This document shows, one piece after another, positions 1 to 64,000 of a stretch of 64,000 nucleotides of DNA. The stretch is from Sphaerolaimus hirsutus. Its lineage: Eukaryota; Nematoda; Chromadorea; Monhysterida; Sphaerolaimidae. The notes under the pieces are model-generated. The model was given only the letters and a program-made list of their open reading frames with translations, had not been told where the DNA came from and ran no database searches. The DNA lies in NCBI GenBank assembly GCA_964036195.1, contig OZ038459.1, forward strand, positions 11,777,206 to 11,841,205. Direction: 5' to 3'. The position numbers and the translations under genes were made by a program. The first letter of the stretch is position 1; every line of letters starts with the position of its first letter.

Positions 1-430
1 TGCTCGCGCGTTATTGACTAAGACGTAAGTAATTTTGGAGGCATGGTTGCGATCCGCGGAGTAACGTTATGACAAAAATCACTCTCAAACTCACAATATC
101 ATTGTAAATACGCACTTCTCTTCTTAGACTTATTTGAGCACTGTTCATTTCACCTGTATCCAAAAATATGCAATGAAAGCTGATATATTTATACGACTCT
201 TATATTTAGTATATCAATATGGATTTTTGCAGAAATCATCACTGAAAATGCAAACCCATGGCCCATTGCTACAGCCGTGAAACGTCAACAAAAGTACTGA
301 GACTTGTCTAATACAACTGTACATGTTGACTCAAGGTATTGGAAAGAACGCTTTTTTCAATTTATCGTTTTTGTTTTGAAAACACGCGGCCATTAGAAAA
401 CGTTTTTCTGTCCCTAAACTGACGATCCCT
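1..430. mobile_element. Relic of an old family-A-like hAT element
   Basis: The stretch keeps degraded pieces of the family-A core: atcatcactg...cccatggccc, gttgactcaagg and a poly-T/ACG tract. The first 60 bases also resemble 20240-20300 (cgcattatcgact, aagtaattttag, gtccgc). The left end lies outside the window. From 430 to about 1190 I see no gene and no clear repeat. Confidence 0.4.
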
Positions 431-1352
431 AGTTGTAAATAGGAAATGTATATCCTTATCTTCAATCGAATACAAGCATTTCAAAACATTCATAAATTCT
501 GAGAACATTTTATGGCTGTTCTGTCGCCCTTAAAGCAGGGGTAGAATATAATCATTAAAGGCCACCGGTGAAAAAGCCAACATAAGTCAGTGGTCACATG
601 ATCGTATCGTACCTCACGCAACTGATGCATGATGACAAGTTCGTGTTTATTTATTCACATGTAAAGGAAAATGACTACAGATATGGTAAATACGTCGACC
701 TATTAGTATGCAACGACGCACGAAAAGCGCAGACACAAAAATAGGCCCACAAGTTGTAGCTTGCGTGGGCCACAACGAGGCAAAAGTTGTCAACGTGTAT
801 ACCTAAATACATGTGCAACGCCAATTTCTACTTACGGTGTCCAATGCGCGCTTGAGTTAAATGGCTGAAAAAGGATCGCAAAAAATTGAAAAGGTGCTAG
901 CGTGGTCGCACTTAAATGGTTTAATTACGGAGATAACAAGTAGACGTAAATAGCTGTCTAAAACGCAGCATGAAACTATTTCTCTACAATGAAACTATGA
1001 AACAAATGTCTCCGTCAAGCGACCAACTGACTCGCTGAACATCTGCTAGTTGATTGCAGAGTTCAGGAACCGAGGTGCAAGATGAGCACAACAAATTACG
1101 CTGAACCTAGAAGGCCACTAGTAGTCATAGTCAGCCTCGCATACAGTGCGTGCGCTTATGCAAAAATGGCCTAATGCGCAATTTACAGTTCACACGCGCA
1201 CACGCGCGGCCGGCCGGGCGCAGCAATGAGTCTGGGGACAGCGCGGAACATTTGCGTCGCGGCGACACCGGCCACAACTGTAAGCTCGCCGAGCCGTGCG
1301 GCGGAGTGGCGGCACTGGCCGAAGCGGCACGGCTCGTGTCTTCGACTCTGGC

Positions 1353-1826
1353 TAGGGATGGAAAGGCACCTGGGCACCGGTGCCCCGGTGCTGGGCACTG
1401 AAGGGCACCAGCACCGGTGCTGGTGCGGTGCGGTGCCTTTTTTCGAGGGTGCCCTGTCGGTGCCGGTTCCAATTTTTTCAGAATAGCACAGGTGCCGGTG
1501 CGGTGCAGTGCCATTTTTTGCTGGTGCCAAAGGTCCTAGCACCAGGGCCAAAGTAAAAGGCACCGGGAAAGGCACCGGTCAAGTCTTCATAGGGTGTAAA
1601 ATTTCGTCCACAGCATGTGCTATTCATATGAACCCAAATGTTTTTAGTCAATTTTAAAAAAACATACTTTGAAATCAGGTGCCCCAAGCTGCCGGTGCTA
1701 TTTTTTCAAAATGGCACTGGTGCTGGTGCGGTGCGGTGCCATTTTTTGGCCGGTGCCCTTTCTGAGGAATCGCACCGGTGCCGATGCGGTGACATATTTC
1801 CCTGTGCTTTTTCCATCACCAACCCT
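1353..1826. mobile_element. Family E element, GGTGCC subterminal repeats
   Basis: It starts TAGGGATGGAAAGGCACC and ends with CCATCACCAACCCT. Both ends are packed with GGTGCC/GGCACC words (GCACCGGTGC palindromes), with a plain centre at 1590-1670. The terminus resembles the other TAGGG elements, but no clear 8-bp duplication was found. It is flanked by CpG-rich DNA at 1195-1345 and 1840-2170 with no convincing exon. Confidence 0.5.
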
Positions 1827-2179
1827 GGCCACTTTTACGCCCGCCGCTAGCGAGCAACGAAAAGTACACTCGGCTACATAATGGCCACACCAGCGGCAAT
1901 TCTCCACCCCACCCCGCGGCCTAAACACGCGCATTACGTTGCCGCTGCAGTCAGGCCAGTGCAGATATCTAATTCTAATTCCCATGCAACGGCAAGGCGG
2001 CCGGTCAGGGGCCGGCCAGGCGGCAGCTTTTGCAGTCGCGCTGCCCCTATCAAATGGGGAACAGTGGCGCGGCGGCGGCAGCGAGGCCAATCTAATGGCA
2101 AACTCACGGTAATGAGACACGGACGCAGGCGCTGTATTGCATTTGTCTGGCTTGGCATGCGCCCTGGAAATGCCACGTG

Positions 2180-2840
2180 AAGGGATTGTCGGAGTTTTTT
2201 AACCCATTAAAAAATGAAAGCATAGAAACGGTTTAAAAAAATTGCAGCCGTAATTTTCAGTACTGATTCACTACGAATTTTGTAATTTTTTGCGTGCAGT
2301 TGGGGAAGTCACCAGTGTGCTAGCATATAATAACGATCCAAAATATGTTATGAAACAACATGACTCTGAAGTACGAGATCAACCAACAAACTTCTGAAGT
2401 ATGAAGTGTCACTCACTCTCAATGTAAACACTATTCCATGTCCAATTTTCATTGTTGAAGGACGTCATAACATTGATTTAGGCAGGCATGGCAGGAATCA
2501 ACAATTGATTATTATTTGGACGAAATAACCACTTATATTGCCACATCAGGCCAGTCAGGAGGTTTGGGAGGTTTTTTAAAACCGCTGATTTATATATCTA
2601 AAAAAGTTTTTTTCCATCTCAAGACCTGGACGAAAATAGGTACTGTGGTAGAATCATTCAAATTACTTGCAAAGAAATCGTCTACCCTCTATTCCGCACT
2701 CCATCAAGTATGCGTTCCGCGATGCATATTGGCAGCAATAAATACATCATGTAGCTTGCATACATGATGTACCTTATTCCAGACGAGGGTATTTCGAGGG
2801 GGGGTTTAATTCTAGGGGGTATTTCAAGGAAACACGGTAT
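2180..2840. other. Repeat debris, no gene
   Basis: 2190-2480 contains weak family-A-like words (ttttttaaccca, tttaaaaaaattg, catgtccaattttc). 2785-2838 is the end of a family-T element (gggtatttcgagggg to aaacacggta). No splice-supported exon is seen. Confidence 0.3.
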
Positions 2841-3100
2841 ATGCCATTTGACATTGGTCTGAAATTACCACACGGTGGAGAATCAGATAAGGTGCGGGGA
2901 CTGGGCCATGGGGATTACCTTCACGGAGCATTTGAAATATTACCTCACAGTTGACAGGCAATATGTCGTCTGTAAACTTTTGTCTAAGTGGTATGGTATT
3001 GATAAAATATTCGATGGCGGGACCATATTGCGTTGATAGCCCTTTCTACCCACCATTTGCAAAACCCAACAGCGTTTCTTTTTTGATCCTGACCAGGGAG

Positions 3101-3341
3101 CAGTCCCAGACATTGTAAAGCGTAACATACCGTGTAAAATGTCATGTAAAAGACCCTGTAAAGTGCCATGTGTATCCAAATCTTATGTTTTTGTATCCAA
3201 ATATTGATTTTGGACTTTTGGACATACGATTTGGATACAAAAACACAGAAGATTTGGATACGATACAATAAGATTTGGATACACACGACACTTTGCAGGG
3301 TATTTTACATGACATTTGACACTTTACAGCGTCTGGGACTG
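3101..3341. repeat. Fold-back element, CAGTCCCAGAC family
   Basis: The ends CAGTCCCAGAC and GTCTGGGACTG are inverted. The arms repeat words such as tttacatgac and gatttggatac in opposite orientation around 3220. The same family recurs at 36030-37075 and 50274-50454. Long open frames across it are artefacts of the palindrome. Confidence 0.6.
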
Positions 3342-3574
3342 GCACCAGGAGAAATTAAATACGAAAATGAGTCACCGCGCGTGCGTGAGATAAACTTAGG
3401 CGCAAAAGCGTCGCTCGTCTATCGCAATGTGATTGAACCACCTTTTGCGGTAAATCATCACGCCCTCGTTCTGACCAAAGTACTTAAGTACATTGGTAAG
3501 GTGGATATTGGCCTCATCAAACGCAGACAGAGGCACGAGCCGCTGTGCCAGCATCACGGCAGTGCGGCTTGCTC

Positions 3575-3637
3575 CAGATCGTCACAAACTGAGTGGACAT
3601 GTTCCAAATCGTCACAAACTGAGCGGACATGTCCGGA
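3575..3637. repeat. Two-copy 32-bp tandem repeat
   Basis: Two adjacent units share atcgtcacaaactgag and ggacatgt, with few mismatches. They are followed by ordinary A+T-rich DNA to about 4290 with no recognisable gene. Confidence 0.6.
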
Positions 3638-4289
3638 GTGGTCACTGCTGGACTGCATCAAACTGGCAGACATTCAAATTGACACTTTATTACGACTTTT
3701 TACGTTTTCAAAGTCATATTTTAGTTGATTTAAATGCAAATATTTGAAACAATTGCTGGGTGTAAGAACTCATTCCCCGGTGAAATAGTTTGTCAATTAG
3801 CGAAAGAATGAGAAGCATCGTTAGATAATAGAACAATGAAATAATAATAACGTTTTCGATGTTAAAAACGGTTTTTAAACGAAACAAAACATTGGAAAAT
3901 TATTCCCCAAAATAATAATTTCCATATAAGGTGTTCCAGTGCAAAGATAACCAGCTGTAAAATGACCACATAGGAAATGACGTTGCAAAACTGGCCATGT
4001 TTGCCGACGGCACTAGCAGCCGGGCAGTCGGCAGCACTTTGGCAAACAGGCCTCATGCACATTTGTTGCCGCGGCGCACTATTGACTGATGGGGCGCCTG
4101 TCGCTTTGTGTATCCAATGTTAACTACATAAAATATATAGCCCCGTGCTAGCAATGCATGGGAAAATCATGCATAAGTAAGCCGCGTAGGTAACGAGCGA
4201 ACCCCATTCTGTATGCTTTCTAGAGGCAGCGGCGCGGGCTAACTAACTCACGCAAAAATGACAAGGCGGTCTAAGCGAGTGGGACGTTG

Positions 4290-4790
4290 TTAAATGTACC
4301 AAACTATTCTCAAAGTATACTTAAACGTCAAGTATTTATTTTTTACTCAGCCCCTGAGTACAGAATACGTAATTTTTTACTTTATCTCGCGAGTGAACTA
4401 GTGTAAACGTACTTTTTCATCCAGAAAACGTAAACGTGAGTATTTTTAAAATTTTTCACCCAAATTGTCATTCAAAATCGTTAATTTTTAGAACTTTTTG
4501 CCTTTTCAGCAATTTTTGGCTATTTATGTGCTTATATACCCATTTTCGACGATTTTGCCCTATTTTAACTTATTCACCTTGTTTTTTATATCTAAAACAC
4601 TTTCACGTTTTCGCTTATATAAAGGAATATCTGAAATACGTTTTCTGTATTCGAGTACTTTGAAAAAGTATACGTAAAAGCGAGTACTGGTACTTTTTTT
4701 CTGATGAAACGTAAACGTATTTACTTATTTACGTATTTACTCAGTACTCGAGTATACGCATTTTCCGAGTAAAAGTAAATAAGTTGTAAC
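4290..4790. mobile_element. Family G element, copy 1 (GTACTCGAG / CGTAAACGTA words)
   Basis: Both ends are rich in gagtact/agtactc, cgtaaacgta and acgtatttact in inverted orientation, around a central block like family B (gcaatttttggctattt, ccattttcgacg). Copies occur at 5820-6300 and 7825-8580. The exact ends could not be fixed. Confidence 0.45.
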
Positions 4791-5356
4791 AACTATGGTG
4801 GGACGTTGGCGTACAGCGAGTGCTTAAGAACGTGAACGATGAAGAAAGAGAAGTCACACGATGACAGAGACAAGTGGCACAGATATCAGCGAGAGTGTCG
4901 CGCGCAGTCAATTGAATGAGCACTGAATTTGAATAAAACCGACACATATTTACCACTGCCTACCTAAGTAGAACATCTTGGAGCCGATATTTATTTGTAT
5001 TCACCTGTGTTGTGGTGTCGCCTTGTCGGCATAACGTGGAATGTCTTCTGATTGCATGAACCAAATTTATAGTGACAAATTCTGTGAAAAATGAACGTTT
5101 TTACCGAACTACTGGCAAATTTAAATCAAAATAAGACAATTTATTATTTGTCCCGCCTTGTATTACATAAATGGTCTACTTTGTTTCAGCGATAAAATTT
5201 TTACCCACACCGACATTTCAGAACTGTATGCGGTTCAGCATGATATCCTCATGTTAAGGATTCCATACAGAAGGCGTATTAAAAAAAACGCCGGGCGCCA
5301 AAACCGTCACAAGAAATGTGCTCCAAGCGTCAATGGTGTCGTGGCGCGCACTCAAA

Positions 5357-5393
5357 TGACGTCAGCGTGACTCCACGTCCAGAAGTGACGTCA
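5357..5393. promoter_or_regulatory. Pair of palindromic CRE sites
   Basis: Two perfect TGACGTCA octamers (5357-5364 and 5386-5393) are 29 bp apart, about 170 bp beyond exon 9, within the intron that follows it. This is the classical CREB/ATF binding octamer. Two copies this close are unlikely by chance, but single copies also occur inside a repeat family in this window (near 20110 and 21895). Confidence 0.35.
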
Positions 5394-5565
5394 TTCCACA
5401 CTACACCATGGTATTACTGGATATGTACTATCGTTACATTCATGCATAATACATAATGTATTCGACGGCGTTTATATTTAGATCCGTTGATAAAAATTTC
5501 GTTGACAATAGCCGAACATGGAAGTAACACTACATAGAATCTGAATGGGAGGGAACTTCACTAAC

Positions 5566-5663
5566 CGAGAGGAACTTCTTGATCTTAGCGGCGAGCACGT
5601 CGTCGTCGCGCCACCTGCCGCTGCTCGCCCGCCGCTCGCCGCCTTGCAAATCCAATGCGGACC
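5566..5663 (-). CDS. Q-rich gene exon 9 (last one in window)
   Basis: It encodes the end of codon 708 and residues 709-740, running from SALDLQGGERRASSG to DDDVLAAKIKKFLS. The acceptor is GCGCTTTTGCAG and the donor CTCTCG/GTTAGT, ending in phase 0. Only this frame is both open and phase-compatible with exon 8. I found no further exon below 5566 with good splice sites, so the gene continues beyond position 1. Confidence 0.72.
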
Positions 5664-8600
5664 CTGCAAAAGCGCATGCTTATTTTGTGCATGATCCGTT
5701 ATTTCACCAATGACCCCACACACACACACACCAGTTGACATCGACACCAAATGTCAACTGGTTCTGATCCCAATTCAAAACTTGCTGACGAGCCGATGAA
5801 CGACGTTCAAATCACAGTTGATAATGTGTATGTACGGTATGCGGTACTCAAAGAGTACACATACTCGAGTACAGAGTAAAAACGCATACGTATACGTTGA
5901 AAACAGTATCTGTATTCGCCTGTATGCTTATTTTTTGAGAATACTCGAGTACAGAAGAGTCATTTTTGCGGGTACAGAGAGAGTATTTTTGCCATTCACG
6001 ACCCCTGCTTTTCATAAAGATTACCTACTTATTAATAGAAAGAAAACACCTTTTTGTTGTCCAGGGTAAACATTGAAAATGCTCCCTTCTACATTTTTCA
6101 GGAAGAAAAGCCAATTATACTCGTTTTGACGCTTTCCCGAAAAAATACTCGCATTTATGCATCTGGGAGAAAACGTATTTTACACTTATTTACTCACAAG
6201 TAAAAGTAAAAAAATTACTTAACGCTTTCTGTACTCAGGGGTGAGTAAAAAAAATACTTTACGCATACGTAAACTTTGAAAAAGTTTGGTACTTTTAACA
6301 AATCTGGTTCAAATGCAAGCCTAGAATTGGGATCGGAACCAGTTGACATTTGGTGAGATGTCATCAATATCAGATATAATTCTTCCAGAGAATTGAACTT
6401 TATGTCGTCAGAAAAACATGGGAAATGGTTGTGCGACCATATCAGCGAATCATTTTGCCTCATGTTTTATATGTATTATTTACAATGGAGTTGACAAAAT
6501 TGTGAAAATCACACTCTGTCAGACTGACTCAAACCTGGTAGTTATTCTACGATTCCGTTATTCCTGTTTTGCTTATATGGGGAGATATTCAACGGTTTGA
6601 TTTTTCCAAGGGGGCTGATTTCAGAATAAACAATAGATGATAATAAATTTATTAATGTACGCTCACTCGATCATTGTAGTCTTGTGTGTAGCACCTGAGC
6701 TTTAAATTTCACTACAAATAAGTTAAAAAATTCACCGGTAGTTAACATGAATAGTTGGTCTGTTTCACATTTCCGTGAAAAAAAGTGCAAATTAAAGTAA
6801 AAAATATATAAAAATGCCCACTGATCGCTAAATTCACTGGATAAGAAAAATAGCACTCAATTTCAAAAATAATGTTTTGAGAAAAATGGAAGTATGTGCC
6901 AGAGTTCAAACTTGATTGACTGACTTTCCGGGGTCTGGATTGAGTGATCATCCATTTGAAAAATTACTCACCGGGTCGTCTGGGATCTAAGTTGTTTCTC
7001 CTCGATGCCGCACCACTGCCATACAGATAGCGAAGTAAGCCTGACGGGAAAAAGTGAATTTAACCACTCCATTTAAACAAATTATATTTAATTAAATGAG
7101 CTCTAATAAGCTTTAATGTTTAGAAATCGATGAATGATTGGATGACCAAATACAGAGAGAGGTTTAATACAGGGGTTTTTCAATTTTTATTTTTTCACAT
7201 GCACTTTCTCCAGTGGCGGCACAAAAGCCACGTTAATGAGCCGGATGACAGATTGTTGCCGACGAGAAACGTGCATTTGTAAAAATTGTCATTTGTCAAT
7301 ATTGTGACCCAACCCAGTAGCATTCTGATGCAGACACCCAGTCCTGGTGCCAGTTCCGCAAAATGAGAAGTGAGAAGTGAAATGGCAAAGGCGAAGTAAA
7401 AGCGCAAAGGCGAAATGAAACGGCAAGTGAATTGGCAAGTGAAATGGCAAAACGGACGAGAAATCACTTTTTATTTTTATTTTTTTACTTCGCTTTTGCC
7501 AATTCACTTGCCATTTCACTTCGCCTTCGCCCTTTTACTTCGCCTTTGCCATTTCACTTCTCACTTCTCATTTTGCGGAACTGGCAGTAGTTTTTCAGTA
7601 TTCTATACTTACACACATAAAAACGTTATCTATTTGAAAAAAACGCAATATAGGTAGGTATGCCATTTATTATTAGGTATTTATTATTGGCAAGTTCTTC
7701 TGCAAGTTACACATTATGTTTATACCGGGTTCTTAGTCAGACGGAAATTAAAAATACTATAAATTTCAGTAATATTTCACTAACAACGAAATCGTTGTTT
7801 TAGACCCCCCACCATAACCGCAAGATGGAGTATTTACTTTACATTATTTACATTTCATGTGAAAAAGTATCTGTACTCACCTATACGAGTATTTATAAAA
7901 AAGTATCTGAGTACAGAAAATGTATTTTAAAAGGGGACACAAAAGGTGACTACACTGTTATGAATGCCTGGGTTATGAACAGTTATAGAAGTGCTGGGAT
8001 TAAAGGGACTTAAACTAGTAGGGAGAGCAAAAATGAAATGGACCCTGAGATAAGTTCAACATTTTTTCATCAGTTCAGCTAAGATTGCATCTATCACACA
8101 AGAAATCGCGCTTGGAAGAAAGTTTCCTATGGCTTCTAATCCATTGACAAACAACACACAGGCTGACAAAAAATGGATGTGTTGTGATTGTTGTGTTGTT
8201 GTTGCAATTTTTTGCTTCTTGAATAAAGAAACAATGATAAAATCTGTATCATTTTCCCATAGAAATACTAATTAATCCAGAGAAAAACACACCTGTTTTG
8301 TTTCCAATCTAAAAATCGCTTTTAAATGTAGTTTTACATGTTTTTACATGTAAATCGTTTTACACAATAAGTACTTGCGTTTACATTTTCCATGACAAAT
8401 GTGCTCATTGAAAAAGTACTCGTTTTTACATTTTCATGGAAGAAAAGTACTCCCTGTTACATTTTCCTGCAAAAACAATATTTTTCTCAGTTTACTCATA
8501 ACGTATTATAAAGTATCCCACATTTTCTGTACTGAGGGGTAAAAAAGTATTCTACACATATCTACATACACCTTTTACAATAATTTCACCAACTCCGATA

Positions 8601-11600
8601 ATATGCCCAAACCCCCACCAACCCCTCTCGTCGCACGAGTAGCACGCTGCGTCCGACCGTCTGCCCGCGTCCTCGTCCGACGACCCGTCGTGGTACACGT
8701 CGTCGTACGAACGGTGTGACCGCCGTCGACGACCGGTGGTGCCGTAGCTGCGCAGGGAACGAGTGGGGTGGTATTTTAGTAGCTCGAACAGGTTTTTCGG
8801 GTAGACAGGCTAAATCTGTCAAGTTTGGGTTAGGGCTATCCAGGGTTCTCCAAGAGGGGCTTGGGGGGCTGCCCCCCCAATCGGCCAGCTATCTACCTAT
8901 CCCGGAGGCAGCTCAGCTATCTATCTATCTATCCCGGGAAAACCCTATACTATTCCCTTTTTTGGCTACTATTCCCTCAGCCCCCCCCCCCAAAATCGCT
9001 CAGCTATCTACCTATTTGGAACAATTTTTGAGAAATTTTATCCCAATTTTCGCTCAAAATCGCATATTTTTTACTTTTTCTGCCTTTAAAATCGCGGTTT
9101 TCGGCTATATACATGGTTATTTACTTATTTTAGCCACTTTTAACCTATTTTGGCTATTTTTTTTAGCGATTTTCACCCCGGTCTATACCTTGAAAAAGCC
9201 TACCTATATATTTTGCCCCGCGTGCCCCCCAGACAAATTTTCAACTGTCTCTCCGAAGGAGCGGTTTGCTACCTATCCAGCCCCAGCGAGGGCCAAAATC
9301 TTGGAGACCCCTGGTCCCAAATTTAATTCGCCCTACAAATGTTCGTAAGTTATGCCCTACACCTGAGGCGGCCTACGTGCACGTAGGACAAATTCCCATA
9401 CAAATTTTACCAAGTTATGCACGTAAGGCGCCTGACAAATGGAATTTTCAATGACCAAATTTCCAAAATGACTCGCACTAACCGGTGGCTTCTCTGGTGC
9501 CTCCTGCGGCCGTGCGCGTCGTACTCGTTGCCGGCGGCCGTGTCGTAGCACGAGCCGGACCGGTGCAGACGCGACCGGCCGGCCGGCGGCGGCGAGCGCC
9601 TGTCGCGGTAGCGCTCCTTGTCCCGCTCGTAGTTGTAGTCGTAGTCGCGTCTAAGCGAGGGTGCGGCTTATTTGGACCGTTGTTTTGAGGGATGAAGATC
9701 CAGGATAAAGATAATGGCCCCACCGAGAGACTATTTTTGAGTCAAATGAATATCAAGGAAATTGCAAATTCCACTGACAGTGCAAACAATCATATAAAAA
9801 AATGTAGTAAAACTAGGGTTGGCCGATGTTTTTTTTAAACGTTTTTTTTTGTTAAAACATGACGTCCGAAATGTTTTGTTTTTTTAAAAAACATCAGCCG
9901 AAATTTTTAGTACTAAGCACTAGGTATTTGTGCAAAATTTTTGCGCGCAAGCGCGCAATTTCACACACAAATTGACATTGGTGGTCGTTTTCATTGGTTT
10001 TGTGGCATTTTTAGTATCAAAGTATCCATTTCTATGTGCTACCATGGGTTAATAAGCCGTCATATGTTGCTGTACTATATAATATTGAGGTAATGTGCTT
10101 CCATGTGCCTCCGCAGTGTGTAACTTCACTCCCAAAGTAACAACCTCCTTTTATAACCTTGTTTGATCACTATTCCATGCCAAACTTTACCTGAAGTCAC
10201 GAACATTCGACTATAAGGCGATATACGAGCGATATGTCGACGAAAAATGGATATTTTTGACACAAATCACCACTTATAATGCTATCCCATGGCTCCACAG
10301 CCATTATATGGTCATATATAACATCACAGAGTATTGCCACTGTCTGATATACCTATATATGTTGACACAAGGTCATATCTGGGAGCTTTTAAAAAAAACG
10401 TTTTTTATTTAAAAAAAACGTTGTTTTTTTATAAAAAAAACATCGAGTTAAAAAAAACGTTTTTTTCCAACCCTAAGTAAAACCTAACCGTAAGTTGACT
10501 ACTAAATTGAAACCTCGCACGAAATTCTAAAATTTGCATGATTAAAACGTGTCTTGATTTAGACTCAGGCGCACGATTGGGATTAACATTGAAAAAATAG
10601 GTGATTTTGTGAAAATACAACAGAGGCGTCCAATTCTAAAGTCGACGAGACAAAAATATGAAAATTTCGAGTTAGGCCCGGAAACGTCATCTGGCGCTAC
10701 TTCCGCACATTTTTCATCATTTTCCATAAAGTTTTTGACCTCACATGCCCATATGGCAAAGTGCCAAATTTGACATTTTTGGGGAAAAATGCAAAAAAAT
10801 TGGGAAAGAAGTCGACAAACCCACTTAGTTTTGGGTTAAAAGTCGACAAGTCCATCGTCCGCATCCTTCTTATGGGAAAAAAAGAAATGTGATAGTCCAC
10901 TGTTGTCACCGATTTCTAAAGCCGGAATTACAGCTCATCGGCGTTTGACGTGAAATGATGACGTCGTAAAATTGATTACATCAAAATAGACATCGGTACA
11001 GCATTGAAATTTCAGAATTAGATAGTTCTAGTAATTGTGTGTAATGTCCCAAAAAAATTTTTTCAAATAATCATTATTTAAGTAGTTATTAATTTAACGT
11101 AAAATTTTTTAGGTGATGTAAAATGTTTGACGTGAAACGTTTTGACGTAGAATGTGTAAATAACTTATTAAATAATAATGATTTTCTTAATTTTTTTAGG
11201 ACATTACACACAATTACTAGAACTATCAGATTCGGAAATTTCAATGCTGTACCTTTGTCTATTTTGATGTAATCAATTTTACGACGTCATCATTTCACGT
11301 CGCTGAGCTGTAATTCCGGCTTTAAAGGCGACACGTCCATAATTTTCCCATAAGGCAGCTCGATCGCCGCCGGGAACAAAAACGTTCTTGTGTGCAAGAA
11401 GTCAACTAGGTAGTTCATTTCCCTCCCCAAAACAGTTTTGCTCTGACCAAATGGAATTTTATGAACACCCCATTTTTCACATATAGGTTGAGGTTAGGGG
11501 CTGAAAATTTGTCACTTTATTGTCAACATATGGAACTTGATGGAAAACACGAGAGAGCCAAATTGGACACGCACCAGGGGCCTGGAATTGGGTCTGAAAC

Positions 11601-14600
11601 TCAAAATGCGATTTACTCAAAATCGCATTTTGTGGACTTGTCGACTTTTTGAATTAGACGCCTCAATTCAATATTACCTCAGCAGATCTCTGGAATGAAA
11701 ATATAATAAAATGTCTCTGAAAAGCTTGAAAAAAATATGAATAAACATAAATGCCCTATTTTTCATATTTCCCGGTATTTTTAGAAATAAAAGAAAAAAT
11801 CTCAAAAAGAAAATACCATATTTCTTCTAGGTAATTTTTAACTCTAATACTTCTCTCATCTCCTTTCTTATCTAACGCACCTAGAGCTGCCGGGCATCTG
11901 TCTGCCATATTCATCGTGCTCATCATAATGCCGATCTCTGTCTCGGTCTCGGTCTCGGTTTCGGTCCCTCTCGTCCCGGTACCGGCCGCCATCGCGCTGC
12001 TGCTGGTTGTATTGTTGCTGTTGATTTTGTTGGTTTTGTGGTTGTTGTTGTTGCTGCTGCTGCGGTGGTTGCGATGATCCGGTCTGTGTGGAGGTACATT
12101 TTTGGTACAGAATAAATACCCAACGGTCTCGTGGACTTGAAGCTTGTTAGTTTTTATGTGATTCTGAGGGCCCTCTCCGAGAGTCATTTCTGCTATGCAT
12201 ACGCTTTTCCGACCGTTGCAATTTAAGTCTCTCTTAGCTCAATTAAAATCGTAAAATACCAATAAAATAATGGCAGTTTCTTTAACACGTTTCCATTTAA
12301 ATGATGGGCAAGAAAACTTTTTACCAAAAGTGCAGCCATAACGTTTCATGTAGTACAATACTTACCCACTGTATTTATAAAGTTTTTCAACAAGTGGCAC
12401 GTTGTTTTCAAACGATATGTGATATCTATTTGAGGTGTCAACAGCTTTTTCTTGATGGATGGGTAGAATCAATTAAGTGATCTCGAAATTACCTATTCAC
12501 TGAAAAACGGCGACATCTAAAAAAATGCTTTAAGCCTCACATAACAGATTAGGTAAGTCTCCGTCATTAGTTCACGATGGGAAAACACAAAAAAAAACTA
12601 AGAATGCATCAGCACGACATCCACAGCTAATGTGAGTGTAATTACTGTAAACCAAATTGTTGTGCGCTTGAGTAGGTAATGCATGTACCTTTTTTAGTAT
12701 GTTTAGGCGCTGAATTTTTGTTGCATACACCATCCTAATCTTCAATTTCAAACTTGAAAATGTGGCTCAAATTTTCAAACTTGAAAATGTGGCTCAAATT
12801 TTCAACATCAAAACTACGTGAGTGCCACTTCAAGGTATAGATGGCTGCATTTTTCAGCTGGCTTCGTGGGGGTTCAATATATTTATATTTCAAATAACAA
12901 AATGTATAAGTAGAAGACAAAGCTACGCAAAAGCGCCCAAACTACGGAAAGATAGCTAAAATAGGTATTTTAATACAAAATTTTTTACATGACTAAAATC
13001 GTTGAAAATAAGCAATGGTGTGTAAAACTTATCTATTTTGACAGTTAAAATTGGGTAGATATATGTCAGGAAAATGTCAAAAACTCAGTAAAATCAATAA
13101 AATCTCTTTATTTTATTGACATTTTACATGGCATTTGGCACTTGACTTTACAATTTATAGGATGCGGGACGGTAGTAGCCAAAAAAATTGCTTTGAATTT
13201 CCCTTGAATAACTCCCCCCGTGTGATAGGTGGAAAAGATGTTGGGTCAATTTAAAGTCGACAGACCAAATGGCGCACCGCACACTGCAAAGTGTAACGGA
13301 AAGTCCGGACGATTTTTGCATGGGTGGAATTCAAAGGCGGAATTAAAAAGAGGGGTGGAATTAAAAATCGTCCGAACCGACCCAAATTTCAGTAGTTTTT
13401 CAGATGTGTCGTAAATAAAATCGTCCGATCGTCCGGAAGGGGAGTTGGCAGGGCGCCAAGAGGAATCTCATCATCCAGTAGATGAACCCCCGTACCATCG
13501 TGACATGTTTCACATTTAACTTTGAGTTACTTTCGTTAGTTTGACGACCCCCTTGCAATCTCCTATTTATTCGCACGCAGTAATCATGATATTCCTAATG
13601 GTCGCATCCATTTACGAGCGTATTCACATTTTATCTCTCGACGGGCGAGGCGGCGGCAAATCGCTAGCGCGGCTAGACGGCCGGCGGGCTCGGGCCGCAC
13701 TGGGCCGCTCCATGTGCACGGCGGGCGAACATCAAAAGCGGGTCATGCGCAGCTGAGCATGATGAGCAGCGCGGCCGCGCCAGCTAGCCCCAGCTGTGCC
13801 GCCGCCCACCCGACTGCGATTGGCCCGACGCGTTTTTCTGGGCTGCCCGCTGCCAAACAGTGCCACGTTCAATCGGGCATTTTCATCGAATTACCACCCG
13901 AAGTATCGAATTACCACCCGAATTTCATCGAAGTACCACCCGGGGAGTACCTATATTTTGTCATAGTGGTAATTTTGAGGGGGGTAACGAAAGGGAGGGG
14001 TAAAAGAGTGGTGGGTCAAACGAGGGGGTATTTCGAGGGGGGGTATTATTCCGCCAGAATTTTCGTGAACTCTCAGTACGTCTTTGTTGTTTGTAACGTA
14101 TGCAGACATAGAAAAATGCAACAGACAAATACTGCAGTTTGTGTTCTGCGTAGTGCAGAACACACGTTAAAACAATGTCGGAATCACGTTAGAACAGTGT
14201 TTATACCATCTACGTACTAATATTAGTCTACAGGAGTCTTTACATGTCAGTTATTGATGCATTTTTCTACCCCAGCGCACATCACAAACAACGATTTTGT
14301 ACTAGGATTTCAAAAAAGTTCTTGTGAAATAATAACCCCCCCTCGAAATACCCCCCCCCCCTCTCGGGGGCACTATGAAACAATCACCCCCCGGGGGTAT
14401 TTCGAGGAAATACGGTAGACATAAATAAATATGCAGCTGGTATAAACTCTGTTCTAATGTAGCACAGTCATCGTTGTTAACGCGTACAATGCCCTGCATT
14501 GTTTGTTGTTTTGCATTGTTTGTGCATTGGTCGGATCACAAACGGCAGCTCTTGTCATTTACGCTCTCTTTACACTCAATTGGGGGGGGGGTTATTTCGA

Positions 14601-17600
14601 GGAAATACGGTAATTAGGACAGGTGAAAACGATATTCCATATTTGATGTACACAAAGTGTGCAAATCTGTCAGAACACTCAACTTTCTCTGTGCGCTTGG
14701 GGTGCCCGATGCGAAGCGTCGGGCCCAGGCAGCCCCCACGCGGCCGGCCGTTAAGCCTGGCATGAGATGAACGCAACTCGAACGGGTTGCCGTTTGCGCG
14801 GGGCACCACTTACAAATCCCGTGATAAATAACAACGGGCAATATTTGGCGCACCACACGCAGGAATTTTGAGTTATGCGTTTGAACGTTTTTTGGACGCA
14901 GAATAGGAATGCATATCTTCAAAAAGTTTGAAGGCATTCCTAATCCTTGAACTTTTCGTCCTTATCAATATTCCTTTTTATAGGTTGAATCCATGGCGGT
15001 GACGTCACAAAGCAACGTCGCAATGTCGCACTTCACCACACGGTTCCACTTATTGCAATTTCAATTCACTGCTATTTCAAGGTACCGCTGCGATCTTGGT
15101 CCAATTATTTTTGCGTGCCGTGTCCAGTAATGAACAGTTTGAACAGGCTAAAAATAGCACCCCCCCCCTGCTTGAAACCGCTTGAAATCATGCGCATTCT
15201 AGACACACCCAGCCCAGCCAGAGTACAGACCCAGCAGTTATCTGGTTGCATGGTATCAGATAGGGCACTGGCGGTAGCTCAAATTTAGTGCGCCATGGGA
15301 GGAGTGACCTCATCTCATATCACTGAGGCAAGCATGACAAATGGGTGCCCATCCCCGCCCAGCCCGCTAGACATTCGTTTGCCACGACCGAGCAATAGAC
15401 ATTAGGTATCGCTGGACATGCGTGAGATTTCGGTCATTTCTAGTTACTGTTCAATTGACACGTTGATGTTTAACGGGACAAATCAAATTCGACGGACCCG
15501 CAGATAAGTTAAGAGGTTTTCTAGTCGTTCGTGGATTCGTAACCTGCATAAAATTAGAATTACAGAAGCTAGTCAGACAGTCGTATTTATGTAGATGGGC
15601 AGAAAACTTTAAGCAATTTCAGTAAAATAAATGACAGGCAGCACCGGACCAGTTCCGCACGCACCATAAAACGCGGTCCATGAAACTTGATGCCATAAAG
15701 CCTACTTTTTGCGTCTCTTAAGCCTCAATAAATAGGAAAGGAAAAACGGTGGCAGTGCATTATCAACCACCAACATATGTATTTTATAAACACAACTGTA
15801 AATACTGCACAAAAACGGAAATAGAACGTTCTATTTCCGCGAGCGAATGCGCTATCATAAAGCTGATGTTAATCCCACCGGAACGGGTAACGTGATGCAC
15901 CGTAAATTCAAAAGTTTTGGTTGATATGAATTACAAAATAATGCATACAGTTTATGCTCGAATAATTCCCACTCTTCTGAGTGCGAGGAAAAAATACCCC
16001 CCCCCCCTAAATAACTCCCACTCAAAAACTTCTGACGAAAAATAACTCCCCAGGGCACTCATTCGAGGATATAAATACGTTAGGTGGTTTTGAGATTTGC
16101 CATGAAGAAAGTAGAAAAGTACTGTGTTCAAAAATCAACATGACCACCCAACCCACCATTTCATAAAAAAATTACAGAATAAATTCACTCAATCCACTAA
16201 AAACAACACCTACGGAAACTGTTATTTCGGGACACGATGAAAATAATAAATACTTTTTCACTTTTACCAAATGGCAAACTGCATAGTGGAAGTGGTGTCT
16301 TCATCAATTTTAAGTAATAAAAATAAATGTACCTTAACAGACAATTTCACGTTTTACACTGCATTTGCATTTTACGTCAAGGGTCTCCAATGGGGTGGAA
16401 AAGGGGTACCCCAAATCCTACAACTGTACATCTAAATACCTATGTATGTTCAAGTTCAGCTAGTTATATCTATACCAGAAACGTTTCGGCAACTACCAAT
16501 GGCCTCCCCAATAGTCCAGTGATCTACCGATGTTTATCTACACAAATTAAACCTTAAAATAGATTTTTTACACACCATTGTCTATTTTGAACGATTCGAA
16601 CCCTCACTACAGTCCAAATGTAGGAAACATAAAGCTTTGAGATCGTCCTAGTAAATCTCTCCCCACGCGTAGCGTGGGAACTTAGCGACGCCAAAAAAAA
16701 CACCAAGTGGGATAATCGTAGAAAAAAACCCAGACCAAACCAGCACAGAGTGTGCCACACTGACCATAAATCCGAAAAGGCCGCCGCCCGACGAGCTCTG
16801 CTGTTGCGGCTGCTGCTGCTGCTGCTGCTGCCCATGCTGCTGGTGCTGCTGACTGGGCTGCTGCTGCTGCTGCTGCTGGCCGCCGCCCATAATCGTTGAA
16901 AAGAGGCCGCCCATGCCGCCCGAAGAAGACGCGGCTGGCTTGGCTGGTTGCGGCTGTTGTTGTTGCGAGTAAGGCTGCAAGGTGCGAGGGTGAGTTTTGG
17001 GATTTGTTTGAACGTGCAGCTACCTAATAAGGATGGAAAACTGCTGTCCTAAATTATTTGGCGTTGACTAACAGCACCTAATGGCAGTGATTTAATATAC
17101 TGCAAAACCTCGGCCATCCCTAGGTTAGACTGACGAAACCCGCTACAACTGCCAGAACAAGATGCAACAGCGTACCAAAGAGACAAACACAGAACCTGTT
17201 GCTGTTGGTGCGGCCCGCCGGGGTGCTGCTGCTGCTGTTGGTGTTGATATCCGCTTTGGCCGGGCGTCGGCTGCATGTGCTGCTGCGCCGACGATGTGAC
17301 CGATTGAGTCAGCGAACTGAACAAGCCGCCGCCCGTCTGCAGGATGGTCGATTGAAAAGTGCGTGAATGAGACGCCATAAAGCAATTTTTTGAGTCAGTC
17401 ACTGAGGAGTGACATGACAGCTCCCTACTTAGAGAAAATAAATACAAGTGATAATCGATATGCCGTGCTTAGGGTTCAAACGGGATCCCGATCCCGGATC
17501 CCGTGAAATTCCGGGATTTAGCAGTCCCGATCCCGATCCCGAAACCCCAATCCCGATCCCGATCCCGATCCCGAAATCCAAAAATACCAATCCCGATCCC

Positions 17601-20600
17601 GATCCCGAAAATTTTCAAATCCCGATCCCGATCCCGAGAATCTCCCAAGTCCGGGATCCCGATCCCGGAAAAAATAGTGGAAATTATAAAAAGTGAAAAA
17701 GTTAAATTTTTGCATGCAAAAATGCGAACGCAAACCCCCAGCGTCAATTTTATGTCACTTTTCTAGCATCCAACAGTGTTTTGAGACCTTTTTGAACAAC
17801 TGTGAATGCCAGAACAGTGACGAAAATCTCTATCCCTAGACCCCAATCCCGATCCCGAAAAAATGCCAATCCCGATCCCGATCCCGATCCCGTGACCCCA
17901 ATCCCGGCCAATCCCGATCCCGAAATCTCAAAATACCAATCCCGATCCCGGTCCCGATCCCGAAACCCCAATCCCGATCCCGATCCCGAAATATCAAAAA
18001 GTGAATCCCGATCCCGATCCCGAAAAGTCAATCCCGTTTGAACCCTAGCCGTGCTATCTGTTCACTGTTATGGAGTGTACTGTCTTTGGTGATAACCCAG
18101 ATTCTTGAAAAACACTGAGAAGGGGGTTCCGATTCCAAATCAAAAACGCAATAACTCTTGCTTCCAATGTGTCTTTTCGACATCGTATAACCGCGAAGTG
18201 AGCAATTTTCAGTTCAAAAGAAATTTTTAGAAATTTGAAAATCTCATCGATTAATCAGAGTAAATCGACTACCAGTCTACACAAAACTGACTGAAGTGGA
18301 CGGCTGACTGGCAGACTGCGTCGTAGCAGTGGAGTCGCCAAATAAGCTGCCCAGCAAGCCACCAGACTTCTGCTGTTGCGGCTGCGGCGGCTGCTGCTGT
18401 TGCTGGTGGGGTTGCTGCTGCTGCTGCGCGCCCATCATGTGCTGCTGACCGTGCTGCTGACCGTGCTGCTGCTGACCGTGCTGCTGCGCCACGCCGTTCA
18501 TGGCGCCCTGGGCGGTGCTCGGCGGCAAGATGGCGTCGTTCGGCGCGCCGCTCATCCCCTGCGTGCAGATCACCGTGAATATATCTTATTGTGATGGAAA
18601 CTAGTATTTGAATATTTTACACTCCTCGGCGGGAAACGTGTGAGTCAACTAGCCACCTAGCACGCTAAGTGAGAGAAACGAAAATGAAACAAAAGCCGAA
18701 AATTAGCAGTTGGTGAAAAGGGTAGCCAAGAGAAAAACGATACCGGTGCGGTGATGGTTTCTAGCTGCCTGCCATTGTGCCCCAAGGCGGGAGGGCGTCC
18801 GTTTTGGCGCATGCCCTGCTGCTGTTGCACCTGCGGCTGCTGGGCCACAGACTGATTAGTCAACGTGTTCTGTTGGGGCCTTTGCCCAGCGGTTCTTTGC
18901 TGCGGCTGCTGCTGCGGCTGCTGCTGTGGCTGCTGTTGCAGCTGTTGCGGCTGCTGTTGCTGCTGGTGCGGCTGCTGTGGCTGGTGATTGTGTTGCGTAT
19001 GTCTGAGTGCATCATGGGCGGGCTCGGGCTGCCGCCCCATATGATTGTTCTGATGCGGCAGCTGTTGCTGCTGTTGCTGCCGCTGCTGCTGGGCCGCTTG
19101 CTGCGAGTGCCGTTGCTGCGCCTGTTGCGACGTGCCACCCGTCGAATTGACCGCCATCTGGTTATTCATCTGCAAGCACGCCCACATCTCGGGTTTAAGT
19201 TCACTACGATCACCTTCACTCACATTGGCGAACCTAGGCACTCAACGCCACCCCAATCAAATGATAACACAAGGCTCAGTTAGATAAAATATTTGTGCAG
19301 CTAGTCTCAGCGAAGAAACGGTAAACATATGTCCAACCAAAAGAGATAAATTATACAGTTACTTCTACACAATAGAGGGGGTTCTACTGCTTGTTTTCTA
19401 TTTTAATTGACCGCAATCCGAATAAAGAGTCCAATTACTTGCTGCTCATGGACTCTGGCCTGATTTTTCACCCAGAAAGGGCAAGGAATGGCCCACACAC
19501 ATAGTTGACATCGCAAATAAATGTCAACTGAATGTCAACTAAATAACACCAAAAACTTCAAAGCTACACACCTAATAGAAACAATGAAAATTAAGTGTCA
19601 CGATAAAAAGTTAATTATGCTCTATCACAAGTTGAAATCACAAAATTAACCAACATTTAGTTGACACGAATTTTCATGTCAACTCGTGTGTGTGTGTGTG
19701 TGTGTGTGAGAGAGCTCTTTGAACCACATAATACTTGTTGTGTGAACGCTCGTCCAGGGCCAGCGATTACCTAGTGCTTGTTTTCTGTTCAACTACACCA
19801 GATAAATATACAAATTGATAACACACTATCTATTGCAATGAAAACAATGAACCGATGTCTTAGGTGTTAAATGAACGAAATGAAACAAAATGGGAGGAGA
19901 AAATAAGACGTCTAAATGAATGTAGATGTCAGGGCCTAGTTCTGGGTTGTGACAAGGGCACCTGCAAACACAAAGAATAAACAAATTCGAAACACATATC
20001 TATAACAAATACTCGTGGATATGTACCGCAATTTTTTCCCAACTTTTTTGTTATATTTACTCCGCGGACCGCATTTGCTATGCATTCTTCTGAAGGAAAC
20101 ATTCCATCATGACGTCACCGTTGAATCAAAATTGTTCAAAAAAAGAAGAAAAAAAATTCCCCGCTTGTACGTGACTCCGCCTTTTTATTTTGAATTTTTT
20201 TTCGTTTTATGAAAGTGCGAGCAGAACTATCCTGTTCGCGCATTATCGACTAATCTAAGGCATAAGTAATTTTAGACGCGTACTTTGCGGTCCGCCGAGT
20301 ATACTCATATTTGTTGGTCTAAAACTGTAATTAAGCCGTGAGTGTCCAAAATGGCCAATAATACGATAAAACCAAGTAAAAAATGCAATCCAAACCTGAT
20401 TGTGTGGCTGCTGCTGCGGTCCACCCATGGAAGTGTGGCCGTGAGGCTGCGGCCCCATCATGGTGCCACTGGTGGTAACCGGCTGCTGGTGCACCGACTG
20501 CTGCATCTGTTGGTGGTGCTGCTGTTGCTGCTGTGGCTGCTGTGGCTGGTGTTGTTGCTGGTGCGACTGTTGTTGCTGGTGCGACTGTTGTTGCTGCTGC

Positions 20601-20977
20601 GGCTGGTGTTGCTGCTGCGGCTGGTGCAACTGCGACGGCTGCGACTGCGGCGGCTGCGTCTTCGATGCGGCCAGTTGGGCTAGCGGGTGATTTTGGTTGC
20701 CGGGCATGGGCGGTGGCATTTGCGGCGGCACGTGGTTCTGCATCGACTGCCCCGTGGTGGAGTGGGGCGGCGGCTGTTGTTGTTGCTGCTTCTGCCCCAT
20801 GCCCGGTATGGTGGGCGGGGGGCCGCCCGTAGCCGCGGCCACGCCCTGAGAGGCGACGTCGGCGGCCGCGGTAGCCGCCCCGGCGGCCATGCTGGACGCC
20901 TCGGCGACGGCCTTCTGACCAGCGGCGGCCGCTTGGCCGACGGCGCTGGTCAGCCCGCCCATGAGCCCCTTGAACAT
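5566..20977 (-). CDS. Glutamine-rich disordered protein, nine-exon model (5' complete, 3' end outside window)
   Basis: Nine exons (20977-20396, 19169-18744, 18558-18292, 17336-17196, 16974-16765, 12083-11881, 9650-9483, 8747-8623, 5663-5566) join with GT-AG introns and fully compatible phases into 2220 nt, exactly 740 open codons. Residues 1-60 are Ala/Gly-rich and possibly helical. Residues 60-590 are mostly Gln with Pro and His, punctuated by GGLF-type motifs. Residues 590-608 are Arg/Asp/Glu alternation, and 610-708 are Arg/Ser/Tyr/Asp-rich. The last 32 residues end in a basic amphipathic stretch (AAKIKKFLS). No enzyme domain, signal peptide or membrane segment is visible. The start is the first Met after an in-frame TGA 12 nt upstream and lies in a CpG-rich island. 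The composition suits a condensate-forming scaffold, for example a synaptic scaffold or an RNA or transcription cofactor. I do not recognise the family, so function is open. Confidence 0.8.
5718..5733. repeat. (CA)n microsatellite
   Basis: A short CA run directly precedes a TTGACAT...ATGTCAA palindrome. A similar pairing with a (GT)n run occurs near 19686. Confidence 0.8.
5735..6362. mobile_element. Inverted-repeat unit enclosing family G copy 2
   Basis: About 38 bp at 5737-5777 (CAGTTGACATCGACACC, then AACTGGTTCTGATCC) recurs inverted at 6322-6362 with a few mismatches. Between them lies a family G core (ACTCGAGTACAGAG, gcatacgtatacg). This looks like a composite element or an inverted duplication of the flank. 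It sits in the intron between exons 9 and 8. Confidence 0.5.
6363..7348. other. Intronic A+T-rich DNA, nothing recognised
   Basis: Intron 8 of the Q-rich gene. I see no exon, no RNA gene and no repeat with clear ends here. Confidence 0.5.
7349..7585. repeat. Fold-back element, GCCAGTTCCGCAAAATG family, copy 1
   Basis: The ends GCCAGTTCCGCAAAATGAGA and its complement enclose inverted arrays of AAATGGCAAA / GCGAAGTAAAA words. A second copy at 28911-29250 has a true tandem minisatellite inside. Confidence 0.65.
7825..8580. mobile_element. Family G element, copy 3
   Basis: It has inverted ends with aagtatctgagtacag and gaaaatg... / cattttctgtactga..., matching 4290-4790 and 5820-6300. It lies in intron 8, ending about 40 bp from exon 8. 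Confidence 0.4.
8623..8747 (-). CDS. Q-rich gene exon 8 (Arg/Ser/Asp-rich)
   Basis: It completes codon 666 and encodes residues 667-707 plus one base. The sequence is YGTTGRRRRSHRSYDDV, then an acidic HDGSSDED patch and a short CYSC motif. The acceptor is CCCTGCGCAG. The donor AGGG/GTTGGT leaves one base, which the two leading bases of exon 9 complete. One CxxC alone is not enough to call a zinc finger. Confidence 0.74.
8841..9313. mobile_element. Family B hAT element in intron 7
   Basis: The ends are CAGGGTTCTCCAAGA and TCTTGGAGACCCCTG. Inside are CTATCTATCTATCCCGG words, poly-C runs and a central block with ttttggctat. It matches the complete copy at 27347-27841. No target duplication is visible, so it may be altered at one end. 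Confidence 0.7.
9483..9650 (-). CDS. Q-rich gene exon 7 (Arg/Tyr/Ser-rich)
   Basis: It begins with the single base completing codon 610 and encodes residues 611-665. The start (RDYDYNYERDKERYRDRR) continues the charged alternation of exon 6, followed by SPPPAGRSR and a His/Arg-rich tail. It ends with two bases of codon 666. The acceptor is CTCGCTTAG and the donor CACCG/GTTAGT. Codon use is very GC-rich compared with the flanking introns. Confidence 0.78.
9814..10475. mobile_element. Family A hAT element, copy 1 (intron 6)
   Basis: TAGGGTTGGCCGATG to CCAACCCTA, 662 bp, with a perfect 8-bp duplication AGTAAAAC (9806-9813, 10476-10483). Both subterminal zones are runs of poly-T/poly-A interrupted by ACG. 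The core has no coding capacity. Confidence 0.9.
10917..11324. repeat. Palindromic fold-back element, GCCGGAATTACAGC family
   Basis: The ends TAAAGCCGGAATTACAGCT and its complement pair across about 400 bp (arms about 150 bp). Inner words such as gacgtcatcatttcacg and acacacaattactagaac appear in both arms. The terminal TA suggests a TA duplication. The element at 47940-48384 shares the same end. Confidence 0.75.
11881..12083 (-). CDS. Q-rich gene exon 6 (polyQ to Arg/Asp-rich transition)
   Basis: It encodes residues 543-609 plus two bases of codon 610. The first half is Gln/Asn-rich and the second half is alternating Arg-Asp/Glu, ending in DEHDEYGRQMPGSS. The acceptor is CTCCACACAG and the donor TCTAG/GTGCGT. 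The 2-nt overhang is completed exactly by exon 7. This is the boundary between the low-complexity half and the charged half. Confidence 0.8.
12748..12804. repeat. Two-copy 27-bp tandem repeat
   Basis: Two adjacent units read ttcaaacttgaaaatgtgg plus ctcaaatt. They lie in intron 5, whose remainder from 12084 to 13600 shows no exon. Confidence 0.75.
13640..13860. other. CpG-rich island in intron 5
   Basis: A short GC-rich block with GCGGCCGC and repeated CGGCGGGC words, in A+T-rich surroundings. The open frames here lack splice sites or protein-like pattern. It may be regulatory. Confidence 0.4.
13930..14416. mobile_element. Family T element, inverted
   Basis: The right end is gggggtatttcgagg followed by AAATACGGTA (to 14416). 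The left end is degraded near 13940. The core words cagaacacacgttaaaac, gttagaacagtg and tgcatttttctac are shared with the copies at 25528, 34368, 39061, 56545 and 61070. A second partial unit runs 14417-14612. Confidence 0.65.
14840..14950. repeat. Interspersed repeat shared with 46300-46425
   Basis: Both places carry ttgagt(t/c)atgcgtt, aaacgtttttttgga, atatcttcaaaaa and a shared tcctgatccttc-like tail. Neither copy has clear ends. Confidence 0.55.
15060..16560. other. Intron 5 DNA with family T debris
   Basis: 15955-16075 has family-T-like words (aaataccccccc, aataactccc). The rest of the intron up to exon 5 shows no recognisable feature. Confidence 0.35.
16765..16974 (-). CDS. Q-rich gene exon 5
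   Basis: It encodes residues 473-542 (70 codons, phase 0 to 0). Two Gly-Leu-Phe motifs (GGMGGLFSTIMGGG and SSSGGGLFGFM) flank a polyglutamine stretch. The acceptor is CACCTTGCAG and the donor TTTATG/GTCAGT. A 4.7-kb intron follows. Confidence 0.8.
17196..17336 (-). CDS. Q-rich gene exon 4
   Basis: It encodes residues 426-472 (47 codons, phase 0 to 0). It opens with TGGGLFSSLTQSVTSS and then turns into Gln/His/Pro sequence. The acceptor is CATCCTGCAG and the donor CAACAG/GTTCTG. The 955-bp intron before it holds a complete family-D hAT element. Confidence 0.78.
17470..18047. mobile_element. Family D hAT element, copy 1 (intron 3)
   Basis: TAGGGTTCAAACGGGAT to ATCCCGTTTGAACCCTA, with a perfect 8-bp duplication GCCGTGCT (17462-17469, 18048-18055). 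ATCCCG hexamers are tandemly repeated on both sides of a core containing tgcatgcaaaaa and ccaacagtgtttt. The Ser/Arg-, Asp/Arg- and Gly-rich frames are repeat artefacts. Confidence 0.92.
18292..18558 (-). CDS. Q-rich gene exon 3
   Basis: It encodes residues 337-425 (89 codons, phase 0 to 0). It starts GMSGAPNDAILPPS, passes through HGQQ-type repeats, and ends with a glycine-leucine-phenylalanine motif (KSGGLLGSLFG) followed by Ser/Thr-rich sequence. The acceptor is ATCTGCACGCAG. The donor TTCA/GTCAGT is acceptable but not strong. Confidence 0.78.
18744..19169 (-). CDS. Q-rich gene exon 2
   Basis: It encodes residues 195-336 (142 codons, phase 0 to 0), from MNNQMAVNSTGG to QLETITAP. It is dominated by Gln with scattered His, Pro and Arg. 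The acceptor is a clean GTGCTTGCAG and the donor CACCG/GTATCG. Because the exon begins with an ATG and is symmetric, it can be skipped without a frameshift or joined to an alternative upstream exon. Confidence 0.8.
19494..19710. repeat. TTGACAT inverted repeats beside a (GT)n tract
   Basis: TTGACATCGCAAATAAATG and TTGACACG...CATGTCAA flank about 170 bp. A (GT)n microsatellite at 19686-19708 follows. The same small palindrome with a CA run occurs at 5718-5760. Confidence 0.5.
20038..20310. repeat. Interspersed repeat R (intron 1)
   Basis: Words ctccgcggaccgcatttgct, catcatgacgtcacc and attgttcaaaaaaag recur at 21765-21945 and, inverted, at 30880-30990. The tail at 20221-20310 resembles window positions 1-60. 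The ends are not defined. Confidence 0.5.
20396..20977 (-). CDS. Q-rich gene exon 1 (start codon)
   Basis: It encodes residues 1-194. It begins MFKGLMGGLTSAVG, continues as an Ala-rich segment to about residue 50, then Pro/Met-rich and His/Gln-rich sequence. The donor is CAG/GTTTGG and the exon ends in phase 0. An in-frame TGA lies 12 nt before the ATG, so the start is well supported. The Leu- and Cys-rich frames on the plus strand here are shadows of the CAG codons. Confidence 0.82.
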
Positions 20978-21340
20978 GATGGCTGCGCTTCACTTGACGA
21001 TCGAGCTACGCAGCGGCTCGTAGATCAGTTCGCCGGCGAGCAGGCCGCGGCGCCCGCATCGGGGCGGCAGCTCGCCGCTGCGCCGAAGCGGTGGGCCCGG
21101 CGGGGCGGCCGCCACCGCCCTTGGCCGCCGCGCCGCATGCACCGGTGCGCTGCTGCTGTCGGTGCGGCCGGCGCTCCACCGCCCAAACTTCGTCCCGCCG
21201 GTGGTGCGCGCCAATGTGCAAAACCGACCGTGGAAATTGAATGGATTTTGCGCGAAAAATCGACCGGCCGATTTCACGGTGGATAATTGCTATTGTTTGC
21301 CCGGTTGCAGGTAACGGAGTGGGCAAAGTGGCGGCGCGCG
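20640..21340 (-). promoter_or_regulatory. CpG-rich island at the start of the Q-rich gene
   Basis: GC content and CpG density rise sharply over exon 1 and about 350 bp upstream of the ATG at 20977, including repeated CGGCGGCCGC-type words. It drops back to A+T-rich DNA past 21340. The 5' UTR and transcription start are probably here. No TATA box is evident, as expected for a CpG-type promoter. Confidence 0.5.
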
Positions 21341-22735
21341 GAAATGAAGGGCAGGCAAATTAACGGCTGCTGGATGCGGTCACTCGAATTTGTAGGGATT
21401 TTTTTAGCTAAAACTAGTAACGAATAATAATGACTCCTTCAAGTGACCATAATTATAATGGAGTTCTGATTGTCTCACCGCCCCGTTATAGAACATAAAT
21501 TACAGGTAGAAGAGATTCAATAACACCTGCGGGCGAGTATTACTTGAGAATGGTCTTGCGACAGAAATAACGGTATTTATTATGCAAAGAAATGTTAATG
21601 TGATCACGGTCAATAATAATAATAATACTTTTTGCCAATATTAAGCTATTTTTCACACGTTTTCGAAGATTTGTCTCACTTTTTGCCCTCTACCCTTTGA
21701 AAAACCCTACATATAAATACGTATCGAAGCTACAAGTATATAGGTATATAGACCATCTATACTCCGCGGGCAACTCCGTTTTTACATACACGCACACGGG
21801 ACTCGCCCACGCACACACTTATGCTTTACGCTACAACGCGCCAACGCTTCACGGACCTCATGCAAAGCCTTTTTCTGAACGAAACCCTCCATCATGACGT
21901 CACCATTAAAAATATAACAATTGTTCGAAAAAGAAACATTATTTCAAGCACGAAACTGTTGGTTGTATTTCGGTTTCTCAGTTGATTTTTTTCAAATATT
22001 TGGGGCGAAAGACACAAATATGAGCGGATGTACACTTCCAAAAATACTTTTGTTCAATTCAGAAAACTGTACAGCATGCAGTCGGCTGAGTGTATCGATA
22101 CTTAAGCCTTCAACACAATACATTATGACACAGAAAATCATTCAGAACATATCGCTAGCGAGCAAAAAATGTCATAAATAATATGAAAATTGTCCCAAAT
22201 GCAATTGCTCGCAAATAATTGTTATCATAAATATTTGAATTTTAAAGACATTGCAATCTTTACATGTAAACTTTTATCAATCGATGTTAGAAAAACGTAT
22301 ATGATCGTGTATGTGAAGTCCAGACTAGGGTGTCAAAAATTACGGAATGTGGAAAGTTGGTATCCTAATCCACACATGTTTATCAAATTTCATATCAAAT
22401 ATTGGCTATTTGGTATGCGCCATGTGTTAAGTTGGGAATGTCTAAGTGTCCCTTGAGACGAAATTGTAGTAAATATCAAAATCTTCTCTGACGATTTGTA
22501 TGTACACTAACTCCTTCGGAGGGTCGGTGTGCTATGAATATCAACCGCAGCCAAAGGGAAAACGTGGCGAAAGCCTGACTATTTTCTCCAATATTTTGAA
22601 AAGTGACAAACAAAAACCTGCTACACTCAGTCCAGTAAAACGCCTAGTTGAAATAAAAAGACTAAGATTATTTTCAAACAAATTCCGCCACTCGAAGATA
22701 AACAAATTATCTATACGACAAGCGATCTACGACAG
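21341..22735. other. Non-coding DNA upstream of the Q-rich gene
   Basis: It contains a family-B-like fragment (21640-21730), a copy of repeat R (21765-21945) and otherwise A+T-rich DNA. The open frame at 22500-22787 has no family resemblance or splice support. Confidence 0.4.
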
Positions 22736-23870
22736 CCGGCGGCTGCAGCGGCCGCAGGTCGACTCGGTCGCGCCGCCCGATCAGTGACGGATGGCACAGT
22801 TTCACAGAGGGAAGCAATAACTACGCGGGCCCGGCCCAAAGCAGCGCCGCGCACGCAGCTATAGCGACCACTTTGCATAACTGTCCGCCCGCCGCTCGGC
22901 CGCCGACTGCGCGCAAATTCTGCAGCCGCGCTGCACTGCGGCCGCGGCGCGATGCAAATGCATCCACGCGGGCGTCGAGTCGAACGGAATATAAATACTC
23001 AAATACACGCCGAGTAAGTGGTCAAGTGGTAAAGTGGTATGCGTAAAAATCATACCTAGTCCCTTCGTATCCGAGCAAATGACTAACGGAACAAGGAACA
23101 CGATGACAAACAAACGAGGTGCGCACGAGAACACAACAAGGCAGATTGGCCGGGCTGGAGAGCCGCGCGGGCGGGGCACGGCGCAGAGAAGAAGATGCAG
23201 ACATAACGCGCGTCTGCCGCCGGCGCGCACTCATGCTGCAGCTACAGCGGCAGCACTGGGTCGCATGGCACAACTTAGCGCCTACTGCAGCTGGATGGGG
23301 CTGCACCCCCTGCCCCCCCCCCCCCGCGTGCCGCGGTCGTGTAGCAGCTCGTCTGCAGAGACACTACGCTAGACCCAGCGACGGGGAAGCGCGCCGCGCC
23401 CGCCGCCCGAATTAGCCAGTTTCGCATTAGCAGCGAGAAAAAATGTCCGAGGCGCGGTATAAACGCGACGACACTTCGCCACCGATGGGACGGGCGCCGG
23501 GCCGGCGGCACACGCATATGCACATCACGCGGCCTCGAACCAGCCCCGGCAGTTACACCCAGACGCGCGCGTTTCCCTCCCTACGCATGTACGTAATACA
23601 TGCTAAAAGTACACGCTCATACTCAGATACCTAGACGGCAGGGGCGGTACCAGCGTATGCGTACTCGAGTACACGGACGAGAGCAGGGGCTCGCGCGCCG
23701 CCAGGCACAAATAGGTCCAAGTGGACAAAAGCGGCGCGCGGCCGCCCAGCACATGCTTCGGCGCACCGCGCTGCGCAGTCGATATTGGGCCGCGCGTCGA
23801 CGCGGGCACTTTCTGCGCCGGCTAAGTGCACCGACAAACTTTCCGCGACTTTATATCCACGAAACTACGC
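22735..23870. other. Large CpG-rich island, no supported exon
   Basis: About 1.1 kb of GC-rich DNA with many CpGs and GCGGCCGC-like words at 22750 and 23745, about 2 kb upstream of the MFKG start. Many frames are open on both strands, as expected from composition. It may be a distal promoter or enhancer. Confidence 0.4.
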
Positions 23871-24284
23871 ATTCGTAACAATCGCTGATTTGGATACTTC
23901 GGAGGCACGCGGCGAATAAGGGCAAAAATTCGCGTTTCACCACCTATTACGGGAGATGCGAGAAGGCACGTCTCGTAGCTGGGCAAAACCATGTATGCCA
24001 ATATCATTTATCATGTATGCCAATAAAAGCGGCAAAACATGACAGTTGTGTTTTGGCACGGAACTGCCAATTTATCCACGCAATGACCCTACGCAAACCT
24101 GGCCCATACAAAGAGGCACAAAAAGAGGTGGCCGCAAAATGCAATTGCGAAGCGAATTTTAGGGCGTGAAAAAAAGCAATTCAATGTACATGACTGATGT
24201 GAACTAGAGCACAATGTCAGCATTCTCGCTGATCACTGAATGGTGCTACCTACATCCTTTCTATTCAACGGTTGAGGTACCTAT

Positions 24285-24991
24285 TAGGGTTGGCCGATGT
24301 TTTTTTTAAAACGTTTTTTATTTAAAAAAAACGTTGTTTTTTTAAAAAAAAACATGACGTCCGAAATGTTTTTTTTTTAAAAAAAACATCGACCGAAATT
24401 TTTAGTACTAAGCACTAGGCATTTTGCAAAAATTTTGCGCGCAAGCGCGCATTTTCACACACAAATTGACATTGGTGGTTGTTTTAATTGGTTTTGTGGC
24501 ATTTTTAGTATCAAAGTATCAATTTCTATGTGCTACCATGGGTTAATAAGCCGTCATATGTTGCTGTAGTATATAATATTGAGGTAATGTGCTTCCATGT
24601 ACCTCCACAGTGTGTAACTTCACTCCCAAAGTAACAACCTCGTTTTATAACCTTGTTTGATCACTATTCCGTGCCAAACTTTACCTGAAGTCACGAACAT
24701 TTGACTTTAAGGCAATATATGAACGATATGTCGATGAAAAATGGATATTTTTGACACAAATCACCACTTATAATGCTATCCCATGGCTCCACAGACATTA
24801 TATGGTCATATATAACATCACAGAGTATTGCCAATGTCTGATATACCTATATATGTTGACACAAGGTCATATCTGGGAGCTTTTAAAAAAAAAACGTTTT
24901 TTATTAAAAAAAAACGTTTTTTTTAATAAAAAAAAACGTTGTTTTTTTTTAAAAAAACATCGAGTTAAAAAAACGTTTTTTTCCAACCCTA
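24285..24991. mobile_element. Family A hAT element, copy 2
   Basis: TAGGGTTGGCCGATG to CCAACCCTA, 707 bp, with a perfect duplication GTACCTAT (24277-24284, 24992-24999). It has the same orientation as 9814-10475 and longer poly-A/ACG arms at the right end. Confidence 0.92.
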
Positions 24992-25527
24992 GTACCTATT
25001 TAATTTTTTAACAAACAATTTTTGTAATATTGTTTTTGTCTTTAAAATATTTAGAAGCCTGATCTAATTGTTTTAAAGTTAAGTGCAAGAACCAGTTTAT
25101 TTACATGTGAAAAATATGAGGTGGCAAATGTCTCGGACTGGAAGGAAGGGTCTTGGACTTTGCAAATGGTTGAAGAAATGTCATTTAATCAGCCAATATA
25201 ACATCAATTATCTGTTTAAGTTGAAAATAACCAACAATAATTTTTTCCAAACCTCTACAGTCATTAAATTACCACTGTACTAGCTATGATTTTACATACG
25301 TAAATATTTAGCTTAGAGTTTCATCTACATCCCTCTGAGAGGTGATTTCAAAGAAAAATAGGATTAATTTGACTCAAGCTTTTTTTAATAGATTTTTAAA
25401 ATTGGATAGCTGAAAAAAATCCATATTTAACCAACCCTAGTGTGTATTGCACGTTCCGTGACAATATTTAATTCGAACTGATGTTATATTGGAAATATTG
25501 AATCCCAAACTTAATTTTGAATATGTA

Positions 25528-25885
25528 TACCGTATTACCTCGAATTAACACCCCCCCCCCCCTAAAATTGAGTGTAACGAGAACGTACATGACAAATACC
25601 GCAGTTTGTGATCTGTATTTATGATTCAGAACACACGTTAAAACTGATGATTGAGTGACATTAGGGAAGGGTTTATGAGTACATACAGAACACACGTTGT
25701 TAACACGATTTTATATGTCTATAAACACATATACATCTATGTAATTGTTTGATTTTTCTACGTCTGAGTATGGTGAATTTCCAAAACTTTCTGGCGAAAT
25801 AATAGACCCCCCTCGAATTATCCCCCCATCAAATTTTGCTGGCGAAATAATAAACCCTCTGGGGGTATTTTGAGGTAATACGGTA
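25528..25885. mobile_element. Family T element
   Basis: TACCGTATTACCTCGAATTA to GAGGTAATACGGTA, with poly-C/poly-G next to both ends and the family core (cagaacacacgttaaaac) inside. Confidence 0.75.
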
Positions 25886-26349
25886 GCTAAATATCTCTGA
25901 TTGCTGGAAATCAAAGATAAAATTAAATTTAAAAAGTAGCCAAAAGTAAAACTAAAAAACAACAACGAGTATGACGTTCCTTCTGTGACTTTTACAGTCT
26001 AAGGCGTTTGTCCCCCTGGGACTTAAATGTTTGAATAAATCTGATTTTAGGCCACCCTGTGGGCTGTGCCCGCCAGTTTCTGACATGCAATAGGCATGCA
26101 AGTGGAGATTTTCGTGCCAGTTAGTTCAGCTAAATTATTAAAAAAATGAGCCAGCTCAGTTGGTTTTCAAAACTAATAATACTTGGCCACACAAATAGTG
26201 CCTGTCGATGGTGGTCATAAGTTCATGACGGGACCAGGGATAACTGTTTTTAAAAGATATTACCATTTTCTTCTTTATTACCAAAAAATGTATTCCTTAA
26301 AAAACACGTTTTTACAGAATCAGCTATTTGTAGGATAGAGCCTGAACCG

Positions 26350-27020
26350 CAAGTTGAGCATAATTATTTTGACAAGCCACGGCGCGGTCACTTTGAACGG
26401 CGTACGCTAGTTATTATGCCATATTTCGCGTGGACCACCGTGTGCCCGTCGACAGCGGGCTGGCCGCGCTGTCCCCACGGCCCATTTTATGAAAGTTCCA
26501 TATCACCGCTCATGTGAATGGCCGATGGTACGGGGCGGCGGCACAGTAGTGGCCCGGTGCACTGCCAATAGACTGGCTGCTGCGCGGCCGCATTAGCCGA
26601 CCATGTGTTCACTTATGCATGTGATTCAAGCACCCGCGTAGTACACGTGAGCAGAGTAGTGCGCCGCGCGTTACATACGCCGTGTACATATGCCGTCAAC
26701 CTCGCGAATACTTTTGAAATGGACACAAGAAAACGAGTAAGGGCTGGGTTGAGTTCAGCCAGCGCGCGTGCCAACGAACTTTAGCAGGCGGCACCTACTA
26801 TATACATGCAAACTGACTGGGCCGCAGCCCAATTACAAAGCCGTCGTTAATCCCACAACGGAGGGCAAACGTCACGCAGCGACGCTGAAGACACAGGTAG
26901 CAAAGCCGGGCCGGCCGCGGCAACTACGGCTCGAATGCGTCGCCTCCCGCACGCGAGCGTGTCTTCTGCGGGCGGCGGCCGGCTCATGCACATTAGTTTA
27001 GCAATCCTAGGCTAGTCGAA
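26350..27020. other. CpG-rich island, no supported exon
   Basis: GC-rich block with GCGGCCGC near 26585. No splice-flanked coding frame is seen. Confidence 0.35.
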
Positions 27021-27346
27021 CGCGATGCTCACGCCTTGTAGGGTGGGGGGGGGTGTCAAAAAGGACGCTCATAGAGAAATTACTGGCCACTGATCAGTGG
27101 CAAAGACACGGTTTTGGGCTTGGGCTTTTTGGCAATCCCCCACTATGCGCAGTGCACTAATTGGCTGCATCAATGCTTCATCTGATCAGTTGTTCGGTCT
27201 GGATGACCGTGTTTTATTACAATTCAAGGTATAATAATTTGCAACGATACCAACTGTAGTAGTTGATTAAACTTTGTAGTAACTACAATGAACTACTGCA
27301 CAACAAATGGCTGTAAAAGTACGGGGTAGCGCGGAGCGGGTATCCA

Positions 27347-27841
27347 CAGGGGTCTCCTAGGGGGGCTGGGGGGGGGCTGCCCCCCCCCCCGAAATCCGCC
27401 AGCTACCTATCTATCCCGGAGGCCACTCAGCTATCTATCTATCCCAAAGCAAAGATTTTGGCTACTACCCCCTTAGCCCCCCCCCCCCAAATCGCTCAGC
27501 TACCTACCTATCTGGAGCGATTTTTTAGAAATCTTGCCCAATTCTTGATCAAAATCGTAAATTTTTATACCATTTTATAGTTTTTCACCTGCAAAATCGC
27601 TGCTTTCGCCTATACACATGTTTATATACCTATTTTTAGCCTATTTTGGCTTCTTTTAACCTGTTTTAGCGATTGTTTCCCCTGTCTGCCTTCTATGCAC
27701 TGAAAAAGCCTATATATTTTGCCCCATCGAGTCCCCCCCAAGCCCCCCCCCCTAAAAATTTTTTTCAGCTATCTATCCCTCCGGAGGAGCGATTTGGTAC
27801 CTATCCAGCTCCCGCGAGGGCCAAAATCTTGGAGACCCCTG
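27347..27841. mobile_element. Family B hAT element, complete copy
   Basis: CAGGGGTCTCC to GGAGACCCCTG, with a perfect duplication GGTATCCA (27339-27346, 27842-27849). Inside are TATCTATC words, long C runs and a core with ttttggct words. Confidence 0.9.
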
Positions 27842-27871
27842 GGTATCCACCCACTTGCTCCCACTCCCACA

Positions 27872-28480
27872 TAGGGTTCAAACGGGATTGACTTTTCGGG
27901 ATCGGGATCGGGATCGGGATTCACTTTTTGAGATTTCGGGATCGGGATCGGGATCGGGATTGGGGTTTCGGGATCGGGATCGGGATCGGGATTGGTTTTT
28001 TGAGATTTCGGGATCGGGATCGGGATTGGCCGGGATTGGGGTCACGGGATCGGGATCGGGATTGGGATAGGCATTTTTCCGGGATCGGGATTGGGTTCTA
28101 AGGATAGATATTTTGGCCATTTTTCTGGCACTCACAGTTGTTCATAAAGGTCTCAAAACACTGTTGGATGCCAGAAAAGTGGCATAAAATTGACGCTGGG
28201 GGTTTGCATCCACTTTTTTGCATGCAAAAACGTCATTATTTCACTTTTTATAATTTCCACTAATTTTTCCGGGATCGGGATCCCGGACTTGGGAGTTTCT
28301 CGGGATCGGGATCGGGATTTGAAAACTTTCGGGATCGGGATCAGGATCGGGATTGGTATTTTTGAGATTTCGGGATCGGGATCGGGATCGGGATTGGGGT
28401 TTCGGGATCGGGTTTGGGACTGGTAAATCCCGGAATTTCACGGGATCCGGGATCGGGATCGGGATCCCGTTTGAACCCTA
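27872..28480. mobile_element. Family D hAT element, copy 2
   Basis: TAGGGTTCAAACGGGAT to its complement, with a perfect duplication CTCCCACA (27864-27871, 28481-28488). Tandem ATCGGG words fill both ends. It stands 30 bp from the family B copy, so two independent insertions are adjacent. Confidence 0.92.
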
Positions 28481-28489
28481 CTCCCACAA

Positions 28490-28760
28490 CTATTTACAGC
28501 CTCGCTCAGCTGTATCGTGCTGCCCTGCTCGAGCAAGGAACGTTGCAGGTGCTATTTCGCTGATGAGCCCTGCGCACATTAAACGCGCGCGCGTGCGCAA
28601 TCACACTGCCGCTAACATCGTGTCGCCCCACTCATTCGCAGGCGCCTTTTGCGCGACACTTTGCATGTGACTTTTTATCGATGCGCGAGCGCCGAGAGGC
28701 GAGCATTTTGCGAGCGACACGCGTGGGCAGCGGGCGGCTGACTAAGTGGAAAGTTTATCG
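28490..28760. other. CpG-rich island
   Basis: Short GC-rich block with gcgcgcgcgtgcgc words. No exon is supported. Confidence 0.3.
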
Positions 28761-28910
28761 GTTGGTACGCAGCGATGTGGCCGCGAGGCATTGGATAAAC
28801 CCTCGCCAGGTAACAAGCGAAGCCAATCAAGGCTTAGTGCGTTCAGACCTGTGCTATATCTCGCACCTGTTATATACTTACCAAGTGAGACGACTTTCAG
28901 ATAAACAGAC

Positions 28911-29250
28911 TAGGGGCCAGTTCCGCAAAATGAGAAGTGAGAAGTGAAATGGCAAACGCGAAGTAAAAAAATAAAAATAAAAAGTAATCACTCTTCGCTT
29001 TTGCCATTTTACTTCTCAATTCACTTCGCTTTTGCCATTTTACTTCTCAATTCACTTCGCTTTTGCCATTTTACTTCTCAATTCACTTCGCTTTTGCCAT
29101 TTTACTTCTCAATTCACTTCGCTTTTGCCATTTTACTTCTCAATTCACTTCGCTTTTGCCATTTTACTTCTCAATTCACTTAGCTTTTGCCATTTCACTT
29201 CGCATTGGTCATTTTACTTCTCACTTCTCCACTTGCAGAACTGGCCCCTG
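28911..29250. repeat. Fold-back element with a 31-bp minisatellite
   Basis: The ends TAGGGGCCAGTTCCGC and GCAGAACTGGCCCCTG are inverted. About six tandem 31-bp units (cttcgcttttgccatttta plus cttctcaattca) fill 28990-29180. The periodic 31-residue open frames arise because 31 is not a multiple of three. It is not a CRISPR array: there are no unique spacers. Confidence 0.8.
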
Positions 29251-29259
29251 AGGCAGGCA

Positions 29260-30360
29260 AACTTGTAAATAGTAAATACATTCATAAATGAAGCTTCATA
29301 TTTTTTTGATGTTCTTGAGTTAGTAGGGGGTGTTAAGTGTGACCTGTTTTTTTTGGTCTGGGGTTACCAAACTGATGAGTCCTGTACCCCAGCTGTGCAA
29401 TGATTGTTGGAGAAGGACGAAACCGTTGCTTTTCGCATAGTGTAAAATTCAGACATGCACAGTAGAATGTTCACAGAAGAGTTTTATTAAAAGTTTTATT
29501 ACTGACTGTTGCGATGAAAAATGTTGTCAATTGATATGTGAAGTGGAACTGGTTATGAGACTAGTGCAAATTTCGCAGATTAGTTGTGCTAAGTCGAGAA
29601 GACTAATCTCCACCCACATTAAGGCATTAGACTCCTACATAGCTGGCCTCTAATATTCTATACAACCTATGTTCGGCCTGCCCACATATGATAACATATT
29701 GAATTATGCATTTTTATGTATTATATTAATTAAAACTTGAAAAACCAATCGCACAGTCTAGAAGAGTAGCAAATAAATATCAGACTTGACTTGTTCTGGG
29801 AGTCAGTCAGAGACAGAGTAGTGCATAAATACCTTCATTCGACGTGGCATGGGATTTGAACTTCCACATGCAAGTCATTCTAATTTGAAGACACTACTAT
29901 CCTGCTCTGCTCTGATATGTGTAACTTAAGTAGTTTATTACTTAAATCCAGGGCCCTGGTTGTTTTTAGGCAGTTTAATAGTTAAATAAGTTATGTATCG
30001 CGCGTACATGTATTTGTTTGTACTAGGCACACGCATATTATGCATATTATTATGTTAATCTTTTTACAAATTTTCAAATTGTTCAGTGAAATTTCTGCTC
30101 AGGTTCGTAAATGTGTATTATTCAATTCAATGCCATGCTTTATAAATTGAGTGTATTATTATTATTATTATTACTGTTCTCAACTATTTTTATTGTCCGA
30201 CTAGACTTCAGTTCTATATTTTTTCTTTTCTCTTTCTGTTTGTATTTTTTGCCCTTGACTTGTAGAGCCAACCGTGGTATGTGTGTTACATAAATACAGG
30301 GACTCCTCCGCTTTACAGATACTTAATGCTCATAAGTAAATATGCAGAAAACACACTTTT
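29260..30360. other. A+T-rich DNA without recognised features
   Basis: It contains an (ATT)n run near 30146. No gene or bounded repeat is seen. Confidence 0.4.
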
Positions 30361-30372
30361 TGATGATCATCC

Positions 30373-31085
30373 AGGGGTCTTGTAGATTTAGACCACGCGT
30401 GGATTCAGATAGATTAGTAAATCGTTTCCGCGACGGAGGGTCACATAGCTGAAACGTTTTCTGCGGGGGGGGGGGGGGGCTGGAGTGGGGTTCAATGAGG
30501 GAGCTTGTGGGGGCTCGATATGTAGTCGTTTTCAAGGTGTAGAACAAAAGCTATAATTAGGTAGAGATGGCCAGCATCTTTTTCTAACCATCTTTTTTAG
30601 ATAAGTCCTTTTTAAAAGACAAACATCAATACCATTTTCTTAGAGACACCTGCCAAAAGTTTTAGTACTTTATCACTAGGTATTTTGCACTTTTTGTAAA
30701 TAACATAGCATGCGATTTCAAACAATTTGGTGGTTATTGTCATTGGTTTCATGGCAATTCTAGTGTCAAAAATTCCCTTTCTGCATGCTACCATGTGATG
30801 ATAAGCTGGATATGATTCTGTAGTATTCATTTTCCAGCCAAAGTAGTTCCACGTGCTGGTTGTTTTTGTACCTGGGACGTTTTTTTTCTTTTTTTGAACA
30901 ATTCTGATTTTATCATTGATGACGTGATGATGGAGTGTTTCCTTTAGAAAAATGCATAGCATTTGGGTGGTCCGCGAAGTATTCAAAAATTGGATGCCTG
31001 AGAAGGGTCTAGGTTAGATAGATAGCACTAGCAGGAGAATTTGGGGGCAGCCCCCCTCCCGGCACCCATTATAGGCCCCTGTACG
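30373..31085. other. Transposon fragments
   Basis: 30373-30545 is one end of a family-B relative (aggggtcttgtagattt, poly-G, caaggtgtagaa). 30565-30835 is the left half of an old family-A relative (agagatggcc, tcactaggtattttgca). 30880-30990 is repeat R inverted. 31006-31082 has family-B words (tagatagatagc, ggcccctg). Confidence 0.5.
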
Positions 31086-31299
31086 CACACTACATAGTTT
31101 ACCACCGAAAAATGATTTGTAAATTTAGTTGATTTATCACCTTTTTGAATGCATTTGAGTTTACTGTAATCAGTTATCTTCATCAACTGTAGTAGAACAT
31201 TGAATGATTACTTGACAGCGTATTACAAACTACAAACAATTTAGCAAGACTTTGAAAAAAAATTCTACACCTTGTCAACTGCCCAGTACATTTGACAGG

Positions 31300-31590
31300 G
31301 ATGGGACCGCTTCCAAAAGCCGCCGCGCCGAAGAGCAGAGAGGCATGCGCAAGTTCGTGAATGCGTGGGTCTAGTGGAAAATACAGCTGACACATGGCGG
31401 CTGGCGGCGGCTAAACGCTGCACAATGTGTTTTCTGTAGGGGAAACATGACAATGGCGCGACATGAATGGACGTGGCGCCATCTTCGGGCGGCGCGCATG
31501 GACCATTGCGCATTGTGCCGCCGGCACAGAGCATTGGATGCGACAAGTCAATCTGCAGCCTGCCCCGCGTCGATTTTGCAGTGACGCGCG
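31300..31590. other. CpG-rich island
   Basis: GC-rich block, no supported exon. From 31590 to 32540 nothing is recognised. Confidence 0.3.
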
Positions 31591-32539
31591 GACGAGCCTA
31601 GAGCTGGCTACATGCTCTATATGTTAGCTAAAACAAACATTTATGTATTCATACATTTTAGTATATATGGACTGGCCCTAGCCCATAGGGCGCGCCGTGA
31701 ACAAAGAACCCGTCGCTTTGTCCCACCAATCATTACATGCGGTGGCAAACTGGCTCATTTATGTACACTACATTCGAAACTTTGCTTAGCGGAGGAGAGG
31801 ACGTTTTTGAGTCATTTTAGTTTTGAATCTTTCATTTCATTCAAAGGGCTTCGGGGGGGGGGGCTTTTCAACATTCATTCAATCGACAATTTCTGATATC
31901 ACCAATTTTGAAGAAACAAACCCATCAAATATCGACCATTCTGTCAACTTTCAATATATCAAAGTCAAGTGATGTCACTTTAAATTTATGTAACTCGACA
32001 GTTGAATACTGATGTGAGACATAATACTGGGACGGTGGGACGAACGCTTTACCTAAGCAATGTTCGAAGCTCTTTAGCAGAGAGTAACGAACTACCGAGT
32101 ATTCCCATTGAGAACTGTAGCACGGAAAGGCGCTTACAAACCACATTTATGCACACCCCGGCTGGTACATAATGCACCCCACTCCATTGTGGGCAGCTTA
32201 AAATAGCCGACATAACCCCAAGGGGTCCAAATTTCGACAACAACATCCAAATTTGGCTGGGTAAATGAGCGAATTCCGGAACTAAAACGCAAACTAAACA
32301 GAGAGGAAGGAACAAACTAAATGTATGAGAAATGAGGGTGTTATTAGGCACGTAAACAGCAGCATGTACACTTTGCAAAGTGCGACAAACCGTAAAAGCG
32401 AGCTCGCGTGGCAAACCTTCATGTTTCATCATCGCCAGGGAGCTAGTCAAGCGGAAACACGAACGCCCTACGCGGGTGAAATAGCGAAAACGCTTCAGGT
32501 AATGAGCTACCATAAATGTGCACGATCGCGTCAGATCTA

Positions 32540-32700
32540 TCTAACGTCGATAGCCGAGCTTTTATGGTTGAAAAAGTGGCTCAACTTTGGGCCGGAGTCA
32601 CCGAAGCTGGCACTGGCCAGTTGCAGCGGGAGGCACTTAGCCGTTGCGTCGAGGCCGCGCAGGCGGGACGGCCGGTTTTGGTGGCAGTAATGTGGACAAC
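32540..32700 (+). other. Weak candidate exon or CpG island
   Basis: One plus frame reads VEKVAQLWAGVTEAG and then QREALSRCVEAAQAG, which looks protein-like, but there is no good donor or acceptor and no neighbour exon. I list it only as a place to look. Confidence 0.12.
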
Positions 32701-33063
32701 AATCGGTCAAAATTTGATCCAGATAATTTGATAGCTGCGCTATTCAGGACTAGGAGCCAGGGCATAGTAACAGAATAATCCTAGGCATAAAAAAAACTGG
32801 GTGTTTGTCATAAGTAAAAAAATAGATAAACACCTTGGTAGGTAGCTTGAGGATTGGGGGGGGGGGTAGGCCCCAACTCCCCTTGGATAACCCTGTACCC
32901 ATCTCAGGCATGAAAAGCAGGCTTATGGAAGAAAAATGATTCAAAATTTGAATACACCCAATGTGTTTGAACCAACCAAGATAGTCTGTGTAGACATGTC
33001 GGGGTGGAATTCTTCACGAAAGCCAGACCAGACCCAAAAGTGTGCCAAACGAGCCTAACAACT

Positions 33064-33222
33064 AGGGATGGAAAAAGCCGGTTTATTCTCAACGGCCCGC
33101 TTTTTAAAAAAGCGCTTTTTCGCTTTTTTCAAAAAATGTCACGACATTTCCTAAAAAGCTCCCAAATATGGTCCTGAGTCAATATATACAGGTATTTCAG
33201 ACAAGTGGGAGTACTTGTGATG

Positions 33223-33259
<37 letters not shown>

Positions 33260-33480
33260 ATTATATATATATATATAATTATATATATAATATATATATA
33301 ATATATAGCCATAGAATGGTTGTAGAACCATGGGATAGCGGTGATTTCTGCCAAAAATCCACTTTTTCGTTAACTCATATTGTAAATCGCTATTCGTCAT
33401 GTTTATTAGTTCAAGTGAAGTTAGGCATGGAGTATTGCTTAAAATAAGGTTATTAGAGAAGGCTAATACATTGAAGCTGA
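33064..33480. mobile_element. Old family-A relative with (AT)n core
   Basis: It starts TAGGGATGGAAAAAGCCGG and keeps core words (aaaaagctcccaaatatgg, accatgggatagcggtgat). A long (AT)n microsatellite occupies 33219-33310. The right end is not identified. Confidence 0.5.
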
Positions 33481-33589
33481 CGTTTCTCGCTGGAATGGAA
33501 ATGCAGGCCAATGGAAAAAGGCTCAGACGATTTTTGTTGAAAAAAACCCCGCAGCTCAACTCTAGCTCGTCATAAAACATGCGAGACAT

Positions 33590-34340
33590 GATCGCGGCGG
33601 CAGTCGGTCAGTAGGCAGGCAGTCATTCCGAATAAAAGCTCGCACAAGCACGCATGATGTAGGTATATTTAGAAAGCGCACGGCAAACACCGCGCCGCGT
33701 CAATTCAGGCCCGCAAAGGATGGCCCCACGATCGCGACTGGAAACCGAACACTGGGCGGCCATGATGCGGCCTAATGGACTCGCGGGCGGGCGCGCGGCC
33801 GCATTTTCCAGCCCAGGTGATCGCCGCCGCCGCGGCCACGGGGCGGCAGAGAAAGCGCTTTGCAAGCTAACCCAACTTTGTGGCATTTTGCAAAGTGCTG
33901 CGTTTGTGAGAGGAGTTGTCATCGAAATTGCGAAAAAATTGATAATGTGTTCGATCGTTCCAATCTGTTCAACAACAGAAATCGCCATCAATGAAAACAC
34001 AGCGGACATTTTCGACTTCGACGCGCAATTTCGACGTCTCATCGCCAAAAATCGCAACACACCACAAAACCGGGGGCTCTACAATGCTGGGCTCTGGTCT
34101 CTGGAATGTACCTCGCAACAACGGCCCAGTGTACTCCCACGTGCGGACGTCAGCGGCGCAGCGGCACGGCTGCAACAAGGCCGCCCAATGGCAGCTATTG
34201 GGATAGAAACCTGAGACGCGGCGGCGAGAGTTCATGCCGCGCAAACTGTGGAATGAATGACCCTGTCTTCGAGTCCATGAGAATGTTCCGCTCGAATTGT
34301 TCACTGGGAAGATTGTCTGAAGCGGCGCGGTCAGCAATGA
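33590..34340. other. CpG-rich island, no supported exon
   Basis: About 0.7 kb of GC-rich DNA with GCGGCCGC near 33798. Overlapping frames are open on both strands without splice signals. Confidence 0.35.
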
Positions 34341-34367
34341 TGCTTGATAAATTTGAGTTTTTTTGGA

Positions 34368-34809
34368 TACCGTATTTCCTCTAAATACCCCCACCCACCC
34401 CGAAATACCCCCGTCTCGAAATACCCCCCCTCAAAATGGACACTATGAAATAATTACCCATCCCCTCGAAATACCCCCCCCAAATTGAGTGTACAGAGAA
34501 CCTACATGACTAAACTGCTGTTTGTGATTCGAGCAATGCAAAACACACGTTAAAACAATGACTTCTTACGTTAGAACAGTGTTACACACTTATATAAGTC
34601 AATAGACTCTTATATATAGCGGTTATTGTAGCATTTTTCTACGACTGCGTACGTTACAGACGACAATTTAGTACTGGAATTTCAAAAAATTTCTGGCGAA
34701 ATAATAAGCCCCCTCCCCTCGAAATACCCCCCCCCCCTCGTTTAACCCCCCTCAAAATTCACACTCTGAAACAATCACCCCTCGGGGGGTAATTCGAGGA
34801 AATACGGTA
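34368..34809. mobile_element. Family T element
   Basis: TACCGTATTTCCTC to GAGGAAATACGGTA, 442 bp. CTCGAAATACCCCC words are reiterated at both ends, with the standard core between them. Confidence 0.8.
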
Positions 34810-34814
34810 ACAGG

Positions 34815-36030
34815 GGTCAATCTGATTTTTTTTAATCAAAACTCAAATTTGTTGGTGACTATTCACTAGGTATTTTGAAATTTTTTGCAAGCGAGCGCGC
34901 AATTTCACACACGGATAAACATTGTGGTTCAGCAGATTCACTTACAGATTCACATTGGGTTTAATAAGAATTTTTAGATCACTCTCAAATGTAATAACCT
35001 GCACTTCTAAGCCTATTTGTGCACTGTTCCATGTCCAATTTTAGCAAATTTTCGACAAAAGATGATATATGTAACGAGCTGACATAAGAATGGATGTTTC
35101 CTGGCAGAAACCACCACTTATAATGCTATCCCATGGTCCCACAGCCATTAAATGTCCTCAGTAGACAAAACAATACATTAAGCGGCACTTTGCGCCAGCC
35201 ATATAAAGACAGCAGCGAATAGAAAGCATAAATATATTTGAATTACAAACGGGGCTTGTGTTACCTGTTTACCTAGTGATAGTCACAGACAACAATGAAT
35301 AAATAGAACAGTGACCTAAAAACGCCATCGGTATATAACTTGATAGATTTCAATTTAATCAATGTAATTGTTCTGGGATACTACTGTATTTCCATGATTA
35401 TAATTCGCGGGCACTATATAAATTTGAGGGCTTTTTTCAAACACTTTCCAAGTGTTGTGCATAGTGCCTAGAAGTTGCACTATGCAATTCACCTAACGAT
35501 GTGCATTGATTGTGACATAAGTATCAAATATTTATGTTTGTAGTTTTCATTTATATTTATTTTTCTACCCTTAATAATATTTACAACACAATTTCACTGC
35601 CATGAAGAATCTTGAAAGTATTCAAAAATTTCATTATGTGTTTTTCGGGTTTTTATGATCGGGGGATTTATAATCAGAGACATATGGTACGTTCAGAACA
35701 CAGCGTGCGCGATAGGTATTCTCCATAAGATTAATATATTCCAGCACAGTGAAAACAATAGTTGATCAAAATTGATCAATCAGAACGGGTTGGAGAGCAG
35801 GCGTCTCAGTAACTTGGAAGATGGCAGGGGTAAAAAATGTAAATTGTCCATCCGTAGGTGAAACTTTCTAAAAAGTCGGGGCATAAAACCGGGAGACATG
35901 GCAAGGGATCGCGGGTATCAGGGTACAAGGTAAATGTGATTTAATTTATGTTGGGCATAGACAGGTAGATAGGGGACGGCTTTACAGGTTAACCGCTCCC
36001 CACCACTTGATCCTCCCAAACGCCCCCTGG
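34815..36030. other. Old family-A half-element, then unrecognised DNA
   Basis: 34850-35165 retains family-A words (actaggtattttg, gcgcgcaatttcacac, aatgctatcccatgg). 35170-36030 shows no gene. Confidence 0.4.
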
Positions 36031-37075
36031 TGCCACTCCCAGACCCTGTAAAAACCCGGTAAAGTGTCAACGACCCTGTCAATTGTCACGTGTCATGTAA
36101 AAGACACTGTAAGGTGTAGGGTTGGCCGATGTTTTTTTTTAAACGTTTTTTTTTTTTTAACGTTTTTTTTTTTTTTAAACATGACGTCCGAAATGTTTTT
36201 TTTTTTTTTAAAACATCGGCCGAAATTTTTAGTACTAAGCACTAGGTATTTTGCAAAATTTTTGCGCGCAAGCGCGCAATTTCACACACAAATTGACATT
36301 GGTGGTTGTTTTCATTGGTTTTGTTGCATTTTTAGTATCAAAACATCCATTTCTATGTGCTACCATAGGTGAATAAGCCGACATATGTTGCTGTAATATA
36401 TAATATTGAGGTAATGTGCTTCCATGTACCTCCACAGTGTGTAACTTCACTCCCAAAGTAACAACCTCCTTTTATAACCTTGTTTGATCACCATTCCGTG
36501 CCAAACTTTACCTGAAGTCACGAACATTCAACTATAAGGCGATATACGAACGATATGTCGACGAAAAATGGATATTTTTGACACAAATCACCACTTATAA
36601 TGCTATCCCATGGCTCCACAGCCATTATATGGTCATATTTAACATCACAGAGTATTGCCAGTGTCTGATATACCTATATATGTTGACACTAGGTCATAAC
36701 TGGGAGCTTTTAAAAAAAAACGTTTTTTTTTTAAAAAAAACGTTGTTTTTTAAAAAAAAACATCGAGTTAAAAAAAACGTTTTTTTTCCAACCCTAGTAA
36801 GGTGTCAAATGTCATGTAAAAGACCCTATAAAGTGCCATGTGTATCCAAATCTTTGGATACACATGGCAAAAGACACAAGATTTGAATACAAAACATAAG
36901 ATTTGGATACGATAAAATAAGATTTGGATACACATGACCGTTTACAGGGTCTTTTACATGACATTTGACATTTTACAGGGTCTTTTAAATGACACATGAC
37001 ATTTTACAGGATCTTTGACACTTAACATGTGTTTTTTTACAGGGTCTGGGAGTGCCCCCTGGAGACCCCTTCCAG
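36030..37075. repeat. Fold-back element interrupted by a family A hAT
   Basis: The outer ends CCACTCCCAGACCCTGTAAA and TTTACAGGGTCTGGGAGTG are inverted. Arms with gatttggataca words resume after the hAT copy at 36117-36796. Confidence 0.65.
36117..36796. mobile_element. Family A hAT element, copy 3
   Basis: TAGGGTTGGCCGATG to CCAACCCTA, 680 bp, with a perfect duplication GTAAGGTG (36109-36116, 36797-36804). It is inserted into the arm of a fold-back element. Confidence 0.92.
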
Positions 37076-38470
37076 AAAGAATGTCGGGCTGCTCGCTGCA
37101 CGCAATGGAGCGCATGGCCAATCAGCGGAACGGCGCGGCGGCGCGCGCTCGCAGTGCGTGTCCGAGTGCAATGCAACTCGAGAGACAAATTTCACATATG
37201 CGTGGAAAAGTAGAATAAATGGCGGCTCATGCCGCCGGCAGAAAGTGTATTCGCGGAAATGGTACACATGCGCAGGTTTGGGCCGCATCTGGTAGCGGCA
37301 ATCATGATGGAGCAGTTCGGCGCGTCCATCCGACAGCCGACGGCCCAGAAGTAGGAAGCGTCCGTGCAGGGACGTAACCCGGATTTTTGAGCGGGGGAGG
37401 GGGGGGGCGGTGTTTGTTTACGGAGCCCGGCGAACGGGGGCTCAGCTCCCCCATAACATTTTACTCGCACAATGATGGAATGGCGCCATGAAACTAGCGC
37501 AGTCTGTAAGCGCCATTAATGTCATTAGCGTCATGGCGCCATTAACGTTGGAACCAGCGCCAGTAACCGCTGTAATGTATGGAAATATAGCTACAGATAC
37601 AGCGGCATGGATATCATTGAGTGCATTTGCAGGGTTATCTGGTACAGGGATTTATATGCTGATAATACCGGGTCTGCGGTGGAAACATTCGCCAATTGCG
37701 CGCAAACTTTTTATGCAAACCTTTAAAAAGTTTTAGTGGAAGTTTCATTTACCACTATTTTTCATGTCTCCCCCTAGGAAGAGGGGGGAAGCACTGCAGC
37801 ACCCCCCTCCCCGGATACGTCCACGCGTCCGCGCGTGGAACCACAGAAAGCATCAGAGCAGTTCAGTTGGGGGGGGGCAGCGCACCCACCGCATTCACAT
37901 CATTCATGGGAGGCTGCAGCAGCTCGCACATCATGCGCAACGAATGACTAAAACGGTAGATGAGCACACGCACTGCCACCGCGAACATGATCGCTCCCAA
38001 AGAGCAGACAAAATGGTCGTGATTTCCGAGCGGATTTCCGCGTTAGAAAATGTTTCATGCTTCCTCCGAGATAAACAATCATAGCACGCAATGCGAAAGA
38101 AACCGTCTAAATTGCACAACGATTCGAGTAAAACCAGTTGCACGCATGGCAGTGCGGCGCGGGCTCGTTCGCAGGGAGCACCTGTGCCCGGAATGCACGT
38201 GCGCCGCGGTTTGCGACACGGGTTCGTAGCGCGGGATACTTCGCAGATAGAACCAGCCACACAGCTTTCGGCGACAGGCGACCACCGAATGCGGTAACGA
38301 GTGTCCAACGGAACTCGCCAATGCGCGATGCACCGGCCCATTTGCCTGGCGGCCGCATGAAGACCCACTGGGCCGACTGCAATGCCCAAGCCGCACCTCC
38401 GCGCGCGGCCAAAAGTGAGCACCACGGGCGCATTATGCCGCGCCGGTTGAGTTTACGGCCGAAGTAATTT
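37076..38470. other. CpG-rich islands, GGCGCCA cluster and a family F end
   Basis: 37076-37330 and 37780-38460 are GC-rich with no splice-supported exon. 37371-37450 carries one end of a family F element (agggacgtaacccgg, poly-G, gggctcagctccccc). 37483-37560 has three GGCGCCAT-like words. Confidence 0.4.
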
Positions 38471-39060
38471 TAAGTTTTTTGATATCGATACACTAGGTAG
38501 GTATTTACAATGCAAAAATTCACACCCAAAATAGTCAATTTGGTCTTTTTGTGGGTTTGCAGCATTTTTATTTGGTAATGTTGGTGTAGCACTCGTTCTA
38601 TACGCTTTTAATGTTCATAGTAAGACTCGAACCATTGCGGGAGTATTTAAACTAAAATGAGTTCTCTTTGTCTCAAATTAGCAGATATACTTGGCAGACT
38701 TGATACTCTGTACTCGCACGGATTTGTCTTCGGCTGGCAGACCGCCAACAGAAAACCTATGAAGCAACCGCAAAAAAAGCAAAAAAATGCCTGTGTACCG
38801 CCCCTACTACAAATGCCGGAACGGAAGCCAGAAATACTGTCGGCTTTACCAGAAACAATTTCATGCTATAAGTATCTATCTAATCTATCATTATTCCACC
38901 TATGAAAACCCACTCAGCCGAATTGAACATAAATAAGAGAATTGAACATTAAACATCAATTAGGGTACGTTATACCCAAAACTACAAACTGTATCCAAAT
39001 GTTTTACTTTTTTGGCACACGGCCAAATTTAGCTAGAATAATGACGTCATGCCCACTATC
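38471..39060. other. A+T-rich DNA, no gene recognised
   Basis: 38657-38905 has an open plus frame with no domain or splice support. No bounded repeat is seen. Confidence 0.35.
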
Positions 39061-39714
39061 TACCGTATTACCTCGAATTAACCCCCCTTGAATTAACCCC
39101 CCCCCCTCGAAATACCCCCCTAAAATTTGGCTGAGGGAATAATAAACCCCGCCTCGAAATACCCCCCCCTAAAATTGAGTGTAAAGAGAACGTACATGAC
39201 AAAATACCGCAGTTTGTGATGTGTACAATGCAGAACACAGGTTAAAACCAATTATTGAGTGACATTGGCCCTACACACACTAGTTTTCACCGTGACTTGT
39301 GTGAAAACTGAAATGGCGACATGGCGACATCCAGCCTACTCTTATTGTATGTTTTATGTGTTTTAGTTATCAAATTTTCAAATTTTAACTTTTTTTAATT
39401 TAAATTCAAATTTATTTGAATTTAAATCATTCAACCGTGCTCATTAATTTGCATTTGAAAAAATTTCAGTTTTCACACGAAGTCACGGTGAAAACTAGTG
39501 TGTGTAGGCACATTAGGGAAGGGTTTGTGTATATACAGTTATATATGCCTACAAACACATATACATCTATGTAATTGTTTGATTTTTCTACGTCTGAGTA
39601 TGGGGAACTTCGAAAAATTTCTGGCGAAATAATAGCCCCGCCCTCGAAAACCCCCCCTCAAATTTTGCTGGCGAAATAATAAACCCCCTGGGGGTATTTC
39701 CAGGTAATACGGTA
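39061..39714. mobile_element. Family T element carrying a palindromic insertion
   Basis: TACCGTATTACCTCG to AGGTAATACGGTA. Its core is split by a separate inverted-repeat element at 39267-39509. Confidence 0.75.
39267..39509. repeat. 243-bp inverted-repeat element inside family T
   Basis: The ends CCTACACACACTAGTTTTCA and its complement are near-perfect for about 45 bp. Flanks ACATT (39262-39266 and 39510-39514) suggest a 5-bp duplication. Removing the insert restores the family T core word gtgacattagg. Confidence 0.7.
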
Positions 39715-39719
39715 TATAC

Positions 39720-40030
39720 GACGAAGTCATCCGAGCACCCGACCCGAACTCGGCGGCACACGTCTGCGCCAGTGCGGCACGGAAGCGGGGGAGGGGGCCG
39801 GTCGAGGATCCATCGTGCGGGCGCGCTCGCATCGCCGCTGTCACTGCGGCGGCTACTGCCGAACCCGGAGGGCGGGGCGGCCCGGCTGAAAGCGAGCGGC
39901 GGCACAATGGCGCCCGGCCGCATCGCGCATGCAGCGTGCAGCACCCCCGGGCCCAATGGCCGCGCGCCCGCCGCTGGTGGCGCTAGGTGTGAGCCGTCGG
40001 CTGCCGCTGCCGCTGCGCGAAGATAAACCC
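39720..40030. other. CpG-rich island
   Basis: GC-rich block with repeated GCCGCTG words. The long minus-strand frame here has no splice support. Confidence 0.3.
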
Positions 40031-40539
40031 GCACCAATTGCGCTATTTTAGTAGCTGGTTGTCACTTTTTTTCAAATTGCGCGATAATATTTACATCAAA
40101 ATGCAAGATATCGTGAAGGATTCAAGAAAACATGTACACAACAATTAACAAATCAACTTCCGCAGTCCATAGGAGCGTCATCTATTTATATTAGGATATT
40201 CAAAACGACCTCCGAAATCCGAATTGCACACATTTTCGCAGCGTTAACATGCAAACTGAAGCAAACTTTGCCGGCTCCAATCCAATATAAAAGAAACAGA
40301 ATCTGGTAGGCCTTCCCTCGCTATATTCCGACCAAGTACGCAAAGGCACACATGCAACAAGCTGGCAAAAACGCGGCAGCGGGCTGGAATTCCGATAGTG
40401 GAAACTTTGTCCGCACTTTGCCAATGCGTCCATATACTGGAGTGGGTGCCAAATGCAGTGTGGCATGGCCCCCCCCCCCCAGCGTAAAGCGAACGGACGT
40501 GTTGGTAGGACCCAATCACAGTTGGTGACTCAAAACTGA

Positions 40540-41472
40540 CTACCGTATTTCTTCTAATAGAAGAGCGCCGTTCTATTTTTTCGCCAACTTTTTTACCTAC
40601 CGTTCTATAGGAAGTGCCGTTCTATTGGAGGCTACCGTTGTATTTTTTCACAGATTTCTCATTTCAACATACCGTATTTCCTCGAAATACCCACCCTCAA
40701 AATGGAAACTATGCATTTATAACCACCCTCGAAATACCCACCCGCAAATTTAGTGTATAGAGAATGTACATGGCAAAAGCTGCGGTTTGTGATCCGGGAA
40801 ACGCAGAACACACGTTAAAAACAATGACTGTGTTATGTTAGAACAGGGTTTATACCAGCTGCGTACTTATATACTTTCGACGCCTGTGTACGTTACAACC
40901 AACAATTTAGAACTGGTATTTCAAAAAAATTTCGGCGAAATAATAAACCCCCCTTCGAAATACCCCCCCCCCCCCCTAGAACATGCTGCGGGTTTGCGCT
41001 TTAACACTCACCCCTATGATTCTTTGTCGAGGGAAATTGCTTGAGCAGAAATAGCAGACCTGAGTGAAGAGAACCGTATTACGTCGAATTATCCCCACCT
41101 TGAATTAACTTCCTCGAAATACCCCCAGGCCTGAGCGAGCAGAGGAAAAAATAGACCCCCTCGAATTACACCCCGTCTGGAATATTGTACATCATGTATG
41201 CAATTTACATGATGTATTAATTGCTCAAATTAGCATTGCAGCCACACATAGACTATTTTGTGTAGATACATACCTAAATATGTACCTTTACATGTACAAA
41301 TGTAACCTGTTTGGGCATATTTATCACCAGTTGTGGGTATGTAAAAGCCTACTGTTTACTATTCCCCTTCACGAAAATTTCTGACGCAATGATAACCCCC
41401 CTCGAATTAACCCCCTCAAATTATGCCGGCGAAATAATAAACCCCCATGGGGGTATTTCAAGATAATACGGC
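40540..41472. mobile_element. Cluster of family T elements
   Basis: 40540-40660 is a variant end (taccgtatttcttctaata, with gccgttctatt words). 40669-40980 is a truncated copy. 41073-41472 is another copy ending aagataatacggc. Confidence 0.6.
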
Positions 41473-41867
41473 ATATGACTACTGACGGCTACATCTGCGC
41501 CACGAGTGAATCCAGAGCGAATCAAGGAGCCAGGGCGGTCGCGTGCTCGTTAACTTACAACCGGCAGGTCTTGTCTTCAATTCGGCTGCGAGTCGACCGC
41601 CATGCGCGCGCATCGATCTCGCGCACTACTTCGATGCATCACTTGTAGCTGGCGATACGTTATATTTTACGATAGCGCCGCCACTCACGGCGAGGGCAGC
41701 GGCAGATTATCATTGCGTATCCAACCAATGCGTAACCACTCAGTGCGCATCTTTGCTGTTTCTGCTTTGCATGAAGAGACATGCAGTGTCAAATTTTATG
41801 TGTATATTTTTGTATTTGAGGATACAAAAAAATTCATTTCTCTATGCTGGTTTGTTGAGGAGTAACT

Positions 41868-42960
41868 AGGGTTCAGATGTGATTTACTTTTCAGGATCGG
41901 GATGAGGATGATGGTTTTTGAATTTTTGGGATCAGGATGAGAATTGCGGTGTCAGGATTGAGAATTGTTTTAGAATTTTCAGGATCAGGATTGCTATTAG
42001 TGTCTAGGGATCAGGATTTTGAACAAAGTTCTGGTATTAAGGGTTTTTCTATAGCCTGGAGAGGTATAAAAACACAGTCGGATGCCGGAGAAGTAGCAAA
42101 AAAGTGGCACACAGAAGGTTTCCATTCACATTTCTCACATCATTTGGCATTTGGCACATTTGTCACATTTTTCCAGGATCAGGATTCAGGTGTGGGAAAT
42201 TTAATCAGTATCGGGATTAGGGTTGGAAAAAAAACGTTTTTTTTTAACTCGATGTTTTTTTAATAAAAAAAACGTTTTTTTTTAAAAAAAAACGTTTTTT
42301 TTTAAAAGCTCCCAGATATGACCTAGTGTCAACATATATAGGTATATCAGACACTGGCAATACTCTGTGATGTTAAATATGACCATATAATGGCTGTGGA
42401 GCCATGGGATAGCATTATAAGTGGTGATTTGTGTCAAAAATATCCATTTTTTGTCGACATATCGTTCGTATATCGCCTTATAGTCGAATGTTCGAGACTT
42501 CAGGTAAAGTTTGGCACGAAATGGTGATCAAACAAGGTTATAAAAGGAGGTTGTTACTTTGGGAGTGAAGTTACACACTGTGGAGGTACATGGAAGCACA
42601 TTACCTCAATATTATATATTACAGCAACATATGTCGGCTTATTCACCCATGGTAGCACATAGAAATGGATGTTTTGATACTAAAAATGCAACAAAACCAA
42701 TGAAAACAACCACCAATGTCAATTTGTGTGTGAAATTGCGCGCTTGCGCGCAAAAATTTTGCAAAATACCCAGTGCTTAGTACTAAAAATTTCGGCCGAT
42801 GTTTTTTTTTAAAAAAAAACATTTCGGACGTCATGTTTTTTTTTAAAAAAAAACGTTGTTTTTTTTTAAAAAACGTTTAAAAAAAAACATTGGCCAACCC
42901 TAATCGGGATTGGGATTTTAAAATTATCGGAATCACTTTCATTGTAACATTGCTCATATG
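41868..42960. mobile_element. Degraded family D element split by family A
   Basis: It starts TAGGGTTCAGATG with irregular aggatcagga/ggatcgggat words at 41890-42215. It resumes with atcgggattggg after the family A copy. The right end is lost. Confidence 0.6.
42218..42902. mobile_element. Family A hAT element, copy 4 (reverse)
   Basis: TAGGGTTGGAAAAAAAACG to CCAACCCTA, 685 bp, with a perfect duplication ATCGGGAT (42210-42217, 42903-42910). The duplicated site is itself the ATCGGG word of family D. Confidence 0.92.
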
Positions 42961-43204
42961 CATGGGTTATGGTTGGCATGTTGCCAACATGAAGACATGC
43001 ACTTAAAATTGATATGGCGCAAGAACATTCAACATATCACCAAACATTTATTTACAGTTAACCCAATAGGCTTTCAAAAGCTACTCAAATGTGAAATATA
43101 ATGAAGATTTTGTTGAATTATTTCCTTGTCCACTTTCTTAAGATACTTCACTTTCAAAATCAGACATAACGATACGCAATGAGTCGATTCGCAGCTATTT
43201 ACAT

Positions 43205-43400
43205 AGTAAATACGCCATGTTGACTCAGCGGCGGCCATTGGCTGGCCCTGTTAACTGGACGCGAGTCGAGTTCGGCGGCAGCACCGAGGGCCTAGCTGAT
43301 GCACGCGTAATCATGCCCGAATCGTATTTCGCATAGATAGGGCTGCAATTGACAGAGCACCGCGCTCCCGTGTGCGGCGCAATGCACGCGGAAATGCGTC
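43205..43400. other. CpG-rich block, then family-B fragment to 43720
   Basis: GC-rich DNA without an exon. 43488-43700 carries family-B words (aggggtctccagaatg, ttcaaggtgtagaatg). Confidence 0.35.
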
Positions 43401-43799
43401 CGTTCGGCACCCAATATCACTCTCGAGGAAAATATTTATGATGCAGAAGATGGGAATGAAGAGTGAATTACTTTTGTGATGTTTCCAGGGGTCTCCAGAA
43501 TGTTGACCCTCGAGGGGGTTCGATAGATCACCCATCCGGAGGGATCGCCGACTTTTTGGGGGTTGGGGGGATTCGTAGAGGTTCAATATGTAATGTAAAC
43601 TTTTTCAAGGTGTAGAATGAAGAAGCGGATCCTTCCTAAAATCGCTTAAAGTAAGTTAAAAAAGCCAGCAATAGGTTAAAAGTAGCTAATATTATATACC
43701 TATTCAGGTATTTAGGTGTTGTACAAATAGAAATATCAAATAATCGTATATTGATAAGTAGGCATATATCCCAGCGTGATCAAAAAGGACGCACCTGAC

Positions 43800-44459
43800 T
43801 AGGGTTGGAAAAAAAACGTTTTTTTTTAACTCGATGTTGTTTTTTTTAAAAACGTTTTTTTTTAAAAGCTCCCAGATATGACCTAGTGTCAACATATATA
43901 GGTATATCAGACACTGGCAATACTCTGTGATGTTAAATATGACCATATAATGGCTGTGGAGCCATGGGATAGCATTATAAGTGGTGATTTGTGTCAAAAA
44001 TATCCATTTTTCGTCGACATATCGTTCGTATATCGCCTTATAGTCGAATGTTCGTGACTTCAGGTAAAGTTTGGCACGGAATGGTGATCAAACAAGGTTA
44101 TAAAAGGAGGTTGTTACTTTGGGAGTGAAGTTACACACTGTGGTGGTACATGGAAGCACATTACCTCAATATTATATATTACAGCGACATATGTCGGCTT
44201 ATTCACCCATGGTAGCGCATAGAAATGGATGTTTTGATACTAAAAATGCAACAAAACCAATGAAAACAACCACCAATGTCAATTTGTGTGTGAAATTGCG
44301 CGCTTGCGCGCAAAAATTTTGCAAAATACCTAGTGCTTAGTACTAAAAATTTCGGCCGATGTTTTTTTTTTAAAAAAAACATTTCGGACGTCATGTTTTT
44401 TTTTTTTTAAAACGTTGTTTTTTTTAAAAACGTTTAAAAAAAAACATCGGCCAACCCTA
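43800..44459. mobile_element. Family A hAT element, copy 5 (reverse)
   Basis: TAGGGTTGGAAAAAAAACG to CCAACCCTA, 660 bp, with a perfect duplication CACCTGAC (43792-43799, 44460-44467). It is close in sequence to copies 3 and 4, so it is recent. Confidence 0.92.
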
Positions 44460-44699
44460 CACCTGACAGTAACTAGGAAAAGCAAGGTAATTAATAAAGG
44501 TGATCAATTAGAAAGCATGCAAGCGCACATGAATGCTGTGAGTCGAGCAGCACCAAGGTGATTGGATAAACTGGTGAATTGCCAGCATCACCAGCCACAG
44601 ATACAAGCCTCTACGGTAGGACGCGGTTATATGACCCTCCGTTGTACATATATTTTCTAAACTTTTGGTTTAAAAAAATTGCCATTTAAAAAAACGTCA

Positions 44700-46260
44700 C
44701 ACTACCGCTCGCGCGAACCACCTCATTTTTATCCACCGATCTATACCTCCTGCGATATGCAATATTTACGTCTGACGAATGGCAATATCTCGGCTAAAAA
44801 GTCCGCAACGTTGACAAGGTGACAAGCAACCCAGTGCTGCGCTACTTGCGCGCTTGACAAAATGACGTAAACGCATGATGTATGCGGCGGGGGGCCGCGC
44901 CCACAGTTGGTTGCCGTCGAAACGACACGCGGGCGACGGGCGGCAGGACGTACGCTCGAATGCGTCCGCTTCAAAAGCGGGCTTCTGCGCTCCAGGTGCG
45001 CGCATGCCGTCGCGCAGATCGTTGAGTCGCATCGCTGCCTACCCCCTCGTACCGGTCTGAAGAAAAAACCTAAAAACCGACAAAACGCAAGAACGTATCC
45101 AGGGGGGGGGGCTGCAGCCTGAACCATTCAAGGTTAAGGGGGGAGGGTATTTCGAGGAAATACGGTATGTGGTAGTTTTGATAATATATGTGCCTATGTA
45201 CCTTATTTCTAGCAATTTTCCAGCAATTGTTGGCTATTTTACACCTTATTCAACAATTTTTATACTTTTCCATTCTACACCTTGAAAAACCCTATAAATA
45301 TTTATTTTTCACCTCCGTGAAACACCCACCCCCAGAAAACCCCCATTCATCATTTTTTATAATCTATTTGAACCCCCGCAGGGGTCCGAATCTACAAGAC
45401 CCCTGTTTGCCCGTGTCACATCGGCACTGTCAAGTTCATACGAAGCACAATTCAGTAATTTTGAAGGAAGCTTTTTTGGAAACCCGTATATGGAGCAGTT
45501 CTCTATTTATATTTACATGACTTTCTCTTTTTGACATCAAATCACACAAACACACTGCATACTCTGCCGTAAAATGGGTGGGGAAAAACCGGAAGTAAAA
45601 TGAAAAGCACATGATTTCAGTTAGGTGCGCTTTCACAAGTCAGAGCCAGAAACATCAGCGTCGGGACAAAAGCGCGCGCGCGGCGCTCATCGACGGCCGA
45701 TTATCATCACTACGGGCTCGACGCAATTTGCACCATTCTCAGTAGCGGGCGGGCGAATGAATGTGGACAATTTTCACAAAACGCGCCAGCTAGTAGTCGA
45801 CCGATGTCCGATACGCATCCAACGGTGCGGCGGCGGGGCGGCCGGAGGAAAACGGGGCGCCGCGGCGGCGGCACGTGCAACGGTGGGCCCGCCGCGCCGC
45901 CCGGCCGCCTCATCACACGGCTCACGCACGATCGCCCGCAGCGCGCGTCGTCGCGCCAGCCGGCACATTTGATTAGAATCCAACTGACGACGCACATAAA
46001 AGTTGTTCCAGCCGCGCGGCCGCGCGGTGCACCGCGGCTGTGAGTGACAGCGAGTTGCGGCGCGACGAAAATGAAGGCCCGGCCGGGCGGCCGGCGGCGA
46101 GTAGACATTCGGTCAACTTTTCCCCCGCGTCCATCCAGCGAGTTGTCGCAGCGGAGGAACGAGCTGGCGCAGTATTGGATAGGTGCAGCGCGAGCGAATG
46201 CGTGGTTATGGGGCAGCGCAGTGAAGGACCCGTCTACATGGCAAACTTTCTACGTCGGGT
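44700..46260. other. CpG-rich islands and family B/F/T fragments
   Basis: 44860-45060 and 45640-46260 are GC-rich with no supported exon. 45095-45120 is a family F end (acgtatccaggggg). 45130-45167 is a family T end. 45182-45405 is part of a family B element ending AGACCCCTG. Confidence 0.4.
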
Positions 46261-46299
46261 TTGGACCATATGACTTTTCCATGTCGATATTTGATATCA

Positions 46300-46425
46300 A
46301 TGTCGCATCACACATTTTGAGTCATGCGTTCAAACGTTTTTTTGGACGTAGAAGCGGAACAAATATCTTCAAAAAATTAAAATTTGAAAAAACAGGCACA
46401 TAAAAAAGTTCCTGATCCTTCAAGC
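46300..46425. repeat. Interspersed repeat shared with 14840-14950
   Basis: See the copy at 14840. It shares gcgttcaaacgttttttt, atatcttcaaaaa and a cctgatccttcaa tail. From 46430 to 46570 a family T relic follows, then A+T-rich DNA to 47500 with no gene. Confidence 0.55.
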
Positions 46426-47739
46426 AATTAGCATGGAGGCCTAACTAGGGTTAAAATAAACCCCCTGGGGGTATGTATTCCTAGAAATACTCCTTCCTAG
46501 AAATACTTCCTAGAAATACTCCTTCGGGAGGTCAATTGAAGGTGGAGGATAATTCGAGGAAATAGGGTATAAACACATATAATACAAAAATTAGCTAAAA
46601 ACAGGCCATAAGGAAAATGAACTACCTAGTAAGTTTGAATGCGAAAATACGTTTTTAAAAAAGTATGACAATTAGTGATTTTGGACAAATTTTGTGGTAA
46701 AATTGCTTGAAAATCGCCTCATATAGCTGTTTGTTGGTGGAGAACTTAAATATTAACATAACGACATTAAAAATAACTCCTTTCGGTAAACTTAAATGCG
46801 TTCAAATTTGATATGTCAGTTTCCCAATTTTTGTGAAACTAGAGGGTGGAAAACTAATGTGTATGCCCAAAAAATTGCACAAAAATTTCAAAGATAAAAC
46901 TCAAATTTCTGATGAAATACTGTGCCAATACCCAACGCCAATAAAGTGAAAAGCAAATTTTGTAATGGCGATAAAAAAGCAGCACGAAAAGCGGCAATTT
47001 TCGCACATAGCGGAGTTTATGTGAGCAAAGCCGGTCGTATTATGGATACTATGAATTACTTATAGAATGTGAAGCACAGAGTGGCGATACCCATCACGCC
47101 GGTGGCCCGGCCGGTCATAAATCATTCATGCAAAAAATTGCAAGTCATGCGATGGAATCAACGCAGCAGACACTGTGCAATGCCTAACGAAGTGATAAAT
47201 AGTGAACATAACCACATTTTTCAAGGGTCTCCTGTCAAATATCTATTTGAGGGGGGAAAGACATTCGTCTCTAAAGCTTTTGCAATCGCTGGCTGGTATT
47301 GACTGGGGGAAACTGATAAATGGTATGGAAATTATGGGTGAATGTGATGGTCGGAAAATGTTGGGAATAGAAAGCGAAATAAAGGAAGAAACACGGTTTA
47401 AACTTTATATACAGAGTATTCTCTTAGCAAAACTCCCACAACGCGCCATAAATAAATATTTAGCATTCCAAAAGTGGTTCATTTTGAGACAATATACCGT
47501 ATATCCTCGATTAAGTCCCGACAGTTAGCCGACTGAGGGAAAAATACCCCTCAAAAAACTCCCACGTATTTGCTGGGGAGGAAAGACGCCCATGTATAAA
47601 AAACGCTAATATTTATGTATTCTATAGAAAAATGTATTGTTTTGCAGCTGATGTTCACAAGCGTTGATTTTATTGGATGAATAATGGAATTTGTATTCTG
47701 ACTTGCAGGTTAATGCAACTAATTGGACCCCACAACTGG

Positions 47740-47939
47740 NNNNNNNNNNNNNNNNNNNNNNNNNNNNNNNNNNNNNNNNNNNNNNNNNNNNNNNNNNNNN
47801 NNNNNNNNNNNNNNNNNNNNNNNNNNNNNNNNNNNNNNNNNNNNNNNNNNNNNNNNNNNNNNNNNNNNNNNNNNNNNNNNNNNNNNNNNNNNNNNNNNNN
47901 NNNNNNNNNNNNNNNNNNNNNNNNNNNNNNNNNNNNNNN
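47740..47939. other. Scaffold gap of 200 N
   Basis: Exactly 200 N, a typical fixed-size placeholder. Its right edge coincides with the first base of a palindromic element. Frames of X across it are meaningless. Confidence 0.99.
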
Positions 47940-48384
47940 TAAAGCCGGAGTTACAGCACAACGACAAATAGGAGCTGAAGCGACAAATTCATTGTCTACA
48001 AATTACTAATACTCAAGAACACTAAGGATATCCATCGCTAAATTGACATGTTGTAAGCAGTTACATCATATCTACATCGTGTCCAAAAATTATTCAAAAA
48101 GCTCCGGTGGTCCTTACGATATAAATCAAAATTAAAAATTTCGCTATTTGTCGGCGACATTTCTCGTTTGGAATTGCCGAGTAATCGCGAAATTTTTATT
48201 TTAAATTTATTTTTCGAAAACTACTGGAGCTCTTCGGATAATTTTTGGACACGGTGTAGATATGGGTTACTGCTTGCAACATGTCAATTTAGGGATGGAT
48301 ATCCTTGTTCTTGAGTATTTGTAATTTGTCTACAATGAATTTGTCGCGTCAGCTCCTATTTGTCGCTGTGCTGTAACTCCGGCG
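47940..48384. repeat. Palindromic fold-back element, GCCGGAGTTACAGC family
   Basis: The ends TAAAGCCGGAGTTACAGCAC and CTGTAACTCCGGC pair. The arms (47940-48160, 48190-48384) share caaataggagctga, catgttgtaagcag and aaaaattat in inverted order around a short loop. It shares its terminus with 10917-11324. Confidence 0.8.
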
Positions 48385-48745
48385 TCAGTGTAAATTGTAA
48401 AGAAAAAGTGGAAAACGTCAAATGAATGTAAAATGTCAATCAAAACAAAAAGAGAAGAATTATTACTGAAGTTTTGACACTTTGCATTTATCTCACATAT
48501 TTGTATAACATTTTGAATGACATTTTACACTTTCCTCCACACGTATTTTCCATATCTACATGAAGGTAATGTGAATTCAAACAGGCAAGCATGTGAATCA
48601 ATCCAGCTTCCGGCCCACAAACTGCCAAACATTCAACACTACCACCACCACTGAGACCAAACAGACATTCACTATCACATTCACAATCAGAAATGCAACC
48701 GACACATCTCAAAAGTGAAACAGGCAACCCCAACCCCAGACCCAC

Positions 48746-48936
48746 CTGCTGCTGCACGTAATACTGTTGATCGCCGAAGTGTTGTTCTTGCCGCGGCGCA
48801 AATTGCTGCCGCTGCGGCTGCTGTTGTCGTTGATCTTCATGTTGGTAGTACTGCCGCTGCTGTTGCGACTGCGCGTCGTGCGCGCCGCCCCCGTTGTGCG
48901 TCGAGTGCTGGCCGATATCGCCAATTCGCAGGTTGC
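48746..48936 (-). CDS. Minus-strand Q-rich exon
   Basis: It completes the split Arg codon and encodes 63 residues, NLRIGDIGQHSTHNGGG followed by Gln/Arg/Tyr-rich sequence ending YYVQQQ. The acceptor is CTCTTCATAG and the donor CAGCAG/GTGGGT, ending in phase 0. That is the phase required by the symmetric exons 2-5 of the Q-rich gene. The composition matches that gene. Splicing to exon 2 (19169) would give an isoform lacking the MFKG start; this is inference. Confidence 0.6.
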
Positions 48937-49016
48937 CTATGAAGAGTGAGTTTTTGGGGGTTTGAAAATCAATTTTGGACTTTTTTAAGTTGCCCTAAAT
49001 CCTCGAATGAGACCCC

Positions 49017-49640
49017 GGGGCCAGATTTAATACTCCCTACAGATTTGTAGGGTAGGGCGTACGCCCGATAGATTTTCAGTTTAGCCGCATCGACGCACAT
49101 GCACCGAGAGCAAGGCGGTTCGTAAAAAATACGAAACCATCCCTTAAGGTTGCCGATATTGCAATTTTACGTATATCACTTCGATTTTGGCCCGGAAATC
49201 ACGATTTCGTCATTTCTTGGCCGTCTGCCAATTCGTTTTTTGTTTTATTTTGTCGGGCGGGTTACTCGCATAAGTCGCGCTTTTGTACGCTCGTGCATGC
49301 ATTTCTTTCTTGTCGCTGCCCTCATGGTTTCGGTTGCAGACAGTGAACACTACAAAAGTTACCACCTGACTATACAAAAGCGCGACTTATGCGAGTAACC
49401 CGCCCGACAAAAAAAAAACGAATTGGCAGACGGCCAGGAAATGACGAAATCGTGATTTCCGGGCCAAAATCGAAGCGATATACGTCATATTGCAATATCG
49501 GCGACCTTAAGGGATAGTTTCGTGTATTTTACGAACCGCCTTGCTCTCGGTGCATGTGCGTCGATGCGGCTGAACTTTAAAAAATCTATTGGGCGTACGC
49601 CCTACCCTACAAATCTGTCAAGAGTATTAAATCTGGCCCC
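49017..49640. repeat. 624-bp palindrome with about 270-bp arms
   Basis: GGGGCCAGATTTAATACTC pairs with GAGTATTAAATCTGGCCCC. The arms (49017-49288 and about 49364-49640) are about 95% complementary, with a loop of about 75 bp. It interrupts a family T element (cctcgaatgagacccc before, aggggagctattttttcgcc after). Confidence 0.85.
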
Positions 49641-49945
49641 AGGGGAGCTATTTTTTCGCCAGACGTTTCTAAGGGGGAGTTGTTCAAGGCGGTTATTCAA
49701 GGGGGACTTATTTTTTCCTAAAAAAACTTAGACTTAATTCATTGTATGGATGTAGTCTGTCAAATCAATGTAATACAGGTATTTAACTGTCCAACAGCGA
49801 AAACTTTTCATCCAGACGCAGGAGTTATTCAAGAGGGCGTGTTATTTGAGGGGGATATTTTTTCCTCACCTTGTAAACAGGAGGAGTTTTTCAAGGGGGT
49901 GTTATTCGAGAGGAGCTTTTTACGAGAATTTGCGGTAGGTACTTA
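49640..49945. mobile_element. Family T right half
   Basis: Words gggggagttgttcaag, cttattttttcc and ggtattta recur as in 53868-54215. It continues the element interrupted by the palindrome. Confidence 0.5.
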
Positions 49946-50068
49946 AGTATTTCCATCAGCCCATCCACACTACCACCTATACTCGGTCTCCAGCCACGCA
50001 TATTTAGATTCAAAATCTACCGAACCTAAGCTGTAGAGTAAAAAACTATCGAGTAAATAAATACTCAC

Positions 50069-50264
50069 GAGAACCGGCAATGGCGTCGTGGCTGGCGCTG
50101 GTCGGTGGCAACTGGCGCTGGCGGCCCCAATCACCGGCGGCTCGCGGCCCGCTGCCGTTGCCAACGGCGGCGGCGGCGCCCATAGACGTGCTGGAGCCCA
50201 TGAAGCCGGCGGCCGAGGGCAACGTCATGGTGGGCGTGCTCACGGCCGACTTGCTCGCGCCGCC
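50069..50264 (-). CDS. Minus-strand exon, Gly/Ala/Ser-rich (upstream or separate gene)
   Basis: It has 65 open codons plus one base, GGASKSAVSTPTMTLPSA through GSGPRAAGDWGRQR to SHDAIAGS. The acceptor is GCCCCCACAG and the donor TTCTC/GTGAGT is strong. Its one leftover base joins the two leading bases of the exon at 48746-48936 to make Arg. The phase at the 5' boundary is compatible with 0. A fold-back element begins 9 bp beyond the acceptor, so the branch point must lie within repeat DNA. It could be an alternative 5' exon of the Q-rich gene 29 kb downstream, or part of another gene. Confidence 0.6.
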
Positions 50265-50273
50265 CTGTGGGGG

Positions 50274-50454
50274 CAGTCCCGGACACTGTAAAACGCCGTG
50301 TGAAATGTAAAATGTCATGCAAAGTGTCAAAAGTTATGGAAAATGCCCTGCAAAATGGCAACCGAATTGACATTTTGCAGGGCATTTTACACGACTTTTG
50401 ACACTTTGCGTGACATTTTACATTTTACAGGGCATTTTACAGGGTCCGGGACTG
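50274..50454. repeat. Fold-back element next to a splice acceptor
   Basis: CAGTCCCGGACACTGTAAAA pairs with TTTTACAGGGTCCGGGACTG. The arms read aaatgtaaaatgtcatgc and gcagggcattttac inverted. It ends 9 bp from the exon at 50069-50264. Confidence 0.8.
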
Positions 50455-50747
50455 GCACCTGGTGGAACCAACGGCCGCTCTTCGCCAACAGTTGCTGCCG
50501 TCGTTGGCACAGCCGGCACGCCCAAACGGTCTGCGAAACGACGCAGCCAGTATGATTTCGTACGATTGATAACACACTCTCGCGTATTTTGAACCCTACA
50601 GAAAAAAATCAGTTTATCAGATCAAAGTGATCCAAATCCGCAAACATCTAATCACTTCGAATAACCGCTTTCAATCTAAAAAAATGTCGGCGACATGCAG
50701 TCACCATCCGGTCAACACTGAACTAAATATAAAAGCGCCAATAGAAC

Positions 50748-51693
50748 ATGGGCGCCTTCGCGCTGCTCGTGATTGTGGCAATAATCGCCGCAGCGGCCTT
50801 TTTCTATTTTTCTAAGAGGGGCCCAGCTCAGAGTACAGTGCAAAACGAAGGGAAAATAAGGGACGATGGGGCCAAGAAAGTTAGTTGGTCAGGCTGACTG
50901 AATTTGGGACGGAATTTAATGGACCAGACGCGTTTTTCGGGCAGCCCAATTCATTGCATCTTAAATGAAACACTATTCGGTTCAATGCGGAGTCTCTTTG
51001 GTATTTAGCTTGACTAGTACAGATTTCAGGTGCGACGAATGAGACTCGAAGGAAATGTGTCGGGTTTAAAAAATTAGGTACTGTATTCCTCGAAATACCC
51101 CCCGGGGTTTTATTTTTTCATAGTGAAAATGTTGGGGGGGTTGCACGAGAGAGGGGGTTTTTCAAGGAAATACAGTATCTAGATAGTTAAACTGAATTAA
51201 ATCTATAGATAACGCAGGCTGAGCCAGCGCAAGCGGCAGAGTCCAATACGCAACTGGACACGAACAGCGGCGACGTACTAGTCAGCATGGTAACTTGGTC
51301 GAGCGGCTTGTCACTAGGGTGTCGAAAAAACTTTCTAGGGGCAGGTAACAAAAATTTTGGCTGTCGGAAAAATAAAAATTCCCAGTGCCGGAAAAGCGGA
51401 AAAATGAAAATTTCCAGTTTCCGGAAAAACGGAGAGGTGAAAAGTCTTCCTTTTGAAAACCGACAGTCGACAGTCCACTTGTCACCGACCACCACATTAA
51501 CATGTAACTTTTAGCGTTCCCCAAACAGAAAGATGCGGGCGCGCCGGCGGCGCCACCAAAGAGCCGCAAGAAGCGCTCGCATGGCAAGAGGAGGCTCAAA
51601 AGTCGGCTCCCATCGAAACCGCCACCCAGCGATGAGAAGGCAAAAAGAAGCAAGGGCAGGTGCGTCTTTAAGTCAGCTCTATGTCATAAATAA
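50748..51693 (+). CDS. Small single-pass membrane protein with Lys/Arg-rich tail, three-exon model
   Basis: Exons 50748-50879, 51218-51289 and 51529-51659 are mutually phase 0 (44 + 24 + 43 codons plus 2 nt). Exon 1 is fixed by an in-frame TAG 6 nt before the ATG and opens with a hydrophobic anchor of about 20 residues (MGAFALLVIVAIIAAAAFFY). Then follow a basic FSKR and a polar stretch. Exon 2 is acidic/polar. Exon 3 is very basic and Pro/Lys-rich (PPKSRKKRSHGKRRLKSR). The anchor followed by KR suggests a type III or N-terminal anchor with a cytosolic tail. Exon 3 may splice on (donor GGCAG/GTGCGT) or read through 11 further codons to TAA at 51691. Exon 1's donor (AAA/GTTAGT) and exon 2's acceptor are weak. 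Intron 2 contains a short hAT copy. I do not recognise the family. Confidence 0.42.
51079..51177. mobile_element. Short family T element
   Basis: TACTGTATTCCTCGAAATA to AAGGAAATACAGTA, 99 bp. It is an internally deleted copy in intron 1 of the small membrane-protein gene. Confidence 0.6.
51315..51477. mobile_element. Family C hAT element, short copy
   Basis: TAGGGTGTCGAAAAAAC to GTCGACAGTCCA (right end mutated), 163 bp, with a perfect duplication CTTGTCAC (51307-51314, 51478-51485). Inside are several CCGGAAAA words. It lies in intron 2 of the plus-strand gene. Confidence 0.8.
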
Positions 51694-51694
51694 C

Positions 51695-52440
51695 TAGGGT
51701 TGGAAAAAACGTTTTTTCAACGACCCTGTATTTTCAAAAAAGTTGTTTTTTGAACGTATTTTTTCAAAAGTTCTCAAATATCGTTATGAGTCAGTCGAGT
51801 TACAGGCATGTCAGACAGGTGTCAGCAAGGACGTATCCAGGGGGGGGGGCTGCAGCCCCCCCCCCGTTCTCGGGGTCGGACTTGAAAAACACGAGGAAAA
51901 TCAACTTTTCGTAGCAATTTTTAAGGTGTGGTGTAAAAAATTTTGCGCGCAAGCGCGCATTCGTCCACCACACAGAGGTATTATAAACAGTCGACCCTGT
52001 AAATACACTAAATGGCCGGCCTGTCGCTCTATATGTAGGTGTATTTACATACATAATAAGCGATTTTTGGCGCCAGCGCCAACGCCAATGGCACCATGGC
52101 GTGGCGCCTACGAATGGGGGGGCTTTTACCTCACTTTATAGGTAAAATTTGAGGGGGGGGGGGGGCTGAGCCTCCCCCCCCCGTTCGCCGGGCTCCGTAA
52201 ACAAGCAGCCCCCCCCCCCCCGCTCAAAAATCCTGGATACGTCCCTGTGTGTCAGTTAATTTGTGACCTTATAAATAGTCATACAATGGCTGTGGAGCCA
52301 TGGGAGCATTTTAAATGGTGATTTATATCAAAAATATTCATTTTTATGTGACTCGTTATGTATTTATTTCGTTATGCAGATCGCCGTGTTGATGTTGTTT
52401 TTTAATATATATTTTTAAAACTTGAAAAAACACCGTCCAT
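51695..52440. mobile_element. Old family-A relative interrupted by family F
   Basis: It starts TAGGGTTGGAAAAAACG. Core words ggctgtggagccatggga and ggtgatttatatcaaaaat resume after 52255, and it ends near aacaccgtccatccca. Confidence 0.6.
51826..52247. mobile_element. Family F element (GGACGTATCC ends)
   Basis: CAAGGACGTATCCAGG to CCTGGATACGTCCCTG, 422 bp, with long G/C runs next to both ends. The flanks GGTGTCAG and TGTGTCAG match 7 of 8. Single ends of the same family occur at 37371 and 45095. An internal GCGCCAGCGCCAACGCCA cluster is at 52070-52110. Confidence 0.75.
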
Positions 52441-53870
52441 CCCAGCAATAAAACTAAAAACTATCGCAGAGAGGATGATTACAGTTTTGAGGGTAAATTA
52501 ATTTTGACGGGTTGTAAAATATGTTTCTCTCCATCCCCACTCATAATCGCTCAAATATTGCTTTCCAATCAAAAGTTACATACCAAATTCTGTGGATTTA
52601 TCTGACCTGGGTCCAAAAGCGTCAGTTAACCAGTTTGACTTAAAAATAATATTTTTCTTTTTTCCAAGCGCAAAACACTCTGGACCATGAGATGAGGCAG
52701 ACACAGTCCCTTTCCAATTCAGGAGAACAAGAATGTGGAGGATAGCACCTTTTAAAGAAAAATGACAGGCAATGTACAAAAGTATAAAATAGGATTCAGG
52801 CGATCATACCTTCTATTACAATTGCATGTGATTTGTTAAGTAGGGTTCGAATCAAAATAATAATTTTTTTTACTTTGATGTATCTATAGTTGACAAATAT
52901 TGATACTAAGGGATGGAGTATCGAATATTTTATAATTATAATTTATAATTATCTATGGATAAAGAGCACATTTAATAATTATACATGGACAAGAATATTG
53001 AGTATGAAATATCCGTATCTACAAGGTAATGATGGCAAACACTCTGGAAAAAGTGATTAAATTATGTCTTTCCTAAACTGACTTTTCGAAATTCTTTCAA
53101 AAAACAGTTAATGAATTTCTGTTTTTCGGATTTTCTTGAATACTTCTAGAATTTTTTTCACTAGATAATTGCATTTTCAAATTTTTCTGCTGAACTTTGA
53201 ATCTTAATGTATTGGTAACAGCCAAGTAGGGTGACTAAAAATTTTTTTAATAGAAAATTGAAATTGGAAAGGGTAAAAAAATTTAGCTGCCAGAAAACAG
53301 AAAAGGGAAAGGTAAAAATTAATCCTCAAAAAATGGAGAGTTGACACCATAGTTTACTTCCAACTTGTTACCAAAGATCCAAAAATTCAAAAAACAATTT
53401 CACTATTTTTAGGAAAAAGTCAATTTTAAAGTGTTTTAGTGGTGAGATAAAAATTCGAAAACTCCAAAAAAATCGGAAACTTTTTCGAACTTTCGAATTT
53501 TTTCCCATCATTGCCTATCATATCCATCCATATCATCCGAACCCTATTTGTTAGAGTCTGATACTGATTTATGCGTGATGAACTTAGAGATTCTGATGGA
53601 TTACTGAAAAGACAGCACTTAAATAAAAAGCAAATGGTAAAGCAATAGATATAATAGCACACTACCTGCTACAACTACAATTCTGACTTTGAATAAAAAC
53701 CATTTACGGGATCTAGAATGAGCTACTATCCTTCAACAGGGCCTTAACGTCGCATGGTACACTGAAGGATTCGAACGTTTCACTTCCGTAAGTGCGGAGA
53801 CAGCATTTTAAAATTTTGCGATTTTTGCAACAAAAAAACGGACATCCATTGCGGAAATGTAGGCACCCTA
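52440..53870. other. A+T-rich DNA, no gene recognised
   Basis: 53250-53330 has weak GGAAAAGG/CAGAAAACAGAAAA words resembling family C. No exon or bounded element is clear. Confidence 0.35.
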
Positions 53871-54215
53871 AATCGTCGAATAAGACCCCAGGGGAGTTAT
53901 TTTTTCGTCGTTGGTGGGGGGAGTTATTCGAGGGGGAAAGTTATTATTTTCTCAGGAAACTTGGACTTAATTCATTGTATGGATGCAGTATGTAAACTCG
54001 TGTAATTCAGGTATTTCACTGTCCAACAACAACAATACAATGTGTATACACTGCATACACATTATGTATCTGCTTTCTGCTGTCGCTGCCATACCCTACT
54101 ATTATTTTATAGTTTTGTATTGTATACTTTTCATCAGAGGGAGGAGTTATTTAAGAGGGGGAAGTTATTCAGGGGGGCAGGGGGGAGGGGTCATTTTTTC
54201 CTCACCCCGCCGGAA
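53868..54215. mobile_element. Family T relative
   Basis: It starts cctaaatcgtcgaataagac and has gggggagttattcgaggg and gttattcaggggggcagg words, with an altered core. It resembles 49000-49940. Confidence 0.5.
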
Positions 54216-54634
54216 TTTGTTATCCTTTGAAGTTGGAGAGCGCGTCAAATTTCATACCCATCAAAAGCGTCCTGTTTGGTAGATTTCTCATTTCCGTATT
54301 TGCAGTTCCGCATAGTGATGGCGGGTTTTTTTCAAAATTAAAAAAAAATAGAAAACGTTTTTTATGCAAGCATTGAAACCGTTTTTTTGAACTAATGCAT
54401 CAGGTATATTGCTACATTTTTTGTACCTAATCAGTTTTTTTGTACCTATGTACCAAAGTTTCAGTGTCCCGTGCGCCAATAAGTATGGGTACGAATATAA
54501 CTTTTGAAATAAGGGGGTTCGTTAAATATGGCAACATACATTGTGTCACACAAAAGTCGAAATTTGCATGCTCAAGTGCAAAGAAATGCACTATTACGTT
54601 TACATATTATGACCGTTCCCTAAAAAGCCGGGTG

Positions 54635-55675
54635 CTATCCCGGTCCCAGTCCCGATAATAGAATATGTCAGTCCCGGTCCTGGCACTGGTACGGTCCCCC
54701 AGCCCCGGCCGGTTCCAGAATTTTATAGTGGTCCCGATAAGGGATGAAAACATTTCTTTCAATAACATGGGTATGACAAAACACAATTAAAAAAGGTCTT
54801 TCAAATGCTCCCAAATATAGTTATGATGTCATCAACATAAATATAAATACATGTATACCAGACAATAGGCAGTACTTTATGATGTTATATATAGCGATAG
54901 AGACTGGCTGTGGCTCCATGTGATAGCATAACGAGTTGTAATGTCATCCAAAAATCAATTTTTATGTAAACTTGTCACATATTAAAAACAAAACTGTCTG
55001 TATACCGGTATTGCTTTCTGTTGAATGTTCGTGACTTCTAGTGAAGTTAAGCATGGAATAGTGCTTTAAAAATGTTATAAGAGAAGGCTAATCCATTGGG
55101 AGCGGTGTTTTCCACAGTGGAAGTATGTGGAAGCACAATGGCAGGATATTATACCCTACACTAACATATCACAGCCTATTATTACATTGTAAACACCTTC
55201 CCGGTCACGTCCGGCACCCATTTTTTGATTTTACTTCTCACATCCTATACCCAGTTCTAGGGTGCCGCAGAGGCTGAAACTTGGAGGAGATATTGGCGCG
55301 ACCCCCCTAATTCATGCGAGGTAGAGGGGGGTTGCGCCAATATCTCCCCCAAGTTTCAGCTTCTGGCGCGCCCTAGAACTGGAGATAGTGTGTCACAAGC
55401 ACGATCAAAAATAGGGTGCCGGACGTGACCGGGAAGGTGTTTAGTTCTGGTCCCGATACCTCAGTCTCGGTCCCGTTAAGCCAGTCCCAGTCCCGGACCT
55501 GACACACAAGTCTCGGTCCCGGTCCCGATGAAAAAATGCCAACGCCGGTCCCGGTACGATGCGCCAGTCCCGGACCCGGTCCCGATAAGAAACATTTCTG
55601 GTCCAGTCCCGGACCCGGTCCCGATAAGAAACATTTCTGGTCCCGGTCCGAAAAACTGATCCCGTTTGAACCCTA
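54635..55675. mobile_element. Composite: family D-like ends around an A-like core and a palindrome
   Basis: GGTCCCAGTCCCG words at 54640-54730 and 55450-55660 flank a core with family-A words (gcagtactttatgatgtta, ggctgtggctccatgtga). The right end is CCCGTTTGAACCCTA. The left terminus is lost. Confidence 0.55.
55190..55443. repeat. 254-bp palindromic element with TA ends
   Basis: TAAACACCTTCCCGGTCACG pairs with its complement. The arms of about 115 bp also share aaacttggaggagatattgg. TA at each end suggests a TA duplication. Confidence 0.8.
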
Positions 55676-55829
55676 ATCCACAACACCGAGTATGACACAA
55701 CAAACAATTAGTTAACTCGTGCCCACAGTGAACCTGATGCAAAGACAGCTCAATAACTAAGCAAGTAAACAAGCAGCGGGTAGGGGCACACACAGCCATG
55801 TTGCGGCGTACTGTTCTCCAACGGCGCCA

Positions 55830-56545
55830 GAGGTCTCCAATGGGGGAGGGGTTGATGGGGGCTGTTACCCCCCAAATCGGCCAGCTATTTATCCATGTAT
55901 TCAAGACCCCACTCAGCTAAAAATATGTATTGTATTTAAAAAATTGTTTCAAGTTTATTTCACTGTGGGAATTTCACCCCCCCCCTAGGGTTCAAACGGG
56001 ATTCCGATCCCGATCCCGGATCCCGTGAAATTCCGGGATTTAGCAGTCCCGATCCCGATCCCAAAACTTTTCAAATCCCGATCCCGATCCCGAGAAACTC
56101 CAAAGTCCGGGATCCCGATCCCAGAAAAATTAGTGGAAATTATCAAAAGTGAAAAAACTAAGTTTTTGCATGCAAAAATTGTAAACGCAAACCCCCAGCG
56201 TTCATTTTATGCCACGTTTCTGGCATCCAACAGTGTTTTTAGACCTTTATGAACAACTGTGGATGCCAAAACATTGGCCAAAATCTCTATCCCAAGACCC
56301 CAATCCTAATCCCGAAAAATGCCAATCCCGACCCCGATCCCAATCCCGTGACCCCAATCCCGGCCAATCCCGATCCCGAAATCTCAAAAAAACAATCCCG
56401 ATCCCGAAAAGTCAATCCCGTTTGAACCCTACCCCCCCCCCCCAACTGAACATTTGCAGAGTTTACTTTTTACTTTTTTTACTTAGGGAACTTTTAACAC
56501 GTTTAGCTATTTTTCCGTCTTCTACACCTCCATAGTATAGTACCT
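55830..56545. mobile_element. Family B relative interrupted by family D
   Basis: 55838-55985 has gtctccaatggggg, aaatcggccagct and poly-C. It resumes after 56431 with tttttacttagg and cttctacacctcc. Confidence 0.5.
55986..56431. mobile_element. Family D hAT element, copy 4
   Basis: TAGGGTTCAAACGGGAT to ATCCCGTTTGAACCCTA, 446 bp. It is inserted in a run of C, so its duplication (C8) is consistent but not informative. Confidence 0.85.
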
Positions 56546-56970
56546 ACCGTATGTCCTCGAAATACCTCCCTCAAAATGGCCACTATGAAATAATTACCCA
56601 CCCCCTCGAAATACCCCCCCCCCCAATTGTATTTATGTAATATAACATACATGACTAAAGCATGACTAAAGGGAACATACATGACGGACAAGCTGCGGTT
56701 TGTGATCCGGGCAATGCAGAATATACGTTTAAAACAATCACCGTGTTATGTTAGAACAGGTTTTGTACCATCTACACACTTTATTAAGTCTATAGACTCT
56801 TATACATGGTGCTTATTGTTGCATTTTTCTCCGTCTGCGTAAATACGTTGCAAGCAACAAATAAGTGCTGGGAGTTCAAAAAACTTCTGGCGAAATAATT
56901 AGCCCCCCCTCAAAATTCTCACTCTGAAATAGTCACCCCCCCCCGGAGGTACTTCGAGGAAATACGGCAT
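56545..56970. mobile_element. Family T element
   Basis: TACCGTATGTCCTCGAAATA to TTCGAGGAAATACGGCA, with the family core and long C runs. Confidence 0.75.
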
Positions 56971-57069
56971 ATATTGAATCCCAACGAACGAACCCCAACT
57001 TAAAAAACTGTTTAAAGCTATCTGGCCCTCCTACCGGAAAAGTGATTGGCAATCTACCTAACCCCGCGG

Positions 57070-57870
57070 GGGGGGGGGGTCAAAATCATGGAGACCCCCC
57101 AAGCATGCAATGGCTCGCCCGCAGTGTTGTGCAATCAAATCAATCGAGCGTGTATAAGCAGGCCGCAATGAGCTGCAATACATACACGCGTGTAGCGCTC
57201 GAGTCACTACACACATCGCTGCGGCAACAAAGAACCCAGTGCATACAACTGTTCGACCGCGGGGCAACAAATGAACGCATTCGCATGCAGCCCAGTTCAG
57301 TTAAGAAATGATCAGACGCATGATAAAGGGGACAAAGGGGCCACGGGAACAAGCCCGCCTGAATTTGAACGATTAGAAGCATGGCACTATAACGGAACGG
57401 ATGAAGCGGATACCTATGTAAAAAAGTGCCTATCTATCACATGCGGCAACTGCGACTTTACGGGTCCGTGAACATGCGACACTGCTAAATACAACCACCT
57501 AGAATATAAGTTATGTTTAGTCGTGCCAGTAAATACAGGATCCACAAAAACATTTAACAGAGAAATTGACAGGAACCAGACTGTGGAAGTGGAAAGGTGT
57601 ATTTATTGTATCCTATCAAATCTAATACATTGATCTGACAAGTCGAATATTAACTGTACACCAAGAAAACTAGTTAAAACTCTCTCGGCATAAGAACAGA
57701 GGGTCGGCCGGCACACCCACTCCCGGATGTGTCATTGGGTAATGCCAAAACATGATACCATGCTTGGGATAATTGGATGTCACTTTTAGAGACCATGTTC
57801 AACACTCTACAGTCTGCAGTGTGTCACGTAAGAGACGTACTCGAAATGGGGCAGACAGAGGAAAATTAAC
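57070..57870. other. CpG-rich block and unrecognised DNA
   Basis: 57070-57300 is GC-rich. The open plus frame to 57311 has no supporting splice sites. Nothing is recognised to 57870. Confidence 0.3.
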
Positions 57871-57892
57871 CCTGATGAACACACAAGTGATC

Positions 57893-58025
57893 GAAGGCGC
57901 CATGTTGCTGGCGCTCTTTAATGGCGCCAAAGGGTGCCAGCGCCATGGCGCCATTTTCTCTGCCGGCCTTTGGCGCCCGGCGCCAATTTTTTGAATGGCG
58001 TCATTTTTGCTGGCGTTCTTCCATC
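57893..58025. repeat. GGCGCCA word cluster
   Basis: At least five GGCGCCA/TGGCGCC palindromic words in 130 bp (ggcgccatg, atggcgccaaagg, ccatggcgccatt, cccggcgccaatt). Similar clusters are at 37483-37560 and 52070-52110. Confidence 0.6.
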
Positions 58026-58099
58026 ACTACACACAAACCAAAACGATACTGAATCCAATATAAATAATACACAGCCTAGGGACAGGCGCCTTTTAACCG

Positions 58100-60077
58100 C
58101 CTTACTGTTTTCTTTTTAGAAACGTTTTTTTAAACGCAAGCATCGACAATAACAAACAATTTTTGAAAGCGGCAGCTGAAATTTTCTGAAACAAACATTC
58201 TCAAATTAGCAGCTGAACATCACTCAATGGATTAACCTTATTTTATAACGTTATTTTCCTTATGTCAAACATCACTTAAAGTGTCACGAATGTTCAGCAA
58301 ATGGTGTTATATACAATGGGCCAACATAAAAATGGATATTTTTGGCAGAAATCATCACTTAACAATGCTATTCTGACTCGGTGTTGATACTCATCTAAGC
58401 CCACTACTCATCTAAAACACGTCACTTATCCTAAACCTACCACTCATCTAGTGCTACCTGTTACTCATCTATACCGCCACAGCAAGCAGACATCGCACTA
58501 TGGGCACTGCACAACTACATGAAGCCAAGCAGCAAACATACATAAATACATAAAAAATACCCGGTGGCTGGCACAGGCTAGGGTGTCAACTTTCCGTTTT
58601 CCGTTTTCCGTTTCCGCTTTCCGCAGGCAAATTTTTTCCGTTTCCGTTTCCGTTTTCCGGCTGCTAAATTTTTTTTCCGTTTCCGTTTCCGTTTTTCCGG
58701 CTCATTTTCCGTTTTCCGGCTAAAATTTCAGTTTTTCCGCCTTTTTTCCATTTTCCGGCTCAATTGTCTGTTTTTAAAACTTTTTTTCCATTTTCTGACT
58801 CAATTCTGTTTTCTGTTTCAGCCAAACTGATAAACATGCATGCAGGTTCTCAATTATGTGAATTGTTTCTATTTCTAGCAAGATTTCTGCAAATTTTTTT
58901 GATTTCTGGATAAATTTCTGCAAATTTTTTCCGTTTCCGGCATAATTTCAGCAAATTTTTCCGTTTCCGTTTCCGTTTTCCGGCCTTTCATTTTTCCGTT
59001 TTCCGTTTTCCGGCAGGTGCAATTTTTTTTCCGTTTCCGTTTTCCGGCAAGTGTAAATTTTTTTCCGTTTCCGTTTCCGTTTTCCGCCAAAAAGTTTTTG
59101 TTGACACCCTAGGCACAGCCCATGGTGGCAAACATCAAGGACATGTCTGGCGATTGTGACTGGCTGGCTTGTCGCCCAAATAATTTGGAGCTATGTTTTT
59201 CACTATTTTGAGACATGTATCATTTGAGACAAGTATGTATTTCGTAAATTTTAAATGATTATTTATGAAACGAACAATACCTATAATGCAACCATTTTAT
59301 GCGGATCTACATTTTCAATGACAAATGGGAGCCCAAACGACAATAGCGGCAAATACTTTTATACAGATATCTCAAGATAGACTGAAAAAGTAGCTTAATC
59401 CTTTTGTTGGTAAGCTGACCAGCTGCCATCAGTGTATTTTGTGTGTGTGTGCCGCTTGGTGGCACCACTCGATGAGTAGCGGGTATAGATGAGTAGCGGG
59501 TTTAAGTAGTAACAACTACCCACTATTCCACGGCTCCACGGCCATTTTATGGCCATATGTAACATCACAAACAAATGCAACTTGTCTGAGATACCTGACT
59601 GACTGCCTTATAGTCCTATTTGAAAATGTGGTTAATTTTAAAAACCCAGGTCACTGAAAAACTTTTTTCAATCCCTACCGCAGCCAATTGTATGATTACA
59701 AAGTCACTAGCACAATTGAACGAAATGGTATCACATATTACGGGACACAATGTACCAGCTGACCTATGTATTCTCGAACCATGTAAGTATGTTCATGTAT
59801 GCTGTGTGGTTGTATGGTTAGAAGTCGGATGGCAAATTGTACAGCTTTGCTGTACACAGTAAATATCTACTTTTGCGGTAAAAATTTTTAAATGGTATGG
59901 TTAGTGATGGCTGGTGTTTTTAACCATCTTTTTAAATTGTGTTTTTTTAACGCAGGCATCGGAACTGTCTTTAACTGGGAGCTTTTAAAAAAGACTGTCT
60001 TTTTAAAGGTCTTTTTTAAAAGGCGTTTTAGTAAAAGGACAGGGTCGTCAAAAAACCTGTTTTTCCATCCCTAGGTA
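58100..60077. mobile_element. Old family-A relatives with nested insertions
   Basis: 58105-58375 and 59510-59680 hold A-like core words (aaaatggatatttttggcag; ccacggctccacggccatt). The block between them (58376-59509) has ctactcatcta / gatgagtagc inverted ends and itself contains a family C copy. 59895-60077 is the right end of another relative (ttaactgggagcttttaaaa, ttttccatcccta). Confidence 0.5.
58579..59111. mobile_element. Family C hAT element, copy 2
   Basis: TAGGGTGTCAACTTTCCG to GTTGACACCCTA, 533 bp. TTTCCG/CCGTTTTCCGG words fill both halves. The flanks share GGCACAG, an imperfect or offset duplication. Confidence 0.82.
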
Positions 60078-60081
60078 CTGT

Positions 60082-60525
60082 TAGGGTTCAAACGGGATCC
60101 CGATCCCGATCCCGGATCCCGTGAAATTCCGGGATTTAACAATCCAGATCCCGATCCCGAAAATTTTCAAATCCCGATCCCGATCCCGAGAAACTCCAAA
60201 GTCCGGGATCCCGATCCCGGAAAAATTAGTGGAAATAATAAAAAGTGAAAAAATGACATTTTTGCATGCAAAAATGTGAACACAAACCCCCCCAGCGTCC
60301 ATTTTATGCCAATTTTCTGGCATCCAACAGTGTTTTGAGACCTTTATGAACAACTGTGGATGCCAGAACATTGGCCAAAATCTCTATCCCATAACCCCAA
60401 TCCCGATCCCGAAAAAATGCCAATCCCGATCCCGATCCCGTGACCCCAATCCCGATCCCGATCCCGAAATCTCAAAAAAACAATCCCGATCCCGATCCCG
60501 AAAAGTCAATCCCGTTTGAACCCTA
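60082..60525. mobile_element. Family D hAT element, copy 3
   Basis: TAGGGTTCAAACGGGAT to ATCCCGTTTGAACCCTA, 444 bp, with a perfect duplication GGTACTGT (60074-60081, 60526-60533). It stands a few bases from the end of an older TAGGG element. Confidence 0.92.
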
Positions 60526-60833
60526 GGTACTGTATGGAAAATCGTCATTTTTGCGGTACACGGTGCGGTAATTCTGAAAAATGCAGTAACAGTAACTGGT
60601 CCGGTACGGTACATTTTGCGGTACAGTACGACAAATTATGCAAACCCTAGTTAGCAGAGTGCTGCACATGCGCAAGTAGCACGGCACGCGAGTGGCAAAA
60701 CATCGGTCCACCAACGCACCACAAGACAACGGGTCATTTACTTAACTTTAGAACAACACGTGTCTGTCGCTATATTGCGTTCATGTAAATATTCAGGTAT
60801 AGTAAAAAGTGGCCGTAATTCAATATATGAACT

Positions 60834-61069
60834 CAGGGGTTTTGTAGATTTGGACCCCCGCGGGGGTTCATATAGATAGCAAATCGCTCCTCCGGAGGGA
60901 TAGATAGCTGAAAAAATTTTGGGGGGAGGGTTGGGGGGGCGGTTCGTGGGGGTTCAATATATAGGGTTTTCCGAGGTATAGAAGGAAGAAAAAGGGGAAA
61001 AATCGCTAAAAGTAGGTGAAAAATGGCTAAAAATACTTTTTTAAGCACAAGCGTATATAAGCACATATA
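60834..61069. mobile_element. Family B fragment
   Basis: It starts caggggttttgtagatttgg, with gatagatagctg and poly-G words and a ccgaggtatagaagga core. It is cut off by a family T element. Confidence 0.55.
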
Positions 61070-61519
61070 TACCGTATTTCCTCGAAATACCCCCCGGGGG
61101 GTGATTGTTTCATAGTGGTCCCGTTAGGGGGGGTTCAACGAGGGGGGGGGGGGGTATTTCGGGGGGGGGGGTCATTATTTCGCCAGAAATTTTTTCAAAT
61201 CCTAGTACAAAATCGTCGTTTGTGATGTAGACTGGGGTAGAAAAATGCATCAATAACTGACATGTATAGACTCCTGTAGACTAATAGTAGTACGTAGATG
61301 GTATAAACACTGTTCTAACGTGATTACGACATTGTTTTAACGTGTGTTCTGCACTACGCAGAACACAAACTGCAGTATTTGTCATGTACGTTCTCTTTAC
61401 ACTCAATCTGGGGGGGGGGGGTATTTCGAGGGGGGGGTGATTGTTTCATAGTGGTCTCGAGAGGGGGGGGGTCAACCGAGGGGGGTATTTCGAGGGGGGT
61501 ATTTCGAGGAAATACGGTA
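61070..61519. mobile_element. Family T element
   Basis: TACCGTATTTCCTCGAAATA to its complement, 450 bp. The core is in the orientation opposite to 34368-34809. Confidence 0.8.
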
Positions 61520-61795
61520 GCCAAAATAGGCTATAATGAACATGAACGAGCGATTTTGGAGGCGAAAAACTATAAAAAGGTAGGAAAATTAGCGATTTTG
61601 AGCAAAAAAATTTCAAAAATCGCTCCAGATACATAGATAGCTGGACGATTGGGGGGGGGGGGTTAGGAGATAGTAGCCAAAAATTTTGCCTCCGGGATAG
61701 ATAGAGAGCTGAGCGGGCCTCCGGGATAGATAGATAGCTGGCGGATTTGGGGGGGGGGGGGTAACGCCCCCCCAACCCCCTACTAAACCCCTGTA
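61520..61795. mobile_element. Family B fragment, inverted
   Basis: Words aaaatcgctccagatacata, gggatagatagatagctg and G/C runs lead to the end tactaaacccctg. The 287-codon minus frame across 61446-62309 is an artefact of these repeats. Confidence 0.55.
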
Positions 61796-62041
61796 TGAAC
61801 TGACAATAAGCACTCAATTGTGAAATTGGTAGTTCAATGCCCAAACAAGGACTCCTGAAAAAACCCGACTCCTGAATAGGGTTGGAAAAAAAACGTTTTT
61901 TTTCAACTCCATGTTTTTTTAAAAGCACCCAGATATGGCATTGTGTCAACATATATAGGTATATCAGACAAGTGGCAATACTCTTGATGTTATATATGAC
62001 CATATAATGGCTGTGGAGACATGGGATAGCATTAGAAGTGG

Positions 62042-63488
62042 CAGGGGTATCTTGAATTTTGACCCTCTGATTGGTTGGATAGATAGCAAATCGCTCCTCC
62101 GGAGGGATAGATAACTGAAAAAATTTTCTGGGAGGGTTGGGGGGGTTGCGGGGGTTGGGTGGGTTGGGGGGGTTGAGGGGGGGGGTTGTGGTTCGATATA
62201 TAGGCTTTTTCGGGGCATAGAAGGAAGAAAAGAGAGAAAAATCACTAAAAGTAGGTGTAAAATAGCTCAAAAATGGTATATAAGAGCATTTAGTACTAAA
62301 AATAGGCAAATAGGAAGCAGAACTATGATTTTGGAAGTGAAAATCTATAAAAAGGTATGAAAAATATCGATTTTGGGCGAAAATTGGGGTTTAGTATCTC
62401 AAAAATCGCTCAAGATAGGTAGATTGCTCGGCGATTTGGGGGGTGGGGGTTTAGGGTAGGGTGTCAAAAGAATTTTTTTATGGAAAAGGGAAAACGGAAA
62501 GGTCAAATTTTTTCACTTTACGGAAAACGGAAAACGGAAAGGTCAAAAAAAATTTCTGCCGGAAAACGGAAAACAGAAATGTGAAAAAATTTCACTCAGC
62601 GGAAAACGGAAAGGTAACAAAAAATGAAAACGGAAAAATGAAATGCTGGAAAACGGAAAATGGAAAGCAAAATTTTCATGAAAACGGAAAAAATAAAGTG
62701 AAATTTGCACGGTAAAAGACAAATTTGCAGAAGAAAAACCTGCATGCAGGTTTCCTGTTTGGCTTTGATTGTGGTAGCTGTACATTCTGCGACTATGGAT
62801 CATGCCAGTAACTTCACTTGTAGTTCAAGCTTAACTGAACCAACAAAAAATCATCACAAGGTAGCAAAAATACACTACAACAACAATAAGAATTTAGCAA
62901 AAGTGAACTTTGATGTAACTGAACAGTAAAAAGTATACTCAGCGGACTGCAAAGTATGTGTTCAAAATTACTTTGTGTTTTTTACAGATTTGGATACAGA
63001 TAAAAATTATGAATGACAGAAGAACCTGGTAGTTAAAAACACCATAGTGGAAAAAGATAAATACAGATTGGAAAAACAATGGAAAAATGCCAGAAAACTT
63101 AAACTCGAGCCAGAAAATGGAAAAATGGCCTGGAAAAATGGAAACGGAAAGGTAAAAATTTTTCAGCCGGAAAACGAAAAAATTGGGCCGGAAAAACGGA
63201 AACGGAAAGGTAAAAAATTTTCAGCTGCCGGAAAACGGAAAGATTAAAAATTTTCGACTGCCGGAAAACGGAAAGGTAAAAATTTTTCCTGCGGAAAGGC
63301 GGAAATGAAAACGGAAATTTGACACCCTAGTTTAGGGGGTAGTAACCCAAAATTTTGCCTCCGGGATAGATAGATAGTTGAGCGGCCTCCGGGATAGATA
63401 TCCCGGAGTCCGCTCAGCTATAACCCCTATATAGGTAACCCCTATATATAGATAATAGGTAACCTCCCCCCCCCATTCGAGACCCCTG
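62042..63488. mobile_element. Family B hAT element, copy 3, inside family A
   Basis: CAGGGGTATC to GACCCCTG, with a perfect duplication AGAAGTGG (62034-62041, 63489-63496) within the family A core. It is itself split by a family C copy. Confidence 0.9.
62457..63329. mobile_element. Family C hAT element inside family B
   Basis: TAGGGTGTCAAAAG to TTTGACACCCTA, 873 bp, with a perfect duplication GTTTAGGG (62449-62456, 63330-63337). GGAAAACGGAAA words are tandem at both ends. The unique core at 62715-63040 has no convincing coding frame. Confidence 0.92.
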
Positions 63489-64000
63489 AGAAGTGGTGAT
63501 TTGTGTCAAAAATGTCCATTTTTTGTCAACATCTTCATATATTGCCTTATAGTCGAATGTTCGTGACTTCAAGTGAAGTTTGGCATGGAATAGTGATCAA
63601 ACAAGGTTATAAAAGGAGGTTGTTACTTTGGGAGTGATGTTACACAATGTGGAGGTACATGGAAGCACATTACCTGAATATTATATACTACAGCAACATA
63701 TGACGGCTTATTAACCCATGGTAGCACATATCAATGGATGCTTTGATACTAAAAATGCTACAAAACCAATCAAAACAACCACCAATGTCAATTTGTGTGT
63801 GAAATTGTGCTTGCGCGCAAAAATTTTGCAAAATACCTAGTGCTAGTAAACTCGACGGACATTATAGAAGTCAATGGTCTAAGGAATTTTCATACAACTG
63901 CGTATATTCTTAGTTGGCACACGTCCAAGTTACCGTTTGCGAGAATGTTACCAAGTATGAAAGACACAGGATTTCCGTCAGCGTCAACAAAAATGGCTGC

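Follow-up and report, generated by a model that had tools for sequence, protein, structure and literature searches.

The window analyzed here is the whole 64-kb stretch of Sphaerolaimus hirsutus contig OZ038459.1 (positions 11,777,206 to 11,841,205), and it contains several families of non-autonomous, MITE-like hAT transposons of 0.16-1 kb (Table 1). Pairs of YAGGG and CCCTR ends at 60-6000 bp spacing were flanked by perfect 8-bp duplications in 13 of 980 cases, with about 0.02 expected (number of pairs × 4^-8 × an ad hoc factor of 1.5). At the same pairs, duplications of 5-7 and 9-12 bp gave 0-2 matches and those of 4 bp gave 8, and six offset controls for the 8-bp length contained no perfect match and 1, 1, 0, 0, 0, and 0 matches with at most one mismatch. 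An earlier note on this DNA had listed 12 perfect duplications, of which 11 lie on canonical YAGGG...CCCTR ends, whereas the twelfth, that of C3, adjoins a degenerate 3' end, TGGACTGTCGA, with 8/11 identity by eye to TAGGGTGTCGA. D3 and B2 are additional copies with perfect duplications, the near-perfect duplications of C2 and F (7/8) were likewise absent from the note, and E, F, G, D5, and A33 are additional array-bearing elements or ends. A duplication at a matching end was searched for and not found for E, G, A33, A60, D5, and the A6 end.

Table 1. Elements and single ends located in the window (positions counted from its first base; TSD, target site duplication).
Element	Position	Strand	Length (bp)	TSD	Remarks
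A1	9814-10475	+	662	AGTAAAAC	
A2	24285-24991	+	707	GTACCTAT	
A3	36117-36796	+	680	GTAAGGTG	
A4	42218-42902	-	685	ATCGGGAT	
A5	43800-44459	-	660	CACCTGAC	
A6, 3' piece	61877-62041	-		outer TSD searched, none found	A6 split by B3
A6, 5' piece	63489-63860	-			right boundary approximate (~63860)
A33	33063-33473	-		partner with end-like sequence not found	diverged A core (71-83%), end TAGGGATGGAAAAAGCC
A60	59967-60073	+			end TAGGGATGGAAAAACAGG adjoining short A-like stretch CTGGGAGCTTTTAA (by eye); other end unseen
B1	27347-27841	+	495	GGTATCCA	TAGATAG on same strand, both sides
B2	60834-61793	-	960	TATGAACT	
B3	62042-63488	-		AGAAGTGG	
B-like copy	8841-9313	+		searched, none found	72% to B1
C1	62457-63329	+	873	GTTTAGGG	CGGAAA 23 vs 0 by strand
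C2	58579-59111	-	533	GCACAGGC/GCACAGCC (7/8, one-base offset)	CGGAAA 33 vs 0
C3	51315-51477	+	163	CTTGTCAC (51307/51478)	degenerate 3' end
D1 (long)	17470-18047	-	578	GCCGTGCT	CGGGAT 36 vs 3 by strand
D2 (long)	27872-28480	+	609	CTCCCACA	CGGGAT 39 vs 3 by strand
D3 (short)	55986-56431	-	446	CCCCCCCC (low complexity)	CGGGAT 17 vs 3
D4 (short)	60082-60525	-	444	GGTACTGT	CGGGAT 23 vs 3
D5	41867-42217	+		not found	D-like; resumes past A4 at 42903; right end not found
E	54615-55675	-		not found	one end is D's 17-bp terminus; other end not found
F	1353-1821	+		ACTCTGGC/ACCCTGGC (7/8, sole such match within 1.5 kb)	terminus TAGGGATGGAAAGGCACC, array CGGTGC, degenerate right end
G	60526-60649	-		partner with end-like sequence not found	end TAGGGTTTGCATAATTTG; 4 CGGTAC on one strand; one end only

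The first 12 bases of the inverted ends agree with at most two mismatches in D1, D2, D4, C1, B1, B2, and A4, and the terminal match extends over 9 bases in the remaining A copies; D3 was filtered from this comparison by its low-complexity duplication, and its ends match in the pair count. A five-base end such as the one they share is common to hAT elements in general, and Hermes ends in CAGAG. Subterminal repeats, a hAT criterion, were found at both ends except in C3, and together with the duplications and ends they back the hAT assignment of the earlier note. The elements are short and multicopy and carry TIRs and TSDs, as MITEs do (five full copies of 660-707 bp in A and four of 444-609 bp in D). 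They are regarded as non-autonomous because no transposase domain was found at a curated cut-off in any of the 40 ORFs tested, out of 69 window ORFs of at least 110 aa. Two A-core ORFs (from A2 and A3) had no Pfam match, and Rfam and tRNA searches were both empty. Nested insertions were also observed, with C1 in B3, B3 in A6, and A4 in D5, and B2 encloses another repeat with CCGTATTTCCTCGAA ends (61072-61517).

The arrays of A-D lie in both outer thirds of the elements and nearly spare the middle, and those of E and F were placed in both arms using hand-set limits. The left/middle/right counts of CGGAAA are 11/0/12 in C1 and 15/1/17 in C2, and those of CGGGAT are 17/3/16, 20/3/16, 9/0/8, and 12/0/11 in the four D copies. 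For the D tandem TCGGGATCGGGA, 52 occurrences were counted within elements (12.1 kb) and none outside them (51.9 kb), which rules out an ordinary genomic microsatellite for D. The inside/outside counts are 18/11 for TAGATAG, 37/10 for AAAAACGTT, and 36/10 for ACGGAAA, and 18/17 for CGGGAC, 19/21 for CGGTGC, and 5/9 for CGGTAC; the motifs of E, F, and G are scarcely element-specific, and for them the rejection of a microsatellite is weak. It is rather unlikely that the arrays are functionless passenger mini- or microsatellites born by slippage inside non-autonomous elements, as their placement in the arms, the confinement of the D tandem to elements, the continuation of the D motif into the D terminus (CAAACGGGAT), and the known Ac binding hexamer in the C unit all speak against this. 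Such passenger repeats were reportedly described on a Xenopus MITE by Hikosaka and Kawahara in 2004 (cited in PMC2872659). Other features would suit such passengers: the commonest pairwise gap in D is 6 bp, the length of the unit (11 of 31 gaps), D lengths vary, head-to-tail arrays come free from slippage, and arm-to-arm duplication suffices for direct polarity (between the arms of D2 there is an alignment of about 160 columns with a score of 175). In addition, Hermes kept about 70% of its activity when the left-end BED sites past the first 50 bp were mutated (PMC10368747), so that these distal sites are dispensable and a role for every array unit should be assumed with caution.

The five A and four D copies have differing TSDs and share a common array layout in alignments, and the long copies D1 and D2 have further blocks in common in each arm (66-84-bp gaps), which are missing from D3 and D4. 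Since arrays and blocks are common to copies with different duplications, the arrays travel with the element, and motif growth only after insertion was rejected. The earlier expectation that more motifs indicate youth failed in the two dated families, A being younger with fewer units and D older with more. Among A copies the left arm is more diverged than the core (13.8% vs 3.5%), indicating that the arrays are not uniformly conserved. In family C, the unit variant CGGAAAGGT occurs 3+3 times in the two arms of C1 and 0+0 times in C2, and CGGAAACGG occurs 0+1 times in C1 and 6+5 times in C2, as expected if the two arms change in concert. The 8-mer profiles of C1 do not group arms by copy (0.48 within C1 and 0.63 to the same C2 arm), and support for concerted change is mixed.

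The transposases of hAT elements are described as binding subterminal motifs specific to the family (PMC3260210; PMC3143072). Examples are CG/AATTCAT in Herves (PMC3143072), AAGT in Tol2 (PMC10368747), and TGAATT in Kat1 (PMC4763223), and the window families resemble Herves, Tol2/Tgf2, and Kat1 in each having a subterminal motif of their own. The Tgf2 paper names subterminal repeats as a defining hAT feature and calls their placement "haphazardly" arranged (PMC4890040). The window elements share several traits described for maize Ac/Ds (PMC3260210): duplications of 8 bp, short ends, amplified subterminal hexamers (to which the Ac transposase binds), and heterogeneous non-autonomous members with common ends and differing interiors. 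C1 and C2 carry AAACGG itself, with 7 left and 6 right copies (13) and 11 left and 10 right copies (21), respectively, in the outer 200 bp, every one of them on one strand within each element. They are the only elements with at least 3 copies there; A, B, and F have none, D has one per end, and E and C3 have 1 each. The 11-bp terminus of Ac is TAGGGATGAAA, and its hexamers point inward at both ends. The C terminus, TAGGGTGTCAAA, differs from that of Ac, and the nearest sequence to the Ac end is TAGGGATGGAAA of F, A33, and A60 (1353, 33063, and 60073). The 11-bp Ac terminus is absent from the window as judged via TAGGGATG rather than CAGGGATGAAA as such, since all five TAGGGATG matches continue with G and not AAA. 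By analogy with Ac (PMC3260210), Herves (PMC3143072), and Kat1 (PMC4763223), it is plausible that the amplified arrays are putative transposase-binding sites, and the presence of AAACGG strengthens this idea for C.

The motifs had been described as inverted between the two sides of each element. Our results indicate the reverse: in B, C1/C2, D, and E the motifs of the two arms lie on the same strand, and in F most of them do. TAGATAG over three B copies is found 13 times on one strand and never on the other, CGGGAC in E forms groups of 3 and 11 copies on a single strand, and 115 of the 127 CGGGAT copies over four D elements lie on one strand, the other 12 all falling within the right third, with 3 in every copy. 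The A motif is near-palindromic (AAAAAACGTTTTTT), so orientation is meaningless for this family. C3 has 4 and 1 CGGAAA per strand, without a direct-array signal, and its arm alignment gave no signal. Motif-blind counts of 7-mers shared between arms were higher in direct than in inverted orientation in 16 of 16 elements (C3 not included), for example 30 v 2 and 17 v 0 in C, 14-30 v 2-3 in D, 18 v 0 in E, and 27 v 16 in F. Compared with 500 controls (99th percentile 13, maximum 18), only C1, D1, D2, and F exceeded every control; the direct counts of A (6-13), B3 (9), B1 (13), D3 (14), D4 (15), C2 (17), B2 (17), and E (18) did not. Arm-to-arm local alignment scores in C1, C2, and D were 50-170 direct and 14-21 inverted, with 61 for the largest direct shuffle. 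The alignments were weak for B (27-37 v 19-22, B1 lying under its own largest shuffle) and equivocal for A (62 direct and 66 inverted in A4). For the independent groups B, C, D/E, and F, the chance of such agreement in polarity is 1 in 8.

The two ends are also distinguished by a palindrome just inside the terminus. It measures 16-18 bp at one end in 5 of 5 A copies and 10 bp at one end in 3 of 4 D copies, the opposite D end being without it in 4 of 4; it is also present in F and B2 and not in C, B1, and B3. Hermes, which these ends may resemble in part, has a quasi-palindromic repeat pair inside the terminus of one end only, and its LE-STR2-7 are antisense and its RE-STR1-5 sense, with end asymmetry required (PMC10368747). 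By our conversion, these Hermes orientations, with both ends read inward in the way the Hermes DNA substrates are written out, would give one direction along the element, as observed here. Hermes differs in its AAGT/AAGC motif, present as 17 and 14 scattered copies without tandem arrays, and in Kat1 the repeat polarity is described as differing between the ends (PMC4763223), whereas families B-E have a single polarity and F has one for the most part. According to the Hermes report, an element with two left ends was nearly inactive and was not rescued when repeat asymmetry was restored within the first 50 bp, and some feature deeper in the ends is also needed; scrambling the left-end DNA past the first 50 bp abolished or nearly abolished mobility for a reason left unexplained there, and BED domains did not bind the right-end repeats (PMC10368747). 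One-way arrays in most families might help the enzyme to distinguish the two ends. Alternatively, though we consider this less likely, the polarity may stem from origin and not from function: one arm would have been copied to the other without inversion (slipped gap repair following excision is one such route), with the sites still bound. The homologous blocks gained in both arms of the long D copies would fit this, as would the C unit variants that agree between arms and differ between copies; however, four independent groups are direct or mostly direct, and the one-end palindromes of A and D together with the Hermes polarity point to a shared requirement.

In addition, CGG enrichment was observed in the arrays of C, D, E, F, and G and not in those of A and B. 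The amplified subterminal motif assigned to each family was confirmed as real, but it is less private than had been claimed, since the C-G arrays share CGG. Among BED/Hermes-domain proteins that derive from hAT elements and bind CGG (CGGBP, hAT-19), most measured motifs are reported to contain CGG and some to be AT-rich, and four hAT-encoded proteins have motifs that match the subterminal regions of their own elements (PMC8097297). The C-G arrays are CGG-rich and the A arrays AT-rich, a link of motif resemblance only. It is very improbable that the arrays act as G-quadruplex structures or host-factor sites instead of transposase sites. In D, quadruplex-type matches number 2-8 on the G-rich strand of each copy and 0 on the other strand, and B has 0-2 per strand; the A, C, E, and F elements tested have zero, which rules out quadruplexes as a shared principle.

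It had also been proposed that families diverged by switching motif under a kept terminus. This was supported, in one-base steps, within D/E/D5 and A/A33. Evidence for it did not extend to switches among families A, B, C, and D, full copies of which gave no cross-family match in whole-element BLAST (>45 bits). The D motif is CGGGAT, E has CGGGAC with an identical 17-bp end, and D5 has CAGGAT (8 copies, with 2 CGGGAT and 1 TGGGAT) and aligns with D over its first 72 bp only. Likewise, the A motif is AAAAAACG, and the single visible arm of A33 contains AAAAAGCG (3+1) and zero AAAAAACG. Such one-base differences in the motif, with much of the terminus kept, support motif turnover in these groups. 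The CAGGAT of D5 is unlikely to stem from CpG decay, as the window CpG o/e is 1.05. The interior of E contains A-core-like sequence and a foldback, and BLAST matches inside E comprise the A-core-like sequence and one D-array match; E may be an A/D hybrid or the host of a nested old A-like copy, and either fits equally.

Taken together, we lean with modest confidence towards reading the arrays as clusters of transposase binding sites that are carried and homogenized, their one-way polarity providing the end asymmetry for assembly. We infer that a hAT transposase, absent here, would move each family by cutting at the short YAGGG ends and leaving 8-bp duplications, and that the subterminal arrays would be bound by its N-terminal BED/Hermes-type domain. 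The arrays would move with the element each time and, being tandem, would be homogenized, which could let single-base motif variants spread along the element with the terminus unchanged. As the termini are inverted and the arrays one-way, the motif, read inward from the tip, would point into the element at one end and towards the tip at the other, making the two ends non-equivalent; in A and D, the palindrome just inside the terminus would mark one end as well. Such asymmetry may be of the kind that Hermes needs for assembling its two ends. A further and unlikely extension is a two-part code, in which direction (one-way arrays and the one-end palindrome) would permit left-right pairs only and identity (a CGG anchor and a family-specific flank) would separate co-resident families. 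Joint homogenization of the arms would then let a one-base change sweep both ends and split off a family that is not cross-mobilized, the terminus being unchanged.

Relatives were sought by pattern in five viral-contig scans (13, 0, 3, 1, and 0 loci) and one genome-contig scan (10 loci). At 23 loci with the D terminus, neither an array nor a partner end was found in up to 1 kb inward, four of them offering less than 1 kb (L016 just 18 bases); L025-L027, other loci of the scans, contained no such element, and a BLAST search of phages with one A core had no hits. At L024, CGGGAT repeats were observed inside an inverted-repeat element with different ends.

Subterminal repeats themselves are a known hAT trait, and what these families add is a uniform polarity and a CGG common to several of them. 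Among the papers listed in our literature search, motif polarity across hAT families was addressed only in remarks on Hermes and Kat1. Natural families that vary in terminus, motif, and motif direction would be test objects for the question of why hAT elements require two unlike ends. They also offer a view of how co-resident related transposons might turn orthogonal via one-base changes in amplified sites.

The amplified subterminal motifs of the non-autonomous hAT families run mainly or wholly on one strand in B, C, D, and E (an element with the D terminus), which contradicts the earlier note's description of them as inverted between the two sides. CGGAAA was on one strand at 56/56 sites in C1 and C2 and at 4/5 in C3, and TAGATAG in B (13/13) and CGGGAC in E (14/14) also kept to a single strand. 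CGGGAT in D was on one strand at 115 of 127 sites, the remaining 12 lying in the right third of the element, three in each copy, and CGGTGC in F, a further array-bearing element, was split 13 vs 5 by strand. When 7-mers common to both arms were counted blind to the motifs, direct sharing exceeded inverted sharing in 16/16 elements, with C3 left out. Relative to 500 control pairs (99th percentile 13, maximum 18), direct sharing was above every control in C1, D1, D2, and F (27-30), above the 99th percentile only in C2, D3, D4, E, and B2 (14-18), and not above that percentile in A (6-13), B1 (13), and B3 (9). The F arms share 16 inverted-sense 7-mers besides the direct ones. Local alignment of the arms favored the direct sense in C1, C2, and D and was weak for B; the A arms were mixed, with A4 leaning slightly to inverted, and the C3 arms gave no signal.

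The motif occupies the outer thirds of C and D, leaving the middle nearly free. All 52 occurrences of the D tandem word in the window fall within elements, while the E, F, and G hexamers were counted 18, 19, and 5 times inside vs 17, 21, and 9 outside, in four times more DNA. Five A copies with different duplications have a common array layout, as do four D copies, which rules out array growth only after insertion. Later unit-sized changes are seen in D (6 bp in 11/31 pairwise gaps), and each arm of D1 and D2 has additional blocks, absent from D3 and D4 (gaps 66-84 bp). Both arms may have been homogenized together, a reading with mixed support. Divergence was 12.3% in cores and 4.4-4.5% in arms for D, and 3.5% in cores and 13.8% and 4.6% in arms for A, the arm values being unsafe because of alignment freedom. 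By core divergence A is younger than D, yet it has far fewer motif units; motif number therefore does not follow youth in these two families, where the correlation expected in the earlier note fails.

End pairs were searched as [TC]AGGG with CCCT[AG], 60-6000 bp apart, and their flanking 8-mers were compared. Identical 8-mers flanked 13 of 980 end pairs in the window, vs about 0.02 expected, and none in six offset controls; the same end pairs gave 0-2 matches at flank lengths of 5-7 and 9-12 and 8 at length 4. Eleven of the 12 duplications listed previously lie on canonical end pairs, and the twelfth, CTTGTCAC, encloses a 163-bp C-like piece (C3) with a degenerate 3' end. Two further perfect duplications were found, at a D copy (55986-56431, C run) and a B copy (60834-61793), and F (1353-1821) and C2 each showed a 7/8 match. 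C1 is nested in B3 and B3 in A6, which without B3 matches A1 at 475/506 aligned positions; D5, a D-like element, is interrupted by A4, and an unrelated repeat lies inside B2. No transposase domain was detected in the 40 of 69 ORFs examined in the window.

Other repeats and features of the window
Feature	Positions	Strand	Description
Repeat family with CCGTATTTCCTCGAA ends	14401, 14596, 34793, 40672, 45151, 56953, 61072, 61503		exact end matches
Glutamine-rich ORF pieces	16554-21005	minus	resemble split host gene
Minisatellite	28993-29201		unit 31 bp, 6.7 copies, 98% matches
Foldback-like inverted repeats (six)	7348-7586, 10947-11301, 47944-48383, 49013-49644, 50269-50459, 55190-55443
Diverged A-core relatives	30635-30826, 33154-33473, 34826-35154, 52262-52345, 54847-55181, 58328-58371		identity 67-89% over matched pieces

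The CCGTATTTCCTCGAA ends are TA-flanked at 7/8 exact matches, and the copy inside B2 has many C runs. D1 (17470-18047) begins directly beside the glutamine-rich piece 17049-17468; the pieces examined had no Pfam match at cut-off. The minisatellite sits between inverted arms (28912-28968 and 29193-29249), and the foldback-like repeats have arms of 64-173 bp with 79-96% complementarity (among the longest 25 of 529 pairs). The A core appears old and widespread from its sequence relatives. An AT dinucleotide run (33223-33307, 43.5 copies) lies within A33, an array-bearing element, and positions 47740-47939 are N. CpG observed/expected over 1-64000 is 1.05, in contrast to heavily methylated genomes. 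In addition, a pattern scan for relatives found a 286-bp element in an IMG/VR contig (L024:5750-6035) with inverted ends AGGTATCACGCAA and CGGGAT copies split 12 vs 2 by strand. It has neither matching flanks nor hAT ends, and is perhaps an independent instance of one-way CGGGAT repeats.

E shares 17 identical terminal bases with D and carries a CGGGAC array. D5, similar to D4 over the first 72 bp (58/70), contains CAGGAT 8 times, CGGGAT twice, and TGGGAT once; CpG decay is an unlikely source of these variants, since the window shows no CpG depletion. A33 has an A-like core (71-83% identity) and the end TAGGGATGGAAAAA, and its one visible arm carries AAAAAGCG instead of AAAAAACG. TAGGGATGGAAA is common to F, A60 (a single end beside a short A-like stretch), and A33, the inner sequences of F and A60 differing from A33's. 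At the sequence level, these comparisons support motif turnover by small steps while the terminus stays. The switching under a kept terminus that had been proposed is supported within D/E/D5 and A/A33, but not across the full A, B, C, and D copies, among which BLAST found no match over 45 bits. The A core-like DNA within E may be a nested relic.

CGG enrichment was ranked among 32 strand-collapsed trinucleotides, array vs rest of the window, with hand-set array limits. CGG ranked 4th in C1, 2nd in C2, 3rd in both D2 and D4, 1st in E, 3rd in F, and 2nd in G, and lower in A (9th) and B (15th); D1 and D3 were left out, and the groups count as four independent ones, E being related to D. AAACGG, the binding hexamer of maize Ac, recurs in the C arrays (13 in C1, 21 in C2) on a single strand throughout. 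Measured hAT-derived BED/Hermes domains mostly preferred CGG, and some AT-rich words (PMC8097297).

Read inward, the A right end has palindromes of 16-18 bp from base 10 in 5/5 copies, and in 3/4 D copies CGGGATCCCG, which arises where the terminus CGGGAT meets the reversed array, lies at base 12 of the right end; no such palindrome was found at the D left end. Palindromes are also present at the F left end and the B2 right end, and none was found at the C, B1, and B3 ends. Against random 40-mers, the chance level was 1-1.5% for the A cases and 10% for each D case, so the weight of the latter lies in recurrence and one-sidedness, the D copies being not independent of each other.

Subterminal repeats are a well-known feature of hAT elements. 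Family-specific repeats are bound by the transposases of Ac (PMC3260210) and Herves (PMC3143072), and such binding has been proposed for Kat1 (PMC4763223). The reading favored here is that the arrays likewise recruit transposase and that their direction against the inverted termini marks the two ends as different. In Hermes, STR2-7 of the left end have the antisense orientation and STR1-5 of the right end the sense orientation, which by our conversion is the same one-way polarity as in these arrays; a quasi-palindrome within the left terminus is proposed as the first-bound site, and elements with two left or two right ends are nearly or fully inactive (PMC10368747). However, Hermes left-end sites >50 bp in are dispensable, which counts against a role of deep array sites, but some feature of that region is needed (PMC10368747). 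Relative to the portions of the hAT literature surveyed, and as far as shown, the following are new: several families that all carry long one-way arrays, a CGG that arrays have in common while its flank varies, and motifs that differ by one base although the terminus is the same.
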